Virus record (IMG/VR): IMGVR_UViG_3300023119_000035
Span: 1-53,599 of that record
Direction: 5' to 3' (one strand)
Length of the DNA: 53,599 bases
Origin: a virus
Shown here: positions 1-53,599 of the stretch, piece after piece
Numbering within the stretch: the stretch's first letter is position 1
Layout: each line of letters starts with the position of its first letter
Notes under the pieces: generated by a model
What the model was told of the DNA's origin: nothing
Seen by the model: only the letters and a program-made list of their open reading frames with translations
Database searches by the model: none
Made by a program: the position numbers and the translations under genes

Positions 1-3000
1 CTGGTGGAGGTGATAAAACATCAACAGCAAAAGCAGTTGCAATTCTTGAAAACAATAAAGTTAGAACAAATAAAACTGAACTTAAATTTGATAGAATTGG
101 CTCAACAGGTATTATTGCTGATGAAGAATACGTTGATACATATACCGCTAAGTCAGGACAAGTTGTTTATAAACTAACATACTTGCCTACGTTAGATAAA
201 AGAGATTTTGTTATCAGTGTGAATAATGAAGCAATTTTTGTTGAAAACTTTGATGTAAGCATTGAAACATTAACTGATAAAACTTATAAAAAACAAGTTG
301 GCCATGTTGTATTAAAAACATTGCCAAAAGAGCGTTCAACAGTCACAATTACATATAAGAAAAATGTAAAACTAATGAACGCTATTGATAGAATTAATTA
401 TTTCTATGAACCAACAGCAGGTATGCCTGGTAAAGATCCGGCACAATTAATGTATGGTATCGAATATCCGGGCGTTAAAGTACAAGGTTTAGACTTTGGT
501 GTTAGTGTTGGGTGGGACGGCCTTCCATGGTTTAGTCATGGTTGGGATACGTTCTCAGGAGGCAACACAGATTATGCTTTCCGTGCAGACGGAGTTGCAA
601 CATCGTTTACATTACCTTATGCACCTAAACAGGATGAAAAGATTAACGTTTATTTTGATGGTGTAAGGCAAGATCCAAATAACACTCCAACTATTGTTGG
701 CGACGGGAACACAACAGCATTTACTTTAAATGCAACACCAGCAGATGGTGTGTTGGTAGTATTCCGTCCAGAAGATTCAGATGGTAGTGTTGTTCCAACA
801 GATGTAAACAACTTAGACACAATTATACAAGGTGGTAATTTATCTTATAGTACTGCAACTGGACAAACACCAGAAGAAATTAGTTTACAAGGCGACGGGT
901 TTGTCACACCAGATACGTCACACGCACCTGAAGAAGTTGTACCAGGTCAAATATTTGATTCGCTGGCTATGAAAGTTTATAATGCTCCAGCAGATGGTTC
1001 TCCAATTATTGACATTACAAGACATTGGGGAGATGGAAGTGAAACTGAGTTTACGTTTAACAAATATCCCGGAACAACAGACAGTATTATAGTCACAGTA
1101 GGGCCTAGTAATCCTACACCAACAGATACTGCAACAAGATCAAGTTCTTATAAAGTTTTAGGAACTGACTACACTGTTGACTATGCTAATAAAAAAATTA
1201 CACTTACATCAGCACCAACTGATGGACAGTTAGTCACAATTACAACTTTAAATGTTGGCGGTAGCGAGATACTTGAAAAAGAAGATTATGTTGACTCAGG
1301 TGATAGTACTATTGAGTTTGTTTTAACAAGTAAGTACGAAGATGTTAAAAGTGCGTTTGTCACAGTTAATGGTGTAAAACAAGACTATGCTATCTATGAA
1401 GATACTGATAGTGGTAGTGCAAAAATTGTTTTAACAAATCCTCCAAACGATATGACAGATGCCGTGACACAGATTACTGCATTAAGCGGATTAGAAAAAA
1501 CATACAGTGAAGTAGTCACAGACGTACACGAAGTACAAAGCAACGACGGTCTTACATATGACTTATCTCAGGTACCTGGAAATATTGAACCGTTCCATGC
1601 AATGGTAGTAGTTGAAGCAAATGGTAGAAGATTGAGAGCACCAGACACAATTTATTATGTTGCTAACGGAGTGACTCTAGATTATCTAGCAAGTCAAGAT
1701 CCAGAGTATCCAGCATTTAGTTTGGCACTTGGTGAATTAGAAGTTCATCAGAACGGTGTTAGACTTGAACCAATTTCAGATTATCAGTTTAATACTGCAA
1801 CAAACCTTGTCACTTTCTATCAAGGTAGATTACAAGCAGGCGATGTAATTGCAATCACAGTATTACGTGGTCATGATTATGAAATTAGAAAACACGATGA
1901 TGACGATAGTTCAAATGCAGGATATATCAAAATTATTAACAACAGTGCAGAAGATAGTACCGGAGTTGGTGAAGGAACAATTCTTAAAATTACAAGTTTC
2001 ACAAATCACGATGCTAACCTAATGCGTAAAGAAGTATTTGCAGGAAATACAGGCGGAAATTATAAGTTAAGCAGAAAAGCAATTGATGTTGCATATGTTT
2101 GGGTAGAGTTGAATAATATTCCTCTTGTAGCAGATGCAGATTACAAAATTTTAGATGATGGATATACCGTTTATATTGACAACAAGTTTTCACAAAAATC
2201 AACTGATAGAGTAGTAATAACTTCGTTTAGTGAAGATAGAACACACGACGGTATTGGATTTACTATTTTTGAAGATATGCTTAACAGACATCACTTTAAG
2301 AGAATTAGTAAACAAGATACTACTGTGTTAACTACAAAATTATTGTTAGGTGATACAGAAATTTCTGTACAAGACGCAAGTTTCTTTGATACGCCAAGTC
2401 CAGAAAAACGTGTTCCTGGCGTAATATTTGTTGGTAAAGAAAGAATAGAATTTTACAAAATTAACGGTAATAAGTTATCACAGATAACAAGAGGTACACT
2501 TGGTACAGGAATTGCTGAACATCCAGTTGGAACACAGGTGTTTGATGCAGGACCAACACAAACTGTACCATATAAAGAATCATTAAGCGTATATGAAATA
2601 ATTGTACGTGATGGATTACCAAACGGTAAATCAGTACACGTTTTGGAAACAATTAACTTCTCAGGAAGTGTTAATGCACACGATCAAGTAGAAGTTTATG
2701 TAGGGGGCAGAAAACTACAAAAACCAACAGTTTCTGCTAATCCAATTACAAAACACGATCCATCTATCGCTTATGATAGTGAAGAAACAAACAGCCTAGG
2801 TGTTGCTAGTGATGTAGTTCAACTACCAGAATTTACTATTGAACCAGTTGAAGATAGTACAGCAAAAGGCTATTATAAACTAATATTAAGGGACGAACCA
2901 GAGAACGGAACCGAGATTAAAGTGGTGCAAAAGCAGGGTCATGTATGGTATACAGCAGGTGTTAGCACTGCATCTAACGGTGTCACACTACAAAGAGCAG

Positions 3001-3068
3001 AATCTCCGCAGGCTAATTTCTTGCTAGAGAGGTCCTCTGGTTTACCTATAATAAATATTAAGGAATAG
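1..3068 (+). CDS. Large virion structural (tail/baseplate fibre) protein, 5' end outside window
   Basis: The reading frame is open from base 3 and has no stop before 3068, so the gene begins left of the window. The TTG at 183 is an internal codon, not a start. The visible 1,021 codons are beta-rich and rich in Thr, Val, Asp and Gly. They contain repeated units of the type 'V..NGV.Q....Y...' followed by 'ITLTSAPTDGQLVTI', as in fibrous phage structural proteins. The C-terminus ends with a short conserved-looking tail (NFLLERSSGLPI). It lies 3 bp upstream of another virion gene and heads the tail block, so a tail, neck or baseplate role is inferred. The exact homologue is not recognised. Confidence 0.7.
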   Translation, partial: GGGDKTSTAKAVAILENNKVRTNKTELKFDRIGSTGIIADEEYVDTYTAKSGQVVYKLTYLPTLDKRDFVISVNNEAIFVENFDVSIETLTDKTYKKQVGHVVLKTLPKERSTVTITYKKNVKLMNAIDRINYFYEPTAGMPGKDPAQLMYGIEYPGVKVQGLDFGVSVGWDGLPWFSHGWDTFSGGNTDYAFRADGVATSFTLPYAPKQDEKINVYFDGVRQDPNNTPTIVGDGNTTAFTLNATPADGVLVVFRPEDSDGSVVPTDVNNLDTIIQGGNLSYSTATGQTPEEISLQGDGFVTPDTSHAPEEVVPGQIFDSLAMKVYNAPADGSPIIDITRHWGDGSETEFTFNKYPGTTDSIIVTVGPSNPTPTDTATRSSSYKVLGTDYTVDYANKKITLTSAPTDGQLVTITTLNVGGSEILEKEDYVDSGDSTIEFVLTSKYEDVKSAFVTVNGVKQDYAIYEDTDSGSAKIVLTNPPNDMTDAVTQITALSGLEKTYSEVVTDVHEVQSNDGLTYDLSQVPGNIEPFHAMVVVEANGRRLRAPDTIYYVANGVTLDYLASQDPEYPAFSLALGELEVHQNGVRLEPISDYQFNTATNLVTFYQGRLQAGDVIAITVLRGHDYEIRKHDDDDSSNAGYIKIINNSAEDSTGVGEGTILKITSFTNHDANLMRKEVFAGNTGGNYKLSRKAIDVAYVWVELNNIPLVADADYKILDDGYTVYIDNKFSQKSTDRVVITSFSEDRTHDGIGFTIFEDMLNRHHFKRISKQDTTVLTTKLLLGDTEISVQDASFFDTPSPEKRVPGVIFVGKERIEFYKINGNKLSQITRGTLGTGIAEHPVGTQVFDAGPTQTVPYKESLSVYEIIVRDGLPNGKSVHVLETINFSGSVNAHDQVEVYVGGRKLQKPTVSANPITKHDPSIAYDSEETNSLGVASDVVQLPEFTIEPVEDSTAKGYYKLILRDEPENGTEIKVVQKQGHVWYTAGVSTASNGVTLQRAESPQANFLLERSSGLPIINIKE
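3050..3057 (+). promoter_or_regulatory. Possible T4-type late promoter (AATAAATA)
   Basis: The octamer AATAAATA matches the T4-like late consensus NATAAATA. It lies at the end of the preceding gene, 15 bases before the ATG at 3072. A purine-rich AAGGAA serves as ribosome binding site between them. In an AT-rich genome an isolated match is weak evidence. Confidence 0.4.
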
Positions 3069-3071
3069 ACA

Positions 3072-3731
3072 ATGTCAAACGAGGATAAAAAGTTGGAACA
3101 AATGCCAAAAGAAAACAAAAAACCAAATGAAAATACAGGTGTATTAATGGAAGGCCACATTAAGATCTTTGATCCAAAAAGTGGAGAAATACTAGTGAAT
3201 AAGCGTAATGCTATTCATTACGAAAACATGAGTATTTCACTAGCAGAATCACTTGGAAATGAAGGGCGTGGAAACATCGTTGAAATGGCATTTGGCAATG
3301 GTGGAACAACAGTAGATCCAACAGGAATTATCACTTATTTGACTCCAAATAATACAGGCGTTAATGCTTCATTGTACAATCAAACATACTATAAAACAGT
3401 TGATGATAACAATGTTAACAACACAGATCCTGCAAGAAACTTCATCGAAACACGTCATACCTTAGGTACAACATATACAGACATTTTAGTAAGTTGTTTA
3501 TTAGACTACGGTGAACCAACAGGACAACAGGCATTTGATAACAGCACAAACTTAGATGGTAATTTTGTTTTTGACGAACTAGGTTTAAGAGCATACAGCA
3601 CCGAAGGTGCTAATGAAGGCAGACTTCTAACACACGTAATTTTCCACCCTGTACAAAAGTCACTAAACAGACTTATACAGATTGATTACACAGTTAGAAT
3701 ACAGAGTTTAACTAACTTGAGCGAGAATTAA
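3072..3731 (+). CDS. Conserved virion structural protein, 219 aa
   Basis: This 219-aa protein starts at an ATG behind AAGGAATAG. The first 20 residues are charged (Lys/Glu/Asn). The core then has a pattern I associate with a structural protein of T4-like marine phages: 'GHIKIFD...GEIL..KRNAIH', then 'IVEMAFGNGGT' and a Gly/Asn-rich stretch, then 'FDELGLRAYS'. It sits between the large structural protein and the first fibre paralogue, 3 bp from each neighbour, so it is almost certainly in the same late operon. Its position in the virion is not known; adaptor or baseplate-fibre connector is a guess from context. Confidence 0.65.
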   Translation: MSNEDKKLEQMPKENKKPNENTGVLMEGHIKIFDPKSGEILVNKRNAIHYENMSISLAESLGNEGRGNIVEMAFGNGGTTVDPTGIITYLTPNNTGVNASLYNQTYYKTVDDNNVNNTDPARNFIETRHTLGTTYTDILVSCLLDYGEPTGQQAFDNSTNLDGNFVFDELGLRAYSTEGANEGRLLTHVIFHPVQKSLNRLIQIDYTVRIQSLTNLSEN

Positions 3732-3734
3732 TAG

Positions 3735-5723
3735 ATGGCGTACACAGTAAATTTTACAAACGCAGTTCAAAAGACACCAATTACTGTAGATGACAACAGT
3801 AGGAACACTTCTGATACGTCATTAACACTTATTGGTAGAAACGAACCTAGTTATGGACAAAGCATTGCAGAAAACTTTGTTCACGTATTAGAAAATTTTG
3901 CAAATCCAACAGCACCTAATAATCCAATTGAAGGTCAGTTGTGGTATGACAGTGCAACAAACAGATTACAGATTAATGACTCAACCGCAGGCGCCGCTAA
4001 TTGGCGACCAGCAGGTGGTGTTCATGTAAGTGCAACCGAACCACAAAATCCATTACAAGGTGATGTTTGGGTTGACACAACAAACTCACAACTATATTTG
4101 TTTACAGCAAGTCAGTTTCAATTAGTTGGTCCAAACTTTAGTGGAGGACTTAAATCAGGTGCTCAAGCAGAACAGGTAGTTGATACTAAAGGTGAAACAC
4201 ACACTATTGTAAAAAATTATGTTGACGACAAAGTAGTCACTATTATTTCAAAAGATCAGTTTATTCCTAAACAAGTAATTGAAGGATTTACAGAACTATT
4301 TCCTGGTATTAATATTTCAGCAAAAGATTTTGATGGTAATGGAATTGTTCTTAACAAACTTCATGCTAGTGCAACTAAGGCAGATGCATTAAGTGTCACA
4401 CAACCAGCAGTAGAAATTGTAAATGCAAATAACTTTTTAAGAAGTGATATTACTGATACAATGAACGGACAGTTATATGTACGTAATGACGGTGGTGTCA
4501 CAATTGGTTCAAACCAAATCTTTAATTTAGAAATTGCAGATAATAATGCTGTTATTAAAAACAATTCAGTAGATGGTAGTATTGACATTTCAGTATTTCC
4601 AAATGATACAGGAACAATTGAAACAATGGCTCGTTTTGATGGAGCCAATAAACGTTTAGGTATTAACACACTAAGTCCGGTCACAACATTAGATGTTCAT
4701 GGTACTGGTCACTTCACTGAACGTTTAACTTGTAGTTCAGACGAAGAAGCAACAAGTACTACAACAGGTAGTATTACAACCGGTGGCGGCATTGGTGTTG
4801 CTAAACAATTATTTGTTGGCGGAAACTTAACAACCTACGGACACTTTAGAGTAGGTGAAAATGATCCATCAGATAATGCTACAGGTATTGCACCAAGTGT
4901 TGACGACAAACTTACTATTGGTACACCTAGTTTAAGATTTAAAAACGTACACTCAGAAATATTTACAGGTAGACTAGTTGGAACAATGGTTGGTGATGTC
5001 ACAGGTAATGTTAATGGTACAGCAGATAGACTAGTTGCTAGTACAACATTTAAAATTACTGGACACATGGCTGATGCAACAGGATTCAGTTATGATGGAC
5101 AAACAGGTGGAACAGAAAAAACATTTGATGTCACACTAACACAAGATGCTATTGATGAGCAGACAGAAACAACAGAAACACAAACTACAGAAGACTATGT
5201 TTTAGTTTCAAGAGATAATGTTGGACTAAGAAAAGTACAGTATAAAAACTTCTTTGCTGGAGCACCAACTGTTCCAGTAGGAGGAATTATGCCGTATGCA
5301 GGACAAACTGCACCAATAGGATATTTGTTATGTGATGGTTCTGAAGTACCTATTGCAAGTTATCAAGCATTATTCCAAGCAATTGGTACTACATACGGAA
5401 CAGGTATTAATCCAAACACATTTAAACTTCCAGACCTACGTGGTAGATTCCCACTAGGTAAAGATAATATGGACAACGGGTTAACTGTACAGGATACAGA
5501 TAACAACGCTGTTGATGCAGGTGGTGGCAGTGTTGGTAGAGTCACAGATACTGCGGCAGAATCACTTGCTGGTACAGGTGGTAGTGAACTTAAAAACATT
5601 ACAGACAATGCAATTGGACAAGGTACACAATATACACAAAATACTGGTACTGGTGTTTATAGTGATATTAACGTAATGAATCCATTCTTAACATTGAATT
5701 ATATCATAAGGGCAGAAGACTAA
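3735..5723 (+). CDS. Tail fibre paralogue 1 with C-terminal tail-collar domain
   Basis: This 662-aa protein is the first of four paralogues. Its N-terminal ~130 residues carry the family signature: 'LIGRNEPSYGQ', 'ENFVHVLENFANPT', 'GQLWYDS', then 'GDVWVDT...LYLF'. The middle is a long beta-rich shaft of Asn/Thr/Gly repeats. The C-terminus (about residues 515-662) has the phage tail-collar signature: 'GGIMPYAGQTAP.GYLLCDG', then 'FKLPDLRGRFPLG' and a final 'NPFLTLNYIIRAED'. Tail-collar domains occur in receptor-binding short or long fibre proteins. Its stop overlaps the next start (TAATG), so translation is probably coupled. Role in host recognition is inferred from the family. Confidence 0.85.
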   Translation: MAYTVNFTNAVQKTPITVDDNSRNTSDTSLTLIGRNEPSYGQSIAENFVHVLENFANPTAPNNPIEGQLWYDSATNRLQINDSTAGAANWRPAGGVHVSATEPQNPLQGDVWVDTTNSQLYLFTASQFQLVGPNFSGGLKSGAQAEQVVDTKGETHTIVKNYVDDKVVTIISKDQFIPKQVIEGFTELFPGINISAKDFDGNGIVLNKLHASATKADALSVTQPAVEIVNANNFLRSDITDTMNGQLYVRNDGGVTIGSNQIFNLEIADNNAVIKNNSVDGSIDISVFPNDTGTIETMARFDGANKRLGINTLSPVTTLDVHGTGHFTERLTCSSDEEATSTTTGSITTGGGIGVAKQLFVGGNLTTYGHFRVGENDPSDNATGIAPSVDDKLTIGTPSLRFKNVHSEIFTGRLVGTMVGDVTGNVNGTADRLVASTTFKITGHMADATGFSYDGQTGGTEKTFDVTLTQDAIDEQTETTETQTTEDYVLVSRDNVGLRKVQYKNFFAGAPTVPVGGIMPYAGQTAPIGYLLCDGSEVPIASYQALFQAIGTTYGTGINPNTFKLPDLRGRFPLGKDNMDNGLTVQDTDNNAVDAGGGSVGRVTDTAAESLAGTGGSELKNITDNAIGQGTQYTQNTGTGVYSDINVMNPFLTLNYIIRAED

Positions 5724-7558
5724 TGGCATATAACGTTAATAAAACAGACGGAACATTATTAACAACTGTTGTAGACGGAACAGTTGATACAACTTCTGCA
5801 GATATTGCTTTAGTTGGTAGAAGGTTTAGTAATTACGGCGAAGTTTTAAACGAAAATTTAATTAAAATTCTTGAAAGTTTTGCTAATACAACAGCACCTG
5901 ATAATCCTTTAGAAGGACAAATTTGGTACGATAAACTTGAAGGACGTTTAAAAGTTTATACAGGAACTACATTTAAACCAACTGGTGGACCGCTAGTTGA
6001 GGAAACTCAACCGCAAGGGTTAGTTAAAGGCGACCTTTGGATGGATTCACTTAACAATCAATTATACTTTTACGACGGTGTTGACTTAGGACTTGCAGGT
6101 CCAATTTATACTTCAGCACAAGGTAAACACGGTTGGATTGTTGAAACTGTTGTTGATTCAAACGATAACGGTCGCTCAATTACAAAACTTTTTGTTAATG
6201 ATTTGCTTGTGGGTATTTTAAGTAGATATGCGTTTACTCCTAAAGTAGCAATTACAGGGTTTGCAAGTATTAAAGTAGGATTAAACTTTAGTTCAACAGT
6301 TGACGGATTAAAGTTTCATGGTACAGCAGGGTCGGCAGATACTATTGCAGGTATTGATCCTGGTAATTTCCTACGTGCAGATATTGCTTCAACATCGCAA
6401 TCACAGTTAAGTATTCAAAATGATGCTGGTCTAGTTATTGGTGGTGAACAAGATCTTAATATTGAAATTGTAGGTGATGTCACAACATTTAAAAATAACC
6501 TACAAAACAAAGATTTTAAAATTCAAGTTAACTCGCAAGGTAATGGCGGTATTATTGACGCACTAGAAATTGATTCTAGTCTAATGAAAGTTAACATTTT
6601 TAAAGATAAAACTTCAAGTGAAGTTGAATTAGGTGGTAGTTTAGTTGTACAACAGAATCTAACTGTAAACGGAACAACAACGTTTGTTGATTCGCAAAAT
6701 TTAAGAGTAGCAGATAAAAATATTGAACTTGCTTATGCTAGTGGATCTGAATCAGATGTACTTGCTGACGGTGGTGGATTAACACTTAGAGGTGATACTG
6801 ATCACACGTTTGCGTGGAGTAGAACAGACGAAGCATGGGAAAGTTCAGAATCGATTAGTATCGCCGCTGGTAAAGAGTTTAGAATTGCTGAAAACAATAT
6901 TATTAACACAACAACTATTGGTCCTAGTGTTGTAAATTCTAATTTACAAAATGTTGGCGTTCTTACAGAATTGCAAGTTGACGACATCGATATTAATGGT
7001 ACAACTATTGGTACAAGAAACACCGACGGAGATTTAAACTTTGATATTTGGGGTACAGGAAATATTGTACTTAACCCAAGAAATACAGTAGAAACTCAAA
7101 TTAAAGGTGTTCAAGATCCAACTGACGCACAAGACGTTGGTACAAAAAATTATATTGACAGTGAAATTAGAACAAGAACACTGTTTATGACAATTAACAC
7201 AACTGGTATTGCAGATAAAACATCAGCAGTAGACGGTTTACCGTTTATTATGAACACACTTGCTCCGGCAAGCAATTTTGACAACGGTGCAACTGCAAGA
7301 ATTTTAGCAGAAGATTTAACACTCGCTGGCGCACAAACTAATATTAACGTGACGTCTATTCCTACAGGAACAACAAACACATTATTAATTGGTCAAACAA
7401 CAGTTGATCAAAATGGAGTGCTGAACAGTGAAAGTGTTTTATCAAGTGTAGCATTTCCAGATGGTATTACACTGTCAGGTAGTGCATTAGGTGTGGTAAG
7501 ATCATACCATTTATTAACAGTGAGCGGAGGGGCTTGGACTTACACCCAAGCGTTATAA
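5723..7558 (+). CDS. Tail fibre paralogue 2
   Basis: This 611-aa protein has the same N-terminal module as its neighbours: 'LVGRRFSNYGE', 'ENLIKILESFANTTAP', 'GQIWYDK', 'GDLWMDS...LYFY'. It lacks the tail-collar domain of the previous gene. The C-terminal ~140 residues, after 'VGTKNYIDSEI', are unlike those of the other three and end in 'GGAWTYTQAL'. The Val-Thr pairs in the shaft are written GTCAC or GTGAC, as everywhere in the window. It begins at the ATG overlapping the preceding stop. The shared anchor with different tips suggests one virion attachment point bearing several adhesins; this is inference. Confidence 0.75.
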   Translation: MAYNVNKTDGTLLTTVVDGTVDTTSADIALVGRRFSNYGEVLNENLIKILESFANTTAPDNPLEGQIWYDKLEGRLKVYTGTTFKPTGGPLVEETQPQGLVKGDLWMDSLNNQLYFYDGVDLGLAGPIYTSAQGKHGWIVETVVDSNDNGRSITKLFVNDLLVGILSRYAFTPKVAITGFASIKVGLNFSSTVDGLKFHGTAGSADTIAGIDPGNFLRADIASTSQSQLSIQNDAGLVIGGEQDLNIEIVGDVTTFKNNLQNKDFKIQVNSQGNGGIIDALEIDSSLMKVNIFKDKTSSEVELGGSLVVQQNLTVNGTTTFVDSQNLRVADKNIELAYASGSESDVLADGGGLTLRGDTDHTFAWSRTDEAWESSESISIAAGKEFRIAENNIINTTTIGPSVVNSNLQNVGVLTELQVDDIDINGTTIGTRNTDGDLNFDIWGTGNIVLNPRNTVETQIKGVQDPTDAQDVGTKNYIDSEIRTRTLFMTINTTGIADKTSAVDGLPFIMNTLAPASNFDNGATARILAEDLTLAGAQTNINVTSIPTGTTNTLLIGQTTVDQNGVLNSESVLSSVAFPDGITLSGSALGVVRSYHLLTVSGGAWTYTQAL

Positions 7559-7567
7559 GGATAAGAT

Positions 7568-9910
7568 ATGCCATATACTATTAACAGAACAGACGGAACA
7601 ACGTTAGTCACACTAGCAGATGGTGTAGTTGATACAACTACGGACCTACAACTAGTTGGTCGTAATGTTGCTGGATACGGTGAAATACAAAATGAGAATT
7701 TTGTTAAATTATTAGAAAATTTTGCTTCAACTACTAAACCACCTAAGGCGCAAGTAGGTCAAGTATGGTTTGATAAAACTGTAAACACACTTCGTCCTGC
7801 TGTTTTTGATGGTGTAGAGTGGAGACAGGTTGGATTATTAGAAGTTTCTGATCTAGAACCAAGCAATAGAAAAGAAGGTGACCTTTGGTGGGACTCAGAT
7901 AACAATCAATTATATGCTTGGACAGCAGACGGCAATGAACATATTCTAGTTGGACCACAAGATTTAAAAGGTTATGAATTTACGCAATGGCGTAGTATTC
8001 TTTTAACTGATGATCAAGGAACAAAACATCCTGTAATGGCAGGATATATTCATAACGTAATATATGCGATTGTTGCAGATACAGAATTTACTATTGATCA
8101 AGCAGTCACACCAGTACCTAACTTTACAAAATGTTATAGAGGCACAACATTAAAAGGAACTAATTCAAACGGTGTAAGCACAGACACAAAACATCACGGT
8201 ACTGCTACTGATGCAGACAGATTAGTAGGCAAAGCCGGCGACACTTATGCTAATAGATTAGAAAATGAAACTATTGCAGGTGTTTACAGTTTCCAAAACA
8301 ATAATGGTATTAATGTTGGTCCTAATGATGAACTAAAAATTAATGTTGATAGTGTAAGTGGTAATGCAGGAATCAATAACGAAACAAATGATGTATTATC
8401 ATTTGGTGTAAACTATACAGGCAGTGGTGCAGACAAGACAGTTTTTTATATTGAAGGTAAAGATGTAAAACCTTATGCAGACAATGAAGTAAACTTAGGT
8501 GCACCTACAATGAAATATAGAAACATCTACGCAGATGCTATATTTTCAAACGTAGTTGGTGATGCTTTAGGTAATTTTAGTGGTACACTTACAGGTAGTG
8601 TTAACGGTAATGTAAGCGGAAACGTCACAGGAAACGTCACAGGTAATACAACAGGTACTGTAAATGCAACTGGCGGCAAGATTGTATTAGATAATGATAG
8701 AGTTATTGCTTTAGTAGATGCAGGACAAGACGGTGTATCTGGAACATACGAAGGTTTCTTAGATGGAACATCAAGATATGTACTTGACGGTATGTATAGA
8801 TCAAACAACCAAACAATTAGCGGTACTAAAACATTTACAGCAACACAAGTTTTTAATGCGGCAGTTAATGTAAACCATACGTTAAGTGCAGACAACGTTA
8901 ATATTACCGAAGGTACTATTGGTAGCAATGGAAATACAACACTTTTACAATATGTAAAAGTTGATAATTCAAATATTGAAGATACTAACTTAGTTAGGGT
9001 TGTGATTGATGATGGTTCAAGAATTGAAAACAGTGCGTTAGGTACAGTAGGTATTCTTTCAAATGTAAAATCTACTAAATTTACTGATGCAAATAACAAG
9101 TCTTTTAAATTTATTTCAGATGACGGAACGTTTAACAGTGCTGATAACGATACTGTTGTCACTCAATTAGCAATTAAACAGTATGTAGATGAAAAAGTTG
9201 GCGCTATTCCAAAAGATTTAACATTCCATTTAGATACTAGAGATATGAATCTAGATGCAGTTAAAGCACAACTTGAAAGACTTGCTCCTGCAACACAATA
9301 TTCTGCAGGTACTAAAGCAAGAATCTTAGGATCACATTACTTTTCAAGTTTACCTTCAGGACAGTTCTATCGTAGATTTGGAGTATTCAGTGGTATAAGG
9401 TATGGTATTGGTTTTATTGGCGGTCGAGCATACAGTTATGTAGGTGTAAAAGCAAATGTCACAGATTTAATTAATGCTAAAAGTGCAATTACAGGATATG
9501 AATTTGTTAAAAAAGGAATTGGTGTTCCAACAACACAACTTAGTAATGTCACCGCAGATCCGTTCTTAGATGATTTTGCGGATTCTTATTGGATTACAAC
9601 TGACAGAGGACTAACACAAAATCAAGCAGACTATATTGGTCTTCCACAAGGTGTTGGTGCAAGGGTTCTTGTTATTCAGGATGGTGTTATAGTAGGATAC
9701 GGATTTGACCCATCGGCTGTTTTATTAGACGGTATTAAATCAGATACTTTACTAGGTCGCCAAACTTATACTGGAAATGACTATGTAGTTGAATGGTTCC
9801 AACTAGGAGGAATTTTTAGTGGAGATCCTAACACACAGTTTAGTACATACAGTTATGATATAACTAAAACTATTTTAAGTGGTAGTTGGGAATTTGTAGG
9901 ATATTTTTAA
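7568..9910 (+). CDS. Tail fibre paralogue 3, largest of the four
   Basis: This 780-aa protein starts at an ATG behind AAGGATAAG. The N-terminus repeats the family module ('LVGRNVAGYGE', 'ENFVKLLENFASTTKP', 'GQVWFDK', 'GDLWWDS...LYAW'). A pattern of 'GNVSGNVTGNVTGNTTGT' around residues 340-360 is a collagen-like low-complexity shaft segment that is shared at DNA level with the fourth paralogue. After 'TQLAIKQYVDEKVGA' the C-terminal ~230 residues form a distinct aromatic-rich tip ('FYRRFGVFSGIRYGIGFIGG'). The stop overlaps the ATG of the next gene (TAATG). A receptor-binding role is inferred from family and position. Confidence 0.75.
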   Translation: MPYTINRTDGTTLVTLADGVVDTTTDLQLVGRNVAGYGEIQNENFVKLLENFASTTKPPKAQVGQVWFDKTVNTLRPAVFDGVEWRQVGLLEVSDLEPSNRKEGDLWWDSDNNQLYAWTADGNEHILVGPQDLKGYEFTQWRSILLTDDQGTKHPVMAGYIHNVIYAIVADTEFTIDQAVTPVPNFTKCYRGTTLKGTNSNGVSTDTKHHGTATDADRLVGKAGDTYANRLENETIAGVYSFQNNNGINVGPNDELKINVDSVSGNAGINNETNDVLSFGVNYTGSGADKTVFYIEGKDVKPYADNEVNLGAPTMKYRNIYADAIFSNVVGDALGNFSGTLTGSVNGNVSGNVTGNVTGNTTGTVNATGGKIVLDNDRVIALVDAGQDGVSGTYEGFLDGTSRYVLDGMYRSNNQTISGTKTFTATQVFNAAVNVNHTLSADNVNITEGTIGSNGNTTLLQYVKVDNSNIEDTNLVRVVIDDGSRIENSALGTVGILSNVKSTKFTDANNKSFKFISDDGTFNSADNDTVVTQLAIKQYVDEKVGAIPKDLTFHLDTRDMNLDAVKAQLERLAPATQYSAGTKARILGSHYFSSLPSGQFYRRFGVFSGIRYGIGFIGGRAYSYVGVKANVTDLINAKSAITGYEFVKKGIGVPTTQLSNVTADPFLDDFADSYWITTDRGLTQNQADYIGLPQGVGARVLVIQDGVIVGYGFDPSAVLLDGIKSDTLLGRQTYTGNDYVVEWFQLGGIFSGDPNTQFSTYSYDITKTILSGSWEFVGYF
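8624..8655 (+). repeat. 32-bp perfect direct repeat, copy 1 (fibre paralogue 3)
   Basis: Bases 8624-8655 are identical to 11883-11914 in the fourth fibre gene. They encode a Gly-Asn-Val-Thr-Gly repeat. Identity at synonymous positions over 32 bp suggests recent exchange or selection for recombination between fibre genes. The unit is itself internally repetitive. Confidence 0.8.
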
Positions 9911-10398
9911 TGTATGAAGTTAACGAAGACTTTATTACAAATGTAGACGAAATTATGATGCTAGTAAAGGTGCATGAACAAGACGGCAAATTTACTAGAA
10001 GAGGCAAAGGCGCAAAAGAAAGGCACGAAACAAAGTACGGTACAAGTAATTTTAGTTCATTATTTCAAAAGGATATGAACGAAGAATTAGTTGAAACTAT
10101 TTGGAAGACCATACCAAATGAACGTAAATGGTGTTCGCAGGTAGTAGTAAACAAATATCAACCTGGTGATTGGCTAATCAAACACCAAGATAGTGCAGGA
10201 GGATATTGGAAGTTTAAGTTAGTTTATCTAACACAAGGCTTGCCGCACTTTAAATACTGGGACCAAGATGGAAACGAACATCTAGTTCAAGAGAAAAAAG
10301 GAGCAATGTTTGATATGCCGATTGATACTTGGCATGAAGTGACAAAAATAGAAAAAGGTGAAGATCCAAAATATAGTCTTTGCCTGATATGGGAATAA
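9910..10398 (+). CDS. 2-oxoglutarate/Fe(II) dioxygenase-like protein, 162 aa
   Basis: The start is the ATG at 9910, overlapping the fibre stop as TAATG; an in-frame TTG at 9886 lies inside the fibre gene and is rejected. 'YQPGDWLIKHQDSAGG' supplies an H-x-D pair, and 'DMPIDTWHEVTKI' supplies a distal His, the usual 2-His-1-carboxylate layout of 2OG-Fe(II) oxygenases. The fold is short but typical of small phage members. It sits inside the fibre block, so it may hydroxylate a fibre or host surface component, but the substrate is unknown. It is one of three such genes here. Oxygenase activity rests on motif reading only. Confidence 0.6.
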   Translation: MYEVNEDFITNVDEIMMLVKVHEQDGKFTRRGKGAKERHETKYGTSNFSSLFQKDMNEELVETIWKTIPNERKWCSQVVVNKYQPGDWLIKHQDSAGGYWKFKLVYLTQGLPHFKYWDQDGNEHLVQEKKGAMFDMPIDTWHEVTKIEKGEDPKYSLCLIWE

Positions 10399-10402
10399 AG
10401 AT

Positions 10403-10876
10403 ATGGCAAACAAAAGTATGACATTAATGTTTAATAAATCCAACGGTGTAATGATTGGAGGATTTGAAACGGATCAAACGCCTTCACAATTTTTAGAAGG
10501 AGTTAGATATAAAACATTATCTTATGATCCTGACACTCATGCATATGTAGGTGATTATGCAACTGGCGGACTACAACCAATTGTAGACGATGGCAATTCA
10601 ACAATTGACGAAGAACTTTTAGATCAAAATGTTCAAGAAAATATTATTTTAGAATATCCATTATATACACAACTTAATATTATTATGGATGTTTTACATA
10701 ACAATGGTGACATTGTTAAAACAAAAGAATTCCTAAAGATGATGCAATTCATTGAAGACGAACGTGCTAAGAATAAGGCTAGAAAAGAAGTTTATAAAGA
10801 TGCAAGTTCACCGTACAACTATACTTCAAAAGAAGAAGCACAACAAGAAGTCAATAAACGACTAGATTTAGATTAA
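10403..10876 (+). CDS. Conserved hypothetical protein in fibre block, 157 aa
   Basis: This protein starts with ATG behind AAAGAT and lies 4 bp after the oxygenase and 13 bp before the fourth fibre gene. It has no motif I can name. The N-terminal half is mixed ('LMFNKSNGVMIGGFETD'). The C-terminal half is helical and charged ('FLKMMQFIEDERAKNKARKE'), ending in a Glu/Gln-rich tail. The position and size would fit a fibre-assembly chaperone or adaptor, but nothing in the sequence proves it. Confidence 0.55.
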   Translation: MANKSMTLMFNKSNGVMIGGFETDQTPSQFLEGVRYKTLSYDPDTHAYVGDYATGGLQPIVDDGNSTIDEELLDQNVQENIILEYPLYTQLNIIMDVLHNNGDIVKTKEFLKMMQFIEDERAKNKARKEVYKDASSPYNYTSKEEAQQEVNKRLDLD

Positions 10877-10889
10877 GGTAAATACACTT

Positions 10890-12662
10890 ATGCCATACAT
10901 AGTAAACACATATAACGGACAGCAAATTGCAATAGTAAATGACGGTACTATTGATCAAACTACTGATATTAAACTTATTGGTAGAAACTATGCTGGCTTT
11001 GGTGAAATTCTTAATGAGAATATGGTTAACCTCATGGAGAACTTTGCAGGAACTACTCCTCCACCAAGACCGGTTGCAGGACAGATTTGGTATGATTCCG
11101 CAAACAAAGTTCTTAAATTTTATGACGGCAACCAAATGCGTATTGCAGGCGGCGCCGAAGTAGGTATTTCACAACCATCAGGATTAGCAAAAGGAGACTT
11201 TTGGTGGGAAGAAGATGGTGAACAGTTATATGTTTTTAATGGTGAAGATTTTATTCTAGTTGGTCCGGTGACAACAGGCGGTGAAGGAGTTTCACAGGTT
11301 AGTGTTGCAACAATTAAAGATACACTAGCAAATGATAGAACAATTCTTAAAGTCACAGTACAAGACCAAGTTATTAATATTGTTTCAAAAGACGAGTTTA
11401 CTATTGATAATAGCGTAAACCCAATTACAGGTTTTAGTGCTATTAAGAAAGGTTTAAACCTTGCAAGTAAAACTACATTCCCTGGTATGCGTTATTGGGG
11501 TACAGCAGAAGATGCAGATAATTTAGGCGGTATTCCTGCTTCTCAATATATTTTAAATAGCGGTTTGCAACAGTTTAGTGATGTTGTTAGTTTCTTAAAT
11601 GATAACGGTATTACACTAGGTGCTGGTAGTGATTTAAAATTACACATTACTGGTGGCGACCAGGTTAATATTACTAACCAAGTTGGTAATACAATCAATT
11701 TTAATGTTAACACAATTGGCGCAGGAGCAGTTAAAGTAGGCCAATTTACGAGTACTAACTTTTTACCTGGATCAGATAATACAGGAAGTATTGGTAATGC
11801 AAATACTAAATGGGCAACTGGATTCTTTTATGATATAACACTAGATACAAACGGAGCATTAAACGGTAATGTTGTAGGTAATGTCACAGGAAACGTCACA
11901 GGTAATACAACAGGAACACATAACGGTAATGTTCAATCTACTATTGGTGTAAGCACATTTAATGACGTCACAGTAAGCGGAACACTTACAGCAGATCTAA
12001 CAGGTACATCAACAACAGCAACAAAACTAGTTGTTGACGGTGGAAGTGGGTATGCATCAACAACAGCAGTACCATCGGGTGCTGATAAAACATCAATTCC
12101 TGCACGTGACTCTAACGGCGAAATTACAGCCACAGTGTTTAACGGTACAGCAACAAACTCAAGTGCTTTAGATAGTGTCCCAGCAGATATTTTAGCAACA
12201 GCAAATACTATTGCTAAACGTGATTCACAAGGTGATATTACAGCACGTAAGTTCTTAGGTACAGCAACAGCGGCACAATTTGCTGACTTGGCTGAGAATT
12301 ATCTAGCAGATAAAGCATATGATGTAGGTACTGTACTAATCTTAGGTGGTGAATATGAAGTCACCGAAAGCAGAGGACAAATGGATTCAAGAGTTGTTGG
12401 AGTTGTATCAGATAAACCAGCACACCTAATGAACAGCGAGTTAGAAGGCGAGTTTGTTGTTCCAGTAGCACTAAGAGGTAGAGTACAAGTTAAAGTTGCA
12501 GGTCCTGTACGTAAAGGTGATATTTTAATTACTAGTACAATGGCTGGTATAGCAACAGCACTTACAGAAGATAGTGCAGTTCCAAATGCAGTATATGTAA
12601 TTGGAAAGTCAATTGAATCTAATCAAAACTCAGAAGTTAAACTAGTAGAAGTAGTTGTATAA
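10890..12662 (+). CDS. Tail fibre paralogue 4
   Basis: This 590-aa protein carries the common N-terminal module ('LIGRNYAGFGE', 'ENMVNLMENFAGTTPP', 'GQIWYDS', 'GDFWWEE...LYVF') and a 'GNVVGNVTGNVTGNTTGT' shaft segment. The C-terminal ~130 residues start at 'ADLAENYLADKAYDVGTV' and continue 'VVGVVSDKPAHLM', 'VPVALRGRVQVKV', 'GDILITS'. I associate this compact beta domain with the ends of phage fibres, where it may act as a trimerisation or chaperone-like tip. It is the last gene of the + strand block and meets the - strand genes tail to tail. Codon use matches its neighbours. Confidence 0.75.
   Translation: MPYIVNTYNGQQIAIVNDGTIDQTTDIKLIGRNYAGFGEILNENMVNLMENFAGTTPPPRPVAGQIWYDSANKVLKFYDGNQMRIAGGAEVGISQPSGLAKGDFWWEEDGEQLYVFNGEDFILVGPVTTGGEGVSQVSVATIKDTLANDRTILKVTVQDQVINIVSKDEFTIDNSVNPITGFSAIKKGLNLASKTTFPGMRYWGTAEDADNLGGIPASQYILNSGLQQFSDVVSFLNDNGITLGAGSDLKLHITGGDQVNITNQVGNTINFNVNTIGAGAVKVGQFTSTNFLPGSDNTGSIGNANTKWATGFFYDITLDTNGALNGNVVGNVTGNVTGNTTGTHNGNVQSTIGVSTFNDVTVSGTLTADLTGTSTTATKLVVDGGSGYASTTAVPSGADKTSIPARDSNGEITATVFNGTATNSSALDSVPADILATANTIAKRDSQGDITARKFLGTATAAQFADLAENYLADKAYDVGTVLILGGEYEVTESRGQMDSRVVGVVSDKPAHLMNSELEGEFVVPVALRGRVQVKVAGPVRKGDILITSTMAGIATALTEDSAVPNAVYVIGKSIESNQNSEVKLVEVVV
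11883..11914 (+). repeat. 32-bp perfect direct repeat, copy 2 (fibre paralogue 4)
   Basis: This segment is identical to 8624-8655 in fibre paralogue 3 and encodes the same Gly-Asn-Val-Thr-Gly shaft segment. Confidence 0.8.
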
Positions 12663-12663
12663 G

Positions 12664-12680
12664 GCGTTTTAAACGCATTT
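12664..12680 (+). terminator. Possible weak terminator at the convergent junction
   Basis: The word GCGTTTTAAACGC can fold as a 5-bp stem with a 3-base loop and is followed by ATTTT. It lies 2 bases after the last fibre stop and before the end of the opposing dCMP deaminase gene, where a terminator is expected. The stem is short, so support is limited. Confidence 0.35.
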
Positions 12681-12705
12681 TAAGCGTCATACAGCGGCGT
12701 TTATG

Positions 12706-13128
12706 CTATTCGCTAGTACTTGATGTATCAACGTGCATAACGCCTATTTTAGACGCTTGTAAGAAGTCTATTCCGTCATTACTGCGGTAATGCTCTCCAA
12801 AATAAACAGTTTTTATTCCACTTTGGTAAATCAATTTGGCACATTCAATACAAGGACTATGAGTAATAAACAGGTCAGCACCCAACCCACTCTCATTGCT
12901 ACGGGCCAATTTTGCAATAGCATTTGATTCCGCGTGTAATACTTCTGGTTTTGTTTTTCCATCTTCTTCACAGCAATTATCCCATCCACTTGGCATTCCG
13001 TTATATCCATATGCAATTATACGATCGTCCTTTACAACAATAGCACCAACTTGAAGTCTTTCTGCGTGTGATAATTGTGCAAAACGTTTTGCAACGTCCA
13101 TATATGCTTCTATAAATTTTTGTTTCAA
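12706..13128 (-). CDS. cd: dCMP deaminase
   Basis: This 140-aa zinc deaminase converts dCMP to dUMP, the substrate for thymidylate synthase. The zinc and catalytic motif is 'VLHAESNAIAKL' (His-Ala-Glu), and the second zinc motif is 'THSPCIECAKLI' (PCxxC). Length and motif spacing fit the phage and bacterial dCMP deaminase family. The start overlaps the stop of thyX (ATGA), so the pair is translationally coupled and makes dTMP together. It is the last gene of the leftward block. Function is well supported by motifs; the allosteric behaviour is unknown. Confidence 0.9.
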   Translation of the reverse strand: MKQKFIEAYMDVAKRFAQLSHAERLQVGAIVVKDDRIIAYGYNGMPSGWDNCCEEDGKTKPEVLHAESNAIAKLARSNESGLGADLFITHSPCIECAKLIYQSGIKTVYFGEHYRSNDGIDFLQASKIGVMHVDTSSTSE

Positions 13129-13802
13129 GTAAAATCCTTAGCCATAGGAAAGATCTTAGCAATGACTTCTGCACAAGCATGAGCAATTTCCATATGTTCT
13201 TTTTGTGTGCCATTGCCGCCGCGTAATTGAATATAGTGTACCCATGAACGCAATGTACCGTTCATATAAAGTCGCGTTTTAGTAAGTCCTTCTGGTAGAA
13301 CTGCTCTTGCTTGTTCTTTTGCAATACCATTTTCAATGGCCCAGTTGTATGCTTCTTTTGCCGCTTCAATAACTTTGTGTTGCTGTGATTCCCAGTCATT
13401 GATTAGATTCATTTCTTCTTGTGTAGTACCTAGTGCAACACTGTTTTGTCTGTTCTTTTGATCTTGTAATCGTGCGTCACGAAATACGAACATATCACCA
13501 AATTCATTTGGATTAGCATAACGCTGACTAAACTCTTGGAAACTAAACGAACGATGGCGCACAATTTGGTGTGCAATATCACGTGTAGTATTAATTTCTA
13601 AACAAGCATTAACCATTTCAAGTGGTGACCAATGTCCCCATTTAATTAGATAACCAATTAGTTTTTCTGCTGTTTCTTTATTATATTGGTTAGTAGGGTT
13701 TGAAACTCTTGCACAAAAAGCAATTAAGTCTTGTGCGTTTTCTAATCCTTCTTTTTCAAAATCTTCTGTTGGTTTACTGTACGATACTAATTTTACACTC
13801 AT
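13125..13802 (-). CDS. thyX: Flavin-dependent thymidylate synthase ThyX
   Basis: This 225-aa enzyme methylates dUMP to dTMP with methylene-tetrahydrofolate, using FAD and NADPH. The ThyX signature RHRxxSxxxxSxR is present as 'RHRSFSFQEFSQRY' at about residues 81-94. A substrate-binding 'EQARAVLPEGLTKTRLY' region and a C-terminal 'GGNGTQKEHMEIAHACAE' follow. T4 itself uses the unrelated Td/ThyA type, whereas ThyX is usual in marine phages. It overlaps the dCMP deaminase gene downstream. Together they supply thymidine for an AT-rich genome. Confidence 0.95.
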   Translation of the reverse strand: MSVKLVSYSKPTEDFEKEGLENAQDLIAFCARVSNPTNQYNKETAEKLIGYLIKWGHWSPLEMVNACLEINTTRDIAHQIVRHRSFSFQEFSQRYANPNEFGDMFVFRDARLQDQKNRQNSVALGTTQEEMNLINDWESQQHKVIEAAKEAYNWAIENGIAKEQARAVLPEGLTKTRLYMNGTLRSWVHYIQLRGGNGTQKEHMEIAHACAEVIAKIFPMAKDFT

Positions 13803-13805
13803 TTT

Positions 13806-14339
13806 TTATCCTAACGTTGTATTAAATGCTATTGATGTTTTTATCTCATCTTGATTATTTGGTTTTGATTGATGATGAATATGACCTGGAAACGTAATAA
13901 TATCTCCTTCATCGATACTTATCTCATATTCTTTATTTAAAAAACTAAAACTGGTTATAGGAGTTCCTTTAGGTAGATCAATAAAATAAACATTAGAAAA
14001 TGTACAATTACCGTGAGTATGTAAACCATGATAATCGCCTTTTGCATATCTTTGAAACCAAATTTGTGTAAGATGTAAGTTTTGTTGATCTTGAATATTA
14101 AGTTTTTGAAATAAGTTTCTATTGTAGTTTTCTAATATTGGACCAATTATATCAAAATAAGGTCTAGGCATTTCTCTAGGCATATACCAATCAGTATCAA
14201 GTAAACTTTGATTAACAGTTTCTAGTTTAAAACCGCCCATACTTTGAATAGCACTTAGTAAATCTGTTTTAATATCAGAGTGATTTAGTACTTTACTTTT
14301 AAAAATAACAAAGCCAGGAAACTCATGAACCTCAATCAT
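13806..14339 (-). CDS. 2OG-Fe(II) oxygenase-like protein, 177 aa
   Basis: The C-terminal half has the arrangement seen in the small '2OG-FeII_Oxy_5' type family: 'RYAKGDYHGLHTHGNC' with an H-x-H pair, then 'NVYFIDLP', then 'GDIITFPGHIHHQSKPN' with a distal His, and 'KTSIAFNT' at the end. The substrate is unknown. The gene lies 3 bp from thyX and overlaps the next upstream gene (ATGA), so it is part of the same leftward unit. The second metal ligand is His rather than the commoner Asp. Cupin-type non-oxygenase function is an alternative. Confidence 0.6.
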   Translation of the reverse strand: MIEVHEFPGFVIFKSKVLNHSDIKTDLLSAIQSMGGFKLETVNQSLLDTDWYMPREMPRPYFDIIGPILENYNRNLFQKLNIQDQQNLHLTQIWFQRYAKGDYHGLHTHGNCTFSNVYFIDLPKGTPITSFSFLNKEYEISIDEGDIITFPGHIHHQSKPNNQDEIKTSIAFNTTLG

Positions 14340-14704
14340 TTTTTCTTTTTACCTTGTCTTTTTATTTTAAAGTTAACTTTTTTTGTAAATGCATCTCGAG
14401 ATTTATTAATATTATCTACAAGGTCATCTAGTTTAATTGAAAAATCAATTGTTTCTATATTATTTTTGTGTTGTGTGATTATAGCGTTTACTCTTTTCGT
14501 AGCGACATCTAGCGAATGAGATTGTTTCACTATTTCTTGTACGTCTATAATAAACTTGTCTTTATTTTTGAGATTTAAAAGTAGATGTTTAACAAACCGA
14601 ATGGGAAGACTTTCTATATTAATTGTGTTTAGAACGTCTTCCCAATTGGCGTCGAAGTTTGATTCATCTACAAAAAGTTTTCCGCTTTGTGGACTCTTGT
14701 CCAT
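14336..14704 (-). CDS. Hypothetical basic-tailed protein, 122 aa
   Basis: I do not recognise this protein. It is predicted mostly helical, with hydrophobic heptad-like spacing in the middle ('IVKQSHSLDVATKRVNAII') and a strongly basic end (KIKRQGKKKK) that could bind nucleic acid. The start codon overlaps the stop of the upstream gene, and its own stop overlaps the next start (ATGA). Tight coupling on both sides argues that it is real. Confidence 0.6.
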   Translation of the reverse strand: MDKSPQSGKLFVDESNFDANWEDVLNTINIESLPIRFVKHLLLNLKNKDKFIIDVQEIVKQSHSLDVATKRVNAIITQHKNNIETIDFSIKLDDLVDNINKSRDAFTKKVNFKIKRQGKKKK

Positions 14705-15258
14705 TATGCATCAACTTTTTTCCTAGTAGAAGTTGTTTTCTTTTCTGCAGGGTCAATTTCATCTGCTCTACGTCTAAGATCTACAACCTCTTTATAAAGT
14801 GCATCTGCTCTTGCTCTGTAATTTTTAGCAATAGTTTTTTTAGATGTTTCTGAAGTATCTGTTTCTTCAGGTTTAATTGCTAACTCAGATACAGCCACAC
14901 CTTTTTGATTAGCAATTTCTTCGTTAAGTTTATCAAGTGTAATCCAAGTTTCCTTTTGTGGAGTTGGAGTCATTGTAATGTCCGCTGTTGGAACTTTAAC
15001 AAGATTACCTGATCTACTTAAAGTTGCTAAAATGTTAGAGCCGTCTGAAAATTGTCTTACAGCAAGTACAGTAGCAATTTCAAATGCTTCTTGACCGTTG
15101 TTAGATTCAACTACCTTAAACACATCATCATGATATGAAGGGTTTAATCTTTCAACTGGAATTACTAATGCACTGTAAGGATCTCCCGGCAATGTTTTAT
15201 AAGCAATTACAACTTTCTTACCATTATAATTACCTACGTGTTTGATTGCTGTTGCCAT
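14704..15258 (-). CDS. Conserved hypothetical protein with small beta domain, 184 aa
   Basis: The N-terminal ~95 residues look like a compact beta fold ('YNGKKVVIAYKTLPGDPYSALVI') and are followed by a linker and a charged helical tail ('NYRARADALYKEVVDLRRRADE') ending in Lys/Thr. I associate similar proteins with T4-like marine phages but know no function. A clear GGAG (TTAAGGAGAAAAATTT) precedes the ATG. It lies 12 bp after the preceding small acidic protein. Confidence 0.6.
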   Translation of the reverse strand: MATAIKHVGNYNGKKVVIAYKTLPGDPYSALVIPVERLNPSYHDDVFKVVESNNGQEAFEIATVLAVRQFSDGSNILATLSRSGNLVKVPTADITMTPTPQKETWITLDKLNEEIANQKGVAVSELAIKPEETDTSETSKKTIAKNYRARADALYKEVVDLRRRADEIDPAEKKTTSTRKKVDA

Positions 15259-15270
15259 AAATTTTTCTCC

Positions 15271-15564
15271 TTAAGATTTAGGTGCTTCAGCGGGTGCTTC
15301 AGTACCTTCTTTTTCCTTTGGTGCTACTGCGTCAAGGAACTGTGTCAATCTGTTGTATGTATTACCAACAACTGACATTTCCGCCGCTTTGAATGTTCCA
15401 CGTGAACTAGCAACATCAATGATTGTTTTTAAAGCCTGCAAGTCGGTCACAGTTAAGTCTGGAGCCGCTGGATTAGCAGGATTGGCAGGATTGTTTGGAT
15501 CAGGTTTAACCTGTTCAGCCGTTTCTACCTTCGGCGCTTCTTGTGTTTTTGTTTCTTCATTCAT
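15271..15564 (-). CDS. Conserved small protein with Pro/Ala-rich linkers, 97 aa
   Basis: The chosen start is the ATG at 15564, because AAGGAGATT lies 6-12 bases upstream; an ATG seven codons earlier would place the ribosome site inside the gene. The first 40 residues are low complexity (Glu, Pro, Asn, Ala; 'NPANPANPAAP'). The core 'LQALKTIIDVASSRGTFKA' followed by 'NRLTQFLDA' is a short helical domain I associate with T4-like marine phages. The tail is Glu/Ala/Pro-rich. No function is known. Confidence 0.6.
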   Translation of the reverse strand: MNEETKTQEAPKVETAEQVKPDPNNPANPANPAAPDLTVTDLQALKTIIDVASSRGTFKAAEMSVVGNTYNRLTQFLDAVAPKEKEGTEAPAEAPKS

Positions 15565-15588
15565 ATATGAATCTCCTTCGTACAATTA

Positions 15589-15618
15589 ATTATACAATTT
15601 TAACTTGGTCGGTTGCAA
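15589..15618 (-). promoter_or_regulatory. Weak sigma70-like promoter upstream of the 97-aa gene
   Basis: A perfect -10 (TATAAT, at 15589-15594) lies 18 bp from a poor -35 (TTGCAA, at 15613-15618). It sits at the end of the 102-aa gene and would drive the genes from 15564 leftwards to dCMP deaminase. It is much weaker than the other early promoters here. Confidence 0.35.
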
Positions 15619-15898
15619 GAACTGAACAAGCCAAACTAAAATAAGACACTTCTGAAGCATCTTCAAACCCAATTTGGTAAACATTTTCCATTTTATTGTC
15701 TACCAAATACAGATCTTGAATAATAGCAAACCTTCCATTTAGGTTATTATATATCCAATCTCTAATATTATCAATAGTGTTAGTGTAATTCCATGATTCA
15801 ATTTTGAGACTTAACTTTTCAAAATGAATAGGCATAGTATCTAATTCTCTAATGTCTAAAACATTTAAAGGATTAGGATCCTGAACTAATAACCTCAT
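15590..15898 (-). CDS. Hypothetical protein, 102 aa
   Basis: I do not recognise this protein. It has mixed alpha/beta composition without signal or membrane segments. 'WIYNNLNGRFAIIQDLYLV' and 'YQIGFEDASEVSYFSLACS' suggest a small globular fold. Its start overlaps the stop of the metallopeptidase/VWA gene (ATGA), so it is probably made together with it. That position makes an accessory role in the MoxR-VWA unit possible but unproven. Confidence 0.55.
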   Translation of the reverse strand: MRLLVQDPNPLNVLDIRELDTMPIHFEKLSLKIESWNYTNTIDNIRDWIYNNLNGRFAIIQDLYLVDNKMENVYQIGFEDASEVSYFSLACSVLATDQVKIV

Positions 15899-17175
15899 GC
15901 CGCCTCTTTTAAATCATAGTGACAAGTAATACCGTGTGGTGCTTCAATTGATGTATCTGAATGAATAATCCATACAGTTTCACAATAGTTTTCATCACCC
16001 CAGTTCCACGAATAGCCATCTGTGAACACTAGGAGTTTTCTAGGAGTAATACCTTCGTCCTTCATAAAACGCCAGTTAGCATCAAAGTCTGTACCACCAC
16101 CGCCGTGTAATTCATACTCCTCAATGCTTTCGCCGCTGTCTGGAGTAAAGTCTTGTACATTATACACTTCTGTATCAAAACACCATACTTTAATTTTATA
16201 ATCGTCGTATTGATCACAAATGCCTTTTACTTCACTTAAAAAGTCTTGTGCTTCACGTGAACCAATTGAGCCTGACATATCAAGTGCAATACACAAGTCA
16301 ATAGTATCATCAAAGTCCATACCAGGCAATACTGCGGAAGTATGCCAACCTTTACGTGAAGGACGCATGAATGAATAGTTGCTCTTAATAGTAGATTGAA
16401 TCTGCTGATTAAGGATTTCTCGCCAGTTCATTTTAGGCTCGGTAAGTTCCTTAATAATACGTTGTACACCTTTAGGAATATTACCAACACCAGCCGCCTG
16501 TGCAGATGAAATCATTGCTTCTTTCATTTCATCACGGATTTTACGTAGTTCTTCTTTTGAGTATGTAGGTTGTCCGCCTTTACCTTTTTTCTTTTTAGTT
16601 TTACCGTTAGGACCTTGGCCTTTACCTTTTTCCCAATCAATATGTTCATCAAGAAGTTTACCTAGTTGATCAAGTTGTTCTTGATCGTACTTTTGGTAGA
16701 TGTCATCATACACAGCCTCTGATGCCCAACCATAATATTTAGGATCATGGAATGGTTTAACTTGTGTAATTACTTCACCAATCTTATGACGTACTAAATC
16801 ACCGTTAACACAATAGTCGGCGGCGATGTTATAAATTTGTGGTTCACGATCATCACGACGTGTAAAGTGATCATATACACAGTGTAGGATTTCGTGACCA
16901 AATAAGAACTCAGTTTGTTTTTGTGAAAGTGTTTCTACAAAGTTTTCGTTGTAGTAAAAATTACGACCATCAGTTGCCGCAGTTGCACACCAATCAGTTG
17001 CATCAATAATTTTAAGACGTGTAGCAAGATTACCAAAAAATGGTTGACGAATAAGTAGAGCAATACGAGCAGTTGTTAATTTTTCTAATACTTTTGCACT
17101 ATTGATAGAAGGATCTTTTTCATAGATCTTACCATCTATCATTGTTTGTTCTACTGCGGTTGTTTCTTGTGACAT
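15895..17175 (-). CDS. Metallopeptidase-like / VWA domain protein (MoxR partner)
   Basis: This 426-aa protein has two parts. The N-terminal half is a putative metallopeptidase domain with 'FLFGHEILHCVYDHF' (HExxH type, His at about 94 and 98), as in the DUF2201/PF13203 family. A Lys/Gly-rich linker near residues 185-205 follows. The C-terminal half is a VWA-like domain with the MIDAS motif 'ALDMSGSIGS' and a later 'GGGGTDFDANW'. Such proteins act with MoxR-type AAA+ ATPases, and one is encoded at 18725-19819. It has its own promoter and a strong AGGAG. The biochemical target is unknown; chaperone-like remodelling of a phage or host complex is the usual inference. Confidence 0.8.
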   Translation of the reverse strand: MSQETTAVEQTMIDGKIYEKDPSINSAKVLEKLTTARIALLIRQPFFGNLATRLKIIDATDWCATAATDGRNFYYNENFVETLSQKQTEFLFGHEILHCVYDHFTRRDDREPQIYNIAADYCVNGDLVRHKIGEVITQVKPFHDPKYYGWASEAVYDDIYQKYDQEQLDQLGKLLDEHIDWEKGKGQGPNGKTKKKKGKGGQPTYSKEELRKIRDEMKEAMISSAQAAGVGNIPKGVQRIIKELTEPKMNWREILNQQIQSTIKSNYSFMRPSRKGWHTSAVLPGMDFDDTIDLCIALDMSGSIGSREAQDFLSEVKGICDQYDDYKIKVWCFDTEVYNVQDFTPDSGESIEEYELHGGGGTDFDANWRFMKDEGITPRKLLVFTDGYSWNWGDENYCETVWIIHSDTSIEAPHGITCHYDLKEAA

Positions 17176-17202
17176 ATCTTACTCCTAACTAACTATACTT
17201 AT

Positions 17203-17230
17203 AGTATAGCATCATACACGGTTTTGTCAA
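17203..17230 (-). promoter_or_regulatory. Sigma70-type early promoter for the VWA gene
   Basis: Read leftwards, TTGACA (17225-17230) is followed after 16 bp by TATACT (17203-17208). The predicted transcript would start near 17196, about 20 bases before the ATG at 17175, with AGGAG in between. It lies in the gap after the 191-aa gene. Confidence 0.75.
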
Positions 17231-17231
17231 C

Positions 17232-17807
17232 CTAGAATTTGGCTAAAAATTGGTTTTGCATATCCATTTTGGCTTGCAAATACGAGTAAGATTCTTCCAA
17301 TTCGAGTGGAGAATATTCCCCTGGCTTAAACACATATTCTACTGCTGAACTTGGAAGTTTTGAAGTTTTAAGACCATCTCCAGCATCAATTACATACGGA
17401 AGTAAGTCTGTTTTGGATATAATTGCTACTGCATCTTTATCGCAAATTAAAAGAAACTCTGCATATGATTCCGGAAGTGTTCGTCCTTCACTACTGCCAC
17501 GCGAGTTCATAAGTTGTAGTTCTGCAACGTGTTTTCTTGGTTGTTTCTTTTTAGAAGTAAAAAGACTACCATCAGTGTATTTCATTTCGATTGTAATACC
17601 GTTAGGTCCAATGTGATCAACACCTTCTTCATTTACATATCGTAAATCTTGATTACTAAAAAGTTCTAGTGCTTTTTCAAATAAATCACTTTTATCAAAA
17701 CGAAGTTTACGTTCATTTAGTTCGTCACCCACTTGGTCTACAAGTGTCACAAACTTATTCCAATCTACGTTCCATCTTAGCCAATGTGCTAGTTCTTTTG
17801 TATTCAT
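17232..17807 (-). CDS. Candidate PD-(D/E)XK nuclease, 191 aa
   Basis: The central segment 'GVDHIGPNGITIEMKYTDG' has the spacing of a PD-(D/E)XK active site: an Asp, about ten residues, then Glu-x-Lys at the end of a beta strand. This is typical of type II restriction enzymes and related nucleases. 'HVAELQLMNSRGSS' and 'EFLLICDKDAVAII' continue as the core strands. The gene overlaps the stop-side of the second nuclease-like gene upstream (ATGA, 4 bp) and lies directly before the VWA gene. No methyltransferase adjoins it. The family is not recognised beyond the motif, so the activity is a hypothesis. Confidence 0.5.
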   Translation of the reverse strand: MNTKELAHWLRWNVDWNKFVTLVDQVGDELNERKLRFDKSDLFEKALELFSNQDLRYVNEEGVDHIGPNGITIEMKYTDGSLFTSKKKQPRKHVAELQLMNSRGSSEGRTLPESYAEFLLICDKDAVAIISKTDLLPYVIDAGDGLKTSKLPSSAVEYVFKPGEYSPLELEESYSYLQAKMDMQNQFLAKF

Positions 17808-18622
17808 TTTTTAGAATTAATCCATTTAATTACTTGTTCGCTGTTCCCTGCGAAAATTCTATCTGAGTGTTCGGCAATCAAAGCATTCATTTCATCTAGA
17901 TGATTTTCTCCTGCTTCACCGTCTACTTGTACAAAGAACAATTTTTTATCATTGTGTTTATCACAGTATTTTTTTGACTCTTGAATAAAAGATTTTGATT
18001 CACCTACTTGATGTACAGAAGTCACAGATCCTTCTGGACCACTGTATTTTAAAAACCCATAAGCATCTAAACTAGGAATATATGCGTCTACACTTCTTGC
18101 AAACTTTTTGTTTTCAACATCTTTTTTATTTTGTATCTCACCGTTAGCAACAGTGTATTCACCGTTAACTGGTTTATCAACAGCAATACCTGTATACTTA
18201 CGAAGCATTTCTAACTGTACATCTTCGTCAATTGATTGTCTTGTTGCGTCTCGACAGTAGTCAATTTGAATCCACGGGTGAGAGTCTAAATATATTTGTG
18301 ACATTTTTTTGATGTCTGTAAACGTAATTTTATCTTCGTCACTAATACCTCTGTAAGAACAGTTCTTTGAAATACGTGAAAAGATAGTGTTCATAACATT
18401 AGTGACATTGCGTCTTGTTGGAGTATCAATTGTTTTATCTCGACACTTCCATTTAATTTCGTTTTTAGAATTACGGGTCTTTTCAACTGCTAGTTCATTT
18501 CCAGCAATTATTTCCCAAATTGATTTATCTTCTATTAGGTTAGATTGATTAGTTGCTTCACGACTTTTAATAATATTGTGAGCACCGTTTGTATTTTCGA
18601 TTATGATTTGTTTTGACACCAT
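17804..18622 (-). CDS. Candidate restriction-endonuclease-like protein, 272 aa
   Basis: The C-terminal third reads like a PD-(D/E)XK nuclease: 'FARSVDAYIPSLDAYG' supplies the Asp, 'SVHQVGESKSFIQESKK' supplies Glu-x-Lys, and 'LFFVQVDGEAGENHLDEM' is a following strand with acidic residues. 'LIAEHSDRIFAGNSEQVI' near the end resembles the close of some type II restriction enzymes. The N-terminal 150 residues are basic and could recognise DNA. It has its own promoter and overlaps the 191-aa nuclease candidate by 4 bp. No methylase gene is near. The assignment is motif-based only. Confidence 0.5.
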   Translation of the reverse strand: MVSKQIIIENTNGAHNIIKSREATNQSNLIEDKSIWEIIAGNELAVEKTRNSKNEIKWKCRDKTIDTPTRRNVTNVMNTIFSRISKNCSYRGISDEDKITFTDIKKMSQIYLDSHPWIQIDYCRDATRQSIDEDVQLEMLRKYTGIAVDKPVNGEYTVANGEIQNKKDVENKKFARSVDAYIPSLDAYGFLKYSGPEGSVTSVHQVGESKSFIQESKKYCDKHNDKKLFFVQVDGEAGENHLDEMNALIAEHSDRIFAGNSEQVIKWINSKK

Positions 18623-18649
18623 AATTCCCCATTTCTTAATTTATAGTAT

Positions 18650-18678
18650 ATTTTAGCAAATTATAATGTAGATGTCAA
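18650..18678 (-). promoter_or_regulatory. Sigma70-type early promoter for the nuclease pair
   Basis: TTGACA (18673-18678) lies 17 bp from TAAAAT (18650-18655), read leftwards. The start would be near 18643, about 20 bases before the ATG at 18622. It lies just downstream of the terminator of the MoxR gene, so the nuclease pair is an independent transcription unit. Confidence 0.75.
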
Positions 18679-18698
18679 GTCTTTTGGTAAAATAGAAT

Positions 18699-18718
18699 GG
18701 GGGATCCGAAGATCCCCC
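18699..18718 (-). terminator. Strong UUCG-hairpin terminator after the MoxR gene
   Basis: A perfect 8-bp stem (GGGGGATC / GATCCCCC) closes a TTCG tetraloop when read on the - strand, followed by ATTCTATTTT. It lies 7 bases after the MoxR stop codon. UUCG-capped GC stems of this kind are typical T4-type terminators. Confidence 0.85.
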
Positions 18719-18724
18719 TAGTAG

Positions 18725-19819
18725 TTAGGATGCCATTGCGGCTTGAACATACTTGCCGTATTTGTCATGAAAACGATCAAAGTTTTTAAGATCCTTTGGA
18801 CTGAATGGAAGTTTGTAAGTTGTAATTGCTACCCTTACACCCATCACAACAAGTTCAGTTTCAAAGTTATCCATCATAAATCCAAAGAAGTTATCTGCCA
18901 TAGCATTCCACCCTTTTTCTTTACGTTTGAACGCTTCTTGAAGTTCATAGCACATTGAAACAGTTAACGAGTACATAGCACTGATATCTGTAGTCTCCAT
19001 GCTTTTCACTTTACCGGACAAGATGTCCGTAGGATTTGGCAGTTTTGAAGCAACCTTACGGTGTGCCGCAAACTTTACTGCCAAGCCTTCACCAACGGCG
19101 CCTGCCACGAGGTCTGTCAACGTGTTTTCTGACAGGTCATCGTCGAGAAGTTCGCTCACGAAACTCCACGAACGTGGAGTAGCAAATGCACGTGAACTGC
19201 TCTTAGGATCAAAGTCATATAGATCCTGTTTTGCAAAAGAGCAATAACCAACTACATCTGCGTGAATTTTGTTTTCAGTTGCCCACTGCAACCAATCTTC
19301 AAAGTCTACTCGCATTTCTAAATGCAAGAAACGGTTAGCCAACGGAGCCGGCATACGATAAGTGACACCTTTATCAGTTTCACGATTACCTGCCGCTACA
19401 ATCATTACGTTGTCTGGAAGTTTATAAGTACCAACTCTACGATTAAGAACTAGTTGGTATGCCGCCGCCTGTACTGCCGGCGATGCAGAGTTCATTTCGT
19501 CCATAAACAGAACGATATGTTTAAACTGTTTTGCCATTTCTTCGTCTGGAAGTTCTACTGGCGGTGCCCATTTCATTGTATTATCATTGGCCGCGTAATA
19601 AGGCATACCTTTGATATCTGTTGGATCCCACAATGAAAGTCGAATATCAATTAGATGTGAATCTTCAAAACTGTTAGTAATTTGACTAACAATATCTGAT
19701 TTACCAATGCCTGGAGGACCCCATAAAAATACTGGACGGCCTTTAGCCATTGCGTGTTTAAGTGCCACTTTCGCTTCGTTTGGAGTGACTGTACGTGCTT
19801 CTGTTGCTTGTGTTGACAT
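18725..19819 (-). CDS. MoxR-family AAA+ ATPase
   Basis: This 364-aa ATPase has Walker A 'LWGPPGIGKSDI' near residue 35, a Walker B 'HIVLFMDEMNSASP' near 105, and sensor-1 'MIVAAGNRETDKG'. 'PAPLANRFLHLEM' supplies the arginine finger region. A C-terminal helical lid completes the MoxR layout. MoxR ATPases work with VWA-domain proteins as chaperone-like machines, and one is encoded at 15895-17175. The gene is monocistronic, with a consensus-like promoter and a UUCG terminator. It is called MoxR rather than the cyanophage CobS type because of the Walker A wording; the substrate is unknown. Confidence 0.85.
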   Translation of the reverse strand: MSTQATEARTVTPNEAKVALKHAMAKGRPVFLWGPPGIGKSDIVSQITNSFEDSHLIDIRLSLWDPTDIKGMPYYAANDNTMKWAPPVELPDEEMAKQFKHIVLFMDEMNSASPAVQAAAYQLVLNRRVGTYKLPDNVMIVAAGNRETDKGVTYRMPAPLANRFLHLEMRVDFEDWLQWATENKIHADVVGYCSFAKQDLYDFDPKSSSRAFATPRSWSFVSELLDDDLSENTLTDLVAGAVGEGLAVKFAAHRKVASKLPNPTDILSGKVKSMETTDISAMYSLTVSMCYELQEAFKRKEKGWNAMADNFFGFMMDNFETELVVMGVRVAITTYKLPFSPKDLKNFDRFHDKYGKYVQAAMAS

Positions 19820-19857
19820 AAGTTTTACCTCTTTGTTTAATTCCTAACTATAAGTAT

Positions 19858-19885
19858 ATAATACACTCATTAGAGGAATTGTCAA
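19858..19885 (-). promoter_or_regulatory. Sigma70-type early promoter for the MoxR gene
   Basis: TTGACA (19880-19885) lies 16 bp from TATTAT (19858-19863), read leftwards, in the 112-bp gap before the MoxR start. The leader would be about 30 bases and includes GAGGTAAAAC. Confidence 0.75.
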
Positions 19886-19931
19886 CTGTTTTTTAGGATA
19901 TTTTGGAAAAAACCTGTCCAAAATGAACAGA

Positions 19932-20315
19932 TTAATCTAATTCTTTAGCCATAGCACGGGCAAGACCGTACTGTTTAATATCTCCGGCAAACATCATTAG
20001 ATTTAATGCCATTTTTTCGCTAAGAACATAAATGCGTTTTTTAGTCACGTAATACGGACAATCAATAAATTCATCTAAGTAAAGAAATACTTGAGGTGTA
20101 AATTGTATATCGTTAGGAAAATGTATTTCGTGTGTTTGTATATCTGCCTCGCTTACTACAAAGTCAAAGCCTTCTTTTGTTAAACGTAAACCGCTATCAC
20201 CTTTTGCTCTGATATTTTGCCACCAAAGCATATGATGTTTTTTAATGCTTTCTTCGTCTGTTTCTTTATCTGCGGCGAAGAGAAATGTTTTAGTGTATGC
20301 TGTCTTTTTATCCAT
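19932..20315 (-). CDS. Conserved hypothetical protein, 127 aa
   Basis: This protein looks like one shared by T4-like marine phages but has no known function. 'HHMLWWQNIRAKGDSGLRLT' and 'FDFVVSEADIQTHEI' precede a hydrophobic core 'VFLYLDEFIDCPYYVTKKRI'. It ends in a helical stretch 'LMMFAGDIKQYGLARAMA'. It shares one base with the start of the upstream 93-aa gene region and is the last gene of the unit before the MoxR promoter. Confidence 0.6.
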   Translation of the reverse strand: MDKKTAYTKTFLFAADKETDEESIKKHHMLWWQNIRAKGDSGLRLTKEGFDFVVSEADIQTHEIHFPNDIQFTPQVFLYLDEFIDCPYYVTKKRIYVLSEKMALNLMMFAGDIKQYGLARAMAKELD

Positions 20316-20596
20316 TAAAGAACTTTACCGTTGGTTAATTCTATAACTTTAAACTCGTCTGTATTAAACAGTTTGTTTAATTTTTTTGCTAGATTATGAG
20401 CGTGTCCTGGATTTGAAAAAGAAACCTTTTTATATTTTGGACCTGGAGTTGGCGAAACTGAATTTGAACTTTTCAAATTAAAAGGTTTGCCTTGATAGAA
20501 TACTGCCCATATAGCATCAGCGGCAAGAACTTCTTCGCTTCTAAATGTATTCTTATCAGTGTACTTTAATAGTACTGTTGGTTTAGGTCTACTCAT
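20315..20596 (-). CDS. Conserved small protein of T4-like marine phages, 93 aa
   Basis: The composition and wording ('PTVLLKYTDKNTFRSEEVL', 'AVFYQGKPFNL', 'GPKYKKVSFSNPGHAHNL', 'LNKLFNTDEFKV') match a small protein I associate with T4-like cyanophages and pelagiphages; no function is known. It is preceded by AAGGAAATT and by a late-type promoter about 30 bases upstream. The 'SFSNPGHAHNLAKKLN' helix is the most characteristic part. Confidence 0.65.
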   Translation of the reverse strand: MSRPKPTVLLKYTDKNTFRSEEVLAADAIWAVFYQGKPFNLKSSNSVSPTPGPKYKKVSFSNPGHAHNLAKKLNKLFNTDEFKVIELTNGKVL

Positions 20597-20626
20597 ATAC
20601 GCAATTTCCTTTATTAACTACGTATA

Positions 20627-20634
20627 TATTTATC
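20627..20634 (-). promoter_or_regulatory. T4-type late promoter (GATAAATA)
   Basis: Read leftwards, GATAAATA matches NATAAATA and lies about 30 bases before the ATG at 20596, in the 43-bp gap between genes. It would drive the two conserved genes down to 19932. Confidence 0.6.
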
Positions 20635-20639
20635 AAAAA

Positions 20640-20861
20640 TTAGAGTTTTCCGCCATCCATTTGTACTGTAATCTCAGGTTCTACAGGCTGTTGATTATCC
20701 TGTAATTCAACTAAACGTGCCATTACCATGCTAACACTGTCTGCTAGGTCGCGATATTGTTTGGCATCTAGTTTAATGTCTTTTGCAGATGTTCTTTGTG
20801 CTATACGTACAGCCTGTAAGAAGTTTTCTATTGCTAGTGTATTAAGATTGCTTCGAGACAC
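20640..20861 (-). CDS. Conserved small helical protein, 73 aa
   Basis: A short helical protein ('TLAIENFLQAVRIAQRTSAK', 'YRDLADSVSMVMARLVEL') with an acidic/Gln-rich end. Similar small proteins occur in T4-like marine phages, with no known function. It overlaps the end of the upstream gene by 20 bp, so the two are probably coupled. Confidence 0.6.
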   Translation of the reverse strand: MSRSNLNTLAIENFLQAVRIAQRTSAKDIKLDAKQYRDLADSVSMVMARLVELQDNQQPVEPEITVQMDGGKL

Positions 20862-21312
20862 GGGCCAATGTTTCCTTCATTTCTAAGTCAGTTGTAAACG
20901 GACCTTCAAAGTTGTATCGCTGTAATGTAATAAGTTTAGGACAAAAACTTTTAACCCATCCTTTGTCAAATCTAATACAGTAATAACCTGCACAATAAAG
21001 GCTTTTAGATTTTCTACTTTTGCTAAACAGTGGTAAACCTTTTTTAACATCATATAGAGGGTTGTAAGGTTTAGTGCTTGTTGGATAGTTATATACTTCG
21101 TGTTTTTGTTCTTTTTGTTCAATCTTTTTAAATGCTTGTTCAAAGAAGTTGTCGCCAAAAGTTTTATGTACTTCTTCAATATTTTCAAAACGAACTTTTT
21201 CTAAACCTCGAATAAAGTAATAACAATTTGTATCTTTTTGTAGAGTTCCAACTTTACGTCCTCTATCTTGTACAATCCAAAATTTATTAGGCACTAACTG
21301 TTTTGCTAACAT
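20842..21312 (-). CDS. Conserved hypothetical protein, 156 aa
   Basis: The chosen start is the ATG at 21312, which has GGAGGG six bases upstream; an ATG seven codons earlier lies upstream of that ribosome site. The protein begins 'MLAKQLVPNKFWIVQDRG' and contains 'KVGTLQKDTNCYYF'. A later part reads 'GYYCIRFDKGWVKSFCPKL'. The mixed beta strands suggest a small nucleic-acid or regulator fold, but no family is recognised. The start lies inside the 3' end of the RNase H gene. Confidence 0.6.
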   Translation of the reverse strand: MLAKQLVPNKFWIVQDRGRKVGTLQKDTNCYYFIRGLEKVRFENIEEVHKTFGDNFFEQAFKKIEQKEQKHEVYNYPTSTKPYNPLYDVKKGLPLFSKSRKSKSLYCAGYYCIRFDKGWVKSFCPKLITLQRYNFEGPFTTDLEMKETLARVSKQS

Positions 21313-22300
21313 ATTTCCCTCCATATCGTGCATTTAATGGCTCAGCAAACGATTGAGCCTGTTCTGTTATTTTAACAAGATCGTAAGAGCCAGCAAACTT
21401 AACTAGTCTAATACCAACTTGTTGTACTGCTTCTTTTTGCTGTATTGTTTCAGCAATAGTTGAAGCAATAATCTCTTTAATTTCTGTAGGTTGTGCAGAC
21501 AAATCACAGAGTGTGACATTTCTTTCGTAGTCGTCTAATACCCTATGTTCATCGCCATTATGATCAACCCAACGTTGTAGCATAAGATTGTTCCAATTAT
21601 AACCTTTTGCTGTCTTATCCTCGAACGCTTCAAGTAATCCAACTTTGTTCTTTGTACCTTTCTTGCGAACGCCTGGGTAGGCTGAGAATACGTTATCACT
21701 TGTATCACCTCTCATACATTTTTCAAATAGCAACCATTCGGGATTAGGTGCACCCTTAGGTTCTTTAGTTTTTTTATCTATTATTTCTTTGCCTTTTTCA
21801 TCAAAATAGCCTTCGTTTGTAATGGTTGTCTTCATAACACCATTATACTGTTTAACATTAGGTGCAATAAGTTGTGCAAAGTCACCGTCTGTACTAATAA
21901 TAATATGGTTGTCTTCAGGATGACTCTGTATCCAGCCTGCAATCAAATCATCTGCTTCTAGTTGCGGGTGTTGTAATACTGTTGCATTTGTTTTATTTTG
22001 TAAAAAGTCTTTAAACTCGTCAAATGTTTCCCAGAATATAGTTTCTTCTTCTTGTTGCGAAGGTGTTAAAGCGTCACGTGATTCTTGACGATTACGTTTA
22101 TATGGCTCGTAAAAGTCCTTGCGCCAACTACGACCTTCTAGACAAAATACTACGTGATTGCCGTCAAAGTCTTTCCATGCCTTGCGAATACTTTGTAGAG
22201 TTGTATGCAATGCCATACCAATTTTAATTTCAGCATCACCTCTTACGGCGTGCCTAGCACGGAAAAATGTGTTTGCTGTGTCTACAAGTATATAATTCAT
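21287..22300 (-). CDS. rnh: T4-type RNase H / 5'-3' exonuclease (FEN family)
   Basis: This 337-aa protein matches the phage T4 Rnh / flap-nuclease family that removes RNA primers during lagging-strand synthesis. Metal-binding and active-site motifs appear in order: 'ILVDTANTFFRARH' near the start, 'KDFYEPYKRNR', 'QLEADDLIAG', 'IISTDGDFAQL' and 'RGDTSDNVFSAYPG', the last leading into the helix-hairpin-helix arch. Length agrees with T4 Rnh (about 305 aa). It lies 10 bp after a 2OG-oxygenase-like gene in the QueE-driven transcription unit. Confidence 0.9.
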   Translation of the reverse strand: MNYILVDTANTFFRARHAVRGDAEIKIGMALHTTLQSIRKAWKDFDGNHVVFCLEGRSWRKDFYEPYKRNRQESRDALTPSQQEEETIFWETFDEFKDFLQNKTNATVLQHPQLEADDLIAGWIQSHPEDNHIIISTDGDFAQLIAPNVKQYNGVMKTTITNEGYFDEKGKEIIDKKTKEPKGAPNPEWLLFEKCMRGDTSDNVFSAYPGVRKKGTKNKVGLLEAFEDKTAKGYNWNNLMLQRWVDHNGDEHRVLDDYERNVTLCDLSAQPTEIKEIIASTIAETIQQKEAVQQVGIRLVKFAGSYDLVKITEQAQSFAEPLNARYGGKYVSKTVSA

Positions 22301-22309
22301 ATTCTATTC

Positions 22310-22978
22310 CTATACTGTTTTAAGTTGAACTGCTTTGTCTAAATCTTCTAGCGGAGCAAATCCATGATCAAACAAATCAAATGCTATACTAACTCGTTTG
22401 TTGTTTTGTTGATGTTCTGGTACACTATGCAATACATAACTTGAAAACAATGTAAGTCCACCTTTAACATTTTCAAAACCAACTTTAACGTGCTCATCTA
22501 CAGGACAATAGTATATAGTCTGAGTATCATAGTTGTCAAGATGAATATTTCCACTTAGATAAGAAAAGTTTTGAGCACCATGACCGTGTTTAGTAATAGG
22601 TTGTCCCTTATGAACAACATTTGCCCAACTAAACATATATAAGTTTCTAACTGTGGTACTATTAGTATGCATATATTGTATGTATTGTTCTTTAATCCAA
22701 TGCAACAGGTTCATAAACTGTGGAATGTTTTGTGTAATTTGAAATAAATTATATGCACTGTATTGTGCAGTTAAACTATTTTCCCCCAAACCAGTACCGC
22801 CATCGCCACCGTCACTGTTTTTCTTTAAAGTTTTAATAAGTTTTTCTTCGTTATCGATTAACCAATTTCTGATAAAATCAATATCTTCTGAATTAGGATA
22901 TACAGCATTCCAAAATGGAATATTCCATGTAGGAGCATATTCGTTAATAGGGTGTATGCTTTTCCAAACTTGTAGCAT
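22310..22978 (-). CDS. 2OG-Fe(II) oxygenase-like protein, 222 aa
   Basis: The family layout of '2OG-FeII_Oxy_5' is visible in the C-terminal half: 'GQPITKHGHGAQNFSYLSG' with clustered His, 'TIYYCPVDEH', then 'LTLFSSYVLHSVPEH' with the distal His, and 'NKRVSIAFDLF' with the 2OG-binding basic residue. The substrate is unknown. It shares its final base region with the 123-aa gene (start overlap) and precedes rnh by 10 bp. It is the third oxygenase-like gene of the window. Confidence 0.65.
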   Translation of the reverse strand: MLQVWKSIHPINEYAPTWNIPFWNAVYPNSEDIDFIRNWLIDNEEKLIKTLKKNSDGGDGGTGLGENSLTAQYSAYNLFQITQNIPQFMNLLHWIKEQYIQYMHTNSTTVRNLYMFSWANVVHKGQPITKHGHGAQNFSYLSGNIHLDNYDTQTIYYCPVDEHVKVGFENVKGGLTLFSSYVLHSVPEHQQNNKRVSIAFDLFDHGFAPLEDLDKAVQLKTV

Positions 22979-23349
22979 TAACTAATCTCCGATTTACCGT
23001 CACCTAAATCTTTTGTATTGATGTATCCTGCACCCATCTTTGCCTCCACAGATGCAACACCTTCATCACGTGCAATATTTCCGCAAAGTTCTTTAAACCA
23101 AGCGTCAACAATTTCTTCTTCGCTATCACCTTGATAGCCATTTAGTCTTAAGTCACGAACAAAGTATTCATTCCAGTCAAGTTCAAAAAATCCGTTGCGT
23201 GGATTATCTTTCTTCATTTCAACATTAAGAACTGCTACATATGGCTCTTTCTTTTTAGTTGCCTCTGCTTTTGCATCAGTTCCTTTTTCTTTTGATACAG
23301 AAGCAGGTACGTGATTTTTATCAAACATTTTTTTAAGTTTATCTAACAT
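22978..23349 (-). CDS. Conserved T4-like marine phage protein, 123 aa
   Basis: The C-terminal part ('NGFFELDWNEYFVRDL', 'GYQGDSEEEIVDAWFKELC') is a recognisable conserved domain of T4-like marine phages, without known function. The first 40 residues are a basic/low-complexity leader. The gene starts just after the QueE stop, with AAGGCAGGAC as ribosome binding site. Confidence 0.65.
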   Translation of the reverse strand: MLDKLKKMFDKNHVPASVSKEKGTDAKAEATKKKEPYVAVLNVEMKKDNPRNGFFELDWNEYFVRDLRLNGYQGDSEEEIVDAWFKELCGNIARDEGVASVEAKMGAGYINTKDLGDGKSEIS

Positions 23350-23388
23350 TATAGTCCTGCCTTTCTTGCTTTTTCGTCGAGTGTTTCA

Positions 23389-24282
23389 TCAGGTGCCCCA
23401 GGCGTTGCCGAAGATGTCGACGTGTAGTCTGGGTGTATAGCGCCAACCTCGCTCCATTGCCAATGTTGCGACTCCTCTAGTGTTGAGTTGGTATTCTTCC
23501 GACCTACCCCCAAGCGGCATAACATAGACTGGAACATCGATTCCTTCGCTACGGTACGCTTCAACGGCTTTGGAAACTTCATCCACATCTTCTTTGGTAG
23601 CCACAACAAACTTGAAATACATACTACTATTAGGTACATCGTAGTACTGCCTAGCAATATCAGGCTTGATAGCAGTATCCCAAGGCTCTCCGCTAACGGA
23701 AAGTTTTGGACTGCACGACCAAGTGATATGAAATGATCTTTCGTTGTCGAGCCACTCTCTGAAATCATCTCTAAGAGTTTGTGTTGTGTTTGTTTCAAAC
23801 GTGACATTTTTTAAGTCCTCCATACGAGGGTGTTTAAATAGATCCATGTATAACCTCTGCCACCCTAGCAAAGGTTCACCACCAGTTAAAATAAAATGAA
23901 CATCTTGTCCATTATCCATTGTCCACTTACCTTGTGGAGTAAGACCTAATACATAATCAACTACTTCGTCAACTGTATGGTCTTTCATATATTTTTTAAA
24001 TTCAGGATATATACTTGCATACGTATCACAGCCTGTGTGAACAATAGGCAAATCCTCGAACTTATTTATCTTGTCTAAAATACCGTCATCTAGCAATGCT
24101 TTAACTTCTGGATTATATTTAATACCTTGTTCTAACTTCTCTGCTCTGTTAGGATGCTTGTCTAAACCAAAGTTCATACAACGAAAATTACAACCAAAGG
24201 TACGTAAAAAGACGGAAGGTACACCTACAAAGCGACCTTCTCCTTGCACACTATAAAATGCTTCACTATATCTTAATTTCAT
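23389..24282 (-). CDS. queE: 7-carboxy-7-deazaguanine synthase QueE
   Basis: This 297-aa radical SAM enzyme converts carboxy-tetrahydropterin to 7-carboxy-7-deazaguanine. The start 'YSEAFYSVQGEGRFVGVPSV' is the standard QueE N-terminus. 'LTGGEPLLGW' is the SAM-binding GGE motif, and 'HVDIFGNAWGT' is a typical QueE end. The cluster motif reads C31-N-F-R-C35-M-N-F38: the third Cys of CxxxCxxC is replaced by Phe, and a Cys at 85 in 'VHTGCDTYAS' may take its place. I associate this arrangement with phage QueE. A consensus promoter and AGGAG lie directly upstream. It works with FolE, QueD and DpdA elsewhere in the window. Confidence 0.9.
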   Translation of the reverse strand: MKLRYSEAFYSVQGEGRFVGVPSVFLRTFGCNFRCMNFGLDKHPNRAEKLEQGIKYNPEVKALLDDGILDKINKFEDLPIVHTGCDTYASIYPEFKKYMKDHTVDEVVDYVLGLTPQGKWTMDNGQDVHFILTGGEPLLGWQRLYMDLFKHPRMEDLKNVTFETNTTQTLRDDFREWLDNERSFHITWSCSPKLSVSGEPWDTAIKPDIARQYYDVPNSSMYFKFVVATKEDVDEVSKAVEAYRSEGIDVPVYVMPLGGRSEEYQLNTRGVATLAMERGWRYTPRLHVDIFGNAWGT

Positions 24283-24300
24283 TTACAACTCCTATTATAT

Positions 24301-24329
24301 ATTATAGTGTTTATTTAGGTTTTTGTCAA
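24301..24329 (-). promoter_or_regulatory. Perfect sigma70 consensus promoter for queE
   Basis: TTGACA (24324-24329), a 17-bp spacer and TATAAT (24301-24306) give a full consensus match read leftwards. A CTAAATA late-like word (24312-24318) lies inside the spacer. The transcript would begin near 24294, with AGGAG before the ATG at 24282. Confidence 0.85.
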
Positions 24330-24332
24330 CCA

Positions 24333-24755
24333 TTAACAGCCAGTACTTTCTTCAAACATTTCCATTTGTGTAATATCTTTTTTGGAGTACTTTTGTTTAT
24401 TTGGAATGACACCGCGAACACCGCCTGCAGGATCTTCCATATCACCGTCTCGGCGGAAAATTAAATGAACGTGTGGATACATAACTGTTTGTCCCGCACT
24501 TTTGCCCATATTAATACCTATATTGAACCCTGTAATTGGATTAGTTTCAGCATCAACATTCATTTGACCCATATCCATAGCAAACTTAAAACACTTTAAA
24601 ATGTTTTCTTGTGTGTTTTCTTTTGGAACAACAAGGGTATGTCCAAGAGTGACAGGATAAATGTCCTCATATACAACGTATTCCTTTGTATCAAACATAA
24701 CATTGGTCCAAGGTGCTCGACCTTCTTGTTTTGCTTTTTCTAGTGTATCAGTCAT
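24333..24755 (-). CDS. HIT-family nucleotide hydrolase
   Basis: This 140-aa protein has the histidine-triad fold: 'YVVYEDIYPVTLGHTLVVP' for the N-terminal strands, 'GFNIGINMGKSAGQTVMYP' and the catalytic 'HVHLIFRRDGD'. In the classical HxHxHxx motif the third His is replaced (H-V-H-L-I), so the active site is unusual. HIT proteins hydrolyse or transfer nucleoside monophosphates. 'DMEDPAGGVRGVIPNKQKY' resembles the C-terminal part of HIT proteins in T4-like marine phages. It is the last gene of the DpdA-to-HIT block, before the queE promoter. Confidence 0.8.
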   Translation of the reverse strand: MTDTLEKAKQEGRAPWTNVMFDTKEYVVYEDIYPVTLGHTLVVPKENTQENILKCFKFAMDMGQMNVDAETNPITGFNIGINMGKSAGQTVMYPHVHLIFRRDGDMEDPAGGVRGVIPNKQKYSKKDITQMEMFEESTGC

Positions 24756-24764
24756 TTGTTTTCC

Positions 24765-24965
24765 TTATAAACTATACCAATCGGATATTTCTTCCAATGC
24801 GGCATCCCATGGTTTTATGTCTTTATATTCTTCGTACTTTTTAGTAGCAACCTTCCAACCTAATCTAAAGTGTGTAAAGTAGTTGCCCTTAAAAGCACCC
24901 TTAGGCTTGGAAAATATCTTTGCTGTACTGTGTGCAAATTTAATTTTCCAAACAAGTTTACTCAC
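24765..24965 (-). CDS. Small conserved hypothetical protein, 66 aa
   Basis: This is a basic, aromatic-rich small protein ('GNYFTHFRLGWKVATKKYEE') ending 'EEISDWYSL'. No family is recognised. It lies 2 bp after the acidic 260-aa gene and 9 bp before the HIT gene, in a clear operon, which is the main reason to call it. Confidence 0.5.
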   Translation of the reverse strand: MSKLVWKIKFAHSTAKIFSKPKGAFKGNYFTHFRLGWKVATKKYEEYKDIKPWDAALEEISDWYSL

Positions 24966-24967
24966 AA

Positions 24968-25750
24968 TTAATACTCCTGCTTGTAAAAGTAAACATAGTA
25001 GCCTTTACCGTTTGTATCACCGCCGTCGTTGTAAATTTCTTCGCCGTTGTAGTAGACTCCGTATATAAGGTCTTCACCATTAGGTGCTTCAGCAACTGCA
25101 AATTGCAACTTAGTTTCGTCAAACTCTATATCACTTTCGATTACAGTTTCAAAGAACGTGCCTTTTTCTGAACTTACCATTTGACAAATATATTCTCCCT
25201 TTTCGGGATACTTGTTTCCATACTCGTGATCAACTTCAGTAGGCTCACACCAAACATTGTTATCAGGATCAGAATGTTTTTCACTTGTTTCGTTAATCCA
25301 CTCACCAAGTTCTTCACCGTCAACAACTTCTTTAAGATGTTTAGCACTATACTCTGCACTGTCTACTTTATCAATATATAAACGTGCCGCATCGTATGTT
25401 AGTCCCCACGTATGTTCAAACTCGTCAATTGGTTCATACCAAGTTGCACCAACACTTTCTTCATCGTCATCGTGCATAAACATTGCTTCACGAGGAATAT
25501 CACCGCCGCTAATGTATTCGTATTCACCATCTTCACCTACGTTTTCACGTGTTTGATCTGACGCATTTAAAATATAATGAATTGCATCAGCATCGCCGTG
25601 TTCTTCTACAGTCTTACTCCAAAAATCAAATGCTTCTTTTGAAATACGCATATATGAGCATTCGGATCCATAACCGCTTAACATAATACGATAAAAGTGT
25701 GGGCCTTTAATACGTTCGATTGTTTGTTCTTTTTCTTTAAGTGTTGCCAT
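24968..25750 (-). CDS. Acidic hypothetical protein, 260 aa
   Basis: This is a strongly acidic protein with many Asp/Glu and Tyr residues ('MHDDDEESVGATWYEP', 'SDIEFDETKLQFAVAE'). No signal peptide or membrane segment is seen. A DNA-mimic role, as in some anti-restriction or anti-nuclease proteins, is possible from charge alone, but no family is recognised. The ATG overlaps the stop of the MBD4-like glycosylase gene (TAATG), giving coupled translation. Confidence 0.55.
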   Translation of the reverse strand: MATLKEKEQTIERIKGPHFYRIMLSGYGSECSYMRISKEAFDFWSKTVEEHGDADAIHYILNASDQTRENVGEDGEYEYISGGDIPREAMFMHDDDEESVGATWYEPIDEFEHTWGLTYDAARLYIDKVDSAEYSAKHLKEVVDGEELGEWINETSEKHSDPDNNVWCEPTEVDHEYGNKYPEKGEYICQMVSSEKGTFFETVIESDIEFDETKLQFAVAEAPNGEDLIYGVYYNGEEIYNDGGDTNGKGYYVYFYKQEY

Positions 25751-26139
25751 TATACTAATTCCTCTGTAATATACCTTTTGAGTTCTTTATCTTCTACATC
25801 ATTTGGTATATCGTTTTTATAAAAGATTCTATAAGAATCACTACCATACTTGCCAATGCCACATAATTCTGTTGCGTCATTGCCGTCCCAGTCTAGCCAT
25901 TGCTGACTCATTTTCCAAATACGTTTAGCACGAACATTTTGCATACCTAATGGTTGTAATACTTCAGCAATCTCATCTACTGTTGAATATAAAAGAATAC
26001 CAGCAGTAGGCCAACGTTCGAAAAACTTAGTGAGTACAGGTTTTGTTTGCCGTCTATCAACTTGGTTAAGACAGATAACACCGACCATGTGTTGCCAACT
26101 GTCTTCAACCTGCTGTTGTACCATTAGGTCGTCTCTCAT
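25750..26139 (-). CDS. MBD4-like HhH-GPD DNA glycosylase, 129 aa
   Basis: The protein follows the glycosylase domain of MBD4 closely: 'MVGVICLNQVDRRQTKPVL', 'FFERWPTAG', 'EIAEVLQPLGMQNVRAKRI', the helix-hairpin-helix turn 'LCGIGKYGSDSYRIF' and the catalytic Asp in 'DVEDKELKRYI'. MBD4 removes T or U from G mismatches. It is about the size of the catalytic domain alone. Its start overlaps a 36-aa membrane protein gene (ATGA). In this setting it may repair deaminated bases, or act on modified bases; the latter is speculation. Confidence 0.75.
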   Translation of the reverse strand: MRDDLMVQQQVEDSWQHMVGVICLNQVDRRQTKPVLTKFFERWPTAGILLYSTVDEIAEVLQPLGMQNVRAKRIWKMSQQWLDWDGNDATELCGIGKYGSDSYRIFYKNDIPNDVEDKELKRYITEELV

Positions 26140-26246
26140 AGTGGTAATTTTCCTGTATAAAGATCAATACTTAAACTAATCATTCCCATAGCAAAAACTG
26201 TAATAATAAAAAACCTTGCTAAAATTACTGCGATATAATCATGCAT
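26136..26246 (-). CDS. Tiny membrane protein, 36 aa
   Basis: This ORF begins at the ATG overlapping the clpP stop (TAATG) and ends in an ATGA overlap with the glycosylase start, so it fills the gap exactly. The product 'MHDYIAVILARFFIITVFAM' plus 16 more residues has one hydrophobic membrane segment. The overlaps on both sides make chance unlikely. The function is unknown; coupled translation of its neighbours is one role. Confidence 0.6.
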   Translation of the reverse strand: MHDYIAVILARFFIITVFAMGMISLSIDLYTGKLPL

Positions 26247-26803
26247 TAATACAACTCCTCAATTTTATCACAAATTTTTAACTTCTTTGCTTCTTCTGCA
26301 CTTAACCAAACGTCTTGTGGCGGAAGAAGAACTTCTTTGATTTTAGCCTCAGTCATACCTAAACATTTTTTATAGTGCTTAATCATACGTTCTGTACTAA
26401 GTTCAAATTCTCTTACACGAGCATACAGTTCGTGTTCTTTGCCTCTACTACCCCAACTGTACTGATGCGATAGTATGCTTGTATTAGGAGTAAGGATACG
26501 TTGTCCTTTTTGTCCTGCAATAAAAATTAAAAATCCACAACTTGCAATAAGTCCTAGTCCTACTGTTTTAATAGGTATTGAACTTGATTTCATTACATCA
26601 ATTAGAGCAAATGCAGAATGTACATCTCCGCCTGGTGAATTGATTACAAGTGTTAGTTGTGGTAGTGGATTATCAGCAAGGTTATGATTCATTACCCACT
26701 TAATTGCTTCCTTGCAAGAAGCAGATGTTATTTGATCCATCAAAAGGTAAACACCGTTTGATTCTATGTTTTGTATTTGTTGTTGTTGTTCTTTTTTAGC
26801 CAT
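26246..26803 (-). CDS. ClpP-like serine protease
   Basis: This 185-aa protein has the ClpP fold in order: 'LTLVINSPGGDVHSAFALID' (oxyanion region), the nucleophile motif 'GLGLIASCGFLIFIAG' with the catalytic Ser, and the His motif 'TSILSHQYSWGSRG'. The C-terminus 'PPQDVWLSAEEAKKLKICD' carries the expected Asp region. Size agrees with ClpP (about 190-207 aa). A ClpA-type unfoldase is encoded at 49063-51333, so a phage-made protease pair is possible. It overlaps the phosphoribosyltransferase gene upstream by 8 bp. Confidence 0.8.
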   Translation of the reverse strand: MAKKEQQQQIQNIESNGVYLLMDQITSASCKEAIKWVMNHNLADNPLPQLTLVINSPGGDVHSAFALIDVMKSSSIPIKTVGLGLIASCGFLIFIAGQKGQRILTPNTSILSHQYSWGSRGKEHELYARVREFELSTERMIKHYKKCLGMTEAKIKEVLLPPQDVWLSAEEAKKLKICDKIEELY

Positions 26804-27341
26804 ATGTTCCTACATTTTCCCACGGATATACTAGCCATACATCCTCTTCTGCTTTGTTTACTTCATCACAAGAGTATGACACACCGTCAAACTCACTGCT
26901 TAGGTTTTCCGTTAATACTGCGAAACGAACATTACCGCCCCATACCTTATCCCACTTAGAATCGTTTGGTAAGCAACTTGCTTGCCAGTCTTCTTTAATC
27001 CAATTAAATGTAGCACCAGTATCGTTAATATCGTCTACAACAAGAATGTTTTTAGCGGTTGGTCCGCCTGTAGCAACTTTACCGTCATTATAACCGTATG
27101 CATCTTCGCTCATCCAACAGTTAGTTTCTTGATGGCTTTCACCGTCACGTAATGCTACCTTAAGTGCTTCACAACGAATGCCGGTCATGTTTGAAATAAT
27201 AGTAGCAGGTACATTACCACCTCGTGTAATACCTACAATGTAATCAGGCTTCCAGCCATCTTTATACATTTGATTAACAATGCTAACACACATTGTTTCT
27301 ACATCTTGCCAAGTATAAAATTTCTTTTTAATTTGCGACAC
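26796..27341 (-). CDS. Phosphoribosyltransferase, 181 aa
   Basis: This type I PRTase has a clear PRPP-binding loop 'NILVVDDINDTGATFNW' (about residue 100) and an N-terminal 'DYIVGITRGGNVPATII'. The last part, with 'GVSYSCDEVNKAEEDVWLVY', resembles xanthine/hypoxanthine-type enzymes. It would attach PRPP to a purine-like base for salvage; given the 7-deazaguanine genes nearby, action on a modified base is a possibility only. It overlaps clpP and the 100-aa SH3-like gene. Confidence 0.75.
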   Translation of the reverse strand: MSQIKKKFYTWQDVETMCVSIVNQMYKDGWKPDYIVGITRGGNVPATIISNMTGIRCEALKVALRDGESHQETNCWMSEDAYGYNDGKVATGGPTAKNILVVDDINDTGATFNWIKEDWQASCLPNDSKWDKVWGGNVRFAVLTENLSSEFDGVSYSCDEVNKAEEDVWLVYPWENVGTYG

Positions 27342-27630
27342 TGAATTCTACCCCCGTAATCTTGTCCCATCTAAAACTACGCCAACCATTTGCGTTAACG
27401 TCCCATACTACACAAACATCTTCACTAATCTTACGTACTTTCTTTTGTGAAGCAGGATCTTCTTTTGTTGCTTCAGGAATGACACCTTCTTTAAGTGTAC
27501 AAGTCATAATGCGTTCATCGCCGTTTAGTTTATTAAACTTAACAACTACATTGCCTGAGTGCAACAAGTTCTTTAGCCAATCACGTGTTTGTTGTTCATT
27601 AAACTTTTCAATATTAATGTTCGAGTTCAT
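27328..27630 (-). CDS. WYL_2 / DUF2693-like small beta-barrel protein, 100 aa
   Basis: The sequence 'TRDWLKNLLHSGNVVVKFNK' followed by 'GDERIMTCTLKEG' and 'VWDVNANGWRSFRWDKITG' fits the DUF2693/WYL_2 Sm-like SH3 barrel family common in T4-like phages, of unknown function. The start lies inside the end of the cupin gene, and the stop overlaps the PRTase start. A nucleic-acid-binding role is plausible for the fold. Confidence 0.7.
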   Translation of the reverse strand: MNSNINIEKFNEQQTRDWLKNLLHSGNVVVKFNKLNGDERIMTCTLKEGVIPEATKEDPASQKKVRKISEDVCVVWDVNANGWRSFRWDKITGVEFSVAN

Positions 27631-28084
27631 ATTTTTCTCTCAAGTAAGTTTTGTTATCGACCCATTTGCCGTCTCTAATAAAGCCCCACTCTCTTAGTTT
27701 AGGGCCTGGTATAAAAAGTGTCCATACATCAGTATTAGGAGCCAACTCAATACGGTGGAGACTCCTAGGAGTGCTGATTCGAAAGTGCCCCGGCGAACGC
27801 CAATGCTTTCCCGATACAGTATGCTCCCAATAACCGCCGCGAAGAATAAGTGTAAAATAGGGCCAAGGATGGTCGTGTAAATCATCTAAATCTCCTTTGT
27901 GAAACTTGTGTAAGAATACATTAAATGGAAACCATTTACGATCCTTTAAAAATAGGTAGTAGCGAGTTAGGTAAGGTTCGTTTTCATAACGATCCATAAT
28001 AACACGTTTTCGACCAATTAATTCTAACCAGTCTAAAAAATCAAAACCAGCAATCCATGAAAAGAATTTAAAACGGAATGTCAT
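27614..28084 (-). CDS. Cupin-fold protein, 156 aa
   Basis: The core 'LHKFHKGDLDDLHDHPWPYF' followed by 'TLILRGGYWEHTV' and 'FRISTPRSLHRIEL' gives the two conserved cupin motifs with metal-binding His residues. 'DVWTLFIPGPKLREWGF' closes the barrel. The first 30 residues are hydrophobic/aromatic ('FKFFSWIAGFDFLDWL') and could be a membrane-associating helix. Its ATG lies within the last codons of the DDIPF-tailed gene (17-bp overlap). The substrate is unknown. Confidence 0.65.
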   Translation of the reverse strand: MTFRFKFFSWIAGFDFLDWLELIGRKRVIMDRYENEPYLTRYYLFLKDRKWFPFNVFLHKFHKGDLDDLHDHPWPYFTLILRGGYWEHTVSGKHWRSPGHFRISTPRSLHRIELAPNTDVWTLFIPGPKLREWGFIRDGKWVDNKTYLREKYELEH

Positions 28085-28391
28085 CTGATCCTCCTGTTTC
28101 GTTGTCTTTATCTGCTTTAACCATGTTATAAACAGACATGAATTGATCCCAAAGTGTTTGACAAGTAGGATTAGACTTAACTAGATCTTCATCAATATAT
28201 GTACCACCATTCCAACTCCAATCGTTGTTAGCATTGATAGTAAATGTTCCATCTGAAACATAATCGTCATTAGGGTAATCAGTACCAACTGAAACTGTGT
28301 ATGACGGATTTGGAAAAGATACAGTTCCGCTTGGATACTCGTCTGTTGCTTCGCCTAATGTAATAGTGTATTGTTTATCATCATCGCCCAT
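28068..28391 (-). CDS. Acidic protein with SSB-like DDIPF C-terminus, 107 aa
   Basis: This beta-rich, acidic protein ('YTITLGEATDEYPSGTVSFP', 'DGTFTINANNDWSWNGG') has a C-terminal helical segment and ends GGSDDIPF. The last five residues are identical to the C-terminal tip of bacterial single-stranded DNA-binding proteins, which recruits repair and replication partners. No OB fold is apparent. The codons for this tail overlap the start of the cupin gene in another frame, so chance remains possible. GAGGTAATT precedes the ATG. It sits 2 bp after folE. Confidence 0.55.
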   Translation of the reverse strand: MGDDDKQYTITLGEATDEYPSGTVSFPNPSYTVSVGTDYPNDDYVSDGTFTINANNDWSWNGGTYIDEDLVKSNPTCQTLWDQFMSVYNMVKADKDNETGGSDDIPF

Positions 28392-28393
28392 AA

Positions 28394-29080
28394 TTACCTC
28401 GGAGCAAATTCCTGTTGTAATTTAATATTATCCATAAACTCTTTTTTAGTTCCTGGATCATCTTTAAAACTACCTTTTAGTACAGTTGTTTGTGTAAGTG
28501 AACTATGTGCCATAATGCCACGGTTCTCACAACAACCGTGTGTTGCTTGAATGTAAACACCTAAGTGTTTTGCATCTGTAGCCTTTTCAATTTCACGTGC
28601 AATATCATTTGCAAGTTCTTCTTGTAGTGTACCACGTCTAGCACACCATTGTGCAATGCGTGTATATTTAGAAAGTCCAATAACTTTACCATTAGGAATA
28701 ACACCAATGTATGCTACACCAGTCACTGGTTGGTGGTGATGTGAACAAACACTTTTAAGTTCAGAACGAACTACAAGCATACCTTTATATGCATCTTCGC
28801 CGTCGTTTGGAAATGCAGTTGCTGGCGGAATAGTATCATAACGACCTTGCATAAGTTCATTGTAATACATTTTAGCAAGTCGTCGTGCTGTACCTTGTGA
28901 GTTAGGATCGTTATGACGATCAATAATTAGTGCATCTAGTACACCTTCAAACTTTTCAGCGGCTTCATTAATTAATTCTTCTTTTTCACCATCTTGGATA
29001 AAAGCAGAAATATTGTCGCCTGCCCAATATCGTTTGTTTGCTTCTTTTAATCTTTGCGTTATTTCAGCATATTTTTTCAT
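28394..29080 (-). CDS. folE: GTP cyclohydrolase I FolE
   Basis: This 228-aa enzyme makes dihydroneopterin triphosphate from GTP, the first step of both folate and 7-deazaguanine synthesis. The zinc and active-site motifs are 'KSVCSHHHQPVTGVAYIG' (Cys-His) and 'THGCCENRGIM'. 'KVIGLSKYTRIAQWCARR' is the family's central signature. Together with queD, queE and dpdA it builds deazaguanine for DNA. It precedes the DDIPF gene by 2 bp and follows the glycosyltransferase gene by 14 bp. Confidence 0.95.
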   Translation of the reverse strand: MKKYAEITQRLKEANKRYWAGDNISAFIQDGEKEELINEAAEKFEGVLDALIIDRHNDPNSQGTARRLAKMYYNELMQGRYDTIPPATAFPNDGEDAYKGMLVVRSELKSVCSHHHQPVTGVAYIGVIPNGKVIGLSKYTRIAQWCARRGTLQEELANDIAREIEKATDAKHLGVYIQATHGCCENRGIMAHSSLTQTTVLKGSFKDDPGTKKEFMDNIKLQQEFAPR

Positions 29081-29094
29081 TTTTTTCTCCGAGT

Positions 29095-30213
29095 TTAAGA
29101 CGTGGATGTCTTTTCATTATATAAGTTTACAGTCTTTTTAATATTATTGCAACTAAAATAATCATCATTTAGAAAATTAACTAGTCTATCTAATGCAACT
29201 TCATGTTTTTTAAAGTCATTCATTACCCAATGAATTTTTTCAATTATCTTATCTTTGTTTGCAATATAACTATCCCATGATTCAGTCCATTCACTAGGGT
29301 ATTTGAAATAGTCATCATACATTTCTGTATAACTTAATCTATCAGGTATAAGTGGAAACGCATTTACAATAGCACCTTCGTATGCACTGATACCTAAAGT
29401 TTCTTGTAGGTTAGCACTAAAGACCATTTTTGCTTCACCTAACAAATTATGATATTCAACTTTGCTTAGTCTTTGATCTTGACAAACTACAAATTCATAA
29501 TCACTTTGTAGTTCTTCTTTTAAATCTCTAAAAATTTCTGGTTGTTTTTCAGGAGCAACTCTATGAGGGAAAAGAATTAAGTTTTTCTTTTTCATTCCTT
29601 TATAAGGATATAGTGTGTTCTTAAGATATTCCATAGGCCAACCTGATCTTACAATTTTTTTATCTTTAATGTAAGAATCGTTAGCACAATTCATATCAAC
29701 ACCTAACAACGTTTCACAAAACATCTTAATATGAAAGTCACTAGCAAAATAGTTATGATCAAAAGCATGGAAAAAACTTTTTTCTGCGTGTCTTACCCAT
29801 GGTTTATCTCCAACTAATCTTCCTAAGAAATCTGCAGGATCATAACTGCCGGCGTGCCATAATCCGTGTGTTATGACATCAATGCCTAACAGTTCTGCCA
29901 TATACTTTACATTAAGTATGCCAGGATGCCACGCATCTGTAAACAGTATATGATCCCCAGATTTAATTTTGCCTTTAGTAAAGGCTTTTGCAATTTTCTC
30001 TATCTGAGTTGATTTGTAAATGTTAGTACCACCAAAGTTTAAAAACGCACCTGGTGTAGTTGCATCTGGAATATCGTCACTACCTTCTACAACTTCAACT
30101 TCAATTGGATTAAACAATGATCCTTTAGAAAGAATTTTAGGTACGTGAACTTTCCATTCACTTGTGTATCTAGTTTCAACGCTTTCTAAATCTACTAACC
30201 AAATCTTACTCAT
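29095..30213 (-). CDS. GT-B glycosyltransferase-like protein, 372 aa
   Basis: The protein looks like a GT4/GT-B glycosyltransferase: an N-terminal domain with 'HILFTDAWHPGILNVKYMAE' and 'DVITHGLWHAGSYDP', then a C-terminal domain with 'NLILFPHRVAPEKQPEIFRD' and the donor-binding E-x7-E region 'NLQETLGISAYEGAIVNAFP'. It lies between folE and queD in the deazaguanine region. T4 uses GT-B enzymes to glucosylate modified DNA bases, so sugar transfer onto a modified base is a reasonable hypothesis; protein or host-surface glycosylation is the alternative. Confidence 0.7.
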   Translation of the reverse strand: MSKIWLVDLESVETRYTSEWKVHVPKILSKGSLFNPIEVEVVEGSDDIPDATTPGAFLNFGGTNIYKSTQIEKIAKAFTKGKIKSGDHILFTDAWHPGILNVKYMAELLGIDVITHGLWHAGSYDPADFLGRLVGDKPWVRHAEKSFFHAFDHNYFASDFHIKMFCETLLGVDMNCANDSYIKDKKIVRSGWPMEYLKNTLYPYKGMKKKNLILFPHRVAPEKQPEIFRDLKEELQSDYEFVVCQDQRLSKVEYHNLLGEAKMVFSANLQETLGISAYEGAIVNAFPLIPDRLSYTEMYDDYFKYPSEWTESWDSYIANKDKIIEKIHWVMNDFKKHEVALDRLVNFLNDDYFSCNNIKKTVNLYNEKTSTS

Positions 30214-30444
30214 TTAGTTCCTCTGCCTATTCTTTCCATGAGCATAGCGTTTTCTAATTCGATTTTTAAATCGATTATACTGTTGCCATACATGGCTTTG
30301 ATTGTTATAGAGGTCTGCCTCGTTAAAGACATAACTCTGTCGATCTCCGCGAACCCAACTGTTCACGCACCAATCCTTGTATGATTCAAGGTCTTTAAAG
30401 ATCTTTACGATCTCCGGATGGTCTGCAAAATATGACACTATCAT
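30214..30444 (-). CDS. Small basic hypothetical protein, 76 aa
   Basis: This small protein has a basic C-terminus ('YNRFKNRIRKRYAHGKNRQR') that could bind nucleic acid and an N-terminal part 'ADHPEIVKIFKDLESYKDW'. No family is recognised. It sits between queD (5 bp) and the glycosyltransferase gene (0 bp), clearly in the same operon. Confidence 0.5.
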   Translation of the reverse strand: MIVSYFADHPEIVKIFKDLESYKDWCVNSWVRGDRQSYVFNEADLYNNQSHVWQQYNRFKNRIRKRYAHGKNRQRN

Positions 30445-30449
30445 CTCCT

Positions 30450-30860
30450 TTAATATTTTGCGTACTCGATGTGGGCACCGTTTTCTCCATCTTCACTAAC
30501 GTCGATGTGAACTTCTCTGCCCGGGTGTTTAGCAATAATCTGGTTGTATAGATCATCGCAAATCATTTCACAACTCTTATAATCTAGTTCAAGGGTCTTC
30601 TCCTCGTAAAGTTTTTCTAACCAACGTTTAAATTGAATAAATTCGATATCACGATCGTTGTGTGTCACAGTAATACCGACTTTGAAATGGAATATGTGTC
30701 TGTGGGGATATCCCAAAAATGAAACATCATATTCATCACCTGTTGCAAGACTAGGATCATCTAGTGCCGCAGGATACTTGTGGATACCTTCCTTACGGAA
30801 AGTCACCCAAATCATACGTTTTGCAGTTCGCATGATTTTTTCGTGTGTTTCTTGAGCCAT
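30450..30860 (-). CDS. queD: QueD-like 6-pyruvoyl-tetrahydropterin synthase family protein
   Basis: This protein converts dihydroneopterin triphosphate to carboxy-tetrahydropterin in the deazaguanine pathway. 'WVTFRKEGIHKYPAALDDP' and 'LGYPHRHIFHFKVGITVTHN' give the His ligand cluster in an altered form seen in phage QueD-like proteins, and 'DVSEDGENGAHIEY' carries the conserved Glu near the end. The open frame reaches 30893, but the promoter's start point falls near 30887, so translation cannot start there; AAGGA before the ATG at 30860 decides the start (136 aa). It has its own perfect promoter. Confidence 0.75.
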   Translation of the reverse strand: MAQETHEKIMRTAKRMIWVTFRKEGIHKYPAALDDPSLATGDEYDVSFLGYPHRHIFHFKVGITVTHNDRDIEFIQFKRWLEKLYEEKTLELDYKSCEMICDDLYNQIIAKHPGREVHIDVSEDGENGAHIEYAKY

Positions 30861-30893
30861 TGCTTCCTTCATCATGTTATCAGTTATACTCAT

Positions 30894-30922
30894 ATTATAG
30901 TGCCTTTCAGTGCTGTTGTCAA
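30894..30922 (-). promoter_or_regulatory. Perfect sigma70 consensus promoter for queD
   Basis: TTGACA (30917-30922), 17 bp, TATAAT (30894-30899), read leftwards. It lies across the last codon of the upstream 167-aa gene's end region and drives the queD-to-HIT block. Its position decides the queD start. Confidence 0.85.
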
Positions 30923-30923
30923 G

Positions 30924-31427
30924 TTAATCTTTAGGTTCATCGTCGCCATATTTGCTCCAATCTGTGAACTTATCACGTTCTAGTAAATTGTGTACAGGTT
31001 GAATCCAAACACCCGGATTGGAATGATTAAAATCAGCATCGTCAATTTTCATACAAGCATTGTAGTTTAATTGATTTACATAAGGAAGTTTTACGGACAT
31101 TAAACTAATAAATTTATTGCGTTCATTAAATCCGTTTTCTAATATCCATTCGTGATACTTAACATCATAGTCTAAAGTCACCCAATAGTTTTTATCAAGT
31201 AAACCGTATACCAGTCCTTCCCAATCTTCTTTTGGAACAAAACTATGATTAGCACCTAGATAAATGTGGTCAACGTGATTCTCTTTTGCTTTATCTAGCA
31301 CTTCTTCTAGTGGACGACATCCTACCACAAACAGTGTGTCCATATCGTATGCTGGTGTTTTTTCAACTTCGTACCCTGTAAAGTACATTACATCATCTTT
31401 TACACCATCTGCATAATCACGTTTCAT
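30924..31427 (-). CDS. Conserved hypothetical protein of the deazaguanine region, 167 aa
   Basis: The sequence 'DVMYFTGYEVEKTPAYDMDT', 'LFVVGCRPLEEVLDKAKENH', 'HIYLGANHSFVPKEDWEGL', 'VTLDYDVKYHEWIL', 'SVKLPYVNQLNYNACMKIDD' and 'SNPGVWIQPVHNLL' is distinctive. I associate it with phages carrying dpdA/que genes, but no function is known to me. The alternating beta/alpha wording suggests a TIM-barrel-like fold. It overlaps the 61-aa gene by 4 bp (ATGA) and lies directly before the queD promoter. Confidence 0.6.
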   Translation of the reverse strand: MKRDYADGVKDDVMYFTGYEVEKTPAYDMDTLFVVGCRPLEEVLDKAKENHVDHIYLGANHSFVPKEDWEGLVYGLLDKNYWVTLDYDVKYHEWILENGFNERNKFISLMSVKLPYVNQLNYNACMKIDDADFNHSNPGVWIQPVHNLLERDKFTDWSKYGDDEPKD

Positions 31428-31609
31428 TTTGTTAGCCTATCAATTTGATCTTTAATATAAAGTTTTGTTTTCTTTAATTTTAATAAAAGTGACTTATGAC
31501 CAAAGTCTCTATATATACTACGCTCTTTTTCTAACTCGTCAACCTTTTTTGAATAGTATTCGTGTTCTTTGGTTAACTTTTTTACAGTTTTGTTTTTTAT
31601 TTTTGACAT
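31424..31609 (-). CDS. DUF465-like small coiled-coil protein, 61 aa
   Basis: The pattern 'HEYYSKKVDELEKERSIYRD' followed by 'HKSLLLKLKKTKLYIKDQID' matches the short DUF465/YdcH-type coiled coil (H..L..LKK.KL.LKD.I). Function is unknown in any member. The ATG overlaps the dpdA stop (TAATG) and its stop overlaps the next start, so it is translated with dpdA. Confidence 0.65.
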   Translation of the reverse strand: MSKIKNKTVKKLTKEHEYYSKKVDELEKERSIYRDFGHKSLLLKLKKTKLYIKDQIDRLTK

Positions 31610-33066
31610 TATGCCTCCTCAAATAAGTTCGCATATTGCGTACTTGCGTTTACAGTTTTTTTACCCGTTGCTCCCCTAGTGCCGATAATTGACATCCAGA
31701 ATCTACTAAACTCTTCTATGATCGCATTCGCTTCGTCTCTGTTGTCAGTTGCAAATATCGCTTCCACAACATCTTTAAAAAATAACCTGTCAAAACGTTC
31801 TTCGACAAGCATCGCTGGAATTCTACCTGCGTCATATTCTCTGTTGGCTTCTTGTACTGCATTAATGTGACTCCATACGTTATGACCCATTTGGATCGCA
31901 TAAGAAAAACTATCCCATGATGTTTTTCCTTCTTTGCCTATTTTATTTAGGTCGCCTGGCGCATAGATACAAATATCTTTTGCACTTAGTCCTTGTGTAA
32001 TTGGCGAATCTTTAAAACTAGTGTGTTTGCCTTCACGTACAAATGCTTGACCAAATGGTGTTGTATCAGTTGCTAAAGCCTTGTCGTCAATGCTGGGTAC
32101 CATTCTGTATACCCATTTACTTCTGTCTTGTGTTTCAAGTTCACAATAGATTTGACCATTTGCTGTTGCTAGGAACGGACTAGCACAGTCAAATGTAATC
32201 GTAAAGTTTTCATTGTGATACTTGCGAACTGCTCTTTGAATATCAGTTAAGAGCGTTGCCCACTCTAGTTTACTTGTGCCTAAGAAGTGCATAAAGTCAT
32301 GTATTCCTTTTTCAAGCAATCCATCAAAACGTAATGCTACTAATCTTTTAAGAACAAGGTGTACGTCACACATATTTTGTCCACCCATCGACCATCCATT
32401 AAAGTGTGTGTCTGGATATTTCTTAGGATCACAGTAGTCCTTCATCTGCTGATACCAATCTTCTGCATCAGCATGATTTTCACCTTGTAGTACGTTTAAG
32501 AATTTACAAGCACCTGTACGATTCTTCATAAAGTAGTCGTTGTTAATGCGTGTGGCATTTACTGCTTCTTGATAAGTTGTAATGCCTGTTGCTTTTTGAC
32601 CTGCTTCAGATCTAGATACCCAAGCAGGAATATCAAGGATCATACCATAGTCCATATAAGCATCCATCCACGCAAGAACTTGCTCACGTTTCTTTTGTGC
32701 TTTAGGACAGTTAGGATCTTTCCAATCACCTTCCCATACGCCTTTACCAATCTGGAAACCACCTGAATCACCTAACAGCCAACTATTCTCACGATCACGT
32801 TCACGCACCATAAGTTCTTTAGGTGCGTCCTTGTTTATATCAAGTTCTGCGTGTCCTGCCGAATATAATGTCCAATGATATTGAAAGATACCTTTTTGAC
32901 GATTAAGCCAATTAAGACCTTCCATATCGTTATTAGGAAAAGGAATACGTGACTTATCTACATATTCTTCGCGACGTTGCTTACCAATAAACGTAGCATA
33001 GAAGCCACTAAGTGCCGGAAGATATATTGCGTAGTCCTTTTGTTCTGCTGTTAAGTCAGTTCTCAA
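31609..33066 (-). CDS. dpdA: DpdA-like 7-deazaguanine DNA transglycosylase, 485 aa
   Basis: This protein resembles tRNA-guanine transglycosylase and its DNA counterpart DpdA, which swaps guanine in DNA for a 7-deazaguanine base. Key segments are 'WLLGDSGGFQIGKG' (the DSGGFQ catalytic motif, Asp near 98), 'CKFLNVLQGENHADAEDWY', 'HFNGWSMGGQNMCD' and 'FMHFLGTSKLEWATLLTDI'. It starts with TTG, behind AGGAG at a proper distance. FolE, QueD and QueE are nearby and would supply the base. Confirmation would need mass analysis of the DNA; the alternative, a tRNA target, is less likely in this phage context. Confidence 0.85.
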   Translation of the reverse strand: MRTDLTAEQKDYAIYLPALSGFYATFIGKQRREEYVDKSRIPFPNNDMEGLNWLNRQKGIFQYHWTLYSAGHAELDINKDAPKELMVRERDRENSWLLGDSGGFQIGKGVWEGDWKDPNCPKAQKKREQVLAWMDAYMDYGMILDIPAWVSRSEAGQKATGITTYQEAVNATRINNDYFMKNRTGACKFLNVLQGENHADAEDWYQQMKDYCDPKKYPDTHFNGWSMGGQNMCDVHLVLKRLVALRFDGLLEKGIHDFMHFLGTSKLEWATLLTDIQRAVRKYHNENFTITFDCASPFLATANGQIYCELETQDRSKWVYRMVPSIDDKALATDTTPFGQAFVREGKHTSFKDSPITQGLSAKDICIYAPGDLNKIGKEGKTSWDSFSYAIQMGHNVWSHINAVQEANREYDAGRIPAMLVEERFDRLFFKDVVEAIFATDNRDEANAIIEEFSRFWMSIIGTRGATGKKTVNASTQYANLFEEA

Positions 33067-33076
33067 AATTTATCTC

Positions 33077-33808
33077 CTACTTACTTTGTGCAGGCAAAAT
33101 GTATTCATAACTTGCTAAACCGCTATCAACAGCAATTTGCATTGCACCTTGATCTGAAATACGCATTGTCTTATCACCATCAAGATTTAAAATAGCCATA
33201 GTTTGTGCTACTGGCCATGCCCATTCATTTTTAAGTGAACCTGTAATACCTGGCTGGAATACAAATTCGCCGGCGTGTGTACTTGCATCACCAAACTTAA
33301 ACTTAAGGTCAGTACCATCTGTAATTACAGTAAACACAGTTTCTTCTGCGTTTGCAGTTGCCTGTAATTTAAAACGTTGGATACTAGCCATTGTAGGTTG
33401 TACTTCAACGTCCCACTGAGCACCTTTAAACTTAACAGTCTTAAGTTTTTCGTTAATAATTTCTGCGTTCATAAAACGATAATCGTTTTTAAAATCACCA
33501 GCGGCATTTTCAAAGTGAATACCTACTGGAATAGTTTGACCATTTCTGTCTGCTTGTACAACATCAATAGTTGCACCGTCTTTATACTCTGGACATTTTA
33601 AATGCACATCTAGTTTATTTAGGTTAGGCATACCAAATGTACCCTTCATTTCTACTTGAGCATTTTTAGTATTTGCCTGCATGATTACAGAGCGATCCTC
33701 TGCCATGCTGTCGATGCCTGTTTGTACATCATCGCCGTTTACCTTAACAATGTTAAGAAAACCTAGTGCGTGTGTATGTGCTACAATGTCTTGCAATATG
33801 TCTTTCAT
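33077..33808 (-). CDS. Sliding clamp (gp45-like)
   Basis: This 243-aa protein has the size and segment order of T4-type sliding clamps: an N-terminal helix 'ILQDIVAHTHALGFLN', the domain strand 'GTFGMPNLNKLDVHLKCPEY', and a C-terminal 'DKTMRISDQGAMQIAVDSG' ending 'YEYILPAQSK'. Clamps encircle DNA and hold the polymerase. It lies next to the polymerase gene with its own promoter inside the end of that gene. The polymerase ends in a clamp-binding-like tail, which supports the call. Sequence similarity to gp45 is low, so it is moderate confidence. Confidence 0.65.
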   Translation of the reverse strand: MKDILQDIVAHTHALGFLNIVKVNGDDVQTGIDSMAEDRSVIMQANTKNAQVEMKGTFGMPNLNKLDVHLKCPEYKDGATIDVVQADRNGQTIPVGIHFENAAGDFKNDYRFMNAEIINEKLKTVKFKGAQWDVEVQPTMASIQRFKLQATANAEETVFTVITDGTDLKFKFGDASTHAGEFVFQPGITGSLKNEWAWPVAQTMAILNLDGDKTMRISDQGAMQIAVDSGLASYEYILPAQSK

Positions 33809-33831
33809 GTTTTTCTCCGTTCCTTATACAT

Positions 33832-33860
33832 ATTATACTTAAAAAATCATTCAAAGTCAA
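33832..33860 (-). promoter_or_regulatory. Sigma70-type promoter for the clamp gene
   Basis: TTGACT (33855-33860), 17 bp, TATAAT (33832-33837), read leftwards, within the last codons and stop of the polymerase gene. The leader is about 17 bases and contains GGAG. It lets the clamp be made independently of the polymerase. Confidence 0.75.
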
Positions 33861-36519
33861 ATAAATTGTTGAATGTATTCTTCTGTTCGGTTGATTTAAT
33901 ATCCCAATCCAAAACGCCTAACAAGTTGCCTAGTTTGTTATCAATAATAACTGATTCCATTTCGTCATCGTTAAACGGAAGTTCTTGAAACCAGGGTGGT
34001 ATTCTTAGTTCGTCTGTAGGATATGCAACCGAGGTATATCCCATTGGATTGTTCTTTAGTTTACAAACGATAACTTTCATACCATCAACGATATTCATTG
34101 AATAGTTGTCACCGTTCATCTCCTTTAGTTTGTTCCAGTTAATACTTGCTCTTACGTGACCAGGCATATTAACTTTACCAAATTTTCTTTCTTTAGCAAG
34201 ATAGTCTGTGATGTTGTTTGCACGTTTTGGAGAACCCTTTTCCCAACCAGGTCTTGCTTTAAATTGTGTGCGGAAGTCTGTAATTTTATCAAGAATTTCT
34301 GGTTCTTGGGCACCAGTTAGCACAGCCAATAATATCTCACTTAAAAAGTCCTGCATAAACACAGGAGTATCACTACGTTTAAGATCAAGACCCATTGCTT
34401 TTACTTTACCTGGTTTACCGTCAACGTCCATTCTTGCACCTTCATTATCATAGATAAGAATTGCATAACGTTTCTTTGTGATGAATAATCCTTTTTCACC
34501 AACAACTTCTCTACCAGCGGCAATAACACCTGTGCTTCTTGGTTTAGGACAATGAAACGCATCACTCATAAACTGTGGAAACGATTTGTTTGCTTCGTCA
34601 CAAATTTGATCATATAGTGCAATGATACTATCTTTATCCCACGGAATATCGCCTTTTTCAATTTCAGGACGTAAACTTGTGTAAGCACTAAAATAACAAG
34701 AGTCAGTATCACCGTAAATAATTGCTTTGCCTACGTGATCGTAATCACCTGTAATAATTTCATTAACTCTTGATGACATATGTTTAACAATGGCTCTACC
34801 TGTTAGTGTAGTACTCTGCCCAATACGTGGATCAAAAAAGCGACAACCAGGATTAAGAATAGCACCATAAAGAGAGTTAAGATTAATCTTCTTAACCAAT
34901 TGTCGTTTATCCCAAAATGCTTCTTCAACTTTATTTCCTGCTTCTTGTGCTTGGCGTTTCTTTGCCTGCATTTCTTTACGTTCTGCATACCAACGCTTTA
35001 ACAGTCCTGGAATAATACCATCATATTCTGTAGTAAAGATAGTACCGTTAGCACTTAACATCCACGGCTGATTACTTTCAAATATTAATCTATAAACTTC
35101 TGCCGCACTCATTACATCTTCTTCACCGTTTTCCCATACAACAGTAATTTGTTTGTCTTTACGTTCTTCCATGACAAACTCATATTCAAGACTTCCAAAG
35201 CGACCTTCCCACGCTGACGCAAATGACTTTTTCTTAAGAGTCATTTCATTACGTACCATTTCTTCAGTATATTCTGGCTTCAGTTGTCCTACAACAGTTG
35301 CTGGATCCATATTAAGTGATCTAATAACAGATGGATACAGTGAGTTCAAGTCCATTGAGCCGATCCAATCGTGCAATCCTTTTTTAGGATATGCAACATA
35401 CGCACCAGCCGCAGGCTCTGAACCTGGCTCTCTGTGTACTCTATTAGGAACAACAAAACCTCTATGGTGTGCTTCGTTAATAATTGCTTGTTCTGTCACA
35501 GCAACAGCACCCATTGTTGTTGGCAACAATACAGTGTTTGCGTGTGCAAGTTCGTTTGCAAGATCAATAAACTTTAACTTTTTGTCAAGTTTATCAAGTA
35601 GTGCAACGTCTTGCCTGTTATATTCGATGAATGTTTTAAAGTCATTGTTGTATAACTGATCAAGTGTGCCTTCGTAAACAGTTTTACGTTCGCCTACTTC
35701 CATTTCACCAATAGCATCTAGTCGATATGTGTGGCGTTCTTCGTATGTGTACTTACGATATAATTCTAAACTATCTAAGTGTTGTCTTCCTACAAGGTCG
35801 TATGTTTCTTGCTCACGGCCAAACTTTTCATAAGTTCTTTTCTTTGGATATTGATCCCACAAGCAAAATCGCTTTGTATCTTCTTTTGAAAGTACACGAG
35901 TAATACGGTTAACTGTGTAAGGAATATCATAACCTTCACTGTTCCAACCACTTAAGATATCTGCGTCTTGTATTAAGTCTAAGAACGTGTCAAGCATTTC
36001 TGCTTCACTTTCAAACAAGTGTGTATTATCAAAATCTTTTACAGCAAATTTAGCATCTTCCATGCTCATACCTTTTGGAGGAAGTGCTAATGTAATAAGA
36101 CTATTCAACCATTGTAAGTGTACTGTAATTGCTGTAATGGCTGTAAATGGATCTTCAGGTGAACTATAACCACGTTCAGGATCAAAGTCAACCTCAATAT
36201 CGAAAAACGCAACGTGTAGTGTTGGAGCATCGATACCTAAATAATTTTCTTCAAGCAATCGATATACAGGATTAACATCTGCTTCAAATAGTCCGCGATG
36301 TTTGTTAATTTTTTGTTCTTTAAGGAAGTCTTTCCAACTTTTACATACTACTCTACTAACTGTATCGCCCATAGTAGACTTGTGCTTACCACGAGGATCT
36401 TTATAATAGAATTGATATCTTGCTGGATATTCTCGGAAATCTCTTTCGCCGTTTTTATTACGTTCAACGACTTTGATAATATCTTTGTCTCTGTCCCACA
36501 GAGCATCTACATAACTCAT
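33847..36519 (-). CDS. Family B DNA polymerase (gp43-like)
   Basis: This 890-aa replicative polymerase has a 3'-5' exonuclease with 'AFFDIEVDFDPERG' (Exo I, near residue 107), 'DILSGWNSEGYDIPYTV' (Exo II) and 'YNRQDVALLDKL' (Exo III). The polymerase motifs are 'GSMDLNSLYPSVIRSL' (A), 'KKINLNSLYGAILN' (B) and 'IYGDTDSCYFS' (C, catalytic Asp pair). Length agrees with T4 gp43 (898 aa). The C-terminus 'NTFNNLFDFE' looks like a clamp-binding peptide. A hairpin directly before its ribosome site may be a translational operator. The start is an ATG behind CAGGAG. Confidence 0.97.
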   Translation of the reverse strand: MSYVDALWDRDKDIIKVVERNKNGERDFREYPARYQFYYKDPRGKHKSTMGDTVSRVVCKSWKDFLKEQKINKHRGLFEADVNPVYRLLEENYLGIDAPTLHVAFFDIEVDFDPERGYSSPEDPFTAITAITVHLQWLNSLITLALPPKGMSMEDAKFAVKDFDNTHLFESEAEMLDTFLDLIQDADILSGWNSEGYDIPYTVNRITRVLSKEDTKRFCLWDQYPKKRTYEKFGREQETYDLVGRQHLDSLELYRKYTYEERHTYRLDAIGEMEVGERKTVYEGTLDQLYNNDFKTFIEYNRQDVALLDKLDKKLKFIDLANELAHANTVLLPTTMGAVAVTEQAIINEAHHRGFVVPNRVHREPGSEPAAGAYVAYPKKGLHDWIGSMDLNSLYPSVIRSLNMDPATVVGQLKPEYTEEMVRNEMTLKKKSFASAWEGRFGSLEYEFVMEERKDKQITVVWENGEEDVMSAAEVYRLIFESNQPWMLSANGTIFTTEYDGIIPGLLKRWYAERKEMQAKKRQAQEAGNKVEEAFWDKRQLVKKINLNSLYGAILNPGCRFFDPRIGQSTTLTGRAIVKHMSSRVNEIITGDYDHVGKAIIYGDTDSCYFSAYTSLRPEIEKGDIPWDKDSIIALYDQICDEANKSFPQFMSDAFHCPKPRSTGVIAAGREVVGEKGLFITKKRYAILIYDNEGARMDVDGKPGKVKAMGLDLKRSDTPVFMQDFLSEILLAVLTGAQEPEILDKITDFRTQFKARPGWEKGSPKRANNITDYLAKERKFGKVNMPGHVRASINWNKLKEMNGDNYSMNIVDGMKVIVCKLKNNPMGYTSVAYPTDELRIPPWFQELPFNDDEMESVIIDNKLGNLLGVLDWDIKSTEQKNTFNNLFDFE

Positions 36520-36531
36520 TTATTCTCCTGT

Positions 36532-36551
36532 TTGTCACTTTCGGCTGACAA
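36532..36551 (-). promoter_or_regulatory. Hairpin upstream of the polymerase ribosome site, candidate operator
   Basis: Read leftwards, TTGTCA and TGACAA form a 6-bp stem with an 8-base loop (GCCGAAAG), ending one base before the CAGGAG of the polymerase gene. In T4 and RB69 the gp43 polymerase binds a small hairpin at the same place and represses its own translation. The geometry is alike; the loop sequence differs. Confidence 0.5.
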
Positions 36552-36594
36552 TACCAAATTATGTTGCTTATGGCCAACTGTACCTTCATCGTAG

Positions 36595-36602
36595 TATTTA
36601 TC
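36595..36602 (-). promoter_or_regulatory. Possible late-type promoter (GATAAATA) upstream of the polymerase
   Basis: GATAAATA, read leftwards, lies 76 bases before the polymerase start. It is also part of a GTAGTA / TACTAC inverted repeat (36591-36609). A late promoter is unexpected for a replication gene, so the word may instead be a hairpin loop. Confidence 0.35.
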
Positions 36603-36605
36603 GTA

Positions 36606-36875
36606 CTACTTTGCCTTGCGTTTTTTTCTGCCTTTTTTCTTTTTTTCTGGATCAGGTATTCCGTTTTCTTTTCTATATCTTTCTTTTAACTCTGCATCAG
36701 TCCAGTGTGGTCTTCTATCTAATCCACCAGCACCTTGTGCCGCACCGGGTTCTAACTTTTGTATTTTACCGCCTTTAGCAAGAAATTCTTGCATTAACTT
36801 ATCTAATTTTTCTTGCTGTTCTTCTTTAGAGGGGCCATCTTTACCTTCGTAGTTCCTTCTAATGTCTATTGCCAT
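36606..36875 (-). CDS. Small conserved basic protein, 89 aa
   Basis: The protein has a helical middle 'QQEKLDKLMQEFLAKGGKIQ', then 'DRRPHWTDAELKERYRKENG' and a very basic end (KKKKGRKKRKAK), suggesting nucleic-acid binding. Similar proteins occur beside gp43 in marine T4-like phages as I recall, with no known function. AAGGAG lies before the ATG, and a strong promoter is 20 bases further upstream. Confidence 0.6.
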   Translation of the reverse strand: MAIDIRRNYEGKDGPSKEEQQEKLDKLMQEFLAKGGKIQKLEPGAAQGAGGLDRRPHWTDAELKERYRKENGIPDPEKKKKGRKKRKAK

Positions 36876-36895
36876 ATAACTCCTTAGTTAATAAC

Positions 36896-36924
36896 AATAT
36901 AACATTACTTCCATTCTTTGTCAA
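36896..36924 (-). promoter_or_regulatory. Sigma70-type early promoter for the 89-aa gene and polymerase
   Basis: TTGACA (36919-36924), 17 bp, TATATT (36896-36901), read leftwards. The -35 lies in the last codons of the HAD-like gene. It would drive the 89-aa gene and the polymerase. Confidence 0.75.
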
Positions 36925-37228
36925 GTTCTATTTGCTCAAAATACATTTCTGCATTTTGGCCTTTATCATCAATCCAAAAATCATACACTGGTTTCTTAAA
37001 ATTAACACTTGTGTACTTTGCACCCCAATCTTTTAGTTGTTTGATAGTAAGTTCAGAATGATCAACACCAGTTGCCATTCCCCTTGCTGTCCAATAATGA
37101 ATTTCGTGTCCTTCATCAAACAGTTTATTAAAATGTTCTATTCTTTCTTTATAAGGTTTTGATAAACTGTAATGTCTGCCTAGTTCTTGATCGCAAATAG
37201 TACCGTCAATATCAACGTAATAAATCAT
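36905..37228 (-). CDS. Small HAD-like phosphatase, 107 aa
   Basis: The N-terminal 'IYYVDIDGTICDQELG' is the HAD nucleophile motif (DxD), 'EIHYWTARGMATG' is motif II with Thr, and 'YDFWIDDKGQNAEMY' is the acidic motif near the end. The Lys motif is 'YTSVNFKKPVYD'. It is short for a HAD enzyme, with no cap domain, and its substrate is unknown. The start is the ATG at 37228, overlapping the preceding stop as TAATG; an ATG three codons upstream is less likely. Confidence 0.75.
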   Translation of the reverse strand: MIYYVDIDGTICDQELGRHYSLSKPYKERIEHFNKLFDEGHEIHYWTARGMATGVDHSELTIKQLKDWGAKYTSVNFKKPVYDFWIDDKGQNAEMYFEQIELDKEWK

Positions 37229-37518
37229 TACCACCAACCCATTGCTCTACCAAAACCAAATACGTGTAAGCAGGCAAAATAACTTGTCATTACAAGCGGC
37301 CAGCCTACTTGTCGTCTTACAAACGCAACAATACTAAACACTGCACCTGTAAAACTTACAGGATAAATCAAATGCATTGGCGGAGCATCTGCTGTGACGC
37401 TGATCCAAGTCATTGATGTGAATACGCAAATACTTGCGATTGTTTCGTAATAAAATGCTGTCTTATCAGAAGTATAACTTCTAATCCAAAACTGCTTTAC
37501 TTTTTCCCATATACTCAT
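37228..37518 (-). CDS. Small membrane protein, duplicated copy A, 96 aa
   Basis: This protein has about three hydrophobic segments ('TIASICVFTSMTWISVTADA', 'LIYPVSFTGAVFSIVAFV', 'WPLVMTSYFACLHVFGFG') and ends 'GRAMGWW'. It is clearly paralogous to the 93-aa protein at 37702-37983, with the same length, segment positions and closing 'TSYFA...FGFG.A.GWW'. The N-terminus is amphipathic. No transport function is proven. It follows the 61-aa gene by a 4-bp overlap (ATGA). Confidence 0.65.
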   Translation of the reverse strand: MSIWEKVKQFWIRSYTSDKTAFYYETIASICVFTSMTWISVTADAPPMHLIYPVSFTGAVFSIVAFVRRQVGWPLVMTSYFACLHVFGFGRAMGWW

Positions 37519-37700
37519 ATTGTTTTATCACTTTTAATACATATTGCTTGTTGATTAGTTGGAAAATATCCATCCTTGCCAACTGCTAATACTAGTTCAT
37601 CACGTGCTTCAAAACATTCTGCCATTGTTTTGAACATTCCCATTTGTCCTACATTAACTGTATCTAATTCAATAATGATATATAATAACATCCAAACCAT
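37515..37700 (-). CDS. Small protein with hydrophobic N-terminus, 61 aa
   Basis: The first 12 residues (MVWMLLYIIIEL) are a hydrophobic anchor or signal; the rest has two Cys ('TMAECFEARDELVLAVGKDG', 'TNQQAICIKSD') that could form a disulphide outside the membrane. It lies exactly between the two paralogous membrane proteins, 1 bp from one and overlapping the other, so the three are likely made together. Confidence 0.5.
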   Translation of the reverse strand: MVWMLLYIIIELDTVNVGQMGMFKTMAECFEARDELVLAVGKDGYFPTNQQAICIKSDKTI

Positions 37701-37701
37701 T

Positions 37702-37983
37702 TTACCACCACCCTGTTGCTACTCCAAATCCAAAAACATTAACAACAGCAAAGTAAGATGTCAGTAAAACTGGCCATGCAATCCTACGTCTATAATAAGC
37801 ATAGATTGCCGTTAGAGAACCTATAAAAAACCCAGGATACACATAACGCATATCCGGAGCGTCTGCCGTAAATGCAAGTGTAAGGCTTGCTCCTACGGTA
37901 AAAATAAAACTTAAAAGTTCAAAGTAGAATGCTATGCGATCACTATGATAACTTTCGAGCCAAAAATCTTTGACTCGCTTCAT
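37702..37983 (-). CDS. Small membrane protein, duplicated copy B, 93 aa
   Basis: This is the paralogue of the protein at 37228-37518. It has matching hydrophobic segments ('LLSFIFTVGASLTLAFTADA', 'VYPGFFIGSLTAIYAYY', 'WPVLLTSYFAVVNVFGFG') and an identical 'ATGWW'-type end. Shared features include 'TADAP.M..YP' and 'R...WP...TSYFA'. The gene duplication is old, because the DNA is clearly diverged. Its start overlaps the DsbA-like gene's stop (TAATG). Confidence 0.65.
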   Translation of the reverse strand: MKRVKDFWLESYHSDRIAFYFELLSFIFTVGASLTLAFTADAPDMRYVYPGFFIGSLTAIYAYYRRRIAWPVLLTSYFAVVNVFGFGVATGWW

Positions 37984-38243
37984 TACTTGTCTCTGCCAGT
38001 AATAGTAATGATAGATTCTAGATCGTCAAAGTCGCTGTAGACTTCTTGCCAATTTGCTTTATGTGCAATACCAATTGCTTTGTTAATTAATGCAGGTTTA
38101 ACATCAAGTTCTTCTGCTACTGCTTTTACAGTATCTCTTAGACCTTCAGTAAGATCTTGAACTTCTTGTTTAACATTGACTCCGTCGTTAATGACTTGCA
38201 TTAGTTTGGCCTTTTCTTCAGGGCCAAATACTTTTGAACTCAT
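37983..38243 (-). CDS. dsbA: DsbA-like dsDNA-binding protein
   Basis: This 86-aa helical protein ('EEKAKLMQVINDGVNVKQEV', 'LTEGLRDTVKAVAEELDVKP', 'INKAIGIAHKANWQEV') matches the T4 DsbA family, a double-stranded DNA-binding protein that stimulates late transcription. Length agrees with T4 DsbA (89 aa). It has a near-perfect early promoter and a strong AAGGAGGAACC ribosome site, consistent with high expression. It is not the disulphide oxidoreductase of the same name. Confidence 0.75.
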   Translation of the reverse strand: MSSKVFGPEEKAKLMQVINDGVNVKQEVQDLTEGLRDTVKAVAEELDVKPALINKAIGIAHKANWQEVYSDFDDLESIITITGRDK

Positions 38244-38268
38244 AGGTTCCTCCTTTGTTAATTTTAAT

Positions 38269-38297
38269 ATTATATAAGAAATTTATTCACTTGTCAA
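38269..38297 (-). promoter_or_regulatory. Perfect sigma70 consensus promoter for dsbA
   Basis: TTGACA (38292-38297), 17 bp, TATAAT (38269-38274), read leftwards, starting in the last codons of the 224-aa gene. The leader is about 19 bases and ends in AAGGAGG. Confidence 0.85.
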
Positions 38298-38957
38298 TGA
38301 ATTATCGTTGTTTGTGGCTTTTTCTTCGTCCGTTTTGTACTGCCATTCATCAGTATGTCCTACACTCCACTTTGGTGTGTTCTCTACTGTGTAATTTTGT
38401 GTACAAACTTTAAAGTCTGGTATTAATCTATCGTTTGTGACCAAACTTTGATCTGTCCAAATAATTCTATTGTTTGGCTGTGCCGCAAATTGTCCGTTAT
38501 CTAATTTAATGACATTAAACGTTTTATGTTCTGGGTCGTGTTCTGAAAAATTAACGTTTAATCTATTGTTGTCTGGATGGCAAGTATCTAAGGTAAACAA
38601 ATATTCGCCTTTATGCATCTGTTTGTCTTTTCCAAAAAATTCGCAGTCACATAACATAGGTTTTTTAATTACTGTAATATCATAGTCAAAACAATCCCAT
38701 ATTTGTAAAGTATCTAATGGTAGTTGATTATCTTTGTCATAATCTTCTTTCCACACAAATGCACTTATAGGTAGTTTGTCATAAAGAGCACCGTACTCTG
38801 TTAGTAGTGTTTCAAAGTATAATGCTTTACTTTCAATGCTTCTAATACTAATCCATATACCTGGAGTTAGTTCGCCGTGGCCTTTTTGATGATCGTATAG
38901 GTATTCTTTTTTTACATATACTTCGATAGGCGGTAGGTTATGTACTAAAAAGGCCAT
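38283..38957 (-). CDS. Conserved hypothetical protein, 224 aa
   Basis: This protein resembles a T4-like marine phage protein of unknown function. Distinct segments are 'PGIWISIRSIESKALYFET', 'YGALYDKLPISAFVWKED', 'LPLDTLQIWDCFDYDITVI' and 'GEYLFTLDTCHPDNNRLNV'. It appears beta-rich and acidic towards the C-terminus. A CTAAATA late-like promoter lies 32 bases upstream, so late expression is likely. The dsbA promoter overlaps its end. Confidence 0.6.
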   Translation of the reverse strand: MAFLVHNLPPIEVYVKKEYLYDHQKGHGELTPGIWISIRSIESKALYFETLLTEYGALYDKLPISAFVWKEDYDKDNQLPLDTLQIWDCFDYDITVIKKPMLCDCEFFGKDKQMHKGEYLFTLDTCHPDNNRLNVNFSEHDPEHKTFNVIKLDNGQFAAQPNNRIIWTDQSLVTNDRLIPDFKVCTQNYTVENTPKWSVGHTDEWQYKTDEEKATNNDNSLTSE

Positions 38958-38988
38958 ATAATCCTCTTAGGGTTGTGTTTCTTTTGAA

Positions 38989-38995
38989 TATTTAG
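38989..38995 (-). promoter_or_regulatory. Late-type promoter (CTAAATA)
   Basis: CTAAATA, read leftwards, resembles the late promoter variant of marine T4-like phages. It lies in the 46-bp gap, 32 bases before the ATG at 38957. Confidence 0.45.
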
Positions 38996-39003
38996 TATTA
39001 CTA

Positions 39004-39483
39004 CTAGACGTTTATACCCGGTGTTTGACTTGGGTTGGGCATTAATTTCTGACGGAATCTTTCTAGTGCATCAATGGTGTTTTGTAAATCACGTTCTTCT
39101 GTTGGTTTTTGTGACATACCCTGCATACCTTTAAGCATTGGCAAGAACATATCTATTGCTTTGCCTAACTTATCTACAGGACCTATTTTTTCTAATATGC
39201 CTATAAACTTTTCCATTGCTTGGTCTGGTGGTAGTTTACCTTGTTCAAAATCTTTTTGTGTTTGTTTTAACTGATCAACTTGCTGTTGTGTTGCTTGATC
39301 ATTTTCAGAAGTAAGTGCGGCTTTTGCACCAGCAATCCATTTTTTTAATCTTGCAAGAATTTGTGAAGTTTGTTGTCCTGTTGTTTGCGTCTTAGTATCT
39401 TTATTGTGACCAAACTGTTTATCTAATGAACCTTTTACATCACCCCAAGCATAATTTTTTTGATCAAACTCTTTAAATCTCAT
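39004..39483 (-). CDS. Hypothetical helical protein of late block, 159 aa
   Basis: This is a helical, Gln/Lys-rich protein with a coiled-coil-like middle ('TSENDQATQQQVDQLKQTQK') and a Met-rich hydrophobic helix ('KAIDMFLPMLKGMQGMSQKP'). No family is recognised. It begins 'MRFKEFDQKNYAWGDVKG', an N-terminus resembling short leaders of other genes in the block. It is the last gene of the late block; its start overlaps the preceding stop (TAATG). Confidence 0.5.
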   Translation of the reverse strand: MRFKEFDQKNYAWGDVKGSLDKQFGHNKDTKTQTTGQQTSQILARLKKWIAGAKAALTSENDQATQQQVDQLKQTQKDFEQGKLPPDQAMEKFIGILEKIGPVDKLGKAIDMFLPMLKGMQGMSQKPTEERDLQNTIDALERFRQKLMPNPSQTPGINV

Positions 39484-40133
39484 TATACATCCTTTTCAAC
39501 AAAATCTAAGTACTCTTTAAATAACGAAGATTCTGCTTTCTTTTCTGGCTGTTGATTTTTACGAAATGTAAATGTATCACCTTTTTTATCGTATATTACA
39601 TCTGTGTTAGTTGCCATTTTATAAATTTGTTGGATCTTATCAATAATCTTAGGATTATCCTGTGATTGAATTACAAGGTCATACATCGCGTGTGCTAGTA
39701 TTTCTGCTGACGATCCTCTTTTCATTTTTAAATCGCCTTCTTTTTGCATTGATTCAAAAATGCTTTCTAGTTTTCTTTCAATACTATCTAGTCTTGTTTC
39801 AATATCACTAGTATAAGATTGTGTAGGTTGTACAACGGGTTCTGATACCGGTTTTGTATACATTGAATTTGGATTAGGATTAGCAGGTTGTGGTCTTTGT
39901 GTAGATTTGTTTACACCTGCAAGTGCGGCAATATCGTTTGAACTTACGTCACTAACGCCTGGAATATGTTTGCCTCTAAGTTGTTGCTCAATCATACGAG
40001 CGTGTGCTTGTGGGTTATCTGCTGAAGCAGTTGTTTGTTCTGTTGCTTTACCTGCATCAGGTGCATCAGGAACAAGAGGTTTTGCTTCAATTCCAAGATC
40101 GTTAAATTTGTTTAGTATTTTATTAAAGTCCAT
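39483..40133 (-). CDS. Hypothetical coiled-coil protein of late block, 216 aa
   Basis: This protein has a low-complexity Pro/Ala/Thr first half ('QPANPNPNSMYTKPVSEPVV') and a predicted coiled coil 'IETRLDSIERKLESIFESM', followed by a helical domain ending 'SSLFKEYLDFVEKDV'. It looks like a virion or scaffold component. It overlaps the 159-aa gene and lies 1 bp after the 51-aa Cys protein. No homologue is recognised. Confidence 0.55.
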   Translation of the reverse strand: MDFNKILNKFNDLGIEAKPLVPDAPDAGKATEQTTASADNPQAHARMIEQQLRGKHIPGVSDVSSNDIAALAGVNKSTQRPQPANPNPNSMYTKPVSEPVVQPTQSYTSDIETRLDSIERKLESIFESMQKEGDLKMKRGSSAEILAHAMYDLVIQSQDNPKIIDKIQQIYKMATNTDVIYDKKGDTFTFRKNQQPEKKAESSLFKEYLDFVEKDV

Positions 40134-40134
40134 A

Positions 40135-40290
40135 TTAGTTCACCGATTTTGATTTTGTTTTGTTTCCTGCTTGTCTTGCTTTACGTCCTGCACAATGCGC
40201 CTTTTGAGAAAACCCTTTTGGATTATTGCAGTTGATTGCTTTTTTATATTTCTTACTCCAGGCCTCACTGTAAATTTCATAATATCTCAT
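40135..40290 (-). CDS. Small basic Cys-pair protein, 51 aa
   Basis: The ATG at 40290 overlaps the preceding stop (TAATG) and the frame fills the gap before the next gene. The product reads 'MRYYEIYSEAWSKKYKKA' then 'INCNNPKGFSQKAHCAGRKA' and ends Lys/Ser-rich. The two Cys with surrounding basic residues form a small module I have seen in marine phage proteins. Function is unknown, perhaps nucleic-acid or zinc binding. Confidence 0.65.
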   Translation of the reverse strand: MRYYEIYSEAWSKKYKKAINCNNPKGFSQKAHCAGRKARQAGNKTKSKSVN

Positions 40291-40838
40291 TACTTTTTCT
40301 TTTTTGGAACGCAGTTAGGTACTTCTTTTTTACCTTTCTTTTTCATTCCAATCATTTCATAGCCTTTCCAACATGGATCGTCTTTTGATTCATTTGGATA
40401 TTCTTTTTTAAGTTGTGCTACTCTACGTGCTAGTTCTTTTTTTAGATCCGGATCTTTATCTGTATTTGGATCTGCTTGAATGTCTTGTAGTGCTTTACGT
40501 TTTGCTTCGTATGGCGAAAGTGCTTGATCAATTTCTTGAGGAGTAAGTGCTTCTTTTAATCTTAATCCAAGACTTTCAAAGTAATCATCTTCTTGGTCTT
40601 TCATAGAAACCATATCCTTACGTTCTTTTTCCTGTTGACGTTCACCTTCCATATATGCATGAAGTGTTTTGATCTTTTCATGTACGCCACTTAATTTGTT
40701 TTGAAACCACTCTGGAAACACGCCACCTCTGTGTACGTGATCACGAATTTCATCAGCGGCATACTTAATAAAAGCAATTTGATTATCTAGCATTTCTGCT
40801 TCGTAATTTGATGCTGGTTCGTCGTATTTGTCGCTCAT
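40290..40838 (-). CDS. Late-block protein with C-terminal Cys-pair module, 182 aa
   Basis: The body is helical and charged ('ALTPQEIDQALSPYEAKRKA'). The last 40 residues have the marine-phage module 'DDPCWKGYEMIGMKKKGKKE' followed by 'VPNCVPKKKK'. Two Cys about 24 residues apart in a basic background suggest a small metal- or DNA-binding tail. It starts 2 bp after the 251-aa gene. The gene is late-block by position; virion location is inference. Confidence 0.6.
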   Translation of the reverse strand: MSDKYDEPASNYEAEMLDNQIAFIKYAADEIRDHVHRGGVFPEWFQNKLSGVHEKIKTLHAYMEGERQQEKERKDMVSMKDQEDDYFESLGLRLKEALTPQEIDQALSPYEAKRKALQDIQADPNTDKDPDLKKELARRVAQLKKEYPNESKDDPCWKGYEMIGMKKKGKKEVPNCVPKKKK

Positions 40839-40840
40839 TG

Positions 40841-41596
40841 TTATGTCCTTTTTAATGTACCACCAAATATTGAAGTACCTTTCATATCTAGTGCGTTATC
40901 TGTTGGTTTTTGCATTTTTGCTTTAGGTGGGTTAGGTACAGCACCAACTAAAGAGCCGTATTTTTTACGTGTTTTTTTGTCTCCAATAGCAAGATGTGGA
41001 CTTGCTACTGTTGCAATATTACCTGCACTTGTAGCACCAGGTGATGCAATTTCGTCTAACTTATTAAGTGCGTTAAAAATTGTGTTTTCATTTTTCTCTT
41101 CATCGTGGAAAGGACTGTACTTTTTATAAATTTTCATATCAGGGTCTAGTATTTTCATCATACTGCCAATTGCTTGTGATTCTTCTTGTCCTTTTTTCCA
41201 CACACGATGGTCATCACTGTATTGATATGTCCAATCATGTGATTTTAGTTTAGCAATATAATCGTCCATTGCTTCAGGACCTAAATCTTTTACCTGCTGT
41301 TGTCTAATTTTTTCAGCACGATCAATTTCTGCTTGTTTTTCTGCTTCATCGTCTTGATATACTTTACCAAGCACATCTTTCATTTTATCGTTCATAGAAC
41401 CAAGTTCTGCTGGATCTGCTTCGTCCATTTTTTTATACTTTTCTTTGCGTGGAATAACTTTAGTCTTATCTTTGTGAGCACCAGCGGCACCACTACGGCG
41501 TATATCCTGCATTGTTTGTGCGTTAGGATCACGTGGTTTAATAGGCTTATCTTTGCCTTCTAATTTAATAGTGCTATCAACATCTGTTAGTTTCAT
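40841..41596 (-). CDS. Hypothetical late-block protein, 251 aa
   Basis: The start is taken at the ATG at 41596, four bases after the upstream stop; an earlier ATG at 41626 lies within the preceding gene's coding end. The protein is charged and Lys-rich, with a helical middle ('AEKQAEIDRAEKIRQQQVKD') and a partly ordered segment 'KSHDWTYQYSDDHRVWKKG'. The C-terminal 60 residues are Gly/Pro/Thr-rich. I do not recognise it. Confidence 0.5.
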   Translation of the reverse strand: MKLTDVDSTIKLEGKDKPIKPRDPNAQTMQDIRRSGAAGAHKDKTKVIPRKEKYKKMDEADPAELGSMNDKMKDVLGKVYQDDEAEKQAEIDRAEKIRQQQVKDLGPEAMDDYIAKLKSHDWTYQYSDDHRVWKKGQEESQAIGSMMKILDPDMKIYKKYSPFHDEEKNENTIFNALNKLDEIASPGATSAGNIATVASPHLAIGDKKTRKKYGSLVGAVPNPPKAKMQKPTDNALDMKGTSIFGGTLKRT

Positions 41597-41600
41597 ACTG

Positions 41601-42335
41601 TTATTTACCCTTTTTTTGGCGTCCACTCTTCATGTTGGCACACCAGTGATACATTTTGCCTTTTTCGCCACTGTATTTTTTAGCCTTAGCACGTAGATCA
41701 GTGACTGATCCATTACAACTAGCACCAGACTTTTTTACACGACCTGGACGACTTTTACCCTTTTTTTTACCGTCTGCAAAGTTTTCTTCTATACTTTCAC
41801 CTTGCATTACTCTTTTTACAGTTCTTTCAAACTTGTGATCTTTATGTTTAAAACCTTTGCCGCCTGCGGCTTCCCATTTGCGAATGTTAACACCGTAGTC
41901 ATCAATTAAGATGTTTGGAGTACCGTCTTTTTGTACTGCGAATTGTGCTTTTTCATGTGTAATGTAAACGTTCTTAGGTGGAAAAAACGCAAGATTCTTT
42001 TTAATCCACTCACGTTTGTGTGGTTCTGAATTAGGATCGCCTGGTAAAGGACTTGAGCAAATGTTATATGATCCTTTAACTTTTTTAATAAGTTCTAATA
42101 AATTTTTAGCATTTGATGTTAAGGGTATGTTAAGCCAAAAGTCATCTGTGTCTCTAATTTTTTGTAGTGCATCGTCGATGTCATGATGTTTGTTAATGTT
42201 CCACCACTTGTCAACTTTCATTAAGTCTGCCCAAGCACCAAAGAAGTCAGCAAGAACGCCATCCATATCAATATAGATTTCACCAGCAATAATGCCTGGT
42301 TGATCACGTTCTACTAATACTTCAGTAATCTTCAT
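41601..42335 (-). CDS. 5'-deoxynucleotidase-like HAD protein with Cys-pair tail, 244 aa
   Basis: The N-terminal ~175 residues are a 5'(3')-deoxyribonucleotidase-like HAD domain: 'EIYIDMDGVLADFFGAWADL' (nucleophile), 'YNICSSPLPGDPNSEPHK' and 'NILIDDYGVNIRKWEAAGG'. A basic linker leads to a C-terminal module 'ASCNGSVTDLRAKAKKYSGE' followed by 'KMYHWCANMKSGRQKKG'. The N-terminus MKITEVLVE has an L-V-E site of the T4 prohead-protease type. It may be a capsid-packaged enzyme; this is inference. It overlaps the 73-aa gene by 4 bp. Confidence 0.75.
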   Translation of the reverse strand: MKITEVLVERDQPGIIAGEIYIDMDGVLADFFGAWADLMKVDKWWNINKHHDIDDALQKIRDTDDFWLNIPLTSNAKNLLELIKKVKGSYNICSSPLPGDPNSEPHKREWIKKNLAFFPPKNVYITHEKAQFAVQKDGTPNILIDDYGVNIRKWEAAGGKGFKHKDHKFERTVKRVMQGESIEENFADGKKKGKSRPGRVKKSGASCNGSVTDLRAKAKKYSGEKGKMYHWCANMKSGRQKKGK

Positions 42336-42553
42336 TTTTTCTTACGCCCTCTAAAACCATTATGTCCTGTCATAAAAGGTCTGCTAAACCAAAGTTTAAA
42401 CCATTCACTATCTCCAGGTTTAACACCCATTTTCTTTTCTTTGGCTTTTATTTTAGAAGCAGTAATACTAGGATTTTCATCAATTTGATATTCTGATAAT
42501 CCTTTAAATGTGTTTGTAATCCCTGCAAGTTTTTGTAGTTCTTCTTTTGTCAT
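42332..42553 (-). CDS. Small late-block protein, 73 aa
   Basis: The second half 'ASKIKAKEKKMGVKPGDSEW' followed by 'FKLWFSRPFMTGHNGF' and a GRKKK end is a pattern I have seen in marine phages, without function. The first 25 residues are helical. It overlaps the nucleotidase gene by 4 bp, so it is part of the operon. Confidence 0.55.
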   Translation of the reverse strand: MTKEELQKLAGITNTFKGLSEYQIDENPSITASKIKAKEKKMGVKPGDSEWFKLWFSRPFMTGHNGFRGRKKK

Positions 42554-43089
42554 TATAGACCTTTTAGCATTCTTGCAATAACTTGATCTAATGCACCTTC
42601 TAAATCGCCTTTTTCAAACAGTCTTGCCGCTTCAGGAAATTTAGATGCTAGGTGATCATATGTTTGAATAATTGCATCAATGTCTTGTACAGAAATATCC
42701 ATCTCTACAGCAATACGTTTCTTAGCATCAAAACTTGGACCAGTAGGTTCATTTAAATCTGTAAGTTGCATAATCTTTGGCAAGTAAGCATTTATTTGTT
42801 TTGCAATGTCGCCTTTATTCCATGTCAAATACATACGCAACATTCCTACACTGTATCCTGTACGTTGAATTTCTCGAGCACCCATTCTAGCCCCTGCTCG
42901 TGCATAAGCAACACCGTTTTGAATAACATTATTGTAGATGTCTTGTGAACTAATTTGATCTAATGGTTTGCCTATTAATCCTTCAAGGTATTGTCTTACT
43001 TCTTGCACTCTGCCAGCAACATCTTTAATTGCATTAACAATATGCATGATTTCTTGTTTACCTTCATTTATAAATTGTCTTGCTCTCAT
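42553..43089 (-). CDS. Late-block helical protein with possible capsid-targeting leader, 178 aa
   Basis: The N-terminus MRARQFINEGKQE contains I-N-E followed by Gly, a fit to the T4 gp21 prohead-protease site (I/L-x-E). The rest is predominantly helical ('VNAIKDVAGRVQEVRQYLEG', 'NAYLPKIMQLTDLNEP'). It resembles T4 internal proteins in layout only. No family is recognised. It overlaps the adenylyltransferase-like gene by 4 bp. Confidence 0.55.
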   Translation of the reverse strand: MRARQFINEGKQEIMHIVNAIKDVAGRVQEVRQYLEGLIGKPLDQISSQDIYNNVIQNGVAYARAGARMGAREIQRTGYSVGMLRMYLTWNKGDIAKQINAYLPKIMQLTDLNEPTGPSFDAKKRIAVEMDISVQDIDAIIQTYDHLASKFPEAARLFEKGDLEGALDQVIARMLKGL

Positions 43090-43787
43090 ATTAATCTAAA
43101 CCCCTTCATCATTTTTTTAAGGGTGCCTTTCTTAACATCCTTAGTTGTGTTTTGTTTTGTAAGAATACCAACTCCTGCGGCTTCTTCATTTGTTTCGTCT
43201 TGAATACCCATTGCCTGTCTAACCCTATTGTACATTTGTTTTGCAAGAGTTTCATTACCTGAAACACCTTGTTTAAATCCGTCAAAGTTTCCTTCAACTG
43301 CAAGTTGTCTTAATTTACTTGCACTCATTCCTTCAACGCCGTCTGCATCAGGATCACGTTCTCCACTGCTAACAACTTTAACAGCATTAAAAGCAAACGG
43401 TATTTCACCTGACTTATCAGGAGTGTTATTGTATTTGTCAACTAGGTCTTGGTATTGTTGTACACGATCACTACCTGCAACAATAACAACATTGCGATAT
43501 CCGTCGCCTTGTAATAGTTGTAATGCTTGTATGATAGTTTTTACACTAGTATTTCTATTGATAGGAATATTAAACATTTCACTTGCAAAATGAAACTTTT
43601 CTGCAAATGTTAATGGATTCTTTTTAGCGTCTTGGGTTTTAGTTAAAAATAAAATGGGGTCGCCCATTACTTTTTGTGCTGTTGATTTTACAGTATCAAC
43701 AACTTTTTGATGTCCAATGGTAGGAGGATTCATTCTACCCCAAGCAATAACGGCTGTCCTGTTGTTGACAACTTCGTCAATTCTCAT
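43086..43787 (-). CDS. Cytidylyltransferase-fold nucleotidyltransferase, 233 aa
   Basis: The protein has the Rossmann nucleotidyltransferase signature: 'AVIAWGRMNPPTIGHQKVVD' with the GH of the T/HxGH motif, 'VVIVAGSDRVQQYQDLVDKY' and a C-terminal 'GVEGMSASKLRQLAVEG' equivalent to ISSTxxR. Such enzymes transfer NMP from NTP to small substrates (NMN or FMN, for example). The N-terminal MRIDEV has an I-D-E site that could be a capsid-targeting leader. A Lys-rich tail follows. Substrate is not predictable. Confidence 0.75.
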   Translation of the reverse strand: MRIDEVVNNRTAVIAWGRMNPPTIGHQKVVDTVKSTAQKVMGDPILFLTKTQDAKKNPLTFAEKFHFASEMFNIPINRNTSVKTIIQALQLLQGDGYRNVVIVAGSDRVQQYQDLVDKYNNTPDKSGEIPFAFNAVKVVSSGERDPDADGVEGMSASKLRQLAVEGNFDGFKQGVSGNETLAKQMYNRVRQAMGIQDETNEEAAGVGILTKQNTTKDVKKGTLKKMMKGFRLI

Positions 43788-44135
43788 TTATTCCTCCTTG
43801 GGATCGTATTCGCCGTTGTTGATTAATTCTATTTGTGATTCCGCAAATTGTCTACAAATTTTTTCTTTTAGATCTTTGGTATAAATTTCTTCTATATTAC
43901 CAGGTAGTTTGTATTCTTCCTGATACATTTTGCAACCTTCTTCAACCATTTCCATAAACGACGAATAACATTCGTTGGCGTCTGTAGCAGGACCTTTTTT
44001 AATTCCGTCTACTACTTTTAAAAAATAATTTTTGTGTAAGTCGTCGTTGTGTTCGATATAAAACTTAATATCGTCTACTAGTACATCTGGCGTATCTTGT
44101 GATACATTATTGTCAAACAGTTCCTTTAATAGCAT
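43788..44135 (-). CDS. Hypothetical acidic protein of late block, 115 aa
   Basis: This small acidic protein begins MLLKELFDN, with an L-K-E site near the N-terminus like its neighbours. It contains 'HNDDLHKNYFLKVVDGIKKG' and 'CKMYQEEYKLPGNIEEIYTK'. No family is recognised. It lies directly between the nucleotidyltransferase and the large 842-aa protein, with 0-6 bp gaps. Confidence 0.5.
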   Translation of the reverse strand: MLLKELFDNNVSQDTPDVLVDDIKFYIEHNDDLHKNYFLKVVDGIKKGPATDANECYSSFMEMVEEGCKMYQEEYKLPGNIEEIYTKDLKEKICRQFAESQIELINNGEYDPKEE

Positions 44136-44141
44136 TGTTCA

Positions 44142-46670
44142 TCACCATTTTCTACATGACCAATAACGTGCTTTATGCTTTGGACCTGGAGTATCGCAGT
44201 TGTGTCTAGCACGGAAACTTTTCCTTCTTGCTGGGTTTGATTTTTTAATCTTCATGTTAGGATCACCAAAGTTAACTTTAACTACATTACCTTTTGGATT
44301 CTTAACATATACTTTAAACTTCTTAACATCGCCACGCATTGGTTTGTTTAGTTTAACTGTGCGTCCTTGGTATTCTGCTTCTTCAATGTTTTCATCGTTT
44401 TCGCCAATCCAACCAAACGCTTCATAAAATTCATCACCGTGTAATGTGACATCTGTTAAATCGTTAAACCAAATATCTTCTTCTACTTGTTCAATTGATT
44501 CTTTTACTTTTTTCTTTTTCTTTGCTGGGTGGCTGTGTTCTACAACAACACACTCTTTCATGTTCGCTACTGGAATATTTCTAACAATAAATTGTGATCC
44601 GTCTTCACGTACAAATTTAGCATCGTAGTGTGTGACTGTTCCGTCTTCACTTAATGTGTGTTCGCCATGAATAACTTCACCTTCACCAAACTTATCATGT
44701 TTAAATGATTTAGTGCAAGGATGATAAATGTTATCACCTTCGTTTTGAATACTCTCTAATTCAAGATCTTTAAATAGTTTTTTTGCTTCATCACTATTTG
44801 GATCAAGTTTTTTTGATTTAAAACGTTTTTCAGCCTGTGCAACCATATCTGGATCACCCTTACGTGTTTCCCCGCCTTGTGCATCTTTTGCATAAACACC
44901 TGATTTAGGTGCAGAAGCATCAGTTGGTTTAAACATTGCTGAATCGTCACCGCTAGGTGTGTAAGGTTTAATTTCTACAGGCTTAGGATCTTTAGAAACT
45001 ACTTTTTCTCTAGTACCTGAAATCATTTCCCAACCATTGCTATGATGGCTGTTTTCAAATTTATCTAATTCTTCATCAGTAGCATAAATTGTATACTCTT
45101 TACCTTGATAACTCCATTGAGTTTTGTTCTTGTTTTTATCAATGTTAAAATTTACAGTGCCACCATTTGACTGAATACGTCTTTCACCACCAAACGGAAG
45201 TTTACCATTTGCAGGTTTTTGTTCAGGCTTTTTTCCAAATAACTTTTTTAGAAAGTCAAACTCTGTTAGATTTTCACTTTCATACATACCTTGTAATTGT
45301 ACATCAGGCATTTGATTCACTTTTGGTTTACTTGATTGTGTTGAAGAAGATGATTGCGATTGTTCAGCATCTTTTGCTAAACCAATATCACCTTTGTATC
45401 TTGTTTGGCCAGTCATACCATCTTTACCAAATGTACCTGCTTTGCCGCCCATGATGTTTACTGCTTTTTCTTCTGCTTCTTCTTTTTCAAGATCTGCTAG
45501 TTTAGCCGCGTGTGCTTTACTTTGTAATGCCTTTTCAATTTCATCGTTGTTAGCAAGATCTTGTAATGCTCTCTTGCCTCTAAAGCCAGCCGCCGCAATC
45601 ATAACTTGAATGTCTACACCTGAGTTAACCATTCTTGTCATATCTTCAAATGCTTGAGCATCACCACGGTATGCTCTGTTAACAGTTAGAATTGCTTCAT
45701 ATGCTTCTTTCTGGTCACGCATTGGAATTGCTTGAATCTGTAATGCTAACATTTTTAATTCATGATTGATATTTCTAATGTCGCCTGCTTGTTTCCATTC
45801 AGCAAAACTTACATCTTTAAGTGCTTCACTTCTATCAGTATAGAAGTTTCCGTCATCACTCTTACTCCAATGTTTATATTGATCGAGTGCTACCCAACGG
45901 CTACCTACTTTTCTGTGTGTTCCTACATACTCGCCTGATCCTTGATCATAATTTGCTGGATTTCCTTGGAAGTCAGCATCAAAGTCTTTTCCGTATGAGT
46001 ATGCTGGTAAACCAAATCCCATGTCTTTTAATCTGTCAGCCATGTATCTGTCACGGACTGAACCTGTCCAAATAGGACGACCATCAACAGCCATAGGAAC
46101 ATAACCTTTAGTACCATTTGCATATTCAATTGCTTGATACATTCCGCCGCCACGTTTCTTTGGCTCTTCATCCCAAAGGATTTTAAATTCTTCTTCTAGA
46201 TTTTGTTCTTCAATTGCCTTAGCAATATTACTGTGTGATTGTGATTCAAATTCATCATCGTCAGAGTCATCATATGGAACTTCTGAATCTGGATCTTTTT
46301 CTAATGGAATATCTTTATGTCTTTCCATCGCCGCTTGTACAACTTTAACTAAGCCTGGACCAATTTGCTTGTCATTGTGTATCATGTTGCTAACGTTGGA
46401 TAAAAACAACGAAAGGTCGTCGTTATTTTTAATTAGTTGTGATAGTTCTGATAGTTTGTACGCAATTTCTGCTTTAGCATCTGTAAATTTTTGAATATTA
46501 GCACTGCTGTATTTGATCTGTGATTTGCTTGGTTCAGCAAATACAGCGTCTTGCAAATCAGCAATTACTTCTGATGCTGTCTTATATTGTTTGCGTTTAA
46601 CTTCTTTTTTGGCTTCTGTTTGAACGCCATCAATTTTGTTTATTAATTTTCTAAAGTCCATAGTGTCCAT
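44142..46670 (-). CDS. Large multi-part virion/internal protein, 842 aa
   Basis: This long, hydrophilic protein has low-complexity linkers (Ser/Gln at about 430-450). Recognisable pieces are 'YGKDFDADFQGNPANYDQGS', 'EFDFLKKLFGKKPEQKPANG', a small repeat 'DKFGEGEVIHGEHTLSEDG', and a C-terminal module 'GRTVKLNKPMRGDVKKFKVY', 'KVNFGDPNMKIKKSNPARR', 'RARHNCDTPGPKHKARYWSC' which I have seen at the ends of diverse marine phage proteins. The N-terminus ('DFRKLINKIDGVQTEAKKE') is helical and charged. A late promoter lies 20 bases upstream. Location in the virion is inferred. Confidence 0.65.
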   Translation of the reverse strand: MDTMDFRKLINKIDGVQTEAKKEVKRKQYKTASEVIADLQDAVFAEPSKSQIKYSSANIQKFTDAKAEIAYKLSELSQLIKNNDDLSLFLSNVSNMIHNDKQIGPGLVKVVQAAMERHKDIPLEKDPDSEVPYDDSDDDEFESQSHSNIAKAIEEQNLEEEFKILWDEEPKKRGGGMYQAIEYANGTKGYVPMAVDGRPIWTGSVRDRYMADRLKDMGFGLPAYSYGKDFDADFQGNPANYDQGSGEYVGTHRKVGSRWVALDQYKHWSKSDDGNFYTDRSEALKDVSFAEWKQAGDIRNINHELKMLALQIQAIPMRDQKEAYEAILTVNRAYRGDAQAFEDMTRMVNSGVDIQVMIAAAGFRGKRALQDLANNDEIEKALQSKAHAAKLADLEKEEAEEKAVNIMGGKAGTFGKDGMTGQTRYKGDIGLAKDAEQSQSSSSTQSSKPKVNQMPDVQLQGMYESENLTEFDFLKKLFGKKPEQKPANGKLPFGGERRIQSNGGTVNFNIDKNKNKTQWSYQGKEYTIYATDEELDKFENSHHSNGWEMISGTREKVVSKDPKPVEIKPYTPSGDDSAMFKPTDASAPKSGVYAKDAQGGETRKGDPDMVAQAEKRFKSKKLDPNSDEAKKLFKDLELESIQNEGDNIYHPCTKSFKHDKFGEGEVIHGEHTLSEDGTVTHYDAKFVREDGSQFIVRNIPVANMKECVVVEHSHPAKKKKKVKESIEQVEEDIWFNDLTDVTLHGDEFYEAFGWIGENDENIEEAEYQGRTVKLNKPMRGDVKKFKVYVKNPKGNVVKVNFGDPNMKIKKSNPARRKSFRARHNCDTPGPKHKARYWSCRKW

Positions 46671-46691
46671 ATTATAATACTCCTACTGAAG

Positions 46692-46699
46692 TATTTATG
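46692..46699 (-). promoter_or_regulatory. T4-type late promoter (CATAAATA)
   Basis: CATAAATA, read leftwards, matches NATAAATA and lies 22 bases before the start at 46670, followed by a TAGGAG ribosome site. It would drive the late block down to 39004. Confidence 0.6.
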
Positions 46700-46708
46700 C
46701 AAGAGGAC

Positions 46709-46945
46709 TTATCTTCGAAAGGGTTTGATTTCTGTGATTTCTGGTGTGTTTGCTGTGAATTCTAATCCAGCCATGTGACCTACATATAGGTCTTTATTTT
46801 TGTACGATAAACGCACTTTTACGGTGTTTATAATAACATCTATGTACATTTTCTCTACATAGCGATCTAAGTATGCTTGTACTGTTTGACCATTATCTGT
46901 ACAATTAACTTCTATTTTTTCAGGTAGGTGTTGATTATTTTGCAT
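46709..46945 (-). CDS. Conserved small protein, 78 aa
   Basis: A short beta-rich protein ('VNCTDNGQTVQAYLDRYVEK', 'DVIINTVKVRLSYKNKDLYV', 'LEFTANTPEITEIKPF'). No family is recognised. It stands alone between a terminator on its 5' side and the late promoter on its 3' side. Strong GGATC lies 6 bases before the ATG. Confidence 0.5.
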   Translation of the reverse strand: MQNNQHLPEKIEVNCTDNGQTVQAYLDRYVEKMYIDVIINTVKVRLSYKNKDLYVGHMAGLEFTANTPEITEIKPFRR

Positions 46946-46967
46946 ATTGATCCTTTATAAAGCAGTA

Positions 46968-46987
46968 AAGGCCCCCGAAGGGGCCTT
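46968..46987 (-). terminator. Strong UUCG-hairpin terminator after the winged-helix gene
   Basis: A perfect 8-bp GC-rich stem (AAGGCCCC / GGGGCCTT) with TTCG loop on the - strand, 15 bases after the stop of the gene at 47003. The following sequence is only moderately T-rich. Confidence 0.8.
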
Positions 46988-47002
46988 ATACCTCAAGTTT
47001 AA

Positions 47003-47272
47003 TTAAGCAACTAGGCCTTTTGCCATTGCTTTATAACCAGCCGCGATAACCGCTCTGCTAGCCGTACCTAAACGGTACTTCTTGTAAACTCTACCTTTGC
47101 TATCTTTAACAGTGTTAAGATATACTGGGAAACCGTTGAAACGTAGTGCTTGAATTACTGCACCTGGGTTTCCTGCACCAAATCTTGATTTGATTTGAGC
47201 CGCAGTTAGTTCATTACCATTTTGTAATGAAGCAAGTACTTTAGCCTGGATAGTTTTTGAATTGTTAGTCAT
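47003..47272 (-). CDS. Small winged-helix-like protein, 89 aa
   Basis: The start is the ATG at 47272, with TAGGAG six bases upstream; an ATG six codons earlier lies before the ribosome site. 'KVLASLQNGNELTAAQIKSR' followed by 'GAVIQALRFNGFPVYLN' and 'GRVYKKYRLG' reads as a helix-turn-helix with a beta wing, like small phage regulators. It is monocistronic, with its own promoter, a leader hairpin and a strong terminator, unlike its neighbours. That layout suits an abundant regulator or DNA-binding protein. Target unknown. Confidence 0.65.
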   Translation of the reverse strand: MTNNSKTIQAKVLASLQNGNELTAAQIKSRFGAGNPGAVIQALRFNGFPVYLNTVKDSKGRVYKKYRLGTASRAVIAAGYKAMAKGLVA

Positions 47273-47297
47273 GTTTTCTCCTATTGACATTTAATAA

Positions 47298-47321
47298 AAA
47301 ACACTCACAATTAAGTGTTTT
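47298..47321 (-). promoter_or_regulatory. Leader hairpin of the winged-helix gene
   Basis: Within the ~50-base leader, AAAACACT and AGTGTTTT pair over 8 bp with an 8-base loop, followed by a T-rich stretch. It sits at the very 5' end of the predicted transcript. It may be a 5' stabiliser or an attenuator; the stem is AT-rich. Confidence 0.5.
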
Positions 47322-47330
47322 ACATATATT

Positions 47331-47359
47331 ATAATAGCAAAGAATGTGTATAAAGTCAA
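47331..47359 (-). promoter_or_regulatory. Sigma70-type early promoter for the winged-helix gene
   Basis: TTGACT (47354-47359), 17 bp, TATTAT (47331-47336), read leftwards, in the 121-base gap after the 98-aa gene. An overlapping TATAAT lies 2 bases nearer the gene with 19-bp spacing. Confidence 0.75.
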
Positions 47360-47393
47360 CTACAACTGTTGGTTAATTTTACCAAAATGACTA

Positions 47394-47690
47394 TTATTGG
47401 AGATTATAGCCGTTTCCGCTAACTTCAATTTCGTAATCACCAGTAATAGTTTTGGAAATAATGTCAGCCATGTCGTCTGCTTTTTGGTTGCTTAGTTCTT
47501 GTGAAAGAGCAACTTCGTAAACGTAATGTCCTTCAGTTGTTTTATAAGATTCAAAAATGATTTTTTGGTCTTCTGCAGATTCTAACAAACACTCGTCAAG
47601 TGTATGTGACATAGCACCTGCGAATATTCTAATAAAGTTTTCGCCTTGATCTTCGTTAAAGATAAGCCTTACAAAATGTTGTTCACTCAT
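47394..47690 (-). CDS. Hypothetical small protein, 98 aa
   Basis: The first half is beta-rich ('QHFVRLIFNEDQGENFIRIF'), followed by an acidic helix ('SHTLDECLLESAEDQKIIFE') and 'HYVYEVALSQELSNQKADDM'. No family is recognised. Its start overlaps the stop of the 130-aa structural-like gene (TAATG), so it is co-translated with it. Confidence 0.5.
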   Translation of the reverse strand: MSEQHFVRLIFNEDQGENFIRIFAGAMSHTLDECLLESAEDQKIIFESYKTTEGHYVYEVALSQELSNQKADDMADIISKTITGDYEIEVSGNGYNLQ

Positions 47691-48082
47691 TAGTAATTCA
47701 CCCTTATATGATTAACTGTTCCATCTGTAAAATTAGAAATAACTGCTCTTAGCCAAACAAAATTACCTGTAAAATTGTACATATAAGAGCCTGTTCTGTT
47801 TACAGTACTATCGCTAGGATCGGCTGTATGTTCCGTTCCTGATACATCAAACCAATCGTCGCTGGTAGGTTCAGATGCTAAAGTTGCTTCAATTTTAACT
47901 GTTCCGTAAAACCCGTCAACTTTGATTTCGTATGTATGTACTCCGTCACCGCCTTTGTAGTAGCCGTCGCCTTTTACTTTAGCACTGGTGTATGTTTCAA
48001 CCGTGCTATCGCCTGGGTGATCAACTTGGGCAGTTTCTGCACTGTTGATTGTAAACTGAAAATTTGTACTTTGTTCTGGCAT
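47690..48082 (-). CDS. Probable virion decoration or structural beta protein, 130 aa
   Basis: The protein is Thr/Gly/Asp-rich and entirely beta in character ('STNFQFTINSAETAQVDHPG', 'GDGVHTYEIKVDGFYGTVKI', 'TGSYMYNFTGNFVWLRAVI'), ending in 'DGTVNHIRVNY'. It resembles virion surface or decoration proteins of marine T4-like phages in composition. A late-like AATAAATA lies only 8 bases before its start, so it could be nearly leaderless, although no ribosome site is evident. Function is inferred. Confidence 0.55.
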   Translation of the reverse strand: MPEQSTNFQFTINSAETAQVDHPGDSTVETYTSAKVKGDGYYKGGDGVHTYEIKVDGFYGTVKIEATLASEPTSDDWFDVSGTEHTADPSDSTVNRTGSYMYNFTGNFVWLRAVISNFTDGTVNHIRVNY

Positions 48083-48093
48083 AGTACTTTTAT

Positions 48094-48378
48094 TTATTTG
48101 ATTTTGATTTTATATGCCTGGGCCATTCTAGCAATTTCCATGCCCTCAATTAGATTAATATCACTGTAATTTACTTTATATAAGTGATCTTTACCAGCAT
48201 CACAGCGATCCCAACCTTTTGCAGATGTATGACCTAAGTTTCCAATCAAAACTTGCTTTTGGATTCTAATTGGTTGACCACCTAATCCACTTGCTGTCAC
48301 AACAGCATGAACATTTGTTCCTTCGGTAATAACGTTTCGTTTAATTAGTTCTCGTACTATGTTTTCTTTTTGCATCAA
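48094..48378 (-). CDS. Hypothetical small protein, 94 aa
   Basis: The sequence 'ELIKRNVITEGTNVHAVVTA' and 'RIQKQVLIGNLGHTSAKGWD' is followed by 'LYKVNYSDINLIEGMEIARM' and a basic end. No family is recognised. AAAGGAACTTTG precedes the ATG. It overlaps the 243-aa gene by 4 bp and lies 11 bp before the beta-rich structural gene. Confidence 0.5.
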   Translation of the reverse strand: MMQKENIVRELIKRNVITEGTNVHAVVTASGLGGQPIRIQKQVLIGNLGHTSAKGWDRCDAGKDHLYKVNYSDINLIEGMEIARMAQAYKIKIK

Positions 48379-49106
48379 AGTTCCTTTCTTAGTTTGAATT
48401 CTGTGATGCTTTTAACCGCATCGCTTAGATACATTTGTAATAATAACATAATATCTTTATTTGTCGAGTATAAAAATTTACCATTTAAATCATACCCACC
48501 GTTTTTGATTGAATTTAATGTTATATCAGTAATTTCCAAATCAGGATAATTTTTAATCCAATCTTTAAATCCTTGTCTGACATCACTGCTTAAGAATTTA
48601 TTTCTTAAATTAATACGATAGCGATATTTGCCGTGCGGATAATTGTTAACAATTTCATGTGTAGGATTATTCAACAAGTAAGTTCCGTGTTTTTCATCTG
48701 TAGGCCATGAAATATCTACTACAATATCTTTAAACTGTTTACAAATATCATCAAACAAATCTTTATCATTTAGATAAAATCCGCAATGACTTGTTTCCAA
48801 ACGCATTGTAAATTCTGTATTTTGAGAATACAGTTTTTCACGCATTTGCATAATCTTGTATATTGTAAATCTATTTTCCCACATATCTTTAGGACGGGTT
48901 TGGTCCCATCTATTTTTAAGAGTATTTCCGCCTTTGGCTAAAAACTCGTTAAAATTTTCAGATTTAGTTAATGCAGAAAAAACTTTGTCTTTGGGATATC
49001 TTATAAAAGCAATGCGTGGGCAATACACAGTTGCTTTGTAAAGGTATTTGTTAAAGAACAGTTTATTCGTGTGTTGTGCTTTCAACGTCTTGTTCCTTGT
49101 GTTCAA
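48375..49106 (-). CDS. Conserved hypothetical protein, 243 aa
   Basis: This basic protein ('HTNKLFFNKYLYKATVYCPR' near the start, then 'RWDQTRPKDMWENRFTIYKI', 'MRLETSHCGFYLNDKDLFD' and 'YPHGKYRYRINLRNKF') reads like a conserved protein of T4-like marine phages whose role I do not know. The start overlaps the last 44 bases of the ClpA gene, an unusually long overlap. A later internal start would be possible but would remove the conserved N-terminal segment. Confidence 0.6.
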   Translation of the reverse strand: MNTRNKTLKAQHTNKLFFNKYLYKATVYCPRIAFIRYPKDKVFSALTKSENFNEFLAKGGNTLKNRWDQTRPKDMWENRFTIYKIMQMREKLYSQNTEFTMRLETSHCGFYLNDKDLFDDICKQFKDIVVDISWPTDEKHGTYLLNNPTHEIVNNYPHGKYRYRINLRNKFLSSDVRQGFKDWIKNYPDLEITDITLNSIKNGGYDLNGKFLYSTNKDIMLLLQMYLSDAVKSITEFKLRKEL

Positions 49107-51333
49107 GTGTGAAGTTTTCTACATTCAATTTAATTTCTCCATCAACGTAGTCAACTGTGACTTTACCCCCACTTACAAGATCGCCAAATAAAACTTCTTT
49201 AGACATTGGCTTTTTAATACTTTGATCAATAACACGTTGTAATGGTCTTGCACCCATTTTACGATTAAATCCTTTTTTGATCAAATGATCTTTTGCCGCA
49301 TCTGTTAGAATAATATAAATTCCTTTGTCTTTAACAAGGTCGTTTGTTTCTTTAATAAACTTATCAACAATAAGTCCTGAAGTTCTTTTATCAAGTTTTC
49401 CAAACTTAATAATGCCATCAAGTCTATTACGAAACTCTGGTGCAAAGAAATCATTTACTGCATCATCATCTTCGCCTTCACGTTCGAGGCTACCAAAACC
49501 AACGCCGTTCTTTTCCATATCTCTAGCACCTAAGTTAGATGTCATAATAACAACAGCATTACGAGCATCTGCTTTTTTACCATTTGAACCTGTGACAAAT
49601 CCATTGTCCATAAGTCCTAGTAATACATTAGAAACATCTCTATGTGCTTTTTCAATTTCATCTAACAGTAAAATACAGTTAGGATGTTCTTGCAATTTAG
49701 TAATAAGTTGACCAGCGTCTTCTTCAAAGCCTACATAGCCTGGAGGTGCACCAATAAACTTAGCAACAGAATGTTTTTCTTGAAACTCACTCATATCAAA
49801 ACGTACAAGTTGTGTTCCCATTTCTTTGGCTAAAACTTTTGCTGTTTCTGTTTTACCACAACCAGTTGGCCCTACAAACAAGAACGAGCCGACAGGCTTG
49901 TTAAGCGATTTCAAACCTGCTTGAGCAATATAAATTTTGTCAAGCAAACTATCAATTGCTTCGTCTTGTCCAAATACTTGCGTTTTCATACCACCTTCAA
50001 GGTCACGCATATTTTCACTGTCTTTTGCCGCAACTTGTTCTAAAGGTAATCCAGTCATTTTAGAAATTTCAAATACAATTTCGTCGTGATCAACTGTTCC
50101 TTCTTTTTTGTCTAGTATTTTAAATCTAGCACCAGCACGGTCAATAACATCAATTGCTTTGTCTGGCAACTTTTTATCAGCCATATACTTTACAGAATAC
50201 TTAACAGCATTTTCAATTGCTTTTTGTGTAATCTTAACATTGTGATGTTTTTCGTAATATTTCTTAATACCTTTAAGAATATCAATTGAAGTTTCTTCAT
50301 CTGGCTCGTCAACTGTGACACGTTGGAACCTACGCATCAATGCACGATCCTTTTCAAAGTGTTTACGGAATTCTTCCCAAGTAGTTGAAGCAACAACTTT
50401 AATTGTTCCTTTACTTAATGCAGGCTTTAGCATATTAGCCATATCATTTGCTTGTCCTTGGCCACCAGCACCTGCACCACTCATCATGTGTGCTTCGTCA
50501 ATAAACAGAATTGAATTCTTTTTCTTTTCAAGTGCATTAATGACCATTTTAAGACGTTCTTCAAAGTCACCTCTGTACTTGCTACCTGCTACTAGAGCAC
50601 CAATGTCAAGAGCATAAACAGTACTATCCTTAATAAACTCTGGTACATTATCATTTACGATTTCAACCGCAAGTCCTTCAGCAATAGCAGTTTTACCTAC
50701 GCCAGGATCACCAACCAACATTACATTTGCTTTTTGTCTACGTGCAAGGATTAGTACAGTTTCTTCAATTTCTTTGCCTCGACCAATTACAGGATCAATC
50801 TTACCTGCTCTTGCTTTTGCTGTAAGATTTGTACAGAACTGACTAATAAGTCTTTCTAGTTGACTCTTATTATATTGTTCACTAGCCGCTTCGCCAATGA
50901 TTGCTTCGGTCTCAATAAAGTTGCTAAACTTATCTTTATCAATGTTGTACTTTTTCATTACGAAAGCACTAAATGATTTCTTTTCGTTGAGTATCGAAAG
51001 GAATACGTCACTTGGACTAATAGTAGTTCTACCACTAAACAATGTTTGTGTAAATGCACGATTTAATACACGTTCTAATGCTTGTGTTTTTGATGGGCGA
51101 CCTTTACGTGTTGGATTAACAATTTCACCTAGTTTAGTTCCAATGTAATCTGAAAGGTCTTTACTAAGTTCGTCAATGTTAGCACCAAATTCTTCTAGTA
51201 CCTGTTTAAAATCTTCATTCAATACTAGAGCATATGCAAAGTGTTCGACAGTCACATATTCGTGTTTTGCTTCTTGGGCAAGTTTAATTGCTTTTTCAAA
51301 TATTACTTCTAACTGTGCATCAGGTTCAAGCAT
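49063..51333 (-). CDS. ClpA-type AAA+ unfoldase
   Basis: This 756-aa protein has the full ClpA layout: an N-terminal Clp_N-type helical domain, AAA1 with 'MLVGDPGVGKTAIAEGLA' and Walker B 'SILFIDEAHMMSGAGAGG', and AAA2 with 'LFVGPTGCGKTETAKVLA' and 'ILLLDEIEKAHRDVSNVLL'. 'KNGVGFGSLER' sits at the place of the IGL/IGF ClpP-docking loop. Size and the lack of a ClpB middle domain favour ClpA over ClpB. With the phage ClpP-like protein it could form an ATP-dependent protease, or dock on host ClpP. It overlaps the deformylase gene by 8 bp. Confidence 0.9.
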   Translation of the reverse strand: MLEPDAQLEVIFEKAIKLAQEAKHEYVTVEHFAYALVLNEDFKQVLEEFGANIDELSKDLSDYIGTKLGEIVNPTRKGRPSKTQALERVLNRAFTQTLFSGRTTISPSDVFLSILNEKKSFSAFVMKKYNIDKDKFSNFIETEAIIGEAASEQYNKSQLERLISQFCTNLTAKARAGKIDPVIGRGKEIEETVLILARRQKANVMLVGDPGVGKTAIAEGLAVEIVNDNVPEFIKDSTVYALDIGALVAGSKYRGDFEERLKMVINALEKKKNSILFIDEAHMMSGAGAGGQGQANDMANMLKPALSKGTIKVVASTTWEEFRKHFEKDRALMRRFQRVTVDEPDEETSIDILKGIKKYYEKHHNVKITQKAIENAVKYSVKYMADKKLPDKAIDVIDRAGARFKILDKKEGTVDHDEIVFEISKMTGLPLEQVAAKDSENMRDLEGGMKTQVFGQDEAIDSLLDKIYIAQAGLKSLNKPVGSFLFVGPTGCGKTETAKVLAKEMGTQLVRFDMSEFQEKHSVAKFIGAPPGYVGFEEDAGQLITKLQEHPNCILLLDEIEKAHRDVSNVLLGLMDNGFVTGSNGKKADARNAVVIMTSNLGARDMEKNGVGFGSLEREGEDDDAVNDFFAPEFRNRLDGIIKFGKLDKRTSGLIVDKFIKETNDLVKDKGIYIILTDAAKDHLIKKGFNRKMGARPLQRVIDQSIKKPMSKEVLFGDLVSGGKVTVDYVDGEIKLNVENFTLEHKEQDVESTTHE

Positions 51334-51850
51334 AGTATTGCATTCCTTTTGATAATTTTTGTTCTAATTTTTTAGCCTTCTTAACAGCCATGTCCCATTT
51401 AAGTTTACTTGTTCTATCTTTATATGTAATACCTAACAAATGATCTAGTTCATGTAGATAGCATCTAGCATCGTAGTCTTCAATTCTACCCATTTGCTTT
51501 TCACCTTTTTCATTATAGAACTCTGCAACGATCCACTTAGGTCTACGCAGTTGAACAATAATATTAGGAAAACTTAAACACCCTTCGTAATCTAAAACAG
51601 TTTCTTCACTTGCTTGTAATACTTTAGGGTTAACAAAAATAGCACTTTTATCAGGAACGTGTTTACTACCCATAACAAATAATTGTGCATCAAGACCTAC
51701 TTGATTTGCACTTAAACCAACACCGTCTTTTTCGTACATAATTTCCAACATTTGTTTTTTAGTTTCTACTAAATCAAATGGCGGATTTTCAAAATCAAAT
51801 TCTTTAACTTGTTTATTTAAAAACTCGTCTGGATAATAAATTAAGTTCAT
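51326..51850 (-). CDS. def: Peptide deformylase
   Basis: This 174-aa metalloenzyme removes the N-formyl group from new proteins. All three family motifs are present: 'DGVGLSANQVGLDAQLFV' (motif 1), 'DYEGCLSFPNIIVQLRRP' (motif 2, Cys ligand) and 'DARCYLHELDHLLGITYKD' (motif 3, HExxH). Phage deformylases help mature phage or host photosystem proteins in cyanophages; here no photosynthesis gene is seen, so the purpose is unclear. It lies between dnaJ (1 bp) and clpA (overlap). Confidence 0.95.
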   Translation of the reverse strand: MNLIYYPDEFLNKQVKEFDFENPPFDLVETKKQMLEIMYEKDGVGLSANQVGLDAQLFVMGSKHVPDKSAIFVNPKVLQASEETVLDYEGCLSFPNIIVQLRRPKWIVAEFYNEKGEKQMGRIEDYDARCYLHELDHLLGITYKDRTSKLKWDMAVKKAKKLEQKLSKGMQYYA

Positions 51851-51851
51851 A

Positions 51852-52709
51852 TTATTTTAAGTTTCCCTTTATTTTAGTTATCATATCTATCTGGTCATCA
51901 GTTAGTTCTTTTGGTATAGAAGCCTTTACTTTTACGTAAAGATTTCCTTGATGTGGACCACCGTTTACATCAGGCATACCAAGTCCTTTCATACTAAACA
52001 TTGTATCAGGCTGTGTACCTGGACGTATTGATAAACTGTAAGTATGACCATCTAGGTGTTTTATGTTTACCTTAGTACCTAGTATAAGGTCAAAGACATC
52101 AACTGTCAAGTCCTTTTGAAGATCAAAACCATCACGTCGATAGCCTTGATAATCTCCAATTTGAATAGTAATATGAAGATCTCCCGGTGGAACACCTTTT
52201 ATACTACTATCACCCAAACCACGTAGTCTTATAGTTTGTCCGTTATCAACACCTTTTGGTATTTTAACGTCAATTGTTTTTGAACCACCATTACTTAATG
52301 GAAACTGTACAGTGACATCACCGCCATTAAATGCTTGTGTTAAGGTAATTCTTAATCCAGTCCTTACGTTGCTATTTCTGTTTTGTCTACGTCTTTGGAA
52401 TCCACCTGGACCAAAAATAATATCTTCACCTTCAAATCCACCCCCAAACATCTGTGAAAACATATCTTGGAAGTTTCCTGTGTTAAATCCATATTGACCT
52501 TGTTGTTGTGGATCAGAAGTTCCAAACTGATCGTACATTGCTTTCTTTTCTGGATCTGTTAATGTTTGGTAAGCCTCGTTTAATTCAGTAAACATTTTAT
52601 GATCACCGCCTTTGTCAGGATGGTGCTTTGCCGCTAGTTTACGGAATGCAGTTTTAATTTCTTTTTCGGAGGCATTACGAGAAACACCTAAACGTTCATA
52701 ATAGTCCAT
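51852..52709 (-). CDS. dnaJ: DnaJ/CbpA-type co-chaperone
   Basis: The J-domain spans the first ~65 residues ('DYYERLGVSRNASEKEIKTA', 'KHHPDKGGDHKMFTELNEAY' with HPD), followed by a Gly/Phe-rich linker with 'FSQMFGGGFEGEDIIFGPGG' and a C-terminal substrate-binding region ('VKIPKGVDNGQTIRLRGLGD'). The Cys-rich zinc finger of classical DnaJ is absent, so it is CbpA-like (285 aa). It stimulates host DnaK. The M-D-Y-Y start fixes the first codon, which lies only 7 bases from the -10 box: the mRNA would be leaderless. Confidence 0.95.
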   Translation of the reverse strand: MDYYERLGVSRNASEKEIKTAFRKLAAKHHPDKGGDHKMFTELNEAYQTLTDPEKKAMYDQFGTSDPQQQGQYGFNTGNFQDMFSQMFGGGFEGEDIIFGPGGFQRRRQNRNSNVRTGLRITLTQAFNGGDVTVQFPLSNGGSKTIDVKIPKGVDNGQTIRLRGLGDSSIKGVPPGDLHITIQIGDYQGYRRDGFDLQKDLTVDVFDLILGTKVNIKHLDGHTYSLSIRPGTQPDTMFSMKGLGMPDVNGGPHQGNLYVKVKASIPKELTDDQIDMITKIKGNLK

Positions 52710-52715
52710 ATTAGT

Positions 52716-52744
52716 ATTATATACTTAGTTTAGGTGTTTGTCAA
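52716..52744 (-). promoter_or_regulatory. Perfect sigma70 consensus promoter for dnaJ
   Basis: TTGACA (52739-52744), 17 bp, TATAAT (52716-52721), read leftwards. The ATG of dnaJ begins at 52709, 6 bases after the -10, at the expected transcription start. It would drive dnaJ, def and clpA. Confidence 0.85.
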
Positions 52745-52747
52745 GTA

Positions 52748-53113
52748 TTACTTGTCAGACTTTTTACTTGATCCAGTGTATAAACCAAACCAAGCCGCAC
52801 CAGCACCAACTACGATACTAACCAAACCTGATTGTTCCATAGTAGGATTTGGAAGAGCCATATACCAAACTACAACTTTGTATAGTAAAATAATATATGT
52901 TGAAATAAAGAATCTTGGAAAAATTCTCCAACTATCAACAGCACGGGCCATATGAATCCATTTTGCGTATGGATTAACACCTAAATCTTTTGCTGAAGCA
53001 TCAACATCAAGTTCTAAGTTAATTTTACGTTTTGTTGTATCAGAACCAACTTTTACATCAACAGTTGCATTGCCGTCAGCAATTTTTTTCTTTTCAGTAG
53101 CAAGATCGCTCAT
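52748..53113 (-). CDS. Putative holin-like membrane protein, 121 aa
   Basis: A hydrophilic N-terminal ~70 residues is followed by two membrane segments ('FFISTYIILLYKVVVWYMAL' and 'SGLVSIVVGAGAAWFGLYTG') and a short basic end (SSKKSDK), as in small holin-like proteins of marine phages. Two lipoprotein genes of possible spanin type lie directly upstream, so a lysis cassette is inferred. GAGGGG lies before the ATG. A late-type promoter is 26 bases further upstream. It could instead be a general membrane protein. Confidence 0.6.
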   Translation of the reverse strand: MSDLATEKKKIADGNATVDVKVGSDTTKRKINLELDVDASAKDLGVNPYAKWIHMARAVDSWRIFPRFFISTYIILLYKVVVWYMALPNPTMEQSGLVSIVVGAGAAWFGLYTGSSKKSDK

Positions 53114-53138
53114 TATGTTCCCCTCTAAATTATATGTG

Positions 53139-53146
53139 TATTTATT
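53139..53146 (-). promoter_or_regulatory. Possible late-type promoter (AATAAATA)
   Basis: AATAAATA, read leftwards, overlaps the stop of the 54-aa lipoprotein and lies 26 bases before the holin-like start. It fits a late promoter for the lysis region, but one match in AT-rich DNA is weak. Confidence 0.45.
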
Positions 53147-53309
53147 AAAAACTACAACTAATCTCGCCCCGAGGAGTTATTTTTTCTTGGATTGTTTCAC
53201 CCTTGTTAATGTCTATATCAGCGCCAGGTTTAGCGGTACAAGTAGATTTAGCAGAACAACTACTTAGGATCAGAGCCGTCAGTAGTAGAATCGCCTTCGT
53301 AATATTCAC
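53145..53309 (-). CDS. Small lipoprotein overlapping an upstream lipoprotein, 54 aa
   Basis: The frame begins at a GTG (53309) behind GAGAAG and overlaps the last 50 bases of the preceding lipoprotein in another frame. The product 'MNITKAILLLTALILSSCSA' has a clear signal with lipobox L-S-S-C. The mature part has Cys residues at 24 and near the end and a charged segment 'ADIDINKGETIQEKITPRG'. An overlapping second lipoprotein recalls the Rz/Rz1 arrangement of spanins, but the partner is also a lipoprotein. A start at the TTG 12 bases earlier is possible. Confidence 0.65.
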   Translation of the reverse strand: MNITKAILLLTALILSSCSAKSTCTAKPGADIDINKGETIQEKITPRGEISCSF

Positions 53310-53599
53310 GATACTTCTCAATTATTAGTTGTTGCTTAATCATGTATGCACGTATTTGTGCAAAGTTTTTAGCAAGTGTTTCGTAGTCGTCATCGCTTAA
53401 ACCAAACAGCACAGGATCTTTACCTTGCTCTTTCATTTTAGCAAACACTTCTTCTGCGTTCTCACTATGGATAATAATGAACTTTAGTTCTTCCATTTTT
53501 GGAGTCGCAGGATTCTCTAGATTCAGAGGTGCTCTTTTAACCTCAGTCTTGAAAATATCTAACTTGGATACCGTACTACAACTAGTAAGGAACGTAGTT
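53260..53599 (-). CDS. Putative spanin-like lipoprotein, 5' end outside window
   Basis: The frame is open to the right edge, so the gene starts beyond the window; a Met at 53496 is internal. Before it the sequence reads 'TFLTSCSTVSKLDIFKTEVK' and 'RAPLNLENPATPKMEEL', i.e. a lipobox (L-T-S-C) followed by the conserved 'K.E..RAPLNL' leader. The mature part 'FIIIHSENAEEVFAKMKEQG' then 'VLFGLSDDDYETLAKNFAQI' ends 'IEKYREYYEGD'. I associate this family with marine phages, where it is thought to be an outer-membrane (spanin-like) lysis component. The periplasmic coil 'RAYMIKQQLIIEKYREYY' supports this. Confidence 0.7.
   Translation of the reverse strand, partial: TTFLTSCSTVSKLDIFKTEVKRAPLNLENPATPKMEELKFIIIHSENAEEVFAKMKEQGKDPVLFGLSDDDYETLAKNFAQIRAYMIKQQLIIEKYREYYEGDSTTDGSDPK

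What the first reader, a model, noticed from the sequence alone, without database searches (positions are those of the whole stretch)
1..53599. Complete absence of GTTAC/GTAAC (GTWAC) from the window
Reading every occurrence of 'ttac' and 'taac' on the given strand, I found none preceded by G, so neither GTTAC nor GTAAC occurs on either strand. Base composition (about 36% GC) would give roughly 55 of each. GTCAC and GTGAC are abundant: nearly every Val-Thr pair is written GTC-ACN or GTG-ACN, in both fibre and enzyme genes. Avoidance acts across reading frames (Ser-Tyr is written AGT-TAT, never AGT-TAC) and in intergenic DNA, so it is not a codon habit. A five-base palindrome with a degenerate centre is the classic shape of a restriction site, and the phage seems to have purged it.
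Basis: seen in the sequence. Interest (0 to 1): 0.85.

Follow-up and report, generated by a model that had tools for sequence, protein, structure and literature searches.

The report
Phage genome purged of restriction sites
A large marine bacterial virus has erased every copy of the DNA word GTTAC/GTAAC, and several other short words, from its genome, apparently to escape host DNA-cutting enzymes, and it seems to have spared the copies that its own predicted DNA-base-modifying enzyme could shield.

Summary
GTWAC occurs 0 times in the 53.6 kb window and 0 times in a 182 kb contig of the same phage, where 473 sites are expected and synonymous-codon shuffling of its genes gives 334±11. It is one of a set: AGCT, GCWGC, RCATGY and GCGC not flanked by G/C are also completely absent. 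The phage is a large T4-like myovirus related to Agrobacterium phage Atu_ph07 and Sinorhizobium phage Phosso. The purge is lineage-specific. The 91%-identical sister phage has GTWAC at the expected frequency, and a second, distant lineage in the family lost GTWAC independently. Other relatives instead lack CTAG, ACWGT, all CATG, or GCN7GC. This fits repeated escape from different host Type II restriction systems. New here: sites whose GC lies in GGC/GCC are spared while all other GC-N(0-2,7)-GC sites are gone. The window also encodes FolE, a QueE-like enzyme and an unannotated TGT-fold protein (predicted DpdA2-like). I propose that 7-deazaguanine modification masks some sites and purging removes the rest. 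GTWAC would then be the part of GTNAC that cannot be masked (GTGAC contains GA). That last step is inferred. Host, restriction enzyme and base modification were not observed. Site avoidance as such is well known.

The parts
1..53599 (.). Whole window: no GTTAC/GTAAC on either strand; also no AGCT, RCATGY, GCAGC/GCTGC, or GCGC outside GGCGC/GCGCC
31609..33066 (-). 485-aa DpdA2-like protein: predicted TGT-fold DNA-guanine transglycosylase with conserved DSGGFQ, LQG and FDCASP motifs; homologs annotated as hypothetical in named phages
   Evidence: No Pfam/PHROG hit; AlphaFold pLDDT 87, pTM 0.88; best PDB matches are tRNA-guanine transglycosylases, E 1e-6; viral matches include Vibrio phage nt-1 R9TGF0 and a phage TGT; homolog beside QueF and a PF02592 transporter in Vibrio phage 2.275.O
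28394..29080 (-). FolE, GTP cyclohydrolase I (first step of preQ0 synthesis)
   Evidence: Pfam PF01227, 1.8e-40
23389..24282 (-). QueE-like radical SAM protein (preQ0 pathway)
   Evidence: phrog_2076 'QueE-like radical SAM domain', 1.3e-52
33847..36519 (-). Family B DNA polymerase, used as marker to find relatives; 91% identical in the sister phages that keep GTWAC
   Evidence: Pfam PF00136/PF03104; relatives

Best explanation
The absence of GTWAC is a completed purge of a host Type II restriction site. This phage lineage recently met a host restriction enzyme that cuts GTNAC or GTWAC, and every site was removed by mostly silent point mutations. It is one layer of a two-layer defence. The second layer is a phage-encoded 7-deazaguanine DNA modification (FolE, QueE-like, a DpdA2-like transglycosylase; QueD and a QueC-like protein in relatives). 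It masks sites in which a suitable G lies in the right context (GGC, and possibly GA or GG). Only unmaskable sites therefore had to be purged: GTWAC but not GTSAC, GCWGC but not GCSGC, HGCGCD but not GGCGC, HGC-N2/N7-GCD but not those with GGC/GCC. Shown: the absences, their lineage specificity, their independent recurrence, the GGC sparing rule and the predicted fold. Inferred: host restriction as the agent, the chemistry of the modification, and that GTGAC is spared because its GA is modified. The confidence given is for the restriction purge; the masking layer is about 0.5 (see the section on the most novel reading).
For: Zero GTWAC against 334±11 under synonymous shuffling. The sister phage G006 has 57 aligned GTWAC sites; none is kept in this phage, whereas 40-52% of similar control words are kept. 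GTWAC is zero only in this lineage and independently in L184/G020 (0/43, GTSAC 34/26), a lineage that does not purge AGCT or GCWGC. All purged motifs are Type II-like palindromes that differ by lineage: CTAG 0/327 in G021, ACWGT in five loci, all CATG in L015, GCN7GC in G005/G010. GGC/GCC sparing: GCN7GC unprotected pairs 0 of about 253 expected, with GGC/GCC at any one of four positions 51-77 observed against 40-44 expected; GCGC without/with flanking G/C 0/99 and 63/88, and GCNNGC 1/67 and 122/122 in G001. No motif in which every instance contains GA or GGC is purged in any of 93 loci. DpdA2-like fold and pathway context. CAjan DpdA is reported to modify GA and GGC and to protect DNA from restriction enzymes (PMC8306585, PMC10002423, PMC6884629).
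Against: The host and its restriction enzyme are unknown. No DNA modification was measured. QueC and QueD were not found in the 182 kb fragment. GA masking is not seen everywhere: L015 lacks CATG even as CATGA, and the CTAG-free lineages lack CTAGA too. ACGGT is spared although it contains neither GA nor GGC, so GTWAC and ACWGT could be plain W-specific targets. Over all other 6-base palindromes, GA/GG content makes no difference in this genome.
Confidence: 0.8

Rival explanations
1. Several independent host restriction systems with literal specificities GTWAC, GCWGC, RCATGY, AGCT and so on were avoided, and the DpdA-like protein has nothing to do with which sites are spared.
For: GCWGC and RCATGY are specificities of known enzymes (TseI, NspI; from general knowledge). 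AGCT, CTAG and CATG purges ignore flanking bases.
Against: It needs odd specificities never described to my knowledge: HGCGCD, HGCD-N-HGCD pairs at N2 and N7, and W-only versions of GTNAC and ACNGT. A GGC/GCC at any one of four positions spares GCN7GC.
Confidence: 0.3
2. The phage itself encodes a GTWAC-specific nuclease that destroys host DNA, and protects itself by having no sites.
For: No DNA methyltransferase of three main families in any fragment of this family; absolute zero tolerance, as expected for a self-encoded enzyme.
Against: The two GTWAC-free lineages share no gene that the other relatives lack, within the 26.6 kb available for one of them. The many lineage-specific motifs would each need a different phage nuclease.
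Confidence: 0.07
3. Mutational or codon bias, or a sequencing artefact, produces the gap.
For: None found.
Against: Synonymous shuffles (z = -31) and Markov models reject composition; GATC, GANTC, GTAC and CTAG are at or above expectation in the same genes. Several independent contigs agree. The sister phage has normal counts.
Confidence: 0.01

Closest known systems
Restriction-site avoidance in lytic phages (systematic survey: Rusinov et al. 2018, PMC6286503)
   Same: Complete loss of palindromic Type II sites in a dsDNA phage.
   Different: At least five motifs are at exactly zero in one 182 kb contig, the purged sets turn over between close relatives, and sparing depends on GGC/GCC context. 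The survey reports that base modification (cytosine hydroxymethylation) abolishes avoidance; here modification and avoidance appear to be combined site by site.
7-deazaguanine DNA modification by DpdA (phages CAjan and 9g) and DpdA2 (Vibrio phage nt-1) (PMC6884629)
   Same: TGT-fold protein together with FolE and QueE, with QueD and a QueC-like protein in relatives; CAjan modifies GA and GGC, contexts that are spared here.
   Different: The transglycosylase has no significant sequence match to E. coli Tgt or CAjan DpdA and is resolved only by fold; the modification is not demonstrated; QueC/QueD not seen in this phage's own fragment.
Agrobacterium phage Atu_ph07 and Sinorhizobium phage Phosso
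   Same: Nearest named relatives by DNA polymerase (46-52%).
   Different: About 470-490 kb genomes; the 50 kb stretches tested do not avoid GTWAC, AGCT, GCWGC or GCGC.

Membership tests
Restriction-site avoidance by a lytic phage | Palindromic Type II-like site far below Markov and codon expectation | tested here: met
   0 against 334±11; 0/473
Restriction-site avoidance by a lytic phage | Not explained by shared ancestry or composition: relatives differ | tested here: met
   Sister lineage 165/162; independent loss in L184/G020
Restriction-site avoidance by a lytic phage | Host carries a restriction enzyme for the site | not testable with these tools
   Host unknown; scan of genome contigs with the DNA polymerase found no relative
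DpdA/DpdA2 DNA-guanine transglycosylase | TGT fold | tested here: met
   Foldseek top hits are TGT structures, E 1e-6, probability 1.00, TM about 0.4-0.5
DpdA/DpdA2 DNA-guanine transglycosylase | TGT catalytic motifs conserved | tested here: met
   DSGGxQ, G of QG and D-x-x-S-P conserved in 32 homologs; weak collinear hhalign match to E. coli Tgt, P = 0.0014
DpdA/DpdA2 DNA-guanine transglycosylase | Detectable sequence-profile match to TGT or DpdA families (PF01702, phrog_887) | tested here: not met
   No match at E up to 10; PF01702 search negative; no meaningful match to CAjan DpdA. DpdA2 of nt-1 was itself reported as undetectable from 9g DpdA, so this is not disqualifying, but I call it DpdA2-like, not DpdA2
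DpdA/DpdA2 DNA-guanine transglycosylase | Linked preQ0 synthesis genes | tested here: met
   FolE, QueE-like, QueD in relatives, QueC-like in one relative; QueF and PF02592 transporter beside the homolog in Vibrio phage 2.275.O
DpdA/DpdA2 DNA-guanine transglycosylase | 7-deazaguanine present in virion DNA | not testable with these tools
   needs LC-MS or nanopore data

The most novel reading that the evidence does not exclude
The phage divides labour between base modification and site purging at single-motif resolution: a DpdA2-like enzyme masks sites with a modifiable G (GGC, and GA or GG), and selection deletes only those that cannot be masked. The phage's base-modification motif could then be read from raw sequence, without the phage or its host, as the contexts in which forbidden sites survive.
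Probability: 0.5. Interest if true: 0.75.

Novelty: new variant of a known kind. Interest (0 to 1): 0.63.

Why it matters
It gives a natural record of repeated restriction arms races. Close relatives differ by entire purged motifs, so gain and loss of host restriction pressure can be placed on a tree. If the masking model holds, site-avoidance patterns in metagenomic phage sequence become an assay for DNA modification motifs and for unknown host restriction specificities. It also adds a large uncharacterised DpdA-like family (hundreds of viral contigs; homologs in named phages are 'hypothetical') to the 7-deazaguanine field.

Tried and rejected
A general rule that palindromes containing GA/GG are spared was tested over all other 6-base palindromes and failed. 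Bipartite Type I-like motifs showed nothing convincing. Phage methyltransferases (PF01555, PF02086, PF00145) were absent from all fragments of this family. The polymerase scan of genome contigs for a host found nothing. I first read the 147-aa protein at 30450-30893 as QueD-like; the profile comparison did not support it and true QueD lies elsewhere in relatives, so I dropped it. The first AlphaFold run with close relatives only was uninformative (pLDDT 41). A scan with the PA5oct homolog found no contigs. A paper search for GTWAC listed no paper with that word.

Full report
Observation. GTTAC and GTAAC are both absent from the 53,599-bp window. Order-2 and order-3 Markov models expect 136 and 98 sites. 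The window is a fragment of a longer record of the same phage (181,867 bp, 99.97% identical, window = 128272-181867), and that record also has none, with 336-473 expected. Shuffling synonymous codons within 122 genes, which keeps every protein and every gene's codon usage, gives 333.5±10.8 sites, never fewer than 297.

It is not alone. AGCT (0/422), RCATGY (0/193), GCWGC (0/178) and GCGC lacking a flanking G or C (0/112) are equally absent from the 182 kb record, with z between -8 and -28 under codon shuffling. GATC, GANTC, CTAG and GTAC are not depleted.

What the phage is. The polymerase and ClpA/ClpP/DnaJ genes, together with terminase, gp32-like and RecA-like genes on the long contig, mark a large T4-like myovirus. 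The nearest named relatives by polymerase are Sinorhizobium phage Phosso (52%) and Agrobacterium phage Atu_ph07 (46%). Many IMG/VR contigs carry polymerases 85-100% identical. The host is unknown; the relatives, and a short tail-fibre match to Roseobacter phage CRP-13, suggest an alphaproteobacterium, but this is weak.

Lineage pattern. AGCT and GCWGC are zero in all but one separate clade (L155, L170, L179-L181, L184). RCATGY is zero or nearly so in 47 of 93 loci. CTAG is zero in one clade (0/327 in G021). ACWGT is zero in five loci. All CATG contexts are zero in L015. GCN7GC is purged in G005, G010 and others. GTWAC is zero only in the window's lineage and, independently, in L184/G020 (0/43 over 26.6 kb), which belongs to the clade that does not purge AGCT or GCWGC. 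The sister phage G006, with a 91%-identical polymerase and 81% nucleotide identity in alignable DNA, has 165 GTWAC against 162 expected. Of 57 sister sites that align to this phage none is kept, whereas 40-52% of comparable control words are. The replacements are mainly GTSAC, GTWAT and other single-base changes. This on/off turnover of Type II-like palindromes fits successive encounters with different host restriction systems and does not fit mutational bias.

The spared sites. Pairs of GC dinucleotides show a second rule. In lineages that avoid GCN7GC, pairs in which neither GC is part of GGC or GCC number 0 of about 253 expected, while a GGC or GCC at any one of the four possible positions restores normal or higher counts (76/40, 77/41, 51/44, 51/41). 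GCNNGC behaves similarly (1/67 and 122/122 in G001), though outer GGC rescues it only partly. GCGC is tolerated with an outer G/C in most lineages (63/88 in G001) but not in G005. GCWGC is absent whatever the outer flank, while GCSGC is common. The three five-base motifs are purged only with W in the centre: GTWAC, GCWGC, ACWGT; their S forms survive. No motif whose every instance contains GA or GGC is purged in any of 93 loci.

A modification gene in the window. The unannotated 485-aa protein at 31609-33066 (-) has no significant Pfam or PHROG match but carries TGT motifs (DSGGFQ, LQG, FDCASP), largely conserved in 32 diverse homologs. A model from that alignment (pLDDT 87, pTM 0.88) finds tRNA-guanine transglycosylases as the top PDB matches (E 1e-6, probability 1.00, TM 0.4-0.5). 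Among viral models it finds a 596-aa protein that I take to be its Vibrio phage 2.275.O homolog, an annotated phage tRNA-guanine transglycosylase and a Vibrio phage nt-1 protein that I take to be DpdA2. The 2.275.O homolog sits beside QueF and a PF02592 transporter. FolE and a QueE-like protein lie in the window; QueD and a QueC-like protein occur in relatives. CAjan DpdA is reported to modify GA and GGC, and DpdA-dependent 7-deazaguanine protects DNA from restriction enzymes (PMC8306585, PMC10002423, PMC6884629).

Interpretation. Restriction-driven purging of GTWAC is very likely. That a 7-deazaguanine mark masks GGC-containing sites is well supported by the sparing rule and the genes, though the chemistry is not shown. 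That GTSAC is spared because GTGAC contains a modified GA is plausible but rests on analogy: CATGA and CTAGA are purged in some lineages, and ACGGT is spared without GA or GGC. A W-specific enzyme for GTWAC remains possible. A phage-encoded GTWAC nuclease is unlikely: no gene is shared exclusively by the two GTWAC-free lineages in the stretch available. No methyltransferase of the three families searched was found in the family's fragments.

Compared with what is known. Site avoidance is long established and surveyed (PMC6286503), and that survey notes that base modification relaxes it. The number of simultaneous zeros in a genome this large, the rapid turnover among relatives and the context-dependent sparing are the new elements.

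Noticed in passing
L280-L287 (G021, 156 kb) and L294-L297 (G024): Relatives lack CTAG completely in every flanking context (0/327 and 0/167), while other family members carry it normally.
   Followed up: partly
L083, L084, L152-L154: ACAGT/ACTGT are absent but ACCGT/ACGGT are present: a lineage-specific ACWGT purge parallel to GTWAC.
   Followed up: partly
L015: CATG is completely absent in all contexts (0 of about 85 expected), unlike relatives that lack only RCATGY.
   Followed up: partly
L085:6486-7469 (-) and L086:4598-8567 (-): The long contig of the same phage carries a carbamoyltransferase (PF02543) beside DnaB helicase, and weak glycosyltransferase and pyruvyltransferase matches plus a mannose-phosphate isomerase domain, possibly further DNA or surface modification.
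   Followed up: no
window 36606-36875 (-): 89-aa protein with a SutA RNA-polymerase-binding domain (PF20661, 3e-9), a possible transcription modifier.
   Followed up: no
window 29095-30213 (-): 372-aa protein without significant family match; its Phosso homolog is annotated glycosyltransferase and also lies near the polymerase.
   Followed up: no
window 8582-8663: 82-bp patch of a tail-fibre gene is 78% identical to Roseobacter phage CRP-13, a possible host clue.
   Followed up: no
L277:1003-1713: Divergent QueC-like PP-loop protein (CSGGADS, CGQCWWC; PF06508 at its cut-off) beside radical SAM and aminotransferase-like genes.
   Followed up: partly
L124 (Agrobacterium phage Atu_ph07, 50 kb): Different motifs are depleted there: CCAGG 1/50, CATG 51/194, AGATCT 0/28.
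   Followed up: no

Follow-up and report, generated by a model that had tools for sequence, protein, structure and literature searches.

How could a phage carry sequence-specific nucleases and no methyltransferase, and still spare its own genome? The question is raised by two adjacent genes in a 53.6-kb viral fragment (the window, that is, the whole stretch of DNA analysed, 53,599 nucleotides). A restriction enzyme is generally held to require one of three things: a partner methylase, a modified genome, or special regulation. N191 (17232-17807, minus strand) encodes a predicted PvuII/NhoI-like PD-(D/E)XK nuclease of 191 aa with AGCT as its predicted target, an assignment drawn from fold, conservation, AGCT association, and dN/dS. 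N272 (17804-18622, minus strand) encodes a 272-aa candidate BstEII-like nuclease with GTWAC as its predicted target, based on GTWAC association and a weak BstEII match. Both ORFs lie exactly where an earlier note on this DNA had placed them, joined by a 4-bp ATGA stop/start overlap (17804-17807, minus strand), and the common promoter proposed there is found as a strong sigma-70-like sequence match just upstream of the two-gene unit (TTGACA-17-TAAAAT, 11/12; 18678-18650, minus strand). A UUCG hairpin (18699-18718, minus strand), the intrinsic terminator of the upstream AAA ATPase gene (18725-19819, minus strand) and present in relatives too, separates the pair from that gene, which borders a variable slot. 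The conserved downstream neighbour encodes a DUF2201/VWA protein (15895-17175, minus strand). Further downstream, the same gene block holds a flavin-dependent thymidylate synthase, ThyX (13125-13802, minus strand), and a 2OG-Fe(II) oxygenase (13806-14339, minus strand).

The phage carrying the pair is a marine T4-like phage. The window is contained, at 99.97% identity, in positions 128272-181867 of a 181,867-bp record (IMGVR_UViG_3300017818_000007, hereafter G002), which served as a near-complete genome for testing the claims on methylase and words. GTWAC, AGCT, and GCWGC, singled out as missing in the earlier note, are absent from the window (0 against 97.9, 120, and 50 expected, respectively) and from the whole 182-kb record, with hundreds expected under two null models: 336, 422, and 179 under a maximal-order Markov model, and 344 ± 13, 156 ± 6, and 492 ± 18 for GTWAC, GCWGC, and AGCT, respectively, under synonymous-codon shuffling in 143 genes. 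The control words GTAC and GATC occur normally in G002. A scan of all 4- to 7-base words found RCATGY and several GCGC/CGCG contexts likewise absent. Elsewhere, other words are wholly missing: CATG in G003 (0/145 expected), GCGC in G004 (0/121), and CTAG in G038 (0/517). These three absences, with those of RCATGY and GCWGC in G002, may mark further methylase-free nucleases.

The absence of a methylase is borne out within the window and beyond it. No member of the DNA methyltransferase families PF02086, PF05869, PF01555, and PF00145 was detected in the window or G002, controls being detected, and no plausible (D/N/S)PP(Y/F/W) methyltransferase motif occurs in the G002 ORFs of at least 90 aa. 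A hidden methyltransferase in the 182 kb was rejected on these grounds.

The earlier note had read D...E-x-K signatures in both proteins, and the strings it pointed to, GITIEMKYTDG in N191 and HQVGESKSF in N272, are present. For N191 the reading stands. Scanning viral contigs yielded dozens of relatives, and D64-x9-E74-x-K76 does not vary among 31 homologues with identities as low as 32%, so the motif is not a chance occurrence. The codons of these predicted catalytic residues are at 17616-17618 (D64, on a predicted strand), 17586-17588 (E74), and 17580-17582 (K76), all on the minus strand. For N272 the ESK is a mere string, with no homologues in which to follow it. Structure prediction divides the pair in the same way: an AF2 model of N191 from the 31-sequence alignment reaches a pLDDT of 90.4 and has a nuclease fold, and the single-sequence model of N272 (pLDDT 36) is unusable. 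Searching the N191 model against the PDB with Foldseek gave NhoI, the Eco15I N-domain, PvuII, and NaeI as best matches, and the best 21 matches are all PD-(D/E)XK restriction enzymes (E 0.011-0.16, probability ≤0.95), with TM-scores mostly of 0.3-0.44. On this model the fold family of N191 is clear but not close to known structures. By predicted fold and motif, N191 belongs with the PD-(D/E)XK nucleases; the fold is well supported for N191 only, not for N272. Purifying selection acts on the N191 gene (dN/dS 0.04-0.15).

Direct sequence searches returned little. The 31-sequence N191 profile has no match among all PDB sequences at E up to 10 and none in Pfam, and neither full-length protein matches a PDB sequence. 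Against Pfam, PHROGs, NCBIfam, and PADLOC, N191 and N272 gave nothing beyond sub-threshold chance hits, and no match to HNH, GIY-YIG, or LAGLIDADG families. The short recognition sites, of the Type II kind, are deduced solely from absent words and their association with genes.

AGCT is absent from 26/26 distinct loci of the main N191 family, which occur in two synteny backgrounds; the carriers are related, and their loci are not independent observations. A wider count of 29 carriers adds three of a distant clade, L027 (29 AGCT), L086 (1), and L087 (1). Control phages were gathered via the neighbouring AAA gene, giving 49 distinct loci without N191 that cover the stretch from AAA to VWA; these hold 1413 AGCT against 1866 expected, and the word is kept in 48/49 and absent from one. 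Other phages have N191 at its second location, next to a DNA ligase gene. In the ligase tree, carriers form two separate clades, both AGCT-free, and most of their relatives keep AGCT. GCWGC was tried as the N191 target and rejected: it is absent from three relatives that lack N191 and keep AGCT (L216, L222, and L229), and the distant carrier G015 has 32 GCWGC against 25 expected, with 2 AGCT against 91. GCWGC thus separates from N191 both ways, which leaves AGCT as the likely target of N191, judged from sequence comparison. The earlier note had offered all three words as candidate targets; AGCT can be assigned to N191 and GTWAC to N272, but GCWGC to neither.

The association holds in one direction. 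G038 (156 kb) has no detectable N191 and no AGCT (0/517 expected); G039, G043, G044, and G045 resemble it, with AGCT near zero and no detectable N191, and G046 has 1/146. From these exceptions it follows that N191 implies the absence of AGCT but the converse fails, and that something else can also remove the word. The candidate explanations are other AGCT nucleases, N191 in missing parts of these genomes, or a contribution from host restriction. In neighbours of the carrier clade of G010 (L236, L238, L239, L240, and L307), the ligase loci contain little AGCT or none, as would fit an order in which the word was lost first and the nuclease gained afterwards.

N272 has a much narrower distribution. 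It is present only in one phage species (G000, G001, G002, and a short contig), and no relative outside that species was found in viral contigs, phages, plasmids, or 84,980 genomes. GTWAC is at zero in the carriers, and 135 distinct loci without N272 hold 3443 against 3566 expected. Among 136 distinct loci, it is absent only from the N272 species and one other, a 27-kb fragment of another phage (L244/G053; 0/56) with no N272-like gene within the fragment. The fate of individual sites is informative. Per relative, GTWAC occurs at 114-239 aligned sites, at most one of which reads as kept in G002, the others being mostly GTCAC, GTGAC, or other one-base variants; in the same alignments, GTAC and GATC are kept at 26-49%. 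GTSAC is correspondingly enriched in G002 (317 vs 184). The escape to GTCAC and GTGAC and the enrichment of GTSAC indicate selection against GTWAC, not GTNAC.

Across 54-182 kb of G002, the part that relatives cover, there are four unique ORFs of at least 90 aa, with N272 the sole nuclease candidate; other G002-specific genes in this part were rejected as a source of the GTWAC loss, none of the unique ORFs but N272 being nuclease-like. In the poorly covered part, a 117-aa HNH-like ORF (G002 46665-47018) remains a candidate source. The link between N272 and GTWAC, read from these comparisons, comes from a single lineage.

The C-terminal part of N272 has BstEII as its sole PDB match (phmmer E 0.22 to 0.45, weak); a longer piece additionally matches a designed repeat protein, via repeats. 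We compared N272 with the full BstEII sequence, taken from Geobacillus plasmid pBSO1, where the enzyme adjoins its methyltransferase. The Smith-Waterman score of 62 is reached by 7/8000 shuffles (Gumbel p ~6e-4) and tops 1410 phage ORFs, the next scoring 57; hhalign gives P 0.016. The aligned region comprises N272 residues 186-246 (17885-18067, minus strand) and BstEII residues ~195-254, and at phmmer E 0.22 the resemblance, taken alone, is weak. BstEII recognises GGTNACC (PMC9283502). GTWAC had been named before the BstEII match was known, which makes a chance coincidence less likely. The ESK of N272 aligns with GGN in BstEII and so may not be a catalytic motif.

The N272 slot, between the AAA gene and N191, is variable, and relatives hold HNH, GIY-YIG-like, or other genes there, or nothing. 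It is an insertion hotspot whose contents include HNH (PF01844), GIY-YIG-like, DGQHR-like, and unknown genes; examples are L009 3709-4957, L013 3469-4955, L052 5320-5931, and L062 5327-5944. The slot HNH gene was considered as a nuclease with an erased word of its own and rejected, no absent word accompanying it.

Distant N191 homologues show the family in another setting. L087 (264-896) holds an intact homologue, of 32% identity and with the D...VEMK retained, whose gene overlaps that of a D12 adenine methyltransferase; the cognate methyltransferase of Type II restriction-modification is found at this locus, and none in the window or G002. In two diverged lineages, L027 (5001-5559) and L029 (4935-5550), two consecutive adenine methyltransferase genes, one of the D12 and one of the phage Dam class, lie downstream of the homologue, whose frame is broken between the catalytic D and the ExK with both halves still conserved. 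The break is apparently a deletion between short direct repeats (ATGAA-type); a programmed frameshift in this clade was rejected in its favour because L087 is intact. These methylase-linked homologues tie the N191 family to classical restriction-modification, with the group to which the window belongs as the methylase-free branch.

A parallel exists in a cultured cyanophage. The viral protein closest to N191 in structure, SSM1_072 from Synechococcus phage S-SM1 (E 9e-9, TM 0.63), has the same D-x9-E-x-K and no adjoining methyltransferase. The S-SM1 genome (GU071094) contains no GTAC (0/636 expected). The related Syn19 (GU071106) has 278 GTAC and a gene annotated R.RsaI that overlaps one for a methyltransferase. 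A search of the phage collection for further S-SM1-type nucleases found only S-SM1 itself. CCGG is absent from both genomes (0 of ~310 expected each), and GTAC from S-SM1 only.

We propose, with a probability of roughly two in three, that N191 and N272 are methylase-free sequence-specific nucleases that attack the DNA of hosts or rivals, the phage protecting itself through erasure of the sites. Both would be restriction-type double-strand DNA endonucleases working without a methyltransferase, N191 as a PvuII/NhoI-like PD-(D/E)XK enzyme that probably cuts AGCT and N272 as a probably BstEII-like enzyme that would cut GTWAC. The phage itself would be immune, selection having cleared its genome of all AGCT and GTWAC. 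After infection, the enzymes would cut any DNA bearing the words, including the host chromosome (as a nucleotide source), plasmids, prophages, and competing phages. Probably a word became rare at the outset, for example through host restriction or an earlier nuclease; a phage could then gain the nuclease for that word without self-killing, and the nuclease, once acquired, would hold the word at zero. The genes, the lack of a methylase and of sites, the N191 fold, the gene-word association, and the mutation of GTWAC to escape forms are established observations; from them we infer cleavage, exact specificity, biological target, and evolutionary order, and all the support is correlational. The core idea, a methylase-free phage restriction system, was put forward in the earlier note and is supported independently by the fold, by comparative site counts, and by the fate of individual sites, tempered by a nuclease fold for N191 only and by the AGCT-free phages without N191. 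A literature search, thin in its coverage of subscription journals, found no prior description of such a system.

The main rival holds that host restriction of AGCT, GTWAC, and GCWGC drove the loss of the words, the two genes being otherwise employed or co-inherited. Phages are well known to lose sites when hosts restrict them (reviewed in PMC12707154), and this account accommodates the AGCT-free phages that lack N191 (G038 and G043-G046, with 1/146 in G046), the GTWAC-free G053 that lacks N272, and the additional absence of GCWGC, RCATGY, and CTAG in various members. It fails to predict, however, that AGCT absence tracks N191 (26/26 carriers vs 1/49 AAA-VWA relatives), that N272 carriers lack GTWAC and every close relative has it at normal frequency, or that fold and sequence neighbours recognise sites containing those very words. 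We regard it as possible, if unlikely, as the full explanation; host-driven avoidance may nonetheless have come first in time, and host restriction may have contributed to the loss of AGCT, because several phages are AGCT-free without N191.

N272, and perhaps N191, might instead be a homing or mobile endonuclease of the free-standing type, recognising a long target and inserted at a hotspot, the missing words being unrelated. The changing contents of the AAA-N191 slot suit such an element, as does the slot HNH gene with no associated missing word. N191, however, is not mobile in the slot but conserved, under purifying selection, and present at two loci, neither protein matches HNH, GIY-YIG, or LAGLIDADG families, and the loss of GTWAC follows N272, with escape by single-base changes; we consider this origin quite improbable. 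A remnant of a restriction-modification system, with the methyltransferase lost and the nucleases either inactive or protected through some DNA modification so far unrecognised, would recall the distant N191 clade, in which a D12 methyltransferase lies directly downstream and two lineages have a broken nuclease frame. Yet N191 in the window is intact, purifying selection acts on it, and a genome with zero sites needs no modification; we consider a remnant highly improbable.

If methylase-free cutting with site erasure is the correct reading of this locus, it would represent a third solution to self-protection, in which a phage can keep its restriction enzymes because hundreds of sites have been erased. 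Complete word absence in phage genomes would be explained without invoking the host, enzyme specificities would be readable from sequence alone, and rules would be set for which phages can recombine or co-infect. With two small proteins, the idea is directly testable. Whether it extends further seems to us an even question: these T4-like marine phages may carry a modular set of restriction nucleases without methylases, each matched by the total loss of its short word from the phage genome, the words being AGCT, GTWAC, GCWGC, RCATGY, CATG, GCGC, and CTAG in different members and GTAC in S-SM1. Nuclease specificities could then be predicted from lists of absent words, and the words that a phage lineage tolerates would set it apart from others.

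PvuII has a D-x9-E-x-K spacing, and AGCT is the core of its site, CAGCTG. It shares the PD-(D/E)XK fold with N191, as do the BisI-family enzymes NhoI and Eco15I (modified GCNGC), and all three are among the top PDB matches of N191. PvuII is itself the closest canonical relative of NhoI and Eco15I (PMC11347163). N191 has no detectable sequence similarity to the three (~12% identity in structural alignment) and, unlike them, is a phage gene without a linked methyltransferase and with a predicted four-base site. BstEII, whose site contains GTNAC, resembles N272 weakly over residues 186-246 but adjoins a methyltransferase on its Geobacillus plasmid, whereas N272 has none and a predicted site of GTWAC; homology between them is unproven. 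SSM1_072 is like N191 in structure, D-x9-E-x-K, the lack of an adjacent methyltransferase, and an absent word, but the word is GTAC, not AGCT. The R.RsaI-like gene of Syn19 differs from N191 in overlapping a methyltransferase gene, with GTAC present in the genome.

Among broader systems, Type II restriction-modification, including that of chlorella viruses, shares with the pair a restriction-type specific nuclease (predicted here), but the pair has no methyltransferase and its proposed protection is the absence of sites. Chlorella virus restriction enzymes are thought to degrade host DNA. DenA and DenB of T4 also degrade host DNA, T4 being protected by modified cytosine, and homing endonucleases spare their own genome by single altered long sites. 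Both provide examples of T4-like phages cutting foreign DNA while sparing their own; in contrast to either, the protection proposed here is the genome-wide loss of a short word.
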